A stretch of 35,024 nucleotides of DNA from a virus: positions 1-35,024 of the IMG/VR virus record IMGVR_UViG_3300034168_001358; one strand, given 5' to 3'. This document shows positions 1 through 35,024 of this stretch, piece after piece; positions within the stretch are counted from its first letter, which is position 1; each line of letters opens with the position of its first letter. The translations under genes and the position numbers were made by a program. The notes under the pieces are model-generated. The model was not told the DNA's origin and did no database searches. It saw only the letters and a list, made by a program, of their open reading frames with translations.

Positions 1-1675
1 GCGAATCCGCTTCATATTTCCCCCAAGCAAATTTGTAGTCCACCATTTCGGCGCTCGTTCCGTGGAGCATGATGTGGTCAATGTGCCCGAACTGGTCGAG
101 AACCTTGTAGCGCCGCTCACGAATATCCTCAACAGGCGCTTCGCACTTGGCTCGCAGGGTGCGGAGGTATTGCAGGCAGAGGCCCGCACATTTGCGAAGG
201 AACTCGTCATCGGCGGGGATGACATCGAGGTTTTCCCTCTCAACGGCGAGGTGCCCTAGGACTCCTCGATCTGCGGCTGCGGTGTCGCGGGTGGGGTCGT
301 TGCGAAAGCCTGGGCATTTCGCTTTCTCTTTCAGAGAGGACGGGGAGTGTTCCGCGTGTTCTCTCTCGTTGTTTTCTACTATGGCGAGCGAAACTTCTTT
401 CACGTCGCGGGGTTGTTCTTCTGTCATAAATTTTCCCTCGTTCAGAATGTTTTGGTTTTCGCGCTTGTGGCGCGTGAGGTGGAGGGCCGCTTGCTCAACG
501 GTGCCTGGAGCGTAGAGCCGGAGCGCGAGAGCGCGGTTCTTGCCGCCAAAGCGCCGGATGCGCCCGATAGCCTGCTCCTCCGCTGTGCCTGAGAATTGAG
601 GGCAGATCAGCGCCGTGCGAGGCGCGTTGCCGTGGACATCGTGGAGGTCGATGGATTGGCCCCCCGCGCCGATCTGGACGACGAGGCAGCGGAGAATATT
701 CGCCTGAAATTTGTCACGGCTTTCTTGCCTGCGCTGCTGCTTCACCCGCCCGTCGATTGTCTCGCTCATGTCGCCAAGCAGCTTGGAAGCCGCGTCGATG
801 GAAGCGTGGAAGTTTAGAAATATAATCGCGCTGCCGCCTTCCTCCACAATCGCGCTGGCGCGCTCGACGAGGTAGGGGGCTTTGATGAGTTCGATAGCTT
901 GGCGCTGCCGCAGGTTCTTGACCGCGCCTGGATCGTTGAGATCGACCATCTCGGAATAGAGCTTTTGAATCTCTTCCTTATCGGTCGGTGAAATGAAAAT
1001 GGGCTCGTCGGAAAGGAGCAGGTCAGGGAGTTGCTCGCTGAGAACTGCGTCCGGCGTCCGGTTGCCGCGAGTGGTGAAAATCGAATGATGCAAATGTTCC
1101 ATGCGGTCTTTATTGACCGCTGTTTTTGGGTCCCATTGCAGACCGCCCCACTGCCCGTTCTCAGCACCCATCTTCCGCGCCCAACTCCAGAACTGGCGCG
1201 GGTGAAACAGCCCCAGCTTGGCTCCAATGCTCTTCATGCGGAGCGGGCTTTCCGCTGCTGTGGCGGAGAGCATCAGAGTCCGGTAGGGGGCGTCTTCGAG
1301 CATCTGTCCGTTCTGGCTTTTCATGCCCGCGCACATGTGGACTTCATCAACGATGAGGAGGAGCGATTCGGGAACCCACTTGAAATTTTTTCCGACTTTT
1401 TTGATCCAAGGCGTGTTCCCCGTGCGGAGTTTTTCAGGGTTCTCGATAAAGACTGGAGAAATTCCAAAAGCCTCCAGAGTGGCTTGCCACTTGGCTTTGA
1501 CGCTCTTCGGGCACACCACACCGACTGGCAGCGCGTAGCGACGAGCCACCTCGCACGCGATGATTGTCTTGCCTCCGCCGCATCCAGTGGCCTCCAGCGA
1601 GGCTCCGTTGGAGTCAAGACTTTTTAAGTTTGCCTCCACGGAGTCCTCTTGGAATGGGTAGAGCGCGTATTTCAC
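1..1675 (-). CDS. SF2 helicase fused to Cas4-like (DUF2800-like) nuclease, partial
   Basis: Open frame of 558 codons running off the left edge, so the C-terminus is missing. The N-terminal part is an SF2/SNF2-like DNA helicase: Walker A ATGCGGGKT (residues 29-37), DEVH box (110-113), motif III SAT (137-139) and arginine-finger motif VI QAIGRIRR (368-375). From about residue 417 a PD-(D/E)XK nuclease domain of the Cas4/RecB type follows: RGVLGH..E, then GHIDH (D533) and VDYKF (D546, K548). I chose the GTG start because it overlaps the TGA of the upstream gene (GTGA) and has GAGGAAGA just before it. A methionine at residue 417 (ATG at 427) follows GAGGGAAAATTT and could be an internal start yielding the nuclease alone. 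The likely role is phage DNA replication or recombination. The helicase motifs are clear; the nuclease subfamily is inferred from the motif pattern. Confidence 0.85.
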   Translation of the reverse strand, partial: MKYALYPFQEDSVEANLKSLDSNGASLEATGCGGGKTIIACEVARRYALPVGVVCPKSVKAKWQATLEAFGISPVFIENPEKLRTGNTPWIKKVGKNFKWVPESLLLIVDEVHMCAGMKSQNGQMLEDAPYRTLMLSATAAESPLRMKSIGAKLGLFHPRQFWSWARKMGAENGQWGGLQWDPKTAVNKDRMEHLHHSIFTTRGNRTPDAVLSEQLPDLLLSDEPIFISPTDKEEIQKLYSEMVDLNDPGAVKNLRQRQAIELIKAPYLVERASAIVEEGGSAIIFLNFHASIDAASKLLGDMSETIDGRVKQQRRQESRDKFQANILRCLVVQIGAGGQSIDLHDVHGNAPRTALICPQFSGTAEEQAIGRIRRFGGKNRALALRLYAPGTVEQAALHLTRHKRENQNILNEGKFMTEEQPRDVKEVSLAIVENNEREHAEHSPSSLKEKAKCPGFRNDPTRDTAAADRGVLGHLAVERENLDVIPADDEFLRKCAGLCLQYLRTLRAKCEAPVEDIRERRYKVLDQFGHIDHIMLHGTSAEMVDYKFAWGKYEADS

Positions 1676-1953
1676 TCTTCCTCGAAGCCTGAGATTTGAG
1701 CCGCGCACTTCGCGTATCCCGCAATATCCACATAGGTGTCGCGAGTCGGCGTGTAGCAGGCCCGCGCCAGCTTCAGGACGATCATCATGTGTGCTACATC
1801 GAGGGCGCTAATCCGTGCCAGTGGGTCTTTGCGGCATTCGAGGTAGGCGTTAAAGAGGGCCGCAATCCGTTCGTGGTTCGGAGTCGCTTTGTCATAGTCG
1901 CGACGACGGGCTCCAGTCGTCACTTCAATTGCAGTTTCGAGTATGCTGTTCAT
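1672..1953 (-). CDS. DUF6378-like phage protein
   Basis: A 93-residue protein. The pattern ILETAIEVTTGARRRDYDKATPNHERIAALF, then DVAHMMIVLKLAR, then DTYVDIAGYAKC matches my memory of the DUF6378 family, common in phage early regions; its function is unknown. The conserved D-Y, N-x-x-R-I and D-x-D-I-A-G-Y positions are all present. The frame stays open upstream to 2124, but the ATG at 1953 is the better start because it overlaps the TGA of the resolvase gene (ATGA). Its own stop overlaps the GTG of the helicase gene. It therefore sits translationally coupled between a resolvase and a helicase-nuclease, which suggests a DNA-metabolism role by association only. Confidence 0.7.
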   Translation of the reverse strand: MNSILETAIEVTTGARRRDYDKATPNHERIAALFNAYLECRKDPLARISALDVAHMMIVLKLARACYTPTRDTYVDIAGYAKCAAQISGFEEE

Positions 1954-2291
1954 TTGACGAGTGAGCTTTCTCTGAGGATCGCGAGGAAATCTTCGGCGCG
2001 AATCACGACGATCCATTCGTGGTCGTTGCGCTTGTGAAAAACCGCTGGGATTTTCCCCGCCTTGGCGTCCCGCACGGCTTGGGCGAGCCAGTTGTAGGGG
2101 TTCCCCGCCTCGACCCGCTTGCACTCGATGTGCAAAGGCAGCGAGTCACAGATGACATCGTCGCCCGTCAGCCCGAACCTACCTTGCGAGAACTGAACCC
2201 CGCGCTTGGCGGGGAACCCCTGGTCGGTCAGAAAAGAGGCTAGTTCTCGCTCGCCCCGTGCGCCCTTGGCGCGTGAATTGATTTTTGGCAT
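1950..2291 (-). CDS. Hjc-like Holliday junction resolvase / PDDEXK endonuclease
   Basis: A 113-residue protein of the small archaeal-Hjc-like phage resolvase type. The pattern is typical: N-terminal SRAKGARGERELASFL (catalytic Glu in the first helix), a central TGDDVICDS strand with the metal-binding Asp, then LHIECKRVE with the E-x-K motif, followed by a helix (NWLAQAVRDAKAGKIP) and a terminal strand WIVVIRAEDF. Length and order fit the family. It would cut branched DNA during phage recombination or before packaging. The start ATG at 2291 lies just after a TAATAACC-like boundary motif and has no Shine-Dalgarno sequence. The stop overlaps the next gene by four bases. Confidence 0.82.
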   Translation of the reverse strand: MPKINSRAKGARGERELASFLTDQGFPAKRGVQFSQGRFGLTGDDVICDSLPLHIECKRVEAGNPYNWLAQAVRDAKAGKIPAVFHKRNDHEWIVVIRAEDFLAILRESSLVK

Positions 2292-2303
2292 TTGGTTATT
2301 CGG

Positions 2304-2603
2304 TTAATACACCGCAACTTGGCCTTTGGCCCACCTGACCAGGTCGGCTTCGCGGTAAACGAATTTTTTGAGCCCCAGCTTCCGGTAAGGCAGGTTCATG
2401 TTGTCTCGCCAGTAGGCGAGCTTGCTGCGTGATACGCTGCGACTCAGAAGCTCGCTCAATCGAGACATTGCGCCGTCCGCCTCGTAGGAGGCGTCCGCGT
2501 CTTTGGCTTTTTGGATCGCTCCTAAAATCTCAAGGCGCATTTTTCCGTCTTCCAGCGGCGTCGCGGTGAACGACTGGCACTCGAATGTTAATGTTGTTGT
2601 CAT
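2304..2603 (-). CDS. Excisionase-like helix-turn-helix DNA-binding protein
   Basis: A 99-residue protein. The C-terminal half, SRSKLAYWRDNMNLPYRKLGLKKFVYREADLVRWAKG, has the look of a MerR/excisionase-type winged helix: a first helix, a wing carrying the K-K-F-V-Y strand and a final helix with DLVRW. The N-terminal half (FECQSFTATPLEDGKMRLEILGAIQ...) resembles nothing I know. The reading frame extends upstream to 2687, but the ATG at 2603 forms an ATGA overlap with the stop of the preceding small gene. It lies four genes downstream of the integrase on the same strand, so it could be the recombination directionality factor or a transcriptional regulator; the sequence does not decide. Confidence 0.6.
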   Translation of the reverse strand: MTTTLTFECQSFTATPLEDGKMRLEILGAIQKAKDADASYEADGAMSRLSELLSRSVSRSKLAYWRDNMNLPYRKLGLKKFVYREADLVRWAKGQVAVY

Positions 2604-2737
2604 TGTTGTCTGAACCATGCGCGAAGGGCTTCGCGCACGATCTCCGAGATGGATTTTCCTGTGGCCTTCCGCTCCGCCACCAACCACTTTTCAATGGTTG
2701 GGGTGGATGGAAAACTCCTGATCAGTTTCTTATTCAT
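2600..2737 (-). CDS. Small ribbon-helix-helix protein (45 aa)
   Basis: A 45-residue frame from ATG 2737 to TGA 2600-2602, read directly from the reverse complement. Sequence: MNKKLIRSFPSTPTIEKWL, then VAERKATGKSISEIVREALRAWFRQQ. A short N-terminal strand followed by two helices, the second with SISEIVREALRAW, is the classic Arc/CopG ribbon-helix-helix pattern. Its start overlaps the stop of the upstream gene by eight bases and its stop overlaps the next start (ATGA), so it is embedded in a coupled operon. It is probably a DNA-binding regulator or an orphan antitoxin-like repressor; no toxin partner is visible. Confidence 0.7.
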   Translation of the reverse strand: MNKKLIRSFPSTPTIEKWLVAERKATGKSISEIVREALRAWFRQQ

Positions 2738-2891
2738 TGACCCCAAGGAGTTCGGGGTCTGTGACCGCGCTCAATATCGCGTCGTTCAACAAAAACTCCG
2801 CTACCTGCTCAGGGGTCTCCCCTGAGATTTCTGCGAGTGCTTTGAGGTGATTCCCGACGGTGAGGGACAATGATACGGTGATATTCGGCAT
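2730..2891 (-). CDS. Small ribbon-helix-helix-like protein (53 aa)
   Basis: A 53-residue frame read directly: MPNITVSLSLTVGNHLKALA, then EISGETPEQVAEFLLNDAIL, then SAVTDPELLGVNE. One strand (ITVSLSL) precedes a helix, a turn (SGETPEQ) and a second helix (VAEFLLNDAIL), consistent with a ribbon-helix-helix fold, though more divergent than its neighbours. The ATG at 2891 follows a GGTTATT/TAATAACC boundary motif and no Shine-Dalgarno sequence. An inverted repeat (2918-2937) lies just upstream. Function unknown; regulation of the early operon is a reasonable guess. Confidence 0.6.
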   Translation of the reverse strand: MPNITVSLSLTVGNHLKALAEISGETPEQVAEFLLNDAILSAVTDPELLGVNE

Positions 2892-2917
2892 GGTTATTTT
2901 AACGGTTATTACTGCTT

Positions 2918-2937
2918 TCAGAGTTTGCGCACTCTGA
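2918..2937. promoter_or_regulatory. Operator-like inverted repeat upstream of 2891 gene
   Basis: Perfect 7-bp arms TCAGAGT and ACTCTGA separated by the six bases TTGCGC. It lies in the 87-base gap between two ribbon-helix-helix-type genes, with no T-run after it on either strand, so an operator fits better than a terminator. Confidence 0.45.
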
Positions 2938-2978
2938 GGGACGGTTCTGGGGTGGAACTCTGGGAGGGGAAAGCGGCG

Positions 2979-3263
2979 TCATCTTTTGAGCGCGATTTTT
3001 TTAAGGCGCTCAAAGATTTTTTCGTCCAGCTTGGTCTGGATTCGCTCGTCCGCGATGTCGCTCTGGCTTTCGATTAGGTGCTTTGCTGTAGCACGGATTT
3101 CGCCGCTTGGGTCCTCTTGATCGAGAAACTTAATCACCGCCTCGCGGATGAGGGCGCTGATTGTGACGTCCTTGAGCCCCGCGAGAAGCGCGACGGCTTT
3201 GTTGTTGACTTGACTTTCCACATAGGAAACGCGGAGCGTTCCTTCTTTGAGTTTGTTAGGCAT
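2979..3263 (-). CDS. Ribbon-helix-helix transcriptional regulator-like protein
   Basis: A 94-residue protein. The N-terminal strand EGTLRVSYVE, a helix (NNKAVALLAGL) and a second helix (TISALIREAVIKFLDQE) match the ribbon-helix-helix plan. The last 40 residues form a charged, probably helical tail (IADERIQTKLDEKIFERLKKIALKR). It is the first gene after the integrase on the minus strand and has its own 130-base leader holding a 17-bp palindrome (3355-3371), so it may control its own promoter. It could be the lysogeny regulator of this phage, but no classical CI-type repressor is seen, and this is inference from position and fold. Confidence 0.65.
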   Translation of the reverse strand: MPNKLKEGTLRVSYVESQVNNKAVALLAGLKDVTISALIREAVIKFLDQEDPSGEIRATAKHLIESQSDIADERIQTKLDEKIFERLKKIALKR

Positions 3264-3354
3264 TTTTCTCTTTTTTGTTTGGTTTGTTGTTGATGCCCGC
3301 AGTTCTGTGCGCCATTTGAACGATCAGTCGGGTTGTGGGGTTAGACACAGCGGT

Positions 3355-3371
3355 TATTGAAATGTTCAATA
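3355..3371. promoter_or_regulatory. Palindromic operator candidate
   Basis: TATTGA - AATGT - TCAATA, a perfect 6-bp inverted repeat with a five-base centre, in the gap between the integrase stop and the regulator start at 3263. On the minus strand a TTGACT hexamer lies just upstream of it (rev. comp. near 3381-3386), so the palindrome falls where a repressor would cover a promoter. Confidence 0.45.
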
Positions 3372-3395
3372 GATTATTAACAAGTCAAAAATCTT

Positions 3396-4607
3396 TTACC
3401 AACTTAATGGGACTCCTTTTTTGAGTGCGAATTTTCTTACGGTGTCGGGAGTGATCGCGAACCACTCCTCTGCTGCTGCTCGTGAGACCAGCGCCCTATA
3501 ATGCTCTTTTATCATCTTGACTGAGTTCCCCGCGAGGTCGGCGGTCATCGCAGGGTTGCGGTGGAGCGCGGCATGATAGGAGCAGAACGAGTGCCGCAGA
3601 GCATTGTTCTTCGTCTCGACTCCGAGTGTCTTGAGCAAAGCCTTGTCAGGCGGGCGGATTTTGCGTGTTTCCACGAGTGGTCCCTCCACGGGCGCAAACT
3701 CCTTCAGCCACGCTTCGAGGTTTGTCGAGATGTCGAGCGTTCGCCCCGCGCCAGTCTTGGTGATCTCGGGGCCGAGGCGCACCAGTTTTTCATCAAACAT
3801 GATTGATTTCATGGTGAGTTTCGGGTCGCCCGCTTCGGAGCTACGAGACCCGCCGAACGCCATCAGCGCAGTGTGTGCGAGGTATCGAGGGTCGGTTGTT
3901 GCGAAAATTGCGAGAAGTTCTCCTGGGCTGTAAATCTCAGGCGTCACCACCGAGACATCGGGAAAGTCTGGCTCAACTTCAACCTTGTCAGGGGAGATGA
4001 AACGCTTCTTTCGGGCAAAGCGCAGGAGCCCCTTCAGCGATCCGAACAAGTTGTGCTTGCTCTTCGTTGAGTAAGGTTCGCCCGTCTTCCCCGTGAGCCC
4101 GTCCAAAAATTTCAAGTATTCTTCGGGCGCGATTGTGTCGATGAACCGCTTTGCAAAGCCGCGCTCCCAAATGTTTCGGTGATGGGTGAGAGTCGCCTCG
4201 TATCGGCCCGAGGGGCCTGATTTCTGGACCCCCGCAATCCACGCTTCCCACACTTCGGAGAATGTCTGTGGAGTAGTTTTCTCGTGGAACTTCAGATAGA
4301 ACTCGACTGCGACGTGCATCGGCGTTGACCCGAGACGCTCCTTGCACTCATTGAAGTAACTCACATCTTGCCCTGAGAGGGCTGTTGCGCTGCCGTCGCA
4401 TGTTGCAAGGTGACGAACAATTCTATCCGCTTCGGCGAGCGCCGACGCCTCTGAATTGTAGGAACGGCGAAAAGTTTTCTTCCCGACTTTCCATGCGAGG
4501 CGGTGAGTTGTGTATGGCCCGCGTGTAATTTTGACGATGCGAACAATGGCGTGCCCGCATTTCAGAATCGTTGTTTTTTCGTCGGGGTTTTCAGTTTGGA
4601 TTTTCAT
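3396..4607 (-). CDS. int: Tyrosine site-specific recombinase (integrase)
   Basis: A 403-residue phage integrase. The N-terminal portion has an Arm-type domain and a core-binding helical region (about residues 100-200). The catalytic domain shows R255 (FGGSRSSEA), K284 (ITKTGAGR), R338-H339 (NALRHSFCSYHAALH) and the nucleophile Y370 (EHYRALV). Two positions usually occupied by His are Asn: N335 in the H-x-x-R motif and N361 in AGNS. I start at ATG 4607 because the longer frame (to 4655) runs into the upstream palindrome. The gene lies next to the putative attP (4770-4792) and reads away from it, the usual arrangement. The box II and box III wording resembles integrases of Verrucomicrobiota as I remember them. 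Confidence 0.9.
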   Translation of the reverse strand: MKIQTENPDEKTTILKCGHAIVRIVKITRGPYTTHRLAWKVGKKTFRRSYNSEASALAEADRIVRHLATCDGSATALSGQDVSYFNECKERLGSTPMHVAVEFYLKFHEKTTPQTFSEVWEAWIAGVQKSGPSGRYEATLTHHRNIWERGFAKRFIDTIAPEEYLKFLDGLTGKTGEPYSTKSKHNLFGSLKGLLRFARKKRFISPDKVEVEPDFPDVSVVTPEIYSPGELLAIFATTDPRYLAHTALMAFGGSRSSEAGDPKLTMKSIMFDEKLVRLGPEITKTGAGRTLDISTNLEAWLKEFAPVEGPLVETRKIRPPDKALLKTLGVETKNNALRHSFCSYHAALHRNPAMTADLAGNSVKMIKEHYRALVSRAAAEEWFAITPDTVRKFALKKGVPLSW

Positions 4608-4632
4608 TTTTCTTCGTTGGTTTGGTTTGTGG

Positions 4633-4657
4633 TTTTGTCCCAAAAGTTGGGACAAAA
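4633..4657. promoter_or_regulatory. Perfect inverted repeat upstream of integrase
   Basis: Eleven-base arms TTTTGTCCCAA and TTGGGACAAAA around AAG, 26 bases upstream of the integrase start. The half-site TTTTGTCCCA recurs at 4740. It is probably an operator for integrase expression or an integrase/accessory-protein binding site within attP. Confidence 0.6.
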
Positions 4658-4738
4658 TGTGTTTCCTGGTGTATTAACCTAATACAGTTTTATACAACCG
4701 CAACTGAGAAAACCCGTATCTTTACCTAGTGATTTGAT

Positions 4739-4767
4739 TTTTTGTCCCAGAAAATTTTGGACAAAAA
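4739..4767. promoter_or_regulatory. Second inverted repeat of the same half-site, next to attP core
   Basis: Arms TTTTTGTCC and GGACAAAAA with an 11-base centre CAGAAAATTTT, ending two bases before the tmRNA-like core. It shares TTTTGTCC...GGACAAAA with the repeat at 4633-4657, so the same protein probably binds both. Confidence 0.5.
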
Positions 4768-4769
4768 GG

Positions 4770-4792
4770 GGTGGAGGCGACGGGAGTCGAAT
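4770..4792 (-). other. attP: Putative attP core: 3' end of a tmRNA (ssrA) gene
   Basis: Read on the minus strand, this stretch gives ATTCGACTCCCG followed by TCGCCTCCACC, which matches the T-loop, T-stem 3' strand and acceptor 3' strand of bacterial tmRNA (ending CGCCTCCACCA). The 5' half of the T-stem is absent (AACGA instead of CGGGA), so this is not a complete RNA gene but a short identity block, as expected for an attP that restores the 3' end of the host gene on integration. It lies next to the integrase. TTGTATAA copies in opposite orientation at 4690-4697 and 4805-4812 may be arm-type sites. A tRNA-Ser 3' end is a weaker alternative. Confidence 0.65.
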
Positions 4793-4884
4793 TCGTTTAC
4801 GGTTTTGTATAAGTATGTCTAGGATAAGAGGTTTGCCGAAGTCGTTATTGACCTTGCACCAAGTTAGACCTACGTTGTCCAGAA

Positions 4885-6663
4885 ATGTTCAAAAAGGGCG
4901 CAGGGATTTTTGTAGACGACGGGAAGACGCCCGTCCCGAAAGGTAGCAAAGTTCGATACGGTTTTGTCTACCCTGAAAGCACGGCGGACTGGACCATCGA
5001 ACTGCACGCGTATCGGAGCGTAGCGGTCGATGGAACCCCCCGCGAAGATAACTTTCGCCGCGCCGCGCAGATGTTTTTTTCTAAAAGCACGGAGCCGTTT
5101 ATTTGGCATCCGTGGGCCGAGGAGATGCTGCACGAATGCTGCACGAATCAGTTCGTCGGGTTCGCTGGCTGCGGTTCTTCAGGCAAGTCAGATTTCATGG
5201 CGGTTTGGATTTTGCTTAACTGGCTCGCAGCGCCGTTTCACACGCTGGGCTTGCTGACCTCGACTTCCATCCGCGATTCCAAGAAGCGCGTGTGGGGCGC
5301 AGTGCAACGCTATTGGCCCGCGATCAAGCCTGTGAGCCCCGCCAAGCTCACTGACACGCCGACTCCGGCGATCTATGTCATCCGTGACGGAATCCGCATG
5401 GAACAGGCTGGAGTCTATCTCATCCCCGCTGAGGCAAAAAAAACCTCTGAAGTCACGGGAAAAATGCGAGGCATGAAAGCCCCGCGAGTCTTTCTGGCTG
5501 CGGACGAACTTTCGGAGCTTTCGCATTCTTTGCTTGACACCGCCATCTCGAACCTTTCCAACAACGCAGTTCTTCATATTTGCGCGGCTGCGAACCCCGT
5601 TTCCTACTACGATCCGTTTGGAAAATTTGTGGAGCCGAAGGACGGGTGGTCTTCGATCTCGGTCAACGACGATCAGTGGGAAACCAAGCTGGGCGGGGTC
5701 TGCCTGCACTTTGACGCGCTGCGGAACCCGAACTACATCGCCCGTGAAAATCTCTGGCCCATCCAAAAATTTGAAAAGATTGACGACGCGGTGGAGCGCC
5801 TTGGTGAGGACTCGCCGATGTTCTGGCGCGACTTTCGCGGGTTCTGGCCGCCGCAAGGAATTTCCAAAGCGATTTACTCCGAGTCGGAGATTATCAAGTT
5901 CAAAGGCGATCAAGCCGCAATCTGGCAGGGAGGAACAACCCGCATCGCGGGAATCGACCCGTCTTTCGTTTCGGGGGGCGACCGCTGCGTTCTCTATGTC
6001 GGCAGCTACGGACTGAATCGCGACGGCAACGAGCAGGTATCATTTGATACCTTCCATTACATCGAGGACGAGGCGAGTTCCAAAGAACCCCGCACGTTTC
6101 AAGTAGCCCAAAAAATCGCAACGATTTTGGAGCGGGAGCGCGTCAAGATGCAATACGTCGGAGTGGACGTGACGGGCGGCGGCGTGCCGTTCTGCGATGC
6201 GTTGTCGCGTGTTCTAGGGAGCAATGAATTTCTGCGGGTGCATTTCGGAGGCTCCCCGACCGAACGCTCCTTGTCGGCCTACGACTCGACTCCGGCAAAA
6301 GACAAATATACCAATCGCGTCACGGAGCTTTGGTTCGGTGCGAAGGAGTATCTCCAAAACGGGCAACTGCGCGGAATCTGTCCTGACCTGGCCCAAGAAA
6401 TGACTGCCCGAAATTTCGAGACCCGAAAATCGGGAGGCATGAAACTCTGCGTCGAGCCCAAAGCCGACATGAAAGCTCGGATAGGCAGATCGCCGGACGT
6501 CGCCGATGCCGCGTTTGTTTTGCTGGAGACCGTGAGGGAGCGGCTTGGCATACGCCCGCCTCAAGAGGGCGCTGCGGGGAACAAAGGCGGGACGACCTGG
6601 CGCAGAATGATGGATAAAAAGTTTGCCCCTAGGAGAAACTCCCCTTGCCTTTTGACGAGTTAG
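4885..6663 (+). CDS. terL: Terminase large subunit
   Basis: A 592-residue packaging motor. The ATPase part has a Walker A-like GCGSSGKSD (residues 95-103) and a Walker B region VFLAADELSE (202-211, acidic pair D207-E208), then a coupling-like ICAAANP (232-238). The RNase H-like nuclease begins with IAGIDPSF (D358), followed by VGVDVTGGG (D428) and SPDVADAAF (D538/D541), the usual three acidic positions. It would pump DNA into the procapsid and cut concatemers. It is the first gene of the plus-strand block. No recognisable small subunit lies beside it; the 229-base gap upstream is taken by the attP region. The C-terminus is basic and ends a few bases before a TAATAACC-type motif. Confidence 0.92.
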   Translation: MFKKGAGIFVDDGKTPVPKGSKVRYGFVYPESTADWTIELHAYRSVAVDGTPREDNFRRAAQMFFSKSTEPFIWHPWAEEMLHECCTNQFVGFAGCGSSGKSDFMAVWILLNWLAAPFHTLGLLTSTSIRDSKKRVWGAVQRYWPAIKPVSPAKLTDTPTPAIYVIRDGIRMEQAGVYLIPAEAKKTSEVTGKMRGMKAPRVFLAADELSELSHSLLDTAISNLSNNAVLHICAAANPVSYYDPFGKFVEPKDGWSSISVNDDQWETKLGGVCLHFDALRNPNYIARENLWPIQKFEKIDDAVERLGEDSPMFWRDFRGFWPPQGISKAIYSESEIIKFKGDQAAIWQGGTTRIAGIDPSFVSGGDRCVLYVGSYGLNRDGNEQVSFDTFHYIEDEASSKEPRTFQVAQKIATILERERVKMQYVGVDVTGGGVPFCDALSRVLGSNEFLRVHFGGSPTERSLSAYDSTPAKDKYTNRVTELWFGAKEYLQNGQLRGICPDLAQEMTARNFETRKSGGMKLCVEPKADMKARIGRSPDVADAAFVLLETVRERLGIRPPQEGAAGNKGGTTWRRMMDKKFAPRRNSPCLLTS

Positions 6664-6670
6664 GTGTAAT

Positions 6671-6683
6671 AACCTTATAGGTT
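6671..6683. promoter_or_regulatory. AACCT-TAT-AGGTT palindrome within boundary motif
   Basis: A 13-base perfect palindrome directly upstream of the ATG at 6689 and continuous with GTAATAACC (6666-6674). The same TAATAACC-like word is found at several other gene boundaries here. There is no Shine-Dalgarno sequence before 6689. Confidence 0.35.
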
Positions 6684-6688
6684 AAATA

Positions 6689-7030
6689 ATGGAGGCTACC
6701 GAATACCCAATTACTATTGAACAGGGCAGCAATTTCCAATTGCAGTTTCGTTGGAAGGTAGATGGCGTAATCGTGGACTTAACGAGTTCCACCGCTGAAA
6801 TGCAACTCCGTAGAAGTTATTCGACCCCTGTAGTTTTTGGACTTAACAGTTTTAACGGGCGTATCCTACTAGGAGGTGCCCTAGGAACAGTATCCCTTGA
6901 ACTCTCCCCCGAAGAGACCGCAGAAATTCCTGCCGGTAACTTTCTATACGATTTGGAGATAACCACTGGCGCGGTCGTGCGGAAGCTCATCAAAGGCTCT
7001 GTCGTCGTCATACCGGAAGTAACAAAATGA
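6689..7030 (+). CDS. Small beta-rich virion/tail-associated protein
   Basis: A 113-residue protein beginning EYPITIEQGSNFQLQFRWKVDGVIVDLTSSTAEMQLR, a pattern I recognise from many phages (I-x-Q-G-x-x-F-x-x-x-x-x-W, then V-D-L-T-x-x-x-A-x-M-Q-I/L-R). These proteins have a predicted Ig-like fold and are usually encoded near fibre or baseplate genes. The middle has a LSPEETAEIPAGNFLYDLEI segment, also typical. It is followed with an ATGA overlap by a collagen-like gene, so it may anchor the collagen-like and fibre proteins to the virion. The function is inferred from position. Confidence 0.55.
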   Translation: MEATEYPITIEQGSNFQLQFRWKVDGVIVDLTSSTAEMQLRRSYSTPVVFGLNSFNGRILLGGALGTVSLELSPEETAEIPAGNFLYDLEITTGAVVRKLIKGSVVVIPEVTK

Positions 7031-7554
7031 GTGAAATTATTGAAATCATTGGAACCGGCTTGACGGGCCCTTCGGGCCCTCGCGGGTTGCCTGGCACAAA
7101 TGGAGCCGTCGGTCCCGCTGGAGCTGACGGCCCTGCTGGCCCTGCCGGAGTGGGAACCGTTGGAGCTGACGGCCCTGTCGGCCCTGCTGGAGACCGAGGG
7201 GTTGCAGGGGAGCAGGGGTTGCAGGGAGTTGTCGGCCCGCAGGGGGTCAAGGGCGAACGCGGGCTTACGGGACCGTCGGGGCCACAAGGCGAGCGCGGCT
7301 ACACTGGAGATTTAGGCCCCACCGGCTCAATTGGGCCTATCGGCCCTAGGGGAGAAGTGGGCACGCGGGGCGAGCGGGGAGAAATCGGGTTTCCAGGCAA
7401 CAACGGATCGCAGGGACCTCGCGGGTATAAAGGGGATATGGGGATCACGGGGCCTATCGGCCCTCTCGGCCCTCCTGGCCCCACGGGGGCTAAGGGACAA
7501 CAAGGAGTGGTAAGCAATTCAACAGTAATGGCATTGGCAATAGCGTTAGGATAA
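7027..7554 (+). CDS. Collagen-like Gly-X-Y repeat protein
   Basis: A 175-residue protein with an 11-residue head (MSEIIEIIGTG) and then about 48 almost unbroken Gly-X-Y triplets (LTGPSGPRGLPGTNGAVGPA and so on to GAKGQQG), rich in Pro and charged residues, ending in a short hydrophobic tail (VVSNSTVMALAIALG). Such triplets form trimeric collagen helices and are common in phage fibre proteins. The triplets vary in sequence, unlike the near-identical repeats of the second collagen-like gene at 21677. It starts by ATGA overlap with the upstream gene, just before the two giant fibre genes, so it is most likely a trimeric virion appendage or linker. Confidence 0.85.
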   Translation: MSEIIEIIGTGLTGPSGPRGLPGTNGAVGPAGADGPAGPAGVGTVGADGPVGPAGDRGVAGEQGLQGVVGPQGVKGERGLTGPSGPQGERGYTGDLGPTGSIGPIGPRGEVGTRGERGEIGFPGNNGSQGPRGYKGDMGITGPIGPLGPPGPTGAKGQQGVVSNSTVMALAIALG

Positions 7555-7558
7555 TAAT

Positions 7559-10500
7559 ATGAAACAACAGTTTACAGGAACATACAGCCTTGATGTAGTG
7601 AATCGCTACATCACACTTCACGACATTCAGCTAAAACCAGAGCAGGTTCTTTTGGTCGTCAATGCAACGGTCGGGTTTGTTTATCACAATTTTTCAGTGG
7701 ATGAGACTGCCAACATTTCAATTGTGGCGGGCAACACAAAAATTGAGTTCCCGCCTTACAAAGATTGCGACACCCACACGATTTCAGACGCGCTTGCGGT
7801 TTTTTATGACGACGGCGTTGACCTAGGGCAGCTCATTCTCACAGAGTCGAATGAAACTCAAACGCTCCTCCAGACCGAGTTTGACCTGACTCAATCCGAC
7901 CTCGCCGCTTTCCGCACTGAAGTTAAATCAGAGTCCGACGAAACGCAAAATGTTATTGTAGCTTTCCGCACTGAAGTTAAATCAGAGTCTGATCAAACTC
8001 AAAGCATTATTGGAGCTTTCCGCACTGAAGTCAAAGCCGAGTCCGACGAGACACAAAATGTTATTGTAGCTTTTCGCACTGAAGTCAAAGCCGAGTCCGA
8101 CGAAACGCAAAGCCTGCTTTTGGCAGAGTTCAATCAGACCCAAAGCGATCTAGCGGCGTTCCGTGTCGAGGTTAAAGATGAATCCGACGCAACCCAGACC
8201 CTTCTTCAGACAGAGTTCAATCAGACCCAGGAAGCGATTACGGGTTTCCGCCTTGAGGCTAAAAACGAGTCAGATGAGACCCAAGACCTTTTGCAGTTTG
8301 AATTTGACCAGACGCAGGACGCGATTTCTCATTTCCGCTCTGAGGTCAAATCAGAAATGGAACAGACTCAATCCGTCCTAGAGACGGAGTTCCATAATAC
8401 CCAAGCTGGGGTCGAGGCTTTCAAAACCGAAGTCAAAAACGAGTTCGACTCCACTCAGACCCTCCTAACCGACTTTAAAGCCGAGGCCAAGGCCGAGTCC
8501 GATGTCACTCAGGCGCTCCTTACCGACTTTAAAACCGAAGTCAAAAACGAGTTCGACTCCACTCAGACCCTCCTAACCGACTTTAAAGCCGAGGCCAAGG
8601 CCGAGTCCGATGTCACTCAGGCGCTCCTTACCGACTTTAAAACCGAAGTCAAAAACGAGTTCGACTCCACTCAGACCCTCCTAACCGACTTTAAAGCCGA
8701 GGCCAAGGCCGAGTCCGATGTCACTCAAACTCTCCTGACCTCATTTAAAACCGAAGTCAAAAACGAGTTCGACTCCACTCAGACCCTCCTAACCGACTTT
8801 AAAGCCGAGGCCAAGGCCGAGTCCGATGTCACTCAGGCGCTCTTGCAGAATGAGCTTGACCTAGTGAAAGAGAGAATCCTCGTTACGCAAGTTATTCTTA
8901 GCGAGGAGTTCGGGCAAACGCAAACGCTTCTGACCGATTTCAAAAATGAAGTCAAAGCCGAGTCAGACGAGACTCAAACTTTTTTAAGCGGTTTCAAATC
9001 CGATTTGCAAACTAAGCTCGATACCGAGTCGGGCGAGTTGCAGACCAAGATCGGCACCGAGTCTTCCGCAGTTCAAGGCACGCTGCTTGAGTATAAAGAC
9101 GCCATCGTCCTCAAGATGGGCACGGAGTCCGTGGCGATCCGCGAAAAGCTCAATGTCGAGTCCGGCGAAATTCAGACAGTCATCCAAACCGAATCGGGCA
9201 ATGTCCAAGGCAAGCTCCTCGAATACAAGGACGACATAGCGGGCACTATTGAGGCTCAATCTACTGCGGTCCAAACAAAGCTGAATGTCGAGTCTGGAGA
9301 AATACAGGCGGCTATTCAAACCGAGTCGGGCAATGTCCAAGTCAAGCTCCTTGAATACAAGGACGACATCGTAGGAACCATTGAGGCTGAATCAACTGCG
9401 CTTCAGACGAAGATGAATGACGAAAGCGCCGAGATCAAGCAGACCCTTGAAACTCAATCGCTCGCCATTCAAACAAAGCTCGACCAAATTCTCGTCGATG
9501 ATTTCAAAAACGCGATTGTCAACGCAGTCACCACCGAGGGTGACGAGATTCAGACCAAGCTCGGCGTCGAGTCCGACGAAATTCGCGCTGACCTTACCGC
9601 ATGGCGAACAGAGGTCAAAGCGGGCATCGACGCTGGACTTGACGCGACCGGCCCCAAAGACGCTCCAACCACCAATTCAGTTGAGGGCAACTGGTCCGTG
9701 GTGTCGTTGCTAAAAGGAATTTTTTATCAGATTTTTGGGAAACTTCCTTCACTCACCACCACTGGTCGCATCCCCGTGGATATTGGTGGGGATGGCTCCA
9801 TTACGGTAACGGCGGGGACCATTACGGTTCAAAATGAGGTCGAGATTAGCAATGATGAGGGGAATCCCGTCCCTGTGTCCATCGCCGCGCCGTTTGTAAA
9901 CACGAGTGATTCGACCATACGAACCTCTCTAGGCGCGACGATTGTCTCTGGGGACTCTCACAGCCTTATCCCTGGCCCAATCAATAAGCTGGCTATTGAT
10001 CTGCCCACGGGCAAAGACGCGACATCAAACATTCATCCAAGCGTTACCGTGCAGCCAGTCATCGGTTCTAGGAACTTCCCGATTTCGGCTGCTGCGCTCC
10101 CGCTTCCAACAGGCGCGGCAAGCGAAGCTACACTTTTAAGCATCGACGCTAAAACTCCGACGCTTAATGATGGCCGAGTCCCCGTCGGCCTCGGGGCCTC
10201 TATAGTTAGTGGCGATAGCCACAGCCTTATCCCTGGCCCAATCAATAAGCTGGCTATTGATCTGCCCACGGGCAAAGACGCGACATCAAACATTCATCCA
10301 AGCGTTACCGTGCAGCCAGTCATCGGTTCTAGGAACTTCCCGATTTCGGGAACCGTTACAGGACCTTTAACAAACACCGAACTTCGCGCTGCTGCTGTCC
10401 CCGTTTCGGGGCCGATGACGGCAAGCCAGTTCACCGACCGCTTTGGGGACTTTCTTACTACCGCAGCGACTACCGACACTGAAAGCACATCATTTTTGTC

Positions 10501-10993
10501 CCTTTTCAAACGGCTTCTTTCAGTGAAGCTCCCAGCAGGACTAGGGCAGAGGGCTGCGGGCGCCAGCTTCCCCGTGGTTTTGCCCTCGGACAGCACCATG
10601 AATGTCAATTTGCGGGACGGTGCTGGGAATAACTTGACTAGCGTTGAGGCAGGCAACGCAATATCAGATACGGCGCGTGCTTTGATTGTTAGGAATAAAC
10701 CGTCTGGAGAGCACATTATTGTTCCCAGAACAGCGGGCATTGTTCAACTCCCTGGGCTAGTTGGGACAAGCAGCATTGAAGTTCGCGTCTCCGAGCCGCA
10801 AAGAAAGTATCTTTTAATTCAAAACCTTTCGAGCGCCCCGATCCACGTTGGTTTTGGCAGTAGCGCGGATACAAACATGACTCGCATTGAATCTCTTGGC
10901 TCTCTTTGTTTTGAAGGCAGTTTCGTGCCGAGTTCTCGGATTGAATTGATTGGCACTCAGGCGGATCAAAAATACTGCATTTTAGCTTCTTAA
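7559..10993 (+). CDS. Giant trimeric fibre protein with 18-residue coiled-coil repeats
   Basis: A 1144-residue protein. Residues 1-90 form a conserved virion-attachment-type head (FTGTYSLDVVNRYITL...). Residues 95 to about 690 are almost entirely helical repeats of 18 residues such as FRTEVKSESDETQNVIVA and FKAEAKAESDVTQALLTD; in the middle, pairs repeat every 108 bases with near-identical DNA. A second repeat type (LNVESGEIQTVIQTESGNVQ...) follows. After residue 700 the protein is beta-rich, with a 53-residue segment (LGA(T/S)IVSGDSHSLIPGPINK...) present twice. Architecture and position mark it as a long tail or head fibre. The start ATG follows GGATAATAAT with no Shine-Dalgarno sequence. 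The receptor-binding end cannot be assigned. Confidence 0.8.
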   Translation: MKQQFTGTYSLDVVNRYITLHDIQLKPEQVLLVVNATVGFVYHNFSVDETANISIVAGNTKIEFPPYKDCDTHTISDALAVFYDDGVDLGQLILTESNETQTLLQTEFDLTQSDLAAFRTEVKSESDETQNVIVAFRTEVKSESDQTQSIIGAFRTEVKAESDETQNVIVAFRTEVKAESDETQSLLLAEFNQTQSDLAAFRVEVKDESDATQTLLQTEFNQTQEAITGFRLEAKNESDETQDLLQFEFDQTQDAISHFRSEVKSEMEQTQSVLETEFHNTQAGVEAFKTEVKNEFDSTQTLLTDFKAEAKAESDVTQALLTDFKTEVKNEFDSTQTLLTDFKAEAKAESDVTQALLTDFKTEVKNEFDSTQTLLTDFKAEAKAESDVTQTLLTSFKTEVKNEFDSTQTLLTDFKAEAKAESDVTQALLQNELDLVKERILVTQVILSEEFGQTQTLLTDFKNEVKAESDETQTFLSGFKSDLQTKLDTESGELQTKIGTESSAVQGTLLEYKDAIVLKMGTESVAIREKLNVESGEIQTVIQTESGNVQGKLLEYKDDIAGTIEAQSTAVQTKLNVESGEIQAAIQTESGNVQVKLLEYKDDIVGTIEAESTALQTKMNDESAEIKQTLETQSLAIQTKLDQILVDDFKNAIVNAVTTEGDEIQTKLGVESDEIRADLTAWRTEVKAGIDAGLDATGPKDAPTTNSVEGNWSVVSLLKGIFYQIFGKLPSLTTTGRIPVDIGGDGSITVTAGTITVQNEVEISNDEGNPVPVSIAAPFVNTSDSTIRTSLGATIVSGDSHSLIPGPINKLAIDLPTGKDATSNIHPSVTVQPVIGSRNFPISAAALPLPTGAASEATLLSIDAKTPTLNDGRVPVGLGASIVSGDSHSLIPGPINKLAIDLPTGKDATSNIHPSVTVQPVIGSRNFPISGTVTGPLTNTELRAAAVPVSGPMTASQFTDRFGDFLTTAATTDTESTSFLSLFKRLLSVKLPAGLGQRAAGASFPVVLPSDSTMNVNLRDGAGNNLTSVEAGNAISDTARALIVRNKPSGEHIIVPRTAGIVQLPGLVGTSSIEVRVSEPQRKYLLIQNLSSAPIHVGFGSSADTNMTRIESLGSLCFEGSFVPSSRIELIGTQADQKYCILAS
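8415..8850 (+). repeat. 108-bp tandem repeats in fibre gene
   Basis: About four consecutive copies, beginning near 8419, 8527, 8635 and 8743, each coding for FKTEVKNEFDSTQTLLTD plus FKAEAKAESDVTQ(A/T)LLT. Copies are almost identical at the DNA level, including third codon positions, which implies recent expansion or homogenisation. The number of copies is a multiple of one reading-frame unit, so changes would alter fibre length without a frameshift. Confidence 0.9.
9959..10088 (+). repeat. 130-bp direct repeat, copy 1
   Basis: Identical by eye to 10220-10349. It begins CACAGCCTTATCCC and ends CCCGATTTCGG, and codes for SLIPGPINKLAIDLPTGK and the following 25 residues in the same frame in both copies. 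Confidence 0.9.
10220..10349 (+). repeat. 130-bp direct repeat, copy 2
   Basis: Second copy of 9959-10088, offset by 261 bases (87 codons), in the same reading frame. It is a domain duplication in the C-terminal beta-rich part of the fibre with no sequence divergence yet. Confidence 0.9.
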
Positions 10994-10999
10994 TATACT

Positions 11000-13900
11000 A
11001 TGGCACTACAAAGCACACTTCCTCACAAATCCACCCACGCCCTAGGGGGCACGGATGCTCTCACGCCAGCAGACATCGGGGCGATCCCAACGGTATCATT
11101 TGCTCTCGGCACAAGCAGTAATGCAGATTCGGTTTTAAGCGCGGGCACAAATCGAATCCTGACTTTTGAAACCTACAATTTCGATCAGGATCGCTTCCTT
11201 ACGCTACCGCGATCCACAGACGGGGCAAAGGCCGGAGACAGGCTTCGCATCCGGCACCGCGCTCAATTTCACATGGGCGGGCCCTTCCGCCTTGCGCTTC
11301 GCCAGTATGAAGTCGTTGCACCGCAGGGCTCCCCGCAATACGGCTCCGGGTTTGTCACTCTCGCTACGCTGGCAGACGGGGAAACCCTCGACCTGATTGC
11401 AAATGGTTCAACCCCGCTTCAATGGTTGCCCGTGACTACAGCAGCAGTTGCAAAATCTGGTGATACGATGACAGGGAAGTTGACTCTGCCAGCTTCAACC
11501 ACCGCCTCTGCTCCATTAAATATTCCGCATCCAGCCACGGGAACTGATCCTACATTTCCTTCTAGTGGAGATTTGTGGTTGAACGGACAGCTTCGATATA
11601 GCGACCAAACAGGCACAACTCGTTATGTCGCTGATCTAAATCGACCGAATACTTTTCAGCAAAACCAAATCATCTCCGCTGGTTCATCTACATCGGCAGC
11701 AGCATTGCGAATCATTCAAGAAGGGACAGGCGAAGCCCTCCGAGTCGAGGACAACAGCAGAGGAGTCTTCGGCATCACGGTCACGGCGCAGGGTTCCGGC
11801 TATACTTCAGCGCCCACGGTAACCATCGCCGCGCCCCCAAGCGGGGGGACACAAGCCACAGCCACAGCGTCTATCGCCGCTGGCAAAGTGACTGCAATCG
11901 TAGTCGCAAACTCCGGTAGTGGCTACATCTCGGCTCCTGCCGTTACCTTTTCCGGTGGAGGGGGCTCTGGGGCCGCTGCTCAAGCCCTTATCAGCCCAGA
12001 CACGACAGCATTCGTAATATCTAAGACAGGGAAAGTTGGTATCGGAGTTGCTCCTGATGAGACTGTTGCGCTGAAGTTGCCAGCTTCAACCTTGTCTTCA
12101 GTTCCATTAAATTTAGGTAATGGAGTTTCGCCTACAACAACAGTTCCAGGTGATGTGTTTTCTTCGGGAAATAATATATTCTTTAAAGGCGCAACAGGTG
12201 GGCCTTATATTTTTGCTTACAAAAATGACACGAATACATTTCTTGTCCCTCAAATAATTAGCACTGTATCTCCGACTGGAGACCCTGCCCCAGCACTTCG
12301 CATAACGCAAGCTGGAGGAGGAGAGGCATTTCGCGTCGAGGACAACATCAGAGCAGTCGTCAGCATCACGGTCACGGCGAAGGGTTCCGGTTACACTGTA
12401 GCGCCCACGGTAACCATCGCCGCGCCCCCAATCGGTGGGACCCAAGCCACAGCCACAGCGTCTATCTCCGGTGGCAAGGTGACCGAAATCGTAGTCACGA
12501 ACTCCGGTAGTGGCTACACCACCACCGCCACGCCGCCTGCCGTCACTTTTTCCGGTGGAGGAGGCTCTGGTGCCACCGCTTCAGCAGTCATCAGTCCAGA
12601 CACGACAGCATTTGTTGTTTCTACCACGGGCCGAGTGGGCGTCGGCGTTTCCCCAGACGCTACCGTGTCCCTATCTGTAGATTCGACTGGTATTAAGTTT
12701 AGCGATGGGAGCGTTCAGACGACTGTTGGGGCACCGCTCTATGATGACGGCTCCGGACAAGTCCAAAACACAGTCCTCCAAGCCACCCAGCTCTGGGATA
12801 ACGCGAATCAAGCAATAGGTCTTGCAATTAACGACGGCATAGTCGATTTGGGCCCCAATGCCGCCACATCGAATGTTGCTGCAAACTTCCGCACCGCCAT
12901 CGGCGCTCAAGCTGCGGGCGACTACGCCCCCCTTGACGACGACGGTCTCGTTCCCGTCGAGAAGCTCCCCGCCCTGTTGTTCGCACCGCCCGCACCGCTC
13001 TACCAAGCAACCTACTACAAAACCACGGATCAGTCTTTTGGGGCGAATGACGGGTCGTCTAACGAAGTCACATTTAATGCTGATGCGGCTTGGAATAATA
13101 GCAATGGCTATATCACGCACGCACCGGGCTCAAAGGATTTTGTCGTAGTCCAAGCGGGGATGTATCAGTTGGAGTGGAACGTCTCTGTCGCCGCGAACGG
13201 AGCGACGTGGAATACCGGAAATAACAAAGTAATTTCGATTGACCTTACTCGGGACATCGGAGGTCCGCTTTTGGAACGCGCTGTCATCGGTCAAACTGCG
13301 GTGGGGGCAACAGGACAAGACTACAGTCAAAGTGTTTGCTCTACTTTCCACCTCCAAGCAGGCGACGTTATCAATCTCAGCGTTTTCGGACTGTATGCCA
13401 CGAACGTGCCAGTAATTAAAGGCATTCAAAATGAAATTGATCTTAATAGTTGGTTCACATGGCGGTATATTGCTTCTGGAGCAACTCCAGACCTGTCTGG
13501 TTATGTTCTAAATGCCGATGCCCGTTTAAGTGATGCTCGCAAGCCACTCAATCTAGGGAGCCTCATCCTTCGCATCGACGGCACGGCCAATCTTGGCAAC
13601 ACAAGCAACAGCACGGAGTATGTCTTCCCGTGGAATGATGTTTACTTTCAGGAAGACCTTTCCTCAATGGCCGTAACTCCGCCCTCCCCCGCCGCAGAGC
13701 GGAACATTCTTCTCCCCGAGGCGGGGTGGTATTACTTAGAGGCCCGCTACACGTCCTTCGATATAACGAACCCGAACGCTTTCATGCGGATCAGGCTCCG
13801 CACGAGCGATACTCTGATTACGAGCGCAGACGCCGGTGCCCTCAGAGACGTTGTCGCAGTAGGCCGCACCGGCACATCCTTGAGTGGCGAGGCAAACGTC

Positions 13901-14047
13901 CGTGGCAGCCTCACCCTGAAAATCTCTAGTCCGACCTATTGCGTGTTCACCATCCTTCACGACTCCGCTCCAGGGACCGGATATCCGGTCTTCAACAACG
14001 ACAACGGACTTCAACCCTACATCTACATCAGGAGGCTCAGTATCTAA
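11000..14047 (+). CDS. Tail/head fibre protein with two C1q/TNF-like C-terminal domains
   Basis: A 1015-residue protein. The N-terminus STHALGGTDALTPADIGA is a common phage-fibre motif. Two long internal modules (about residues 230-345 and 430-555) share RVEDN...ITVTA(Q/K)GSGYT..PTVTIAAPP.GGTQATATAS, then GSGY...PAVTFSGGGGSGA, then TTAFV(I/V)S.TG(K/R)VG(I/V)GV, and are also similar at DNA level (about 11,760-12,010 and 12,345-12,620). TGKVGIGV resembles repeats that precede fibre beta-prisms. The last 340 residues look like two jelly-roll domains of C1q/TNF type (YKTTDQSFGANDGSSNEVTF...AGMYQLEWNV; PSPAAERNILLPEAGWYYLE...). This is probably a receptor-facing trimer. It follows the giant fibre by six bases, preceded by TTAATATACT instead of a Shine-Dalgarno sequence. 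Confidence 0.78.
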   Translation: MALQSTLPHKSTHALGGTDALTPADIGAIPTVSFALGTSSNADSVLSAGTNRILTFETYNFDQDRFLTLPRSTDGAKAGDRLRIRHRAQFHMGGPFRLALRQYEVVAPQGSPQYGSGFVTLATLADGETLDLIANGSTPLQWLPVTTAAVAKSGDTMTGKLTLPASTTASAPLNIPHPATGTDPTFPSSGDLWLNGQLRYSDQTGTTRYVADLNRPNTFQQNQIISAGSSTSAAALRIIQEGTGEALRVEDNSRGVFGITVTAQGSGYTSAPTVTIAAPPSGGTQATATASIAAGKVTAIVVANSGSGYISAPAVTFSGGGGSGAAAQALISPDTTAFVISKTGKVGIGVAPDETVALKLPASTLSSVPLNLGNGVSPTTTVPGDVFSSGNNIFFKGATGGPYIFAYKNDTNTFLVPQIISTVSPTGDPAPALRITQAGGGEAFRVEDNIRAVVSITVTAKGSGYTVAPTVTIAAPPIGGTQATATASISGGKVTEIVVTNSGSGYTTTATPPAVTFSGGGGSGATASAVISPDTTAFVVSTTGRVGVGVSPDATVSLSVDSTGIKFSDGSVQTTVGAPLYDDGSGQVQNTVLQATQLWDNANQAIGLAINDGIVDLGPNAATSNVAANFRTAIGAQAAGDYAPLDDDGLVPVEKLPALLFAPPAPLYQATYYKTTDQSFGANDGSSNEVTFNADAAWNNSNGYITHAPGSKDFVVVQAGMYQLEWNVSVAANGATWNTGNNKVISIDLTRDIGGPLLERAVIGQTAVGATGQDYSQSVCSTFHLQAGDVINLSVFGLYATNVPVIKGIQNEIDLNSWFTWRYIASGATPDLSGYVLNADARLSDARKPLNLGSLILRIDGTANLGNTSNSTEYVFPWNDVYFQEDLSSMAVTPPSPAAERNILLPEAGWYYLEARYTSFDITNPNAFMRIRLRTSDTLITSADAGALRDVVAVGRTGTSLSGEANVRGSLTLKISSPTYCVFTILHDSAPGTGYPVFNNDNGLQPYIYIRRLSI
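11760..12620 (+). repeat. Duplicated module within fibre gene
   Basis: About 11,760-12,010 and 12,345-12,620 are two copies sharing long stretches (GGCATCACGGTCACGGCG versus AGCATCACGGTCACGGCG, AGGGTTCCGG, CCCACGGTAACCATCGCC, CAAGCCACAGCCACAGCG) with scattered differences and a small in-frame insertion in the second. It is an older duplication than the 130-bp repeat in the preceding gene. Confidence 0.75.
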
Positions 14048-14211
14048 TGTATAAACTAATCGACCCATTCGACGGCAAAACCATCGGGTTTTCCGAACTT
14101 AAAATCCAAGACGAAGCCGTAATAAAAACGTGGGTAGACGCATCCGGCACCCGCCAATTTGAAAAACGCTACGCAACCTGCGAGGAAACCGAAGACACCG
14201 CCGCCGGATGA
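14047..14211 (+). CDS. Small hypothetical protein (54 aa)
   Basis: Frame starting at ATG 14047, which overlaps the TAA of the fibre gene by one base; the longer frame from 13939 is only an extension into the fibre gene. Sequence: MYKLIDPFDGKTIGFSELKI, then QDEAVIKTWVDASGTRQFEK, then RYATCEETEDTAAG. I do not recognise a family. It resembles short proteins found after fibre genes, but no chaperone motif is evident. Its stop overlaps the start of the holin-like gene (ATGA), placing it at the junction of the fibre and lysis segments. Confidence 0.6.
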   Translation: MYKLIDPFDGKTIGFSELKIQDEAVIKTWVDASGTRQFEKRYATCEETEDTAAG

Positions 14212-14456
14212 GTGCTCCTGAATTCATAAAATATTGGGACCTCGGGCTAAAGCTCGCCACGACGGCGGCTCTTATTAGTGTCGCTCTCCTTGGCACGAAA
14301 TTTGTTACCAAGGAGGAATTTACGGCGTCAAATTCACGCATTGAGCGCATCGAAGCTGTATTGATACGCATGGAACAAAACGCGGTCACAGATGCCCGCC
14401 ACGAAACGATTTTGACCGACCATGAAACCCGAATCCGCATCATAGAAAAGAAATGA
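14208..14456 (+). CDS. XhlA-like / holin-like membrane protein
   Basis: An 82-residue protein with one membrane segment (about residues 14-33, LKLATTAALISVALLGTKFV) and a charged coiled-coil tail (SRIERIEAVLIRMEQNAVTDARHETILTDHETRIRIIEKK). The tail motif resembles the haemolysin XhlA group of phage lysis accessory proteins, although XhlA usually has the membrane segment at the C-terminus and here it is N-terminal. It starts by ATGA overlap and ends by ATGA overlap with the lipoprotein gene, so it is part of a coupled lysis cassette. It could be a holin, an antiholin or a spanin-associated factor. Confidence 0.6.
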   Translation: MSAPEFIKYWDLGLKLATTAALISVALLGTKFVTKEEFTASNSRIERIEAVLIRMEQNAVTDARHETILTDHETRIRIIEKK

Positions 14457-14671
14457 GGGCCGTCGTCCTTTTAATTCTCTTTTCTGCTTTTGGGTGCGCT
14501 ACCAAGCCCACCCCGACGCCCGAGTTTGCTGCAATCACTCGGCGCGCAGGAGAGGTCGCGGGCAACATTAGCCGAGCCCGCGAAGATTCTAAATCGGTGC
14601 AGGCGCTGCACTTTGAGAGCATGAGCCTTCTCGACCGCCTCGATTACAAAACCGTTTTGCTCCTCGAATGA
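14453..14671 (+). CDS. Small lipoprotein, possible o-spanin (Rz1-like)
   Basis: A 72-residue protein with a type II signal peptide: MRAVVLLILFSAFG followed by Cys15 in the lipobox AFGC, with Ala at +2 (outer-membrane sorting in Gram-negatives). The mature part (ATKPTPTPEFAAITRRAG...) has a short proline-containing linker and a helical region. An outer-membrane lipoprotein next to a coiled-coil inner-membrane protein and an endolysin is the expected setting of an o-spanin, but it is not nested in another frame and no sequence homology is evident. A Gram-negative (diderm) host is implied if this is right. Confidence 0.5.
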   Translation: MRAVVLLILFSAFGCATKPTPTPEFAAITRRAGEVAGNISRAREDSKSVQALHFESMSLLDRLDYKTVLLLE

Positions 14672-14672
14672 G

Positions 14673-15143
14673 ATGAGACTCGCCCTAATCATACTGCTCG
14701 CCTATCTCGCCGCCGCGACTCTCGCCCTAGGGCTCACCCCGCAGGAAAAGGCTATCGTCGGCCAGATGCGCGACTCCATTAGCCTGCTCCGCGCTAAACT
14801 TGATGGCGCTCAATCCGCTAACGACAGCGCCCTCTCCGCCCTTACCATCGCGGCGTCTCAGTCCGCCGACCTCTCTGCGCAGGTCCAAACCGCCGCCGCA
14901 CAAGTAACGCTACTCGCCGCCGAGCGGGATGCCCTTGCTGCCAGAATCGCCGCCGCCGACATCGCCTACGAACGCCTGAATGCGCGTTATCAGACCGCCC
15001 AACTCATCATCGCGCTAGTCAGCGCGTTCCTTGTCGGTCTGCTTGTTTTGCAGTTCACTCACCGGCTATCCCCTCCCTACGGGTTCTTAGTTCCTGTCGC
15101 CGCAGGAGCTGCCGCTTTCTTCGCTATTTACAATATAATATGA
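14673..15143 (+). CDS. Membrane protein with periplasmic coiled coil (possible i-spanin/holin)
   Basis: A 156-residue protein with an N-terminal hydrophobic segment or signal peptide (MRLALIILLAYLAAATLALG), an alanine-rich helical stretch of about 90 residues (LTPQEKAIVGQM...AERDALAARIAAADIAYERLNARY) and two C-terminal membrane segments (about 110-128 and 138-154). The coiled coil between membrane segments would lie in the periplasm. It lies one base after the lipoprotein stop and ends with an ATGA overlap with the next membrane gene. A spanin partner or holin role is inferred from position only. Confidence 0.5.
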   Translation: MRLALIILLAYLAAATLALGLTPQEKAIVGQMRDSISLLRAKLDGAQSANDSALSALTIAASQSADLSAQVQTAAAQVTLLAAERDALAARIAAADIAYERLNARYQTAQLIIALVSAFLVGLLVLQFTHRLSPPYGFLVPVAAGAAAFFAIYNII

Positions 15144-15496
15144 AACACATCGCTCGCATCCTGTCCGCTTGGCAAGGACTTCTCGCAGGGGTCATTGCTG
15201 TTGCGCTTTACCTCGCTCTGCCCCTCGCTCTCCGCGCTTACGACCCGACAGCGGGGCTTTTCGATGCTGGGTATCTACAGTGGCTGGGTCTCGCAACGGT
15301 CCTCTCGTTCTGGGCCGTGTTTGTGGCATGGATTACTTGGCAGATTGCGTTCCGCTCCATCGACCGCTCCGCCGACAAGAATCTATCGCGTTGGTTCGAG
15401 GGTCTTTCTGACCGAGAAAAATGGTATAGCACGCAGGCCACTTTTGTTTTAATGCTGGCGTTATTCTTCGTCGCACTGAAACTCATCCCCCTATGA
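15140..15496 (+). CDS. Three-TM membrane protein, holin candidate
   Basis: A 118-residue protein with three predicted membrane segments (about 12-32, 45-68 and 97-117) separated by short charged loops (RSIDRSADKNLSRWFEGLSDREKWY). The size and three-segment layout fit class I holins, but no family is recognised. It directly precedes the endolysin with an ATGA overlap, the place where a holin is most often encoded. The best holin candidate of the cassette. Confidence 0.55.
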   Translation: MKHIARILSAWQGLLAGVIAVALYLALPLALRAYDPTAGLFDAGYLQWLGLATVLSFWAVFVAWITWQIAFRSIDRSADKNLSRWFEGLSDREKWYSTQATFVLMLALFFVALKLIPL

Positions 15497-16044
15497 AATA
15501 TGCTGTCGTCTTTATTGTTGCGCTGTTTTCCCACACTTGCTTTGGCGGCGGAACTCCGCAGGCGGGCTTGGATTCGCGGGAACGAGTGCTCGCTGTCGCT
15601 ATCAAGCTCATCGGAGTCACCGAGGCAACTGGAAAAAACGATGGACCCGTCATTGAAGCAATCCTTCACTCCACAGGAAATCGGCGAGGCGACCCGTATT
15701 GTGCATCGTTCAATTTTTGGTGCTACCAACAATCGGGGTTAGCGCAGCGCGTCCCTCGCTCCGCGTGGTCACCCGACTGGGTCCGCCAACCCACCTGGAC
15801 TAAAGCCCTAGGGGGTCGGACCCCGGAGCCTGCCGACGCGTTTGGCGTTTACTTCCCGTCAAAAAAACGGGTCGCCCACACGGGGCTGGTTCGGAAATGG
15901 GGGGCTGCCGCCGTTGTTACTATAGAGGCGAACACGGCCCCAGAAGCCGCCGCTGGCACTGCTGCGGATAGAGACGGGGGCGGCATCTGGAGCAAACGCC
16001 GACTCGTTCGGCAAATTCACTCTGTTCGGAACTGGATCGACTAG
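15493..16044 (+). CDS. CHAP-like cysteine peptidase endolysin with signal peptide
   Basis: A 183-residue protein. Residues 1-19 look like a Sec signal (MKYAVVFIVALFSHTCFGGG). The remainder shows a CHAP/NlpC-P60-type catalytic pattern: Cys70 in GDPYCASFNFWCY, His129 in RVAHTGLV and a polar third residue in TIEANT (E145/N147). LIGVTEATGKNDGPVIEAIL is a typical phage-endolysin lead-in helix. It would cleave peptidoglycan cross-links or amide bonds at the end of infection. A secreted endolysin would depend less on a canonical holin pore. It starts by ATGA overlap with the holin candidate. Confidence 0.75.
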   Translation: MKYAVVFIVALFSHTCFGGGTPQAGLDSRERVLAVAIKLIGVTEATGKNDGPVIEAILHSTGNRRGDPYCASFNFWCYQQSGLAQRVPRSAWSPDWVRQPTWTKALGGRTPEPADAFGVYFPSKKRVAHTGLVRKWGAAAVVTIEANTAPEAAAGTAADRDGGGIWSKRRLVRQIHSVRNWID

Positions 16045-16048
16045 CACC

Positions 16049-16351
16049 GTGCCAGACGCCGACCGTAAGAAAAAGTTTAGGTCAAATGTGTTGGAGTTTC
16101 TCCGACGCTACAAACAGAGGTCGGGGTGCCGTTTGTGCGGGGAGAACAGCTCGCCAGATGCTCTTGACTTCCATCATATAAACCCGAACACGAAGCTACT
16201 TGCGTTGTCTTCCATGGTTCGCAGCGCGGGGATCATCGCGATGCTTAATGAGGTTGAAAAATGCGTTGTTTTATGCTCTAACTGCCACCGGAAAATGCAC
16301 GCTGAGAGCGCCCGCAAAAAAGCGAAGAAAAAAAACATTGCGAAAACTTAA
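16049..16351 (+). CDS. HNH endonuclease
   Basis: A 100-residue protein from a GTG start four bases after the endolysin stop. The HNH motif is complete: zinc ligands CRLCG (residues 27-30), DFHHINP with the catalytic His pair, and CSNCHRKMHAE at the C-terminal part. The N-terminus and C-terminus are Lys/Arg-rich. HNH proteins near portal and terminase genes often help terminase cut DNA; this one could do that or act as a free-standing homing nuclease. The AAGAAAAAAAACATTG tail is lysine-coding. Its TAA stop is part of a TAATAACCG boundary motif. Confidence 0.8.
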   Translation: MPDADRKKKFRSNVLEFLRRYKQRSGCRLCGENSSPDALDFHHINPNTKLLALSSMVRSAGIIAMLNEVEKCVVLCSNCHRKMHAESARKKAKKKNIAKT

Positions 16352-16375
16352 TAACCGCGTAACCTAACCTTGCCG

Positions 16376-17056
16376 ATGCTTCTCGTCCTACCATACAACT
16401 CCAAGCACCTCCCCCTCTACAAACACATCCTCGCTCTGAAGGGCTGCGCCAAGCACGATGTTCTTCTTGTGGGGCCGAACAGCCAAGTCTTTGAGATGGA
16501 GGGGGCTCTCAATATCCTAAAAGGCGCTTTCGCCCATGCGGATATATTTACTGGGGACGCCGAATACCTAAGTCCCAATAAGCTCTTTGCCGACACCGTT
16601 CGCTGGCTTGATTCTGTTGGCAACGAAGAGCCCTTTTACTGGTTTGCTGACAGCGTGCCGGTCAAGCCTTCTTGGCTCATGGACATTTTTAAAGAGTATT
16701 GCGCGAAGAAGATGCCCTACATGGGAGCCACGCAAGTCGTTCCTGGTTGGAACCCCGCCACTCAAAAGTGGGAGAAGGAACCCCCACGCCTGATCGCAGC
16801 CAGCGTGTATCCCCCTGACCTCTGGCACCGCAGCATGCTTGTAAGACAGCTCTCCTACCGCACGGGCGCGGAGCCGTGGCACTCGCTGATGCGGTTTGAG
16901 ATTCGCCCTAGAGCCACTCAAAGCGAGTTCATCCAACACGGCGGCAAGGTCCCCGTGAGCCCGAAAATCGCTGTTTATGCAAATGTGGACGTGCTTGAGG
17001 AACTTGAATGGCTGAACAAGCCCATAAAAAAGGAAAAAGACAATGCCGGAAAGTAG
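16376..17056 (+). CDS. Glycosyltransferase-like (GT-A fold) phage protein
   Basis: A 226-residue protein from ATG 16376 (a TTG at 16370 is in frame but less likely). It starts with a Rossmann-like strand MLLVLPYN, then HDVLLVGPNS, and has LFADTVRWLDSVGNEEPFYWFADSVPVKPSWLMDIFKEY. From memory this parallels a group of phage proteins with W-x-W-x-E/D-x-D-x-V-P-x-x-x-G/S-W-L, thought to be GT-A-type glycosyltransferases. The D-S-V-P variant lacks a clean DxD, so activity is uncertain. It overlaps the portal start by 14 bases. It may decorate virion proteins or host surface sugars; the assignment is tentative. Confidence 0.45.
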   Translation: MLLVLPYNSKHLPLYKHILALKGCAKHDVLLVGPNSQVFEMEGALNILKGAFAHADIFTGDAEYLSPNKLFADTVRWLDSVGNEEPFYWFADSVPVKPSWLMDIFKEYCAKKMPYMGATQVVPGWNPATQKWEKEPPRLIAASVYPPDLWHRSMLVRQLSYRTGAEPWHSLMRFEIRPRATQSEFIQHGGKVPVSPKIAVYANVDVLEELEWLNKPIKKEKDNAGK

Positions 17057-19367
17057 CCAATCTCCCCTCGATATAAAAGGACTCGACCCCGTAACGGGGG
17101 CCGCACCAAAATGTCGCGTCGAAAAGGTGGACGCTGCCCGCTCCATTTATCTTGCGATCAAAAAATCCGATGAGGGCAGTTCCCGCAACCGCGCTTTGAT
17201 CGACGGGATGTTCAGCGGCAACCCGCCGTTCAACCCCAACGATTTGATTGAGATGGGGCAGGCGGATCGCACCAATCTCGATTTTGGAGACGCTGGGGCG
17301 ATCAAGGAACAGGCTCTTGCTGGCTACTACGACCTCACCAGCTCCGTCGATAAACTGGCTCGCGTGCAGACTAGCCATGGCACAGCGGAGCAGGCGGCGG
17401 AGTGGGGCGAGATTATCTCCGAAGAGTTTCATCACACCCTGCGCGAGTGGCGCGAGTTTGAGTTCAACCATCAGCGTCTCTCCGACTATTTCGTTTCCCA
17501 CGGCGTAGGCATTACCTTTTTTGAGGACGAAGTGGACTGGCGCTACCGCGTGGCGGGGCTCTCTGAATTTCGCATCCCTAGGGCAACCCGTGCGAGCGAG
17601 TCGGAAATCGAAGTTGCGACAGCCGACCGCGAATACCGCGCCGACGAGCTTTACGCGTTTATCCGCGATCCTGACGTAGCGGCGGAACTTGGGTGGGATG
17701 TTAAGACTACCCGCGCCGCCATTCAACGAGCCTGCTACGCGAATCAGATGATGACCCTCTCCGATTGGGAGAAGCTGGAAGTCGAACTCAAGAACAACGA
17801 CCTCCTCTACGGTCAGGCCAAGAGCAAAGTCGTGAAGGTCGTTCATATGTGGGTGCGCGAGTTTTCCGGCAAGGTCTCGCATTTGATTTTCCTCCAAGAG
17901 CCTCTCGACTCGCCGCTGGACAAAAGCGAAGGTTTTCTTTTTAAGCGGGAGAACCGCTTCGACTCGCCCACGAACTGTTTCGTGACTTTCTGCTACGGGG
18001 TGGGGAATGGCACCTATCACGGCATTCGCGGGCTGGGGTTCAAAATATACCCGCACATCCAAGTTTTGAACCGTCTGCGTTGCGGCATGGTGGATGGGGC
18101 TCTCCTCTCCTCGTCGCTCATCGTGCAACCAAGCGACAGCTCCTCTAGGGCGCTCGACGACCTGACGCTCACCTATTACGGCCCCTACGCACTCTTCCCG
18201 CCTGGGCTCAAGATTGTTGAAAAAGCCGTGCCGAATTTGCAACAAAACATCATCCCAGTCATCAACGACATGACGATGCAGATGCAAAACAATACAGGCT
18301 CTTACCAGACCCGCGCCACTACTCCTGATGGGCAGTCCCGCACCGCCTACGAAGTCCGTAGCCAGTTGCAGAAAGAGGCGACACTCTCCTCGGCGAGCAT
18401 CAATCTTTTTTACCACCCTTGGAAAAGACTCCTCAACGAAGTGTATCGCCGTCTAGCCCGCCGCGACTACACAGCATTGGAGCCAGGCGGAAAAGAAGCT
18501 GTTGAGTTTCGGAAACGCTGTATCAAACGAGGCGTCCCAATCGAGGCGATCCTCAAGGTCAAACAGGTCGATCCCGTCCGCGCCATTGGCTACGGCTCGC
18601 CCCAGATGCGTATGGCGGCGGTCGATGAGACCATGCAAATTTTTGGAAGCCTCGACGAGGCTGGGCGCATCAATCTTCTTCGCGACCGGATCGCATGCCG
18701 CTTCGGGCAAGAAGTAGTGGATCGCTACTTGCCCCCGCCTCAGACAAGCCTTCGGCCCCCGCTCGACTACAAAATTGCAATTTTGGAGAATGCTACGATG
18801 TCTTCCGGCAGTGGGATTCCCGTCAGCCCTGGAGAAAATCATTTTATTCATGCGTCCACGCATTTGCAGGCACTCGACCAACTCGACCAAGCAGTGGCAG
18901 AGGGCGCGGGCGACCCGCAGCGGGCTATTGTGGCGTTCCAGATGTTCTTACCACATCTCGGCCAACATGTGCAGGCGCTCGGCCAGGATTTGATCCGCAA
19001 AGACGAGGTCGCTCTCATGCGTCAACGTCTACAGCAGCTTCAGGCGAGTGCCCAGCGGCTGCAAGACGAGTTGCAGGCGCAGGCACAGAACGCACAAAAG
19101 GCCGAGCAGGCCGAGGGCGAGCGGCAACAAGTGGCGATGCAAGCTGAGTATGCGGCGATGCAGAAGAAGATTGCCGAGATGGAGCAACTCAGCCCCGAGG
19201 CGCAACAGAGGTTGCTTGAACGCCGCGCTGAAATGCAGATGAAGATTGAGAAGCACCAATCGGAGATGCAAATGAAGTCAGCTTCGACTCAACAAAAAAT
19301 GATTTTAGAGGACGCTAAGGCCGCTGCAAAAGTGAGGGCGTCCGCAGCACAAGCCCCCCAGATATGA
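17043..19367 (+). CDS. Portal protein
   Basis: A 774-residue protein. Typical portal features: an N-terminal region (MFSGNPPFNPNDLIEMGQADRTNLDFG) leading into helices that contact the capsid, a central beta/alpha wing (DWRYRVAGLSEFRIPRA), a long helical stem part (NIIPVINDMTMQMQNNTGSYQTRA), and a C-terminal barrel-like coiled coil rich in Gln/Ala/Glu (about 665-760, LMRQRLQQLQASAQRLQDELQAQAQNAQKAEQ). The size matches large podovirus portals. It forms the dodecameric DNA channel at the capsid vertex and docks the terminase. It is followed by coupled small genes and the scaffold. No protease motif is fused to it. Family inferred from architecture and position. Confidence 0.82.
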   Translation: MPESSQSPLDIKGLDPVTGAAPKCRVEKVDAARSIYLAIKKSDEGSSRNRALIDGMFSGNPPFNPNDLIEMGQADRTNLDFGDAGAIKEQALAGYYDLTSSVDKLARVQTSHGTAEQAAEWGEIISEEFHHTLREWREFEFNHQRLSDYFVSHGVGITFFEDEVDWRYRVAGLSEFRIPRATRASESEIEVATADREYRADELYAFIRDPDVAAELGWDVKTTRAAIQRACYANQMMTLSDWEKLEVELKNNDLLYGQAKSKVVKVVHMWVREFSGKVSHLIFLQEPLDSPLDKSEGFLFKRENRFDSPTNCFVTFCYGVGNGTYHGIRGLGFKIYPHIQVLNRLRCGMVDGALLSSSLIVQPSDSSSRALDDLTLTYYGPYALFPPGLKIVEKAVPNLQQNIIPVINDMTMQMQNNTGSYQTRATTPDGQSRTAYEVRSQLQKEATLSSASINLFYHPWKRLLNEVYRRLARRDYTALEPGGKEAVEFRKRCIKRGVPIEAILKVKQVDPVRAIGYGSPQMRMAAVDETMQIFGSLDEAGRINLLRDRIACRFGQEVVDRYLPPPQTSLRPPLDYKIAILENATMSSGSGIPVSPGENHFIHASTHLQALDQLDQAVAEGAGDPQRAIVAFQMFLPHLGQHVQALGQDLIRKDEVALMRQRLQQLQASAQRLQDELQAQAQNAQKAEQAEGERQQVAMQAEYAAMQKKIAEMEQLSPEAQQRLLERRAEMQMKIEKHQSEMQMKSASTQQKMILEDAKAAAKVRASAAQAPQI

Positions 19368-19582
19368 GAGACTACGCTAAAGAATACAAAGATTTTCACG
19401 CCAAGCCCGACCAGAAAAAGCGCAGGGCCGGTCGAAATGCCGCTCGTCGCAAGCTCACGGCCCAGGGGCGCGTTTCCAAAGGCGACGGCAAAGACGTGGA
19501 CCACATTGACAAGAACACCCTTAACAACAGCCCAAGCAACCTTCGCGTTCTGCGTGCCAAGGTAAACCGCTCGCTCCAATGA
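19364..19582 (+). CDS. Small basic HNH-like protein
   Basis: A 72-residue protein beginning MRDYAKEYKDFHAKPDQKKRRAGRNAARRK, with KGDGKDVDHIDKNTLNNSPSNLRVL in the second half. DVDHIDKNxLNNxxxNLRV is the HNH_3-type core (His in VDH, Asn in NN, and N-L-R-V). This short basic form beside a portal gene is common in phages, and its function is unclear; it may nick DNA during packaging. The zinc-ribbon cysteines of full HNH enzymes are absent. It overlaps the portal stop and the next start by four bases each. Confidence 0.7.
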   Translation: MRDYAKEYKDFHAKPDQKKRRAGRNAARRKLTAQGRVSKGDGKDVDHIDKNTLNNSPSNLRVLRAKVNRSLQ

Positions 19583-19977
19583 ACCGACAGGAAGATGTGG
19601 CCGATTTTTTTGAGTTCTTAGAAAGCTATGAATTTGATGTCGCATGGTTTGAGCAGCACTCGTCAAACCCCCAAGATCAAAGGGGCTTTCCAGCGCCCGT
19701 GCAAGCGCGGATCAGTGGTTCAGACATTCAGGGGGTTGGGGTTTTTTCAACAGCAGACTTTGCCCCCAGTGAGGTTGTGGCCCCCGCTTTTGTTGGGGGA
19801 AAACGAACCCCTGCCGGTCGCTATACTAACCACGCCAAAGACCCAAATGCCGCGATGAGGATGCTGGATAGTGGAGACATCGACTTAACCGCTATTCTGC
19901 CCATTCGAGCGGGCGAGGAAGTCACGGTAAATTACCGACAGGTTATGGGACTACGACAGGTTATGGGACTGCGCTAA
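19579..19977 (+). CDS. SET-domain protein (putative lysine methyltransferase)
   Basis: A 132-residue protein. Residues 45-125 carry SET-domain hallmarks: GSDIQGVGVFSTADFAPSEVV (the G-x-G-v-f-A motif that starts the SET fold and binds S-adenosylmethionine), RYTNHAKDPNAAM (consensus R-x-x-N-H-x-x-x-P-N) and the C-terminal GEEVTVNY (consensus G-E-E-l-t-x-d/n-Y with the catalytic Tyr). It would methylate lysine on a phage or host protein. It sits in the head-gene operon between portal and scaffold, so a virion or procapsid protein is a possible substrate. The last residues RQVMGL are duplicated by an 18-base tandem repeat. The role in phages is unknown to me. Confidence 0.8.
   Translation: MNRQEDVADFFEFLESYEFDVAWFEQHSSNPQDQRGFPAPVQARISGSDIQGVGVFSTADFAPSEVVAPAFVGGKRTPAGRYTNHAKDPNAAMRMLDSGDIDLTAILPIRAGEEVTVNYRQVMGLRQVMGLR
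19936..19970 (+). repeat. 18-bp tandem duplication at SET gene 3' end
   Basis: CGACAGGTTATGGGACT occurs at 19936-19952 and again at 19954-19970, adding a second RQVMGL just before the stop. One base differs after each copy. A recent replication-slippage event. Confidence 0.85.
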
Positions 19978-20213
19978 TGCCGACTCCATTGGACATGGCG
20001 AAAAGCCTTTTGACTGAAACCGCGCACTGGGCAAAAAAAGGGTTCAAGCTGGCGAGTGGAAGCGTCATTACCGACCGCTACTCCAAATGCGTCGTGTGCC
20101 CGTATTGGGACAAAAAATCTTACGGGGGCTCTGGGAAATGCACCGTGTGCGGGTGCAGCACAAAAGCCAAGCTGGTGCTGGAGACCTCCAAGTGCCCTGA
20201 AGGCAAATGGTAA
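19977..20213 (+). CDS. Small zinc-ribbon protein
   Basis: A 78-residue protein with Cys in CVVCPYW, then GKCTVCGC and a final SKCPEGKW. Four to six Cys arranged as two CxxC knuckles around an aromatic/Gly-rich loop suggest a zinc ribbon. Small proteins of this type, ending CPxGxW, are frequent next to portal and capsid genes in many phages, but I know of no assigned function. It starts inside the TAATG of the SET gene and its stop is eight bases before the next ATG. Confidence 0.6.
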   Translation: MPTPLDMAKSLLTETAHWAKKGFKLASGSVITDRYSKCVVCPYWDKKSYGGSGKCTVCGCSTKAKLVLETSKCPEGKW

Positions 20214-20218
20214 ATTTT

Positions 20219-20503
20219 ATGACACCCGAACAATTCCGCAGCAACGAGTTGCTAGTGACATCCTTCGCCTCGCTCCTCAAGACCAATGAATTTCAGACCG
20301 CACTCGCCATTATTCGCGACCTCGGCATGCCCCGCGAAGTCGGGGTTCCAGACGGGGTCAGCTTTGCCGAGTGGAACAGCCACCAGAACACAAGGCGCGA
20401 GGGGTATCACCAAGCACTCGACTCGTTTCTCGCCCTAGGGTCTCCGCTGCCTAAGCGCCGCAGCGACCGCGACCTCATGCCGTCTCTTGAGGCGGAGGGA
20501 TAA
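20219..20503 (+). CDS. Hypothetical head-operon protein (94 aa)
   Basis: ATG 20219 is preferred over the in-frame ATG at 20207, which lies inside the upstream gene. The product is predicted mainly helical: MTPEQFRSNELLVTSFASLL, then KTNEFQTALAIIRDLGMP, then REGYHQALDSFLALGSP. Not recognised. The phrase SHQNTRREGYHQALDSFLALG is reminiscent of short phage proteins between portal and scaffold. Contains one CCCTAGGG site (20433-20440) in the Leu-Gly frame. Confidence 0.6.
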   Translation: MTPEQFRSNELLVTSFASLLKTNEFQTALAIIRDLGMPREVGVPDGVSFAEWNSHQNTRREGYHQALDSFLALGSPLPKRRSDRDLMPSLEAEG

Positions 20504-20506
20504 TTT

Positions 20507-21673
20507 ATGACAGACACAACCAACGAAACACCAGTAAACGAAATACCCGCCGAGGAAAATCTCCAAGGCCAGGGCGGCACAATGAGTTTTGACGCAGCTT
20601 CTAGCCTCGCCAATGCTTTTGACAAACTGAAAGTCGGAGAATCCAGCCCAAGCGAGCCTGTTGAGGGGGAGCCAAAAGCAGAAAAGCCCGTCGCAGCTCC
20701 TCCTACTGCCGACGCGTTATCAAAACTTCGCGGCAATAAAAAAGTGACGGAAAATTCCGTCGAAACGCCGCAGGAGGAGATGCCTAAAGAAGCCGACTCG
20801 CTCAAGAAGTGGGCGCTAAACGTCAAAAAAGACTGGAAAGCTGAGAAGTCCCGCCGTGAGGAGCTTGAAACTAAGGTATCGGAGCTGGAAAAAGCCTCCT
20901 CGGACCCCGAAGAGGTGACGCGCCTGCGCCAACTCAACGAAGAGTATGAGCGCGAGCTGCAAGTTTCCCGAGTCGAGGCCACAAAAGAGTTCAAAGACGC
21001 GGTCGTCGTCCCGATGCAACAAATCCGCGAGTCGGTCGATGCCCTCGCAACGAAATATGAAGTCTCTCAGAGGGACTTGTTTGAGGCGTTTTCGGAGATT
21101 GACCCTAGTGCTCGTGCCGACAAGTTGAGCGACATCGCCGCAGGAATGAACGACCGCGACAAGTTCTCGCTCTATGAGTTAGAGGGGCGGTTCAACAAAG
21201 TGCAAAACACCCGAGAAAAAGTCGTCAACAACGCTAAACTGGCGCTTGAAAAAATCAACGAGCACCGGCAGCAGCGAGACAAGGCGCAGCAGGAAGAAGG
21301 ATTTAAAAACTACAACTCGGCGATGGATAAGGTGTGGGAAGAAGCTCAGACGGCGGTCCCCATGCTCAAAAAAGTGGAGGGCGATGAGGAGTGGAACAAA
21401 CAGCTCGACGAGGCTCAGAGTTTTGCGAGAAACCTTAATTTTGGGGGCCTCAATGAGGACGTAAGGGCGAGGGTAGCTATCCGCTCGGCGATTGCTCCCG
21501 TGATCTACGGGCAGTTTCTTCAGCTTTTTGAAAGGTATCAGGAGTTAGAGAAATCAATGGAAAAATATCAAAGCGCCACCCCTAGGGCGGGCGGCGGCTC
21601 CTCCCCTGCAAACACACCCCCAAAGGAAGAGTTTGATGACTTTCTTGAGGTTATGAAAGCAAAACTCGCTTAA
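20507..21673 (+). CDS. Scaffolding protein
   Basis: A 388-residue acidic, helix-rich protein: a disordered, Glu/Pro-rich N-terminus (residues 1-95, MTDTTNETPVNEIPAEENLQ...), a long coiled coil (about 110-175, KKWALNVKKDWKAEKSRREE and LRQLNEEYERELQVSRVEA), a second helical block (220-300) and a C-terminal acidic/basic helix (EEFDDFLEVMKAKLA), the usual capsid-binding end of scaffolds. It lies between the portal group and the major capsid gene, the classic place. It would guide procapsid assembly. No protease motif is seen in it. Confidence 0.75.
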   Translation: MTDTTNETPVNEIPAEENLQGQGGTMSFDAASSLANAFDKLKVGESSPSEPVEGEPKAEKPVAAPPTADALSKLRGNKKVTENSVETPQEEMPKEADSLKKWALNVKKDWKAEKSRREELETKVSELEKASSDPEEVTRLRQLNEEYERELQVSRVEATKEFKDAVVVPMQQIRESVDALATKYEVSQRDLFEAFSEIDPSARADKLSDIAAGMNDRDKFSLYELEGRFNKVQNTREKVVNNAKLALEKINEHRQQRDKAQQEEGFKNYNSAMDKVWEEAQTAVPMLKKVEGDEEWNKQLDEAQSFARNLNFGGLNEDVRARVAIRSAIAPVIYGQFLQLFERYQELEKSMEKYQSATPRAGGGSSPANTPPKEEFDDFLEVMKAKLA

Positions 21674-21676
21674 AAC

Positions 21677-22489
21677 ATGGACAAAATACCGCTATGGGCT
21701 CCGGTTGGCCCCCCGCTGCAAGAAAATCGGTATTACACCGCGCCCGAAGTTGACTATTTAATTGCGACAAACCCAGGCCCCGCTGGTGCTGATGGAGCCG
21801 AGGGTCTAAAAGGCGACAAAGGCAACGACGGTCAGAACGGAGCCGATGGTCTAAAAGGCGATCCAGGCAACGACGGTCAGAACGGAGCCGATGGTCTAAA
21901 AGGCGATCCAGGCAACGACGGTCAGAACGGAGCCGATGGTCTAAAAGGCGACAAAGGCAACGACGGTCAGAACGGAGCCGATGGTCTAAAAGGCGATCCA
22001 GGCAACGACGGTCAGAACGGAGCCGACGGTCTAAAAGGCGATCCAGGCAACGACGGTCAGAACGGAGCCGATGGTCTAAAAGGCGACAAAGGCAACGACG
22101 GTCAGAACGGTGCTGATGGAGCCGATGGTCTAAAAGGCGACAAAGGCAACGACGGTCAGAACGGTGCTGATGGAGCCGATGGTCTAAAAGGCGACAAAGG
22201 CAACGACGGTCAGAACGGAGCCGATGGTCTAAAAGGCGACAAAGGCGATCCAGGCAACGACGGTCAGAACGGTGCCGATGGTGCCGATGGTCTAAAAGGC
22301 GATCCAGGCAACGACGGTCAGAACGGTGCTGACGGTGCCGATGGTCTAAAAGGCGATCCAGGCAACGACGGTCAGAACGGTGCTGACGGTGCGGCGCTAC
22401 TCCCTGACTTGCCTTCGGGGGGCGGAGTTTTTGTGTTGGGGATTGCGAATGGGACTCTTCAATGGGTCGCAACGGAGATTTGTGTATGA
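21677..22489 (+). CDS. Collagen-like protein with near-identical 15-residue repeats
   Basis: A 270-residue protein. A 34-residue head (MDKIPLWAPVGPPLQENRYYTAPEVDYLIATNP) is followed by about 200 residues of Gly-X-Y built from units such as GLKGDKGNDGQNGAD and GLKGDPGNDGQNGAD, some with an extra GAD or GDP triplet. The tail (LLPDLPSGGGVFVLGIANGTLQWVATEICV) could trimerise or bind the virion. DNA repeats are 45-54 bases and nearly identical. Its stop overlaps the start of a lamin-tail-like gene. Located between scaffold and major capsid genes, it is probably a capsid-surface fibre or decoration. Confidence 0.85.
   Translation: MDKIPLWAPVGPPLQENRYYTAPEVDYLIATNPGPAGADGAEGLKGDKGNDGQNGADGLKGDPGNDGQNGADGLKGDPGNDGQNGADGLKGDKGNDGQNGADGLKGDPGNDGQNGADGLKGDPGNDGQNGADGLKGDKGNDGQNGADGADGLKGDKGNDGQNGADGADGLKGDKGNDGQNGADGLKGDKGDPGNDGQNGADGADGLKGDPGNDGQNGADGADGLKGDPGNDGQNGADGAALLPDLPSGGGVFVLGIANGTLQWVATEICV
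21778..22395 (+). repeat. 45-54 bp collagen-coding tandem repeats
   Basis: The unit GGTCTAAAAGGCGA(C/T), then (AAA/CCA)GGCAACGACGGTCAG, then AACGGAGCCGAT occurs about twelve times. Unit types (KG versus PG, with or without an added GCTGAT/GCCGAT triplet pair) are shuffled along the array, suggesting unequal recombination. All length steps are multiples of three. Confidence 0.9.
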
Positions 22490-22905
22490 CGCTAGGTCTC
22501 ACCGCATCCAACTCGGTAAGAATTAGAGTTGACTTGAGCGGGCTCCGCGCCGTCTCGTGCGGGTGTTGTTGCATTGAATCTAGCGCATACAATTTTGTCC
22601 TCTCCAACTTTAGCTTAGTAGGAGAAACTTGCACAATAACGAATGAATCCGATGCGCCCGCTTGCCTTTCTGGTTGGTTATATGTAAGCGTCGTTGGCCG
22701 CTCCGGCAACTACCCGCAAGAATACTGGCTGCCTGAATGGATTATAGCACCCCAGGGGCAGGTAGTCCTCACATCTGGCGGTAGTGGGGCGACCACAAAA
22801 CCGAACGCGATCCATTTAACAACCGCCTTTATTTACAACAATGCCGGGGACACATCACAGCTTTACGCTCCCGACGGGACGCTCGTAAGCTCTATATCAG
22901 CATGA
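22486..22905 (+). CDS. Lamin-tail-like (LTD/Ig-fold) small virion protein
   Basis: A 139-residue protein from ATG 22486, overlapping the collagen stop (ATGA); the frame upstream of it is only an extension. The last part, YNNAGDTSQLYAPDGTLVSSIS, closely fits the lamin-tail domain ending (n-x-x-G-D-t-x-x-L-y-d-x-x-G-x-x-v-d-s), and ITNESDAPACLSGWLY...PEWIIAPQGQVVLTSGG fits its strand order. A cluster SCGCCC lies near residue 25. Lamin-tail domains are found in bacterial and phage surface proteins. Encoded right after a collagen-like protein, it may cap or accompany that fibre. Confidence 0.5.
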   Translation: MTLGLTASNSVRIRVDLSGLRAVSCGCCCIESSAYNFVLSNFSLVGETCTITNESDAPACLSGWLYVSVVGRSGNYPQEYWLPEWIIAPQGQVVLTSGGSGATTKPNAIHLTTAFIYNNAGDTSQLYAPDGTLVSSISA

Positions 22906-23138
22906 ATTGTCAATTTCTCACTATTGTAACCCCCCACCTAAATAACTGCGGGTTGGGGGCATACCCTGGAAAGGTTTCTAACCGTCTCTGCGAGCGGTGT
23001 TGCAGTAACGGGGATAACACACCAGAGCGGGCAGCGGAAATAAAAACCGCGTTGGACTTGCATTTAGCGGATCGCGCCGAACACATCCAACAAATTTTTA
23101 ATGGGGAGGTCGCTGCCGCTAACGACCTACGGGATTAA
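22902..23138 (+). CDS. Small cysteine-containing hypothetical protein (78 aa)
   Basis: Starts by ATGA overlap. Five Cys lie in the first 34 residues (C3, C16, C30, C33, C34 in LCERCC), suggesting possible metal binding; the rest is one or two helices (TPERAAEIKTALDLHLADRAEHIQQIF). I do not recognise a family. It is the last gene before the major capsid promoter. Confidence 0.55.
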   Translation: MNCQFLTIVTPHLNNCGLGAYPGKVSNRLCERCCSNGDNTPERAAEIKTALDLHLADRAEHIQQIFNGEVAAANDLRD

Positions 23139-23157
23139 GATTTTTTTAAAATACCGC

Positions 23158-23187
23158 TTGACAGTTGCGCGGTTATTATAGTAATAC
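23158..23187 (+). promoter_or_regulatory. Sigma70-type promoter for the major capsid gene
   Basis: TTGACA at 23158-23163, 18 bases, then TAATAC at 23182-23187. The -35 is a perfect consensus. It lies in the largest gap within the plus-strand block, between 23138 and 23341. A CGGTTATTA word (23170-23178), the reverse complement of the boundary motif seen elsewhere, lies in the spacer. Preceded by an A/T-rich TTAAGATTTTTTTAAAATA stretch that may act as an UP element. Confidence 0.6.
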
Positions 23188-23194
23188 AAGGTGA

Positions 23195-23340
23195 CGATGC
23201 TTGAGGCGGTAAACTTCAAGACGCTGCTTGTAGGCGGTTAATCTACATGTTGTCGCGGGTTCCCAGCGGAAAAATGGGGGAACAAACGAACCGTGGAGTA
23301 ACCACATAAACCAACATGCAATTTTTAATCAAATAATCCT
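23195..23340 (+). ncRNA. Structured 5' leader of the major capsid mRNA
   Basis: About 150 bases with four consecutive hairpins. (1) CTTGA/TCAAG at 23200-23220. (2) TGTAG/CTACA at 23229-23247. (3) GTTCCC/GGGAAC at 23259-23283. (4) GTGG/CCAC at 23293-23305. Hairpins 1 and 2 are duplicated: both follow TGCTTG and carry GGCGGT(A/T)AA in the loop. The start codon has no Shine-Dalgarno sequence (TCAAATAATCCT before ATG). It is likely a stability or translation element; no known family is recognised. Confidence 0.5.
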
Positions 23341-24681
23341 ATGGCAGCACTACAAAACATTGAACAGCTTTTCGTTGAATGGGGCGGTCTCATCCGCAAC
23401 AACATCGCAAAGAACATCGTCACTTCTGACTTCTACCTCAAATATCTTCCTAAAGATAAGTGGGTTGATGGACAGGGCACCCAGATCAGCTACCCGATCT
23501 ACGAACGCTCGCTTTCTAGCGCAGCGGTCAACACCGCAGGGGGCGTAACCTTTGAAGCCTGGACATCTTCAGGCGGCGACGGCAACAAAGAGTCTACGAT
23601 TGGCTCCTACACCTCCAACCCCACCAACTCCAACTTGGTGGGCAGCAACGGCGGGCCAAACAACCGAGGCGGCATTGACGGCGGCGGGAGCCGTATCGTC
23701 GGTCAGAGCATCGACTCTTTTGGCGTAACCGTCCGCACCATGAGCCTCAAAAAGGCGGCTCTCAACAGCCCCGACATCTGCCTGGACGATCTTCAGTTCG
23801 CTTGGCAGGTTGAGGACCAGGTCAAGAACGTCGTGCGTGTTCTTTCCGAGAATACCAAGTATGTCTGGACAAACACCTATCAAGACGAGTATGTGTCCGC
23901 TTGCGGTAATCGGTCGGTAGCAATCAACAACTTCGACCCCACCACAAGTGCATTCCTAGCTACCCCCGCGACATCAAAACTCACTTGGGGCATTCTGGAA
24001 GCCATTTACGAGCAGCTCGGTTATGAGGGCGGCTCGATCAACCCATTCAAGCGTGTTGACGAGATGACTCCGATCTACGCGGCTGTTGGTGAGCGTTATA
24101 CGTTCTCCGACCTTAAGCGTCAGGACGCCAACGTCCGCGACGACTACCGCTATGCCTACATGGGCAGTGGAGAGAGCAACCCGATGATGGCGGCCCCTGG
24201 GCTCAACACGATCACTCGTGGATTCCAGTTCTTCACCGTCGAGCTTCCTCCTCGCTTCGAGTTTGACGCCGAGGCTGGCGAATGGGTGCGCGTGTTCCCA
24301 TACGAGCCAATCGCAACAAGCCGTGGCATGAAATGGGAGATCAGCGCACGCTACAAAGCGGCTCCGTTCACCGATACAGTGATCTATCACCAAGACGTGA
24401 TGAAAATCCTCACGCCTTCCCCTCGCACCAGCAAGGGCGGCGGCATGACCTACAACCCATCCTTTAGCTGGGCTGGAGAGTTCGTGTGGCGCAACATCCC
24501 CGACCGCGAGAGCAACATCGACGGTTCGACTGGCTTCTTCCGTGCGCTTTACGCCTACGGTGCCAAAGTCGAGCGCCCAGAGTTGGGCTTCGCAGTCCGC
24601 CACCTCCGCTGTGTGGATCGTGCAACCGATCTCACCGATTGCGCTGGCGACCAGGTCTGCCCACCAGCACCGGTCCTCTAA
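23341..24681 (+). CDS. Major capsid protein
   Basis: A 446-residue protein. It follows the scaffold group, has its own promoter and leader, and its composition (many Asn, Tyr, Pro, aromatic strands such as FFTVELPPRFEFDAEAGEWVRVFPYEP) is that of a capsid shell protein. N-terminal MAALQNIEQLFVEWGGLIRNNIAKN would be the N-arm; residues 75-115 form a Gly/Asn/Ser-rich loop (SSGGDGNKESTIGSYTSNPTN...GIDGGGS), possibly an extended surface loop. The HK97 fold is inferred from gene order, not from a motif. Terminal residues CAGDQVCPPAPVL have two Cys. The stop is followed by a large stem-loop. Confidence 0.75.
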   Translation: MAALQNIEQLFVEWGGLIRNNIAKNIVTSDFYLKYLPKDKWVDGQGTQISYPIYERSLSSAAVNTAGGVTFEAWTSSGGDGNKESTIGSYTSNPTNSNLVGSNGGPNNRGGIDGGGSRIVGQSIDSFGVTVRTMSLKKAALNSPDICLDDLQFAWQVEDQVKNVVRVLSENTKYVWTNTYQDEYVSACGNRSVAINNFDPTTSAFLATPATSKLTWGILEAIYEQLGYEGGSINPFKRVDEMTPIYAAVGERYTFSDLKRQDANVRDDYRYAYMGSGESNPMMAAPGLNTITRGFQFFTVELPPRFEFDAEAGEWVRVFPYEPIATSRGMKWEISARYKAAPFTDTVIYHQDVMKILTPSPRTSKGGGMTYNPSFSWAGEFVWRNIPDRESNIDGSTGFFRALYAYGAKVERPELGFAVRHLRCVDRATDLTDCAGDQVCPPAPVL

Positions 24682-24685
24682 CTGG

Positions 24686-24732
24686 CCTCAAACACCGCTC
24701 CTCGGCCCTAGGGTCGGGGGGCGGCATTGAGG
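24686..24732 (+). terminator. Stem-loop after major capsid gene
   Basis: Outer arms CCTCAA and TTGAGG, inner CCGC/GCGG, and a CGGCCCTAGGGTCG centre. There is no T-run after it (TTAAAAACCG), so it is not a typical intrinsic terminator; it may stabilise the 3' end of the capsid message, partly stop transcription, or attenuate the connector genes. Its apex holds the only intergenic CCCTAGGG site. Confidence 0.4.
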
Positions 24733-24760
24733 TTAAAAACCGTAACCCGTAGAAAAAAAT

Positions 24761-25144
24761 ATGACAACAATTTACGCCGGAGAAGATCATTTCGTTGAGG
24801 TCCCTCTTCCCTTTGACAACTTCACGACCCACTACTCAGCCATTACGGGCCAGGTCGCCTACCCGACTGCGGCGACTCCGGCTATTGCAACTCCCCCCAC
24901 CCCCGCTAACCCTGGAGGGGTTCTCACCAAAGTCGGTAGTGCGATTAGTGCTACAATCCCTGCAGCCGCAGGTAGCCGCGTAGCAAGGTTTACTATTCCG
25001 CAATCAACTACAAGCCTCGCAACCATAGCCCTCAACACACCAGGGGAGCTGCAAATCAAACTCACGAGGGCCGCGACACATCCAGAGGGTGCTGGCGTGA
25101 GCTACCTCATGTTTCCACTTGGTCAAATCGTTAAACCACTTTAA
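24761..25144 (+). CDS. Small beta-rich structural protein
   Basis: A 127-residue protein. MTTIYAGEDHFVEVPLPFDN...YSAITGQVAYPTAAT, a Pro/Ala/Thr linker (ATPAIATPPTPANPGG), then VLTKVGSAISATIPAAAGSRVARFTIPQSTT and LQIKLTRAATHPEGAGVSYLMFPLGQIV. Its pattern (strand, T/P-rich linker, strand pairs) resembles the Ig-like protein at 6689 in general character only. It directly follows the major capsid gene, where decoration or head-completion proteins are found. Not recognised as a family. Leader AGAAAAAAAT, no Shine-Dalgarno sequence. Confidence 0.55.
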   Translation: MTTIYAGEDHFVEVPLPFDNFTTHYSAITGQVAYPTAATPAIATPPTPANPGGVLTKVGSAISATIPAAAGSRVARFTIPQSTTSLATIALNTPGELQIKLTRAATHPEGAGVSYLMFPLGQIVKPL

Positions 25145-25145
25145 T

Positions 25146-25397
25146 ATGGCTGATCTAAAATTCCCAATGCCGGAAGGCTTCACACTCCCTGAAGGTGGCG
25201 ATAAAGGTGCCTTCGAGGTTCTCGCAACTCTCGAAGTCGAAGACGACGGGCAGCTCTGCCTAAAGGCAATCGACGGCATGCCAGTCGGCGAATACTCCGA
25301 AAAGGAGATGGAGCCCGAGGAGGCTGAGTATGCCGAGGCAACCGACCCTAACACAGGGGACTTCCAAAAAGCAGTGGCGATGGGCATGGGCCGTTAA
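25146..25397 (+). CDS. Small acidic hypothetical protein (83 aa)
   Basis: The frame is open from 25119, but ATG 25146 is preferred, one base after the upstream stop. The protein is strongly acidic: FEVLATLEVEDDGQLCLKAIDGMPVGEYSEKEMEPEEAEYAEATDPNTGDF. An N-terminal part rich in Pro/Gly/Leu (KFPMPEGFTLPEGGDKGAFEV) is probably a short beta element. Unknown family; a head-tail accessory role is inferred only from position. Confidence 0.5.
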   Translation: MADLKFPMPEGFTLPEGGDKGAFEVLATLEVEDDGQLCLKAIDGMPVGEYSEKEMEPEEAEYAEATDPNTGDFQKAVAMGMGR

Positions 25398-25403
25398 AGC
25401 ACC

Positions 25404-27488
25404 ATGAGCTTTGGAAGCTCTATAAAAAGCACGGGGAAAGCCGGAGCCCGCATTATGGACGGGTTCCGTGGCGTGCCTAATGGCATGGATGGGAGCAAAG
25501 ACCCGATCTTGACGCCGAGAGAGGCGGTTTACTACGCTCAAAACGTGACTTTCCGTGGCGGCAGCGGGCCGAAAACTCGCCCAGGTTTCCGCCATCTGAG
25601 CATTCTTTCCACCGGAGCGTTGTTTCAGGGGTGGGCAGTCCACCATTCCGTTTTGGCTGGGGTGAACTCCGTGGTTCTGGCGGTTGTATCTGGGCGCGTG
25701 TTGGAATACAACCCTGCCACAAACACAACTTCGGATTTGAGCACCCTGACAGGCTACACCATGAGCGCGACCAAACCCGCTTATTTCTGTCAAGCATCGA
25801 GATTCACGATCATACAAGACGGGGAGAGTGAGCCTTTAATTTACGCGATCAACGAGCAATCGAAAAAACTCTTTCAGCGCAGCGAACTAGGCAACCTTTC
25901 AATTCCTATAGCGAAAAAGATTCCGATTGGAACTTTCATGGCTTACGGGCAAGGGCGCTTGTTTGTAGCGGTGAAAGAAGAGACCTCTGTCCCCTCCGCA
26001 ATTTGGGCGGGGGATATTTCTTTCGGCGGCTCGACGGGGAAGATAGAGATTCTAACCTCCGTGAAATCCGACGACGACACTAAGCAAACTTTTACTCTAA
26101 AAGCAACGCATAATTTTAATCCTAAAGCTTATGTAACGGTCGAAGCGCACAATACTCTCAAGCCAGTTAACGGGACCTACGAGATTATAGAGGTCAATAC
26201 GGCAAAAACAACATTTACAGTCTATGCCGCCGCAGGAACGGACGGCACGAGTGGGTTTGCATCAGTTTTCAATGGGGGTAAAGACACTGACATCGTGCAT
26301 TTTACCGAGCATAATTTTATTAACGAAGGGGGCGCACTTGTCATCCCCGCTGAACTTGGCCGTATAAAGGCTCTTACCTTCCTTCCCGTGCAGGATACGA
26401 CTGCGGGGCAGGGAGACTTGGTAGCGTTTTGTGATCGCGGGGCGGCGAGCTTTGCCGTGTCCCTAGATAGGTCCAAGTGGAAAGAGACACAGTCTTTCCA
26501 GAAGGTGCTTTTTATGAATATCGGGTTGGTTGGTGAGAGCGTCTGCCCAGTGAATGGGGATTTGTTCTTCCGCTCAATGGACGGGAACGGCATTCGTTCA
26601 TACCGCAATGCACGGGCGGAATTTACGGGAACTGGGCAGACGCCGCTCTCCACTGAGATCGACCCGATCCTTATGCGGGATACGGAGTTTCTTTTGGAGA
26701 AAGCCCTAAAAAATCAAAGTCCGGCCCAGTTGAGTTCTGGAGTTAGCCTCATTTATTTTGACAACCGACTGCTTATGACTTGCCTGCCAAAGGTGCAGAC
26801 TTTTACAGCCCCCTCGGCGAGGAATCCTTTTGTGTATTTCACAGGGATCGTGGCGCTCGATTTTCAAGGCGTGTCGAGCAACAACGGAAAGCGGGGCGCG
26901 GCATACGACGGCGTGTGGACGGGGATCAATGTCTTGAGCCTCGCAACTGGGAACTTCGATGGAGTCCGCCGCGCTTTTGCCGCTTGCTACCACAACAACC
27001 GAGTTGAGATGTGGGAAGTCACGAAAAACGCAGAGTATGACCAATCCGTTTCTGGGCAGTCAAACATTGTGTGCTCGGTAACCACAAAGAACTACGATTT
27101 CGACGACCCCGCGATGCTCAAAAAACTGTTGCGGTGCGATCTGTGGTTTGACTCTATCAGCGGCGGACCCGTGGCTGCGCTCGACATCGAGCTTTTCTAC
27201 CGCCCCGACAGCTCCCCTAAATATGTGCCCTGGGCAACCTGGCAGAAGTGTTTCACGACCCAATACACTAACCCTACGCTTGCCCTAGAACTCATGACCC
27301 CCTATGCCAAAGGTTATGCGCCGCAGCTTCGCTCGCCGACTCCTCCCCAGACGGCCAACGCCATAACCGGCTGGCCTGACAATATCGGGTATGACTTCGG
27401 AGTGAAAATCAAGTGGACGGGGCACGGGCGGCTCTCCCGACTGATGATCCATGTGTTGGAGACTGTAGAAAACGCGGGAGGGGGGTAG
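25404..27488 (+). CDS. Beta-propeller-like virion protein (nozzle/neck candidate)
   Basis: A 694-residue protein. Its start, DGFRGVPNGMDGSKDPILTPREAVYYAQNVTFRGGSGPKTRPGFRHL, matches a frequent phage structural family (NV..R.G....RPG). Later repeats of strand-turn units (RLFVAVKE...IWAGDISFGGS, NNRVEMWEV) and the conserved AAYDGVWTGINVLSL...GVRRAFAACY and C-terminal LWFDSISGGPVAALDIELFYRPDSSPKYVPWATWQKCF fit the podovirus nozzle-type beta-propeller group as I remember it. It would close the tail tip and gate DNA. Followed two bases later by the BIG-domain gene. Confidence 0.6.
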   Translation: MSFGSSIKSTGKAGARIMDGFRGVPNGMDGSKDPILTPREAVYYAQNVTFRGGSGPKTRPGFRHLSILSTGALFQGWAVHHSVLAGVNSVVLAVVSGRVLEYNPATNTTSDLSTLTGYTMSATKPAYFCQASRFTIIQDGESEPLIYAINEQSKKLFQRSELGNLSIPIAKKIPIGTFMAYGQGRLFVAVKEETSVPSAIWAGDISFGGSTGKIEILTSVKSDDDTKQTFTLKATHNFNPKAYVTVEAHNTLKPVNGTYEIIEVNTAKTTFTVYAAAGTDGTSGFASVFNGGKDTDIVHFTEHNFINEGGALVIPAELGRIKALTFLPVQDTTAGQGDLVAFCDRGAASFAVSLDRSKWKETQSFQKVLFMNIGLVGESVCPVNGDLFFRSMDGNGIRSYRNARAEFTGTGQTPLSTEIDPILMRDTEFLLEKALKNQSPAQLSSGVSLIYFDNRLLMTCLPKVQTFTAPSARNPFVYFTGIVALDFQGVSSNNGKRGAAYDGVWTGINVLSLATGNFDGVRRAFAACYHNNRVEMWEVTKNAEYDQSVSGQSNIVCSVTTKNYDFDDPAMLKKLLRCDLWFDSISGGPVAALDIELFYRPDSSPKYVPWATWQKCFTTQYTNPTLALELMTPYAKGYAPQLRSPTPPQTANAITGWPDNIGYDFGVKIKWTGHGRLSRLMIHVLETVENAGGG

Positions 27489-27489
27489 C

Positions 27490-30270
27490 ATGGCCACTCT
27501 GGCTCTAAGAACGCCCTATCTTTTTGCTGATTACCCATCCGCAAGAATACTCTGCCCTATAGTGGAGGGAGACACCACTACGATAATCAACCTGACTTTT
27601 AAGTCCACGGGTTTGCCAGATTATGTTGTTTCCGTTCAACCAACTGGGGTCGCGGGGGAAGTTCTTTTAGGGTGGGCAAAAGCGGACAACAACAAGATAC
27701 GGGGGTTCATAAACGGGGTTGCGGTGGCGTTTCAGTTCACGCCGCCAACCACCACACCAAGCATCCCCTTCCTCGACCAAACAGGAGTTACCTTTGAGTT
27801 TAACTCAAACAACACCGAAGCAGTTGTTACCGCACCTGGGGCGCAGGTAATCACTTTTGCTTTGCCAACTGTCCAGGTAACTGGAGACGATGGAGAAGTA
27901 ACTACTGTTTCGGTAAAGTTAATAAAAACCCTAGATTTAGTAACAGAGGGAGGGACGGTAACTTTAGCGACTATAAGCGTGCCTGTTGCGTTGTCGGCGT
28001 CCTCTACATCAGGGCTAACTACTTTTACTTTCACCTCTTCAGATATTACAGCAGCCACGATAACCGAGGGGGATGTTTTAACTTACCTAGACGGCAAAAA
28101 AACCGTTGTTATCACTGCGAGTCAAAGCGGGAATGAAGATTGGCTCCCCGCGACTGCTACTATTACTCTAGCCCCTAAAACATTAAAAACCCAGCAAACG
28201 GTGACGCTCTCTGTAGCGGTGGCGTCTCTTTCCCTAGGGCAGACCACTACGTTTACGGCTTCAGCCTTTGTCTTCGGCACTATTCAGCCTTCTGGGTTGC
28301 CTGTTACGGTAACAACCCTTAATCCAAGTATCGTTTCTATTAGCGGGAATAATCTTGAAGGAGTTTCCCCCGGCGCTTCAATTATTTATGCGGAGCAGGG
28401 GGGTGACAGCACTTACGAAGCGGCAAACACTGATGGTGTTTTGGTCGTTGTAAATAAGAACTCGCAAACTGTTACCTTCCCAACCGATCTGTCGGGGGTG
28501 AAGGTTGGAGACGAGTTGCAGCTTTCTGCGACAGCCAGTTCTGGGCTCCCAGTTACTTTTTCAAGCTCTGACGACTCCGTGGCGACAGTATCGGGAGGCG
28601 CGGTTTTGTATGTGCGATCCCAAGGCGCTGCGGACATTACTGCCTCTCAGGCGGGCTCGGACATTTACGACAAAGCCCAAGTTACCAAGACTGTTACGAT
28701 AGGCGCGAGTGACCAGACAATCAACTTTCCTGAAATGGCTCCCCGAGCATTTAATTCGCCTGATTTTGCCCTAGAGGCTTCCGCGTCATCGAACTTGCCG
28801 CTCACATATACCAGCTCCAACCTGTCCGTGGCAACGGTCTCTAGCGAGGGGGACGTTCTTACTTACGGGGTTGGCAGCTCATTCATTACTGCGAGCCAAG
28901 CGGGAAATACTTACTGGCGGGCCGCAGCTTCAGTGCAGAGGCTTTTAACGGTGGTAAAAGCAAAACAAACTATCTCGTGCGAAGTGCCTTCGCAGATAAA
29001 CATCTCGGAGCGGGCGCTTCTGAAGGCGACTTCAAGTTCGGAAGAGTCGGTGGTTTTTTTTGTCTCCGGCGCGGCGTTAAAGATTACTGAAGAAGACGGC
29101 AACTACTACATAACGGGCGCTGCGGAAGGTCAAGGAACCGTGACCGCAAGCGTGGCGGGCGACGCAAACTACGAAGCAGAGTCTGTTAGATTTAATGTGG
29201 ATGTGGGGCGGCAATACCAAGAGATCGTGTTCCCGCTCATTGAGCCGCGCACATTTAATTTTCGTTCGTTTTCGTTAATCGCCTCGGCGACTTCGGGGCT
29301 GCCGGTGATCTTAAGCAGTTCCGCGCCCGCCGTGGCGAGCGTGAGCGCAGGCGGGTTGGTGGCAGTCAATAAAGCAGGGGTCACGACTATTACGGCGTCT
29401 CAGGCGGGGGGCTTGGAGTGGTTTGCCGCAACAAGCCTGCAAAGAATACTTGTCATCGACAAGGGGGAGCAGCAAATTAGTTTTTTCCCTCCCGCCCCAG
29501 TGCCATCCACCACGGCGAGCATCTCCCTTTCCGCAAGCGCCATAGGGGGCGCTGTGGCTTTCAAAAGCTCTAACCCGCAAGTGGTTCAAATGAACGGCAG
29601 TGTGGCTGTTATCAAAGGGGTCGGGGCAGCAAGAATTGTTGCCACCCAGGCGGGCAACGACGATTACCTGCCCGCCGTGGCAGTGGTTCCGATTATTGTT
29701 GTGCCCGTGATTGATTCCTCTGTGACACCGCTAAATAGCGTTTTGGATCACGAGTCGCACGCCTCCACATCCGTTTCACCCTCGACAAGCGCCGTGGCGG
29801 TCGTGTTGGGGACTCCTACCACGCTCGACCGCGAGGACCATAACTCATTGTTACTTTCCCTTGTCCTGAACACGGGGGATGTCGTGCCGCCCAATACGGT
29901 CTTGGATCACAGTGCATTCAGTTCTCGGGAAGTCTCAACAATCTTTACCGGAGATTCACAGACCCTCTCAGGGGGCTCCGACCATGAAGGCTACTTGGCA
30001 GGAACGAGCCCCGTGTTTTCTGGGGTTGCCGTGGTAGCAGATGCCGCAACAGAGCGGGATTTATCGAGCTATGCGGCTTACATTGCCTCGGTAGCTGACC
30101 ATGCCGCCTCCGAGTGCGTGAGGGCGAAGTATGACGGACGAGACTCGTTCGAGGTATATTTTGCTTCATCCCTGAGCGCCCCCGAAGGTTACTTGCTTAT
30201 CCAGGGGGGCGCGTATTTATTGTGGGGCCGGACAAATCAAGATTTCCTTCAGGGCAAAATAATAATATGA
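27490..30270 (+). CDS. Ig-like (BIG/MBG) repeat virion protein
   Basis: A 926-residue protein. From about residue 150 to 740 there are six to seven Ig-like repeats of about 85-90 residues with the signature SGLPVTFSSSD.SVATVS...G.ADITASQAG...Y..A....TV. plus QTI.FP (for example LPVTFSSSDDSVATVSG and LPLTYTSSNLSVATVSS). This is the bacterial Ig-like (Big_2/MBG) style, usually found on surface adhesins and phage tail/fibre proteins that bind carbohydrate. The C-terminal part has four short D-(H/R)-E/S-x-(H/F) repeats (LDHESHAS, LDREDHNS, LDHSAFSS, SDHEGYLA). It overlaps the Tail Collar gene at its stop (ATGA). Probably a host-contact protein. Confidence 0.75.
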   Translation: MATLALRTPYLFADYPSARILCPIVEGDTTTIINLTFKSTGLPDYVVSVQPTGVAGEVLLGWAKADNNKIRGFINGVAVAFQFTPPTTTPSIPFLDQTGVTFEFNSNNTEAVVTAPGAQVITFALPTVQVTGDDGEVTTVSVKLIKTLDLVTEGGTVTLATISVPVALSASSTSGLTTFTFTSSDITAATITEGDVLTYLDGKKTVVITASQSGNEDWLPATATITLAPKTLKTQQTVTLSVAVASLSLGQTTTFTASAFVFGTIQPSGLPVTVTTLNPSIVSISGNNLEGVSPGASIIYAEQGGDSTYEAANTDGVLVVVNKNSQTVTFPTDLSGVKVGDELQLSATASSGLPVTFSSSDDSVATVSGGAVLYVRSQGAADITASQAGSDIYDKAQVTKTVTIGASDQTINFPEMAPRAFNSPDFALEASASSNLPLTYTSSNLSVATVSSEGDVLTYGVGSSFITASQAGNTYWRAAASVQRLLTVVKAKQTISCEVPSQINISERALLKATSSSEESVVFFVSGAALKITEEDGNYYITGAAEGQGTVTASVAGDANYEAESVRFNVDVGRQYQEIVFPLIEPRTFNFRSFSLIASATSGLPVILSSSAPAVASVSAGGLVAVNKAGVTTITASQAGGLEWFAATSLQRILVIDKGEQQISFFPPAPVPSTTASISLSASAIGGAVAFKSSNPQVVQMNGSVAVIKGVGAARIVATQAGNDDYLPAVAVVPIIVVPVIDSSVTPLNSVLDHESHASTSVSPSTSAVAVVLGTPTTLDREDHNSLLLSLVLNTGDVVPPNTVLDHSAFSSREVSTIFTGDSQTLSGGSDHEGYLAGTSPVFSGVAVVADAATERDLSSYAAYIASVADHAASECVRAKYDGRDSFEVYFASSLSAPEGYLLIQGGAYLLWGRTNQDFLQGKIII

Positions 30271-31592
30271 GCGACAAACTAATATCCAATCTGGAAGAGA
30301 AACCCCTCTTGGCGGACACCGACATGCTCGTGATCGAGGGGGGCGGGGCGACATGGAGGAGCCCCGTTTCAAAATTTAAAGAGTATGTGTTTGGGTTCTT
30401 CGGTATCACGTCCTCAACCGACTCTAGCGACTATGTGGTTGTGAAAAAAAATACTGGGCAGGTCTATAAAGTAACCCTCGACAACTTGCTCCCCGCTGGG
30501 GTGGTGAGGACCGCCATGCTCGCTGACAGCACTAGCGCAACGACCGGCATTGTGGAAAGCAAACTCGCCCCAGGGAGCGTGACACACCCCAAACTCGCCA
30601 GGGATGCGGTGCATACCCACAACATCGCGGACGCGGAAACTGTGACGCAAGCCAACTACGGAACCAGCAACTTTGGCACAGGGGTCACTACCAGCAAGAT
30701 TGTGGATGGGGCCGTGACTGGTCCGAAAGGCGGCGTGCCCGTGGGAGCGGTGTTTCACTTTGCCTCCCCCTCGGTGCCCCCTGGCTATTTGCTCTGCAAT
30801 GGGGATGTGATCTCCACCGTCGCTTCCGCGTTCACACAGACGATCCCGAACTGGAAACTCAAAGCGTTGAGAGAGACCGTTGGGGCGGCCTTCGGCGCGG
30901 CGGGGTCGCTGCCCGATTTGCGGGGGCTCTTTGTGCGGGGGTTTGGGGGCACTGGCGTCGGGGGGAATAAACAAACTTATCGTCACTCGATTACGAGCTA
31001 CGACCCCCCTCTCACTACCGGCGCGTCGGCGGGGATCGACAGTGGGATCGCATGGGCCACAGATTCTTTGGCTTTAAGTTACACGCTGGCCTATTCAAAG
31101 GACATTCGGTTTCAGAGCGGTGTCACCGAAATAGTGGGCATCACCGGCACCTCGCGGGTAGTATCAGGGCTGACTGGGACATGGTATTATCGCGTGTATG
31201 CGATGCGGCCCCTGGTATCAGGGGCGTTCGGCGCAGTGCAGGGCGATACAAACAAGCTGCATTACCATGCGACACACGAACCTCAGCACGGGCATACCAT
31301 AACGGGGAGCATAACGGCTACCCAAGACCCCCACCACCACAGCTTCGACCTCTTTAGATACCATGCGGATAGCGATGGAGGGACCCATTTTTTAAACCCC
31401 TACCGTCGCGACGGGGATAGCCACAATTTCCTTACTAATGAGAAAACTCCTAAAATAACAGTGGCCAACAATTTGGCTTTTCAAACAAACACAACAGGAC
31501 TCGTCGTTCGAGACTCGCCCACCACCCCAGCAACCCCCGTAGACGAAAGTCGGCCTATAAATCTCGCACTTTTACCTTGCATAAAGTATTAA
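30267..31592 (+). CDS. Tail Collar domain tail-fibre protein
   Basis: A 441-residue protein; start at ATG 30267 (ATGA overlap). Residues 100-155 hold short fibre repeats (ESKLAPGSVTHPKLARDAVHTHNIADAETVT). Residues 159-226 are a Phage Tail Collar domain: VGAVFHFASPSVPPGYLLCNGD...GSLPDLRGLFVRGFGG. A His-rich stretch (HYHATHEPQHGHTITGSITATQDPHHH) may bind metal in the trimer axis as in short tail fibres such as T4 gp12 (known of that family). The C-terminus ends RPINLALLPCIKY, also typical. It is a tail-fibre or tail-tip adhesin. Follows the BIG-domain gene and precedes another fibre-like gene. Confidence 0.8.
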   Translation: MSDKLISNLEEKPLLADTDMLVIEGGGATWRSPVSKFKEYVFGFFGITSSTDSSDYVVVKKNTGQVYKVTLDNLLPAGVVRTAMLADSTSATTGIVESKLAPGSVTHPKLARDAVHTHNIADAETVTQANYGTSNFGTGVTTSKIVDGAVTGPKGGVPVGAVFHFASPSVPPGYLLCNGDVISTVASAFTQTIPNWKLKALRETVGAAFGAAGSLPDLRGLFVRGFGGTGVGGNKQTYRHSITSYDPPLTTGASAGIDSGIAWATDSLALSYTLAYSKDIRFQSGVTEIVGITGTSRVVSGLTGTWYYRVYAMRPLVSGAFGAVQGDTNKLHYHATHEPQHGHTITGSITATQDPHHHSFDLFRYHADSDGGTHFLNPYRRDGDSHNFLTNEKTPKITVANNLAFQTNTTGLVVRDSPTTPATPVDESRPINLALLPCIKY

Positions 31593-31606
31593 CCGTGATA
31601 TAGAAT
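31577..31606 (+). promoter_or_regulatory. Possible promoter before 31616 gene
   Basis: TTGCAT (31577-31582), 18 bases, TAGAAT (31601-31606); or TATAGA at 16 bases. GTATTAACCG (31586-31595) lies in the spacer, as CGGTTATTA does in the major capsid promoter. Weaker than the major capsid promoter. Confidence 0.3.
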
Positions 31607-31615
31607 AAATATGCA

Positions 31616-32311
31616 ATGACACCACTTGTTCCAGGCACTTTAGTTCTAGGAGAGGACTCTTACCCCTCAACGCCGCAAGGGCTTCTTAACCTGTTTGCGG
31701 GAAACCTTTTTGTGCCCCCACAAGTTTTAAACTTCTACAAGCATAACAGCGCGGATCAAGTGCCGTCAGACTCTTTGTGGTATAGCACGAATAACGCGGC
31801 CTTAAAAGTTAGGCCAGACGGCATGGGGTGGCTGAACATTCTTGGGGGCAATACGGCTTATCGCGTCCGCCCCGACAATGACGGGATTGCGGCTAATACG
31901 AGGCTTTTTTCAAAAACTAGCGCCCCTACGGCAACGAACGGAACTGAGGTGTGTTCGGTGTCTCTCACTCCTAGGGCGCTCTCAAACCGTGTTATTGTGG
32001 TCGCCCAAGTTCCGGCGATTACAACATCGGGCGACAACATTAACATTTTTGGAACGATTCGGGCTGGCGGCAGCGCCCCGTTCACCATGGCAACTACTTT
32101 TTGTAGGGCGGGCAACTTCTCTAGTCTTCTTGTGGTGGGCGTGCATTCTCCAGGCCCCGCCGATCTTGCCGAGGGGGTGCTGAACTACGCTTTGAATATC
32201 GGCACCGACGACGAAGTGGCGTCGATTTACTACAACCGCCAGTCGCCTACGGACGCGTTCGGAAATTTTCTTACCACGCAGATGATTGCTACGGAGATTC
32301 CTATAGGATAA
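31616..32311 (+). CDS. Fibre-associated virion protein
   Basis: A 231-residue protein. First part: LVLGEDSYPSTPQGLLNLFAGNL...NFYKHNSADQVPSDSLWYS; then RLFSKTSAPTATNGTEVCSVSLTPRALSNRVIVVAQVPAITTSGDNINIFGTIRAGGSAPF, strands alternating as in a jelly-roll; and the C-terminal YYNRQSPTDAFGNFLTTQMIATEIPIG, a pattern I recall from the ends of phage fibre heads (I-A-x-E-I). It follows the Tail Collar gene. The leader AATAAATATGCA has no Shine-Dalgarno sequence. Contains TCCTAGGG near 31970. Role as a fibre tip or spike inferred. Confidence 0.5.
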   Translation: MTPLVPGTLVLGEDSYPSTPQGLLNLFAGNLFVPPQVLNFYKHNSADQVPSDSLWYSTNNAALKVRPDGMGWLNILGGNTAYRVRPDNDGIAANTRLFSKTSAPTATNGTEVCSVSLTPRALSNRVIVVAQVPAITTSGDNINIFGTIRAGGSAPFTMATTFCRAGNFSSLLVVGVHSPGPADLAEGVLNYALNIGTDDEVASIYYNRQSPTDAFGNFLTTQMIATEIPIG

Positions 32312-32312
32312 T

Positions 32313-32966
32313 ATGGAGGCTACAACTTTCACCTCTGCTAAAACCACGCTTGCCCCTTATGTGGACAACGGCGTAAATTCAACAGAATCGACGCGCATCG
32401 AATCACGCATCAATGAAGCCCAGCGTCGTCTGATCGACCACTTCAACTATCTCTGCCGCCGTGAAGAACTGGAGCGTGTTGCTTTGATTTATAGTGCTGG
32501 GACTCCGACATCTGACTTAATACTGGATAACTTGGACGCGACCAAGGTTCTAATTCTTGCCCTTTGGCGGGAAGAGAACAACGAACTTGAAATGGCTGCG
32601 TCCTTGGAAAAGCGGGCGTTGGACATGGTCGAGCGCGATCTCATGCAGGAGGTCGAAACCGGGCGCAGGGAGGCGTATCAACTCCTCGAAAGCTCGAAAG
32701 CCTACAACACCCTAGGGGGGCTCGTTGGGCGGCTCGGTCTTGAAGTCGTGCCGCGCTACCGCATCGCCCCCGACCGACTTCGTTCCTATATCCGATCAGC
32801 CTACCGCCTCGCGGTGGACCATCACAATTATGTCGTGCGCCGCGAGGCGCTGGATCGCCCCGCGATCACGGCAAACACTCTCCCCACAGACGACTCCACT
32901 TTGGCGATCTCTACAGAAGTCATCCGCGAAATCGTCATTTCACAAATGGCACAAGACAACACATAA
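32313..32966 (+). CDS. Adaptor-like tandem-repeat virion protein, member 1
   Basis: A 217-residue protein with two copies of a helical domain. The N-terminal copy starts TESTRIESRINEAQRRLIDHFNYLCRREELERV, typical of phage head-tail adaptor proteins (R-x-x-x-I-N-x-A-Q-R-R-L), followed by ATKVLILALWREENNELEMAASLEKRALDMVERDL. The second copy (VETGRREAYQLLESSKAYNT...GGLVGRLGLEVVPRYR...RSYIRSAYRLAVDHHNYVVRREA) is the form that recurs in the next two genes. This is probably a neck or connector protein, the simplest member of the three-gene family. Confidence 0.6.
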   Translation: MEATTFTSAKTTLAPYVDNGVNSTESTRIESRINEAQRRLIDHFNYLCRREELERVALIYSAGTPTSDLILDNLDATKVLILALWREENNELEMAASLEKRALDMVERDLMQEVETGRREAYQLLESSKAYNTLGGLVGRLGLEVVPRYRIAPDRLRSYIRSAYRLAVDHHNYVVRREALDRPAITANTLPTDDSTLAISTEVIREIVISQMAQDNT

Positions 32967-32971
32967 AAACT

Positions 32972-33841
32972 ATGGCACAACAACAACAGCAAAACGAAAG
33001 CGACCCAGTCAGGGTTGCTGGCGACCCCACTAAAATAAGCGCGTTCGATATTATCGAGCGCAACATCATACGCGATGTTGAGTCGTCCCGTAAAACTGAG
33101 TTCCAAGCCTTGGAGAGCGCAAGCAACCAAAATACTTTTGGTGGTTTGGTCGGTCGAATCGGGCTTGAAACTTTTGACAAGTATCGCAATACAGCGGCTC
33201 GCGTAGCCAGCTACGTCAATCAAGCCTACCAAGCAGCCATCGACCACCACAATTATCTGACGCGCAGAGAAGAGCTTGACGCGGCTGAACTTACTTTTGT
33301 CGCTAAGGACATCAGCCTCGTGGCTGACAAGGCAACCGCGTTTGACTCAAAGATACCAATTGAAGTTGTCGGGCAGCTAACTCGGGCGCTCATGATAACT
33401 GATGCGGGGCAGGATGGCTCGGTGCTTAAAGGTCAAGCACTCGGGCTCATCGAGCGAAATGTTACGACATCAGTTGAAAAAAACCGCAGGATCACATTTC
33501 AAAATCTGGCAACCGGCAACCAACAAAACACATTTGGCGGCCTCGCCGGACGTATCGGTCTCGAAACAGTGGCCCGCTACCGCCTCTCCGACACCCGAAT
33601 CAAAAGTTACATCAATCAGGCATACCAAGCCTCCGTCGATCACTATAACTTTGTAGCCCGCCGCGAGAACTACCACCAGCCCCAGCTAATCTTTCTTCCG
33701 CTCACCGCAGAGAGCAGCTCTTTTGATGAGGCGATCCCTGCCGAAGTGGTGCGGCTGATCGTGTTGTCCTACATCCAGAATGATGCCGCTGATCGTCCTA
33801 CGGCTGGACCGATTGCGTCAGGAGCGGGCAGAAACGAATAA
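32972..33841 (+). CDS. Adaptor-like tandem-repeat virion protein, member 2
   Basis: A 289-residue protein with two full repeats: residues 25-156 and 157-272, each with IERN(I/V)...(V)E..R, QNTFGGL(V/A)GRIGLET...YR.....(V/I).SY(V/I)NQAYQA...DH(H/Y)N(Y/F)..RRE, a strand, IP.EVV..L. and (repeat 1) DAGQDGSVLKGQA. The N-terminus MAQQQQQNESDPVR is likely flexible and the C-terminus (ADRPTAGPIASGAGRNE) too. The start has no Shine-Dalgarno sequence (AACATAAAAACT). It lies five bases after member 1 and ends one base into member 3. Same possible connector role. Confidence 0.6.
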   Translation: MAQQQQQNESDPVRVAGDPTKISAFDIIERNIIRDVESSRKTEFQALESASNQNTFGGLVGRIGLETFDKYRNTAARVASYVNQAYQAAIDHHNYLTRREELDAAELTFVAKDISLVADKATAFDSKIPIEVVGQLTRALMITDAGQDGSVLKGQALGLIERNVTTSVEKNRRITFQNLATGNQQNTFGGLAGRIGLETVARYRLSDTRIKSYINQAYQASVDHYNFVARRENYHQPQLIFLPLTAESSSFDEAIPAEVVRLIVLSYIQNDAADRPTAGPIASGAGRNE

Positions 33842-35024
33842 TGCAACCGCCCGAACCCGCCAAGTCAGTGAATTTCGATCCTTTTAGGAGCGAAGCGTTC
33901 TCGCTTATCGAGCGCAACATAGCCACACAGGTAGAATCCGAGCGGAAAGCTCGGTTTTCTACGCTTGCGGCGCTGGGGCAAGATACGTTCGGGGGGCTGG
34001 CGGGTCGGGTCGGGCTTGAGACATTTTCCGCTTATCGCCTACCAGAGGCGCGGGTAAAAAGTTATATTAACCAAGCGTATCAACAATCCATAGACCACTA
34101 TAATTTTGTTATCCGCCGAGAGGACAAGGAACGCATTTCTCTTACGTTTTTGTCTTTGACTGGGGACCTACAAAAATTTGACCCGCTCGTCCCTTATTGT
34201 ATTCCCGTGGAGCCGATACGCTTGTTGGTCATTGCACTAATCATGCTAGACGCGGGGCAGGACGGGACCGCAATCAAAACTCAGGCATTTGATCTCATCG
34301 AACGGAATGTTATTGCCGTTGTTGAACGAGACCGAAAAGAGGTGTTCCAAACTCTCGCCTCTCCAGGGAGCCAAAACACTTTTGCTGGCCTGGTCGGTCG
34401 CGTCGGGTTGGAGTCGTTCAAAGCCTACAATCTGACTCCCGCGAGGGTGGCGAGTTATGTGAACCAAGCTGGGGCAATGGCGGTAGACCACTACAATTTC
34501 TTGACCCGCAGGGAGGAGAACGAACTCCCCTCGATGGAGTGGTTGCCTAGGATGACGCCGGAGGACGACGCCGAGATAGCGACGCCGCTCGTTACGGCGG
34601 AGGGGGTCCGGCTACTCACGGTCTCCTTAATTGTGCTGGACTCAGGGCAGGACGGCTCGGGCATGAAAACCCAGGCGTTTGACTTGATCGAGCGCAATGT
34701 CATAGCCTCCGTCGAACTCGCCCGCAGAGGGGCTACGGGGGAAGTGGGCCGCCTACACAACGAGCTGACCACGGGCCTTAAAGTGCCCAGTGCTCGACTA
34801 ACCAAACTGCTCAACCAAGCAGTCTCCGAGGTGATTTCGCACCAGAATTTCCTAGCCCGCGCTGATGATGATGACATCCCCTCCCCTCCAATAACCTACG
34901 AGCAAAAACGCCTCCTAGTGGAGAGCTATCTTGCTGCCCTTGCCGGTAACGCGGAAGCGTCCCTAGGGCTAAAAAAAGCCGCCTTGGATTTGGTTGAACG
35001 CGACAGGGTGGCAAACGACGAAAC
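33841..35024 (+). CDS. Adaptor-like tandem-repeat virion protein, member 3 (partial)
   Basis: Open frame from ATG 33841 (inside the TAATG of member 2) to the right edge, 394 codons so far, so it is truncated by the window. It holds three repeats beginning near residues 18, 142 and 273: FSLIERNIATQVESERK, FDLIERNVIAVVERDRKEVF and FDLIERNVIASVELARR, each followed by the GR(V)GLE..., NQAYQQS(I/A)DHYNF..RRE and AGQDGxxxKTQA motifs (the third is more divergent: LTKLLNQAVSEVISHQNFLAR). A fourth begins at LDLVERDRV. A CCCTAGGG site lies at 34961-34968. Confidence 0.65.
   Translation, partial: MQPPEPAKSVNFDPFRSEAFSLIERNIATQVESERKARFSTLAALGQDTFGGLAGRVGLETFSAYRLPEARVKSYINQAYQQSIDHYNFVIRREDKERISLTFLSLTGDLQKFDPLVPYCIPVEPIRLLVIALIMLDAGQDGTAIKTQAFDLIERNVIAVVERDRKEVFQTLASPGSQNTFAGLVGRVGLESFKAYNLTPARVASYVNQAGAMAVDHYNFLTRREENELPSMEWLPRMTPEDDAEIATPLVTAEGVRLLTVSLIVLDSGQDGSGMKTQAFDLIERNVIASVELARRGATGEVGRLHNELTTGLKVPSARLTKLLNQAVSEVISHQNFLARADDDDIPSPPITYEQKRLLVESYLAALAGNAEASLGLKKAALDLVERDRVANDE

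Follow-up and report, generated by a model that had tools for sequence, protein, structure and literature searches.

A CCTAGG-core palindrome iterated in a phage clade, in unrelated phages and in Hymenobacter polaris as a probable counterpart of the cyanobacterial highly iterated palindromes

The 8-bp palindrome CCCTAGGG is strongly over-represented in the window, the whole 35,024-nucleotide stretch of viral DNA analysed here, and we think that it is probably a HIP-like 'highly iterated palindrome' imposed on the window phage by a DNA-handling system of its host. Since two or more unrelated phages also iterate it and a bacterium carries it 3302 times, a host-linked word of this kind is likelier than a packaging or nucleoid site private to the phage.

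Results

Eleven exact copies of CCCTAGGG lie in the window, the number given in the initial annotation, and the tenfold or greater excess estimated there proved cautious: the Markov expectation is 0.36, 0.32 and 0.41 at orders 1, 2 and 3, so that the count exceeds it 27-35 times (Poisson P of at least 11 given 0.41, 9.5e-13). Expectations of 1.7, 6.6 and 10.7 at orders 4, 5 and 6 are higher because such models already include most of the palindrome. The density is 314 per million bases. CCTAGG was counted 17 times, close to the 18 judged by eye, and near copies do add to the signal, with CCCTAGGA found three times (254..261, 6627..6634 and 6879..6886) and TCCTAGGG (31969..31976) and ACCTAGGG (7821..7828) once each. 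CTAG itself is not rare in the window (63 observed, 69-77 expected). GCCGGC, CGATCG and CTCGAG are each absent against about 15 expected. The second commonest palindrome of 8 bp, CTTTAAAG, has five copies, four of them at 108-bp steps that mark a local repeat. Of the 8-mers present six times or more, 28 of the 30 that deviate most have at least 10 copies in a tail-fibre repeat at 21.6-22.5 kb; CCCTAGGG and its overlap GCCCTAGG make up the remainder and are missing from that repeat.

As had been argued from the letters alone, codon choice does not account for the excess. Synonymous-codon shuffles within called genes (200 in all) gave 0.41 copies on average and never more than 3, whereas these genes hold 9, and both stop-free phases are in use (6 and 3 of the genic sites). 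Copies are spaced more evenly than expected at random (CV2 0.18, P 0.004).

The genic sites are dispersed over the structural region. That at 7344..7351 lies within ORF 7027-7554, with CCCTAGGG at the aligned place in the related phage G007; by eye, this ORF has collagen-like repeats. Others fall at 11040..11047 within the tail-fibre-like ORF 11000-14047, at 14725..14732 within ORF 14673-15143, at 15806..15813 within ORF 15493-16044, at 28232..28239 within ORF 27490-30270 (a structural protein with an Ig domain, phrog_215) and at 32710..32717 within ORF 32313-32966. The sites at 17576..17583 (ORF 17043-19367) and 20433..20440 (ORF 20207-20503) are both the same in G007 and G006 and altered in G003, G001, L014 and L006, and that at 21580..21587 (ORF 20507-21673) is the same in G007 and reads TCCTAGGG in G006. 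The copy at 34961..34968, near the contig end, is the same in G003 and L006 and altered in L014, G007 and G006. One site is intergenic, as noted initially: 24706..24713 occupies the tip of a strong hairpin (24684..24740, plus strand) 3' of a 446-aa ORF, for which RNA folding gave -36.3 kcal/mol and a z of -6.37, with the loop within CCCTAGGG. All five relatives that align at this point (G003, G001, G007, L014 and L006) share it unchanged.

The 446-aa structural-region protein (23341..24681, plus strand) has no PHROG match and might, as a guess based on where it lies, be the major capsid protein; related loci were found with it as query. The same excess recurs among them: 17 of 55 hold CCCTAGGG, with 2-15 copies each against 0.03-0.21 expected, several of the 17 being near-identical phages, and 38 lack it altogether. 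The tree, drawn without the partial loci L053 and L059, unites 15 of these loci and the window in a single clade that includes no word-free locus (support 99/96); L056 and L057 have very long branches because their reading frames were left unchecked. Whole records agree, since 12 of 13 outside the clade have no copy, whereas word-rich phages have, for example, 28 in 72.9 kb and 34 in 41.9 kb. Densities in the phage records are 237-826 per million, which falls within the HIP range (500-2500) for 4 of 12; the control word GGGATCCC occurs 0-1 times in 12 records.

In diverged relatives, sites fall at aligned positions more often than a phase-matched local control predicts (50 of 176 against 14.2, about 3.5 times), these counts being pairwise and hence non-independent. 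No longer motif is common to 61 distinct contexts of CCCTAGGG from 12 clade sequences. The tendency to even spacing appears in four other phages, short of 0.05 (P 0.08-0.27). Non-coding sites number 27 of 109 in six phages, against 10 expected. Secondary forms differ between sublineages: CCCCAGGG/CCCTGGGG occurs 36 times in G003 (2.8 expected) and 18 times in G001 (1.7 expected), and TCCTAGGG 25 times in G010 (1.3 expected). Near copies deviate at positions 4 and 5 in G003 and G001 and at positions 1, 2 and 8 in G010, and the transition neighbour CCCCAGGG/CCCTGGGG is not in excess in the window, G007, G006 or G010.

Some sites were born within a conserved gene. G1550, a relative outside the clade, has six copies of CCCTAGGG within 20 kb (0.09 expected), and one of them, with an adjoining TCCTAGGG, sits in a gene whose product shares 92% identity with its counterpart in G1549, which has neither. 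Each new site required several substitutions.

Iteration of CCCTAGGG extends to at least two phages unrelated to the window phage. L559 (the same phage as L460), with a P22/SU10-like portal and adaptor, has 28 copies in 14.3 kb, and the tailed phage L636 has 6 in 12.0 kb, with 5 in 13.8 kb in L238 from the same contig. The tetranucleotides of L636/L238 correlate with those of Hymenobacteraceae (r 0.82-0.86) and fit H. polaris and the word-poor sample L528 equally well. L427 and L218 were tried as further dispersed cases; their copies are mostly local non-coding arrays or close pairs, and both were therefore left out of the count. A three-copy genome scan of at least 115 loci gave three or more separate sites in L084 alone among the matches listed.

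Among bacteria, Hymenobacter polaris (Bacteroidota) has 3302 copies in 5.6 Mb and none of the reversed word. This is one per 1.7 kb, or about 590 per million, within the HIP range (500-2500). The 200 genomes of Hymenobacteraceae examined include two others with 916 and 902 copies; G169 and G216 have about 150 per million bases of the full 8-mer. In 140-kb samples of two word-rich genomes of the family CCTAGG stands at 4.2-4.5 times expectation, and near copies in two family samples deviate mainly at positions 1 and 8; the signal in G216 is weak (CCTAGG 2.0 times expected in a 102-kb sample). Non-coding enrichment in H. polaris (27 of 90 sites, 11.4 expected) is similar to that in the six phages, and G169 has none (1 of 19 sites). 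Spacing is clumped in H. polaris and even in the window. Samples of four phyla held no other genome as dense as H. polaris and the two family members. None of 244 sampled cyanobacteria reached HIP density for CCCTAGGG (maximum 346 copies in 4.1 Mb); one has GGGATCCC, a known alternate HIP, 4096 times in 3.0 Mb, so the survey was able to detect such a word.

As to the host of the window phage, tetranucleotides give a hint of Verrucomicrobiota. The best single matches of four word-rich phages are samples of this phylum (r 0.54-0.63), the most heavily sampled of all, and when phyla are compared by their means the three cyanobacterial samples outscore it for G010 and G007. The 288 sampled Verrucomicrobiota genomes showed no excess of CCCTAGGG (at most 48 copies), and none of 363 genomes of the phylum matched a profile built from the 446-aa protein, searched without a positive control. 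When 50,697 phage records were searched by megablast with 25 kb of the window, no match was found. Host searches by homology gave two weak matches for the terminase large subunit (4885..6663, plus strand; phrog_2, E 1.3e-13), none for it in plasmids, none for the 446-aa protein, and one weak Akkermansia phage match (23.6%) for the integrase (3396..4655, minus strand). The latter has no Pfam match and is 59% identical over 407 aa to a G003 gene that matches the integrase family phrog_1 (E 5.2e-20). The DNA polymerase of G003 has matches in many phages, none of those listed being above about 27%. No tRNA genes were found in the window or 12 relative loci. The sequence adjoining the integrase looks by eye like a tRNA or tmRNA 3' tail; Rfam gave nothing above cut-offs there, and no host was therefore inferred from it.

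A modification target had been one of the roles suggested for the word, and neither of two common methylase families follows the excess. PF00145 is missing from the seven tested Hymenobacteraceae richest in CCCTAGGG (71-3302 copies) and present in the eighth, G036 (70 copies); PF01555 is present in G013, G169 and G062 and missing from G216, G210, G212, G047 and five phage records. G001 carries an m5C methylase, and the search of other clade loci revealed no homologue of it. Several genes of G003, among them 6300-6644, 12140-12904, 13000-13707 and 16859-17890, occur in word-rich relatives and are missing from all five word-poor records compared. Ten such genes were compared with Pfam, one in part, which yielded one tail-tip domain and no match for nine; two had no match in PHROGs. 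These scans thus gave no recognised DNA-binding candidate among them.

Discussion

The word described here is short, palindromic and GC-rich, has CCTAGG as its core, lies both within and between genes and is seemingly renewed as sequences diverge. A host DNA-handling system could bias mutations towards CCCTAGGG or make its carriage advantageous; it might be a modification enzyme coupled to mismatch repair or a DNA-organising protein, and phages replicating long in such hosts would acquire the word too. Coupling of a modification enzyme to mismatch repair has been proposed for cyanobacterial HIP1 (PMC4390886). A bolder version, which we offer tentatively and at somewhat less than even chances, is that some Hymenobacteraceae and the host of the phage clade run a system that writes CCTAGG-core palindromes into replicating DNA. 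Phages would then be overwritten, the word would record host range, and G1550 may have been caught early after a change of host.

It is possible, though we rather doubt it, that the host-imposed word is a pure by-product, made without benefit by host methylation or deamination and biased mismatch repair, as Elhai proposed for HIP1 (PMC4390886). The new sites in G1550 would be expected of such a process, and the CCCCAGGG/CCCTGGGG excess in G003 and G001 fits one that changes C/T at that base; however, the window, G007, G006 and G010 lack this excess, several substitutions were needed per G1550 site, and no m5C methylase gene is common to the rich Hymenobacteraceae. Positional recurrence above the local control also speaks against it, although a repair-driven word would persist too. 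Recurrence by position is equally what would be seen if the site belonged to the phage, bound by its own packaging, replication, recombination or DNA-condensing protein and kept by the clade. We regard that as unlikely, and a phage-encoded binding protein as the less likely source, because the word is also iterated in a bacterial chromosome and in no fewer than two unrelated phages, and because the scanned G003 genes that track the excess gave no recognised DNA-binding family. Confinement of the excess to one clade, as a phage-inherited cause would give, the even gaps in the window towards which four other phages lean, the secondary forms peculiar to sublineages (G003, G010) and the very existence of several tracking genes absent from word-poor records all count on its side. 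The dispersed functional site of the initial annotation therefore gains from the clade-wide excess, aligned recurrence and even spacing, while its reading as a private packaging or nucleoid site loses ground.

Palindromes missing from the window, such as GCCGGC, CGATCG and CTCGAG, are consistent with restriction pressure, and host modification at CCCTAGGG might mark phage DNA as self, so that many sites would be beneficial. The shields described so far work by avoiding restriction sites or modifying them and, to our knowledge, none multiply a word; with no cognate methylase among the families searched and an m5C methylase in G001 alone of the clade loci searched, we consider such a shield improbable. 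Chance, biased coding or a mobile repeat might be entertained if one looked only at the window, where the count is modest, yet the Poisson probability, the synonymous shuffles, the clade-wide excess and the lack of a longer motif common to the 61 contexts leave them next to no credence.

HIP1 was reported in 1995 (cited in PMC1939737), and the reason for its iteration in cyanobacteria has been open since. As a separate iterated palindrome in another phylum, CCCTAGGG provides a tractable second case, carried by a named bacterial strain and by phages small enough for base-by-base comparison: births of sites are visible in G1550, and H. polaris offers a place to look for the writer. Were the word imposed by the host, it would also be of use in matching uncultured phages to their hosts. 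A full-text literature search for CCCTAGGG returned nothing on genome-wide iteration among the matches listed, and the main text of a metaepigenomic study of Lake Biwa (PMC6329791) has no 'ctag'. CCTAGG matches in PMC10745947 are located in primers.

The closest known system is that of HIP1 (GCGATCGC) and the alternate HIPs of cyanobacteria, likewise GC-rich palindromes at roughly one per kb (Elhai 2015, PMC4390886). The same paper describes a fixed core with variable outer positions, near copies of HIP1 that deviate mainly at the first and last positions, densities around 500-2500 per million bases, and alternates that are sporadic among related genomes. CCCTAGGG differs in its CTAG core ('ctag' occurs 0 times in the main text of PMC4390886), in its carriers, which are Hymenobacteraceae and phages whereas those of HIPs are so far cyanobacteria, and in having no cognate methylase among the two families searched. 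An AvrII-type restriction-modification system recognises CCTAGG, the core of CCCTAGGG (site named in PMC1939737). Restriction sites are as a rule avoided, whereas CCCTAGGG is multiplied. DNA uptake sequences are non-palindromic words of naturally competent bacteria. In Pasteurellaceae and Neisseriaceae they resemble CCCTAGGG as short words iterated genome-wide (PMC1939737), from which it differs in being palindromic and iterated in phages too. Chi, KOPS and similar oriented words are likewise over-represented and dispersed. They are asymmetric and strand-biased, whereas CCCTAGGG is a perfect palindrome.

Excess and context of the palindrome

The initial annotation had reported an excess of the palindrome CCCTAGGG, an octamer with a CCTAGG core, and our counts bear this out: the window, a virus record of 35,024 bases, holds 11 exact copies against 0.36, 0.32 and 0.41 expected under Markov models of orders 1-3, or 1.7 under order 4, and the Poisson probability of 11 or more at an expectation of 0.41 is 9.5e-13. 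CCTAGG is seen 17 times against 4-5 expected (orders 1-3). The tetramer CTAG is not rare in the window, since its 63 occurrences compare with 69-77 expected. Among the 30 most extreme 8-mers of the window, 28 have at least 10 copies each within a tail-fibre repeat at 21.6-22.5 kb; the remaining two are CCCTAGGG and GCCCTAGG, which overlaps it. Copies occupy both stop-free phases, and the nine lying in genes compare with 0.41 after synonymous-codon shuffling (maximum 3 in 200 shuffles). Four other phages have 9-26 in-gene copies against 0.56-0.86 after such shuffles. In 12 sequences of the word-rich clade to which the window belongs, the 61 distinct contexts of CCCTAGGG reveal no common motif extending beyond the word; a G precedes it in 29 of them, a mild preference. 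Gaps between copies are more even than random in the window (CV2 0.18, P 0.004) and tend towards evenness in four other phages (P 0.08-0.27); in a stretch of Hymenobacter polaris the spacing is clumped (CV2 2.03).

A very stable hairpin at 24684-24740, 3' of the ORF for a 446-aa protein (23341-24681, plus strand), carries CCCTAGGG at its tip, and this copy is conserved in all five aligned relatives. Inside a 1144-aa ORF, CTTTAAAG occurs four times at 8473-8797, and its exact 108-bp steps make a tandem repeat probable. Between genes, TAATAACC recurs at 6667 and 16349 of the window and in phages G003 (L060-L063) and G010 (L070-L072), where, in G003, CCAAC-rich spacers and AAGAAAGGA often come next, upstream of an ATG; because it is also frequent in word-free sister phages, it is unrelated to CCCTAGGG.

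Distribution among phages

A search with the 446-aa protein found 55 related viral loci, of which 17, several from near-identical phages, hold 2-15 copies (0.03-0.21 expected) and 38 hold none. All 16 word-rich rows of a 54-row tree fall into a single clade (support 99/96; one change). The 12 whole word-rich records have 9-34 copies each (one has 28 in 72.9 kb, another 34 within 41.9 kb) and the reversed control word GGGATCCC zero times or once; five shorter records have 2-7, and 12 of the 13 whole records counted from word-free loci (44.6-83.1 kb) have zero. Near copies vary by phage sublineage. The pair CCCCAGGG/CCCTGGGG reaches 36 against 2.8 expected in G003 and 18 against 1.7 in phage G001; in the sublineage of G003, G001 and loci L006 and L014 it stands at 11-13 times expectation, as if the word were CCCYAGGG. 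Phage G010 has TCCTAGGG (25), CTCTAGGG (13), CCCTAGGT (10) and CCCTAGTG (9), with about 1 expected of each.

The word also recurs at the same places. Between diverged phage groups CCCTAGGG is aligned with CCCTAGGG in 50 of 176 cases against 14.2 for nearby same-phase 8-mers, and over all phage pairs, close ones included, in 142 of 234 against 88.7; the pairwise cases counted here overlap one another and are not independent. By the split of a simple gene caller, non-coding sites number 27 of 109 in six phages (10 expected), 27 of 90 in H. polaris (11.4 expected) and 1 of 19 in the related bacterium G169 (2.3 expected). Outside the clade, the phage G1550 (L479-L482), the remaining one of these 13 records, carries six copies, all at 41116-60780, against 0.09 expected. 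One, at 46013, lies beside a TCCTAGGG in a gene whose product shares 92% identity with that of its counterpart in phage G1549; the G1549 gene has neither word and is several substitutions apart at this site. G1550 might represent an early stage of word acquisition.

Scans of viral collections for close CCCTAGGG pairs returned at least 342 loci. Among the matches listed, the clear dispersed cases besides the window clade were L559/L460, one phage by six identical proteins, and contig 3300012894_000123. L559, which encodes a P22- and SU10-like portal and an SU10-like adaptor, carries 28 copies over 14.3 kb where 0.41 would be expected. The contig, a tailed phage with terminase, tape measure and head protease, has six copies in 12.0 kb (L636) and five in 13.8 kb (L238); its tetranucleotides fit a word-poor Hymenobacteraceae sample about as well as they fit H. 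polaris (r 0.82-0.86). Loci L427 and L218 were left uncounted, their copies being mostly local arrays.

Distribution among bacteria

A genome scan for three close copies gave at least 115 loci and, among the matches listed, one dispersed bacterial case, H. polaris RP-2-7 (G013; Bacteroidota, Hymenobacteraceae), with 3302 copies in 5.6 Mb and zero of the reversed word; 19 other genomes among these matches have 6-236 each. Over 200 Hymenobacteraceae genomes the outliers are G013, G169 (916) and G216 (902), followed by 177, 128 and 117. In phylum samples, which are not censuses, the maximum was 48 in 288 genomes from the phylum of G028 (Verrucomicrobia/Verrucomicrobiota), with no excess; 69 besides G013 in 395 Bacteroidota; 346, in 4.1 Mb, in 244 from the phylum of G024 (Cyanobacteriota); and 146 in 398 Pseudomonadota, this being G023, itself picked from the repeat scan. 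One sampled cyanobacterium has 4096 copies of GGGATCCC in 3.0 Mb, matching the word that Elhai (PMC4390886) gives as dominant in two thermophilic Synechococcus, which indicates that our survey is able to detect a highly iterated palindrome (HIP).

A 140-kb sample of G013 holds CCCTAGGG 90 times against 2.7 expected and CCTAGG 177 times against 42. CCTAGG reaches 201 against 44 in 140 kb of G169, frequently as ACCTAGGG/CCCTAGGT, and, more weakly, 50 against 25 in 102 kb of G216. CGATCG and GGATCC are at zero in all three Hymenobacteraceae samples (L347-L366), a strong avoidance alongside the CCTAGG excess.

Tetranucleotides gave a Verrucomicrobiota sample, from the phylum with most samples, as the best single match for all six phages compared (four word-rich, two word-free). 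By phylum means, Cyanobacteriota (three samples) came top for G010 and the phage G007, and a single Planctomycetes sample for the two word-free phages. The 446-aa protein profile had no match in 363 Verrucomicrobiota genomes. Adjoining the integrase (3396-4655), the stretch at 4773-4791 (minus strand) resembles by eye a tRNA or tmRNA 3' tail and differs among the window, G003, G001 and L429; it is possibly an attachment core, from which the host might be identified.

Candidate drivers and relation to HIP1

We lean towards reading CCCTAGGG as a host-linked iterated palindrome; a host DNA system would drive or select it, through steps from word to mechanism that we infer. Elhai (PMC4390886) ties HIP1 and its alternates to methylases and proposes that methyl-directed repair drives sequences towards the HIP word. 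In 19 Hymenobacteraceae genomes, PF00145 is absent from the seven richest; the eighth, G036 with 70 copies, has it, as do 5 of the remaining 11. PF01555 is present in G013, G169 and G062, absent from G216, G210, G212 and G047, and was not found in five phage records. Phage G001 has an m5C methylase gene (L064, 6519-8057, minus strand; PF00145, E 4e-30), for which a search of other loci of the clade gave no homologue. The excess is tracked by several phage genes; ten of them were compared with Pfam, which gave a tail-tip domain for one and no match for the other nine.

Among the papers listed by our literature searches, none described CCCTAGGG as iterated in a bacterium or phage. A 2012 oligomer-frequency paper (PMC3497702), citing J. 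Elhai (unpublished), places octamers as frequent as HIP1 in very few bacterial genomes. The CCCTAGGG case resembles HIP1 and the other cyanobacterial palindromes in anatomy and behaviour, but its carriers belong to another group of organisms, and the PF00145 and PF01555 scans found no cognate writer.

Follow-up and report, generated by a model that had tools for sequence, protein, structure and literature searches.

Eukaryotes use SET enzymes to modify chromatin, and some bacteria and one algal virus use them as effectors; the role of a catalytic tyrosine is established for the family. The hosts of tailed phages are prokaryotes, in which no histone H3 tail is expected. Database entries for phage SET proteins leave them unnamed or call them "SET domain containing"; literature searches returned no functional study of phage SET enzymes, no account of a cupin-SET tail family and no report of lysine methylation in phage particles or infected bacteria, and only an annotation remark was found, concerning ORF62 of Stenotrophomonas phage Ps15 (PMC9025141). 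The closest solved viral relative of the protein considered here is vSET (A612L) of Paramecium bursaria chlorella virus 1, a small stand-alone SET protein that is packaged in the virion and trimethylates host histone H3K27 (PMC7019647, PMC3946773). The SET domain of MLL1/KMT2A provides the best structural and the best profile match. Among phage proteins, the closest group is PHROG 34170 (e.g., Rhodoferax phage P26218 gp30), whose members have a cupin domain at the N-terminus and are encoded within the tail/ejection block. The cupin proteins of phrog_12032 and phrog_24280, which lack a SET domain, are homologous to the N-terminal half of such cupin-SET proteins.

The window, that is, the whole stretch of 35,024 bases analysed, contains terminase (PHROG 2, E 1.3e-13), integrase, tail-fibre-like and endolysin genes and therefore belongs to a tailed phage. 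It is probably a fragment, since relatives of its portal-like and coat-like genes are found on contigs of up to 83 kb, and it contains no tRNA gene. The relevant features are as follows.

17043..19367, plus strand: 774-aa portal-like protein, named from size and position only
19364..19582, plus strand: 72-aa HNH protein (Pfam HNH_3, 33.7 bits), left edge of the cassette
19579..19977, plus strand: SET-domain protein gene, ATG start, TAA stop, 132 aa; identified by Pfam SET, model, fold and profile against the PDB
19732..19746, plus strand: codons G52-V-G54-V-F56, SET motif I, cofactor backbone; G52 and G54 invariant (101/101)
19819..19848, plus strand: codons R81-Y-T-N84-H85-A-K-D-P-N90, SET motif III, cofactor-binding NH; N84 and H85 invariant (101/101)
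19912..19935, plus strand: codons G112-E-E-V-T-V-N-Y119, SET motif IV, catalytic Tyr119; E114 in 101/101, Y119 in 100/101
19936..19970, plus strand: perfect 18-bp tandem duplication at the 3' end of the SET gene, encoding QVMGLR twice; absent from L001 and L002
19977..20213, plus strand: 78-aa Cys-rich protein (CxxC...CxxCGC), right edge of the cassette; starts inside the SET stop codon
20507..21673, plus strand: 388-aa scaffold-like protein, named from composition and position only
23341..24681, plus strand: 446-aa coat-like protein, named from size and position only
33841..35024, plus strand: last gene, truncated by the contig end; its orthologue in L170 and L175 precedes a stand-alone cupin gene

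The portal-, scaffold- and coat-like proteins look like what these names say, as judged by size, order and co-occurrence with the terminase gene. None of the three yielded an informative Pfam, PHROG or PDB profile match, or a tblastn match among named phages. The 774-aa and 446-aa genes did not match the P22-like portal, coat and Hc3 profiles, and a 694-aa gene resembled Hc3 weakly at best in a profile comparison (probability 17%, E 0.0014). Immediately upstream of the portal-like gene, positions 16370-17056 encode a 228-aa protein, glycosyltransferase-like by eye only, that occupies the same place in many relatives, and the integrase-like gene lies on the minus strand at 3396-4655 (PHROG 1, E 3.5e-15). 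Collagen-like genes with G-x-y repeats are present at 21677-22489, with a 45/90-bp DNA repeat, and at 7027-7554. The collagen-like neighbour, which lies in the same operon and encodes many GxK triplets, was considered as a methylation substrate and discarded, given that none of the 100 other SET loci has a collagen-like ORF in the stretch of DNA covered. A lamin-tail-domain protein is encoded at 22462-22905, with a Pfam LTD score exactly at the cut-off, and three successive paralogous genes with internal VGRxGLE...HHNYxxRRE repeats occupy 32313-35024, the last being cut by the contig end.

The 132-residue SET protein consists of a helical N-terminal part (residues 3-28), a core spanning approximately residues 40-121 and a C-terminal helix. 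The first-pass annotation had recognized three SET hallmarks in it, and all are present: GVGVF at 52-56, RYTNHAKDPN at 81-90 and GEEVTVNY at 112-119. The assignment to the SET family proved right, as the protein scored 33.6 bits against Pfam SET (PF00856; E 5.5e-8), above the curated cut-off of 22.4 bits, and vSET was its best PDB match by phmmer (E 0.0034). A profile built from 50 relatives matched the MLL1 SET domain (E 6e-9) and vSET (4e-7) in the PDB, as well as EZH2 and SETD8. Moreover, the AlphaFold2 model (pLDDT 90.5, pTM 0.83) forms a SET fold with the cofactor motifs in place, so that, within the limits of sequence and modelling, the proposed check by structure prediction supports the assignment. 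With this model, Foldseek placed vSET first (E 4e-7), and VIA-align, in which the rows listed were SET proteins, superimposed it on MLL1 with bound SAH (Z 10.7, rmsd 1.6 over 79 residues) and on vSET (Z 9.7, rmsd 2.3 over 80 residues). Such agreement between Pfam, PDB profiles, AlphaFold2, Foldseek and VIA-align indicates that fold and motifs are not due to chance. By every family-wide feature checked on sequence and model, the window protein belongs in the SET family. It has no post-SET zinc cysteines (indeed, no Cys in 132 residues), a trait that characterizes some SET subfamilies only and does not define the family.

The comparison with the known systems reveals both likenesses and differences. 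The window protein and vSET are both small stand-alone viral proteins sharing GxGVF, NH..PN, EExTxxY and an aliphatic residue two positions before the catalytic Tyr, but the phage protein has a shorter stretch from GxG to NH, and sequence identity is low. By analogy, the window protein would work most like vSET, although it cannot be called a histone methyltransferase. In contrast to MLL1/KMT2A, it lacks both the post-SET zinc cysteines and known partner proteins. The likeness to PHROG 34170 extends to the active site and the helical lead-in: residues 6-127 match the C-terminal 155-283 of these proteins (E 2e-24), and residues 2-127 match profile positions 149-281. However, the window protein consists of the SET domain only and is encoded between portal-like and scaffold-like genes. 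Without the cupin, it qualifies only in part as a cupin-SET protein.

This family is far from small. At least 307 stretches encode it in an alignment-based scan of IMG/VR, compared with six stretches only in the scan of prokaryote genomes; nine records of named phages match by tblastn, including Rhodoferax phage P26218, Pseudoalteromonas phage PH1, Pelagibacter phage Kolga and spring-water podoviruses, one of the nine being annotated after the PBCV-1 methyltransferase. Thus, SET methyltransferases may be best known from eukaryotes and a chlorella virus, as the first-pass annotation put it, but phage SET proteins are not exceptional. In the 101 proteins aligned, G52, G54, R76, T77, G80, N84, H85 and E114 are invariant. 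Conservation of the catalytic Tyr was an explicit point to verify, and Tyr119 is kept in every relative that extends to this position, the sole exception being cut by its own contig end. The residue two before it is aliphatic in nearly all 101 proteins, as in vSET. The SET gene is under purifying selection, with dN/dS values of 0.03-0.19 in the pairs examined, some of which have saturated dS; the value is about 0.16 for the window and L001 (dS near-saturated) and about 0.17 for L001 and L002. In the tree, the window clusters with L001 and L002 with a support of 100/100; the tree does not resolve the deeper branching or, with it, a derivation of the stand-alone form from the fusion.

In 94 of the 101 proteins, SET makes up the C-terminal half of a cupin-SET fusion of roughly 290 residues. 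A full-length model of one such relative, L020 (pLDDT 91.2), shows a cupin domain, whose best cupin rows reach Z values of about 10, a helical linker and the SET domain; the PHROGs matched by the cupin half bear the names short tail fibre protein and tail fibre adhesin. The fusion gene occurs in P22-like podoviruses, after the head-closure gene and before the genes for DNA ejection, in a conserved order: gp4-like, Hc3 (gp10-like), a small protein, cupin-SET, gp7-like DNA ejection and more ejection-like genes. The same cupin gene, lacking SET, is common in Vibrio, Shewanella and Thalassomonas phages; in Thalassomonas phage BA3, Vibrio phage VPMS1 and a further spring-water podovirus, its position matches that of the fusion gene. 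Therefore, SET is an optional addition to the P22-like cupin tail protein. In a Paraburkholderia ferrariae genome (L101:7210-8654), the cupin and SET genes are adjacent with an overlap of a few bases, a natural split of the fusion, and a stand-alone SET homologue is found in Pelagibacter phage Kolga outside any recognisable structural block.

A different arrangement emerges in the lineage of the window, defined here as the contigs with related portal-like and coat-like genes. The start of the SET gene overlaps by four bases (ATGA) with the stop of the upstream ORF (19364-19582), and its stop overlaps (TAATG) with the start of the downstream one (19977-20213). Translational coupling on both sides to head genes had been claimed: the overlaps are real, but the direct neighbours are the HNH and Cys-rich proteins of 72 and 78 residues. 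Of the roughly 18 related contigs with the junction, only the window, L001 and L002 (same contig as L174) contain SET. In 14 others the site is empty, the Cys-rich gene directly following the HNH gene with a gap of -4 to 0, and one contig has a different gene of 510 aa there. In the DNA alignment, a single gene is cleanly inserted between the HNH and Cys-rich genes; together with the empty sites, this identifies SET as an accessory cassette and not as part of core head morphogenesis; the view of the gene as a fixed component of a head operon cannot, hence, be maintained. In L112, L114, L117 and L129, the interval from the HNH gene to a 98-aa gene contains 3-5 kb of other genes, some of them fibre-like or lysis-like by eye, which makes it a variable slot.

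No cupin domain is present in the SET protein of the window, nor any cupin gene, including counterparts of phrog_12032 or phrog_24280, within its 35,024 bases. Several relatives of the window, however, encode a cupin homologous to these proteins as a separate gene, which in L170 and L175 directly follows the orthologue of the truncated last gene. From this synteny, the virus may have a cupin gene just past position 35024, and cupin and SET would then occur together in it. In L178 (15134-15790), a stand-alone cupin protein carries at its N-terminus a short sequence (RIGASPIEG) similar to the beginning of the SET domain, perhaps a remnant.

The explanation we favour, and in which as a whole we have moderate confidence, is that the gene encodes a minimal, catalytically competent accessory SET lysine N-methyltransferase acting most likely on a tail or ejection protein of the virion. 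In the scheme we infer for its expression, SAM binding, activity and substrate, the gene, a late-operon accessory cassette, would be translated with its neighbours through the stop-start overlaps; SAM would be bound through the GxG and NH motifs, and Tyr119 would support lysine methylation by the usual SET chemistry. The substrate would be a structural protein of the tail/DNA-ejection complex, either the cupin protein or one that partners it. This choice stems from the covalent joining of SET to cupin in P22-like phages and the presence of cupin as a separate gene in relatives of the window. The fusion beside ejection genes likewise makes a tail or ejection protein a better guess than the capsid, portal or scaffold lysine suggested in the first-pass annotation. 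The location of the SET gene and the tail genes of the window in different operon regions counts against a tail substrate. Since many phages of both lineages have the cupin but lack SET, methylation is not essential to the cupin.

A substrate in the virion is ranked first and one in the host second. The latter possibility, in which a host nucleoid protein, translation factor or polymerase would be methylated, perhaps by a virion-delivered enzyme, appears rather unlikely, even if it has points in its favour: vSET, by analogy, is packaged and modifies a host histone, the fused form adjoins DNA-ejection genes, so that entry with the DNA is conceivable, and the Kolga homologue stands apart from structural genes. 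On the other hand, the window gene belongs to a late operon, and the fusion of 94 of 101 proteins to a tail-associated domain suggests a fixed place in the particle. The same tail fibre and adhesin annotation of the fused partner might be taken to mean that the SET fold now serves as a structural or adhesin module, its catalytic function lost; this is improbable, because the invariant residues are those of SAM binding and catalysis (G52, G54, N84, H85, Y119) and not merely of the core, and the cupin-only gene versions show that the particle can do without a SET domain. Finally, the rarity of SET at the junction (3 of about 18 contigs) and the 18-bp duplication at its 3' end would fit a transient insertion without function, confined to this lineage. 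We consider this very improbable in view of the intact frame and active site, the preservation of both overlaps and the low dN/dS of the window-L001 and L001-L002 pairs.

Extending the virion-substrate explanation, it may tentatively be proposed that the tail or ejection apparatus of P22-like and related podoviruses is lysine-methylated by the phages' own SET enzyme, either built into the cupin or supplied in trans from a mobile cassette, and perhaps carried in the virion to act on entry. The cupin-SET phage family is large and apparently undescribed, and SET proteins that combine an intact active site with a tail-associated cupin imply that lysines are methylated in phage particles or in infected bacteria. 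Two cultured phages, Rhodoferax P26218 and Pseudoalteromonas PH1, carry the family, making direct testing possible.
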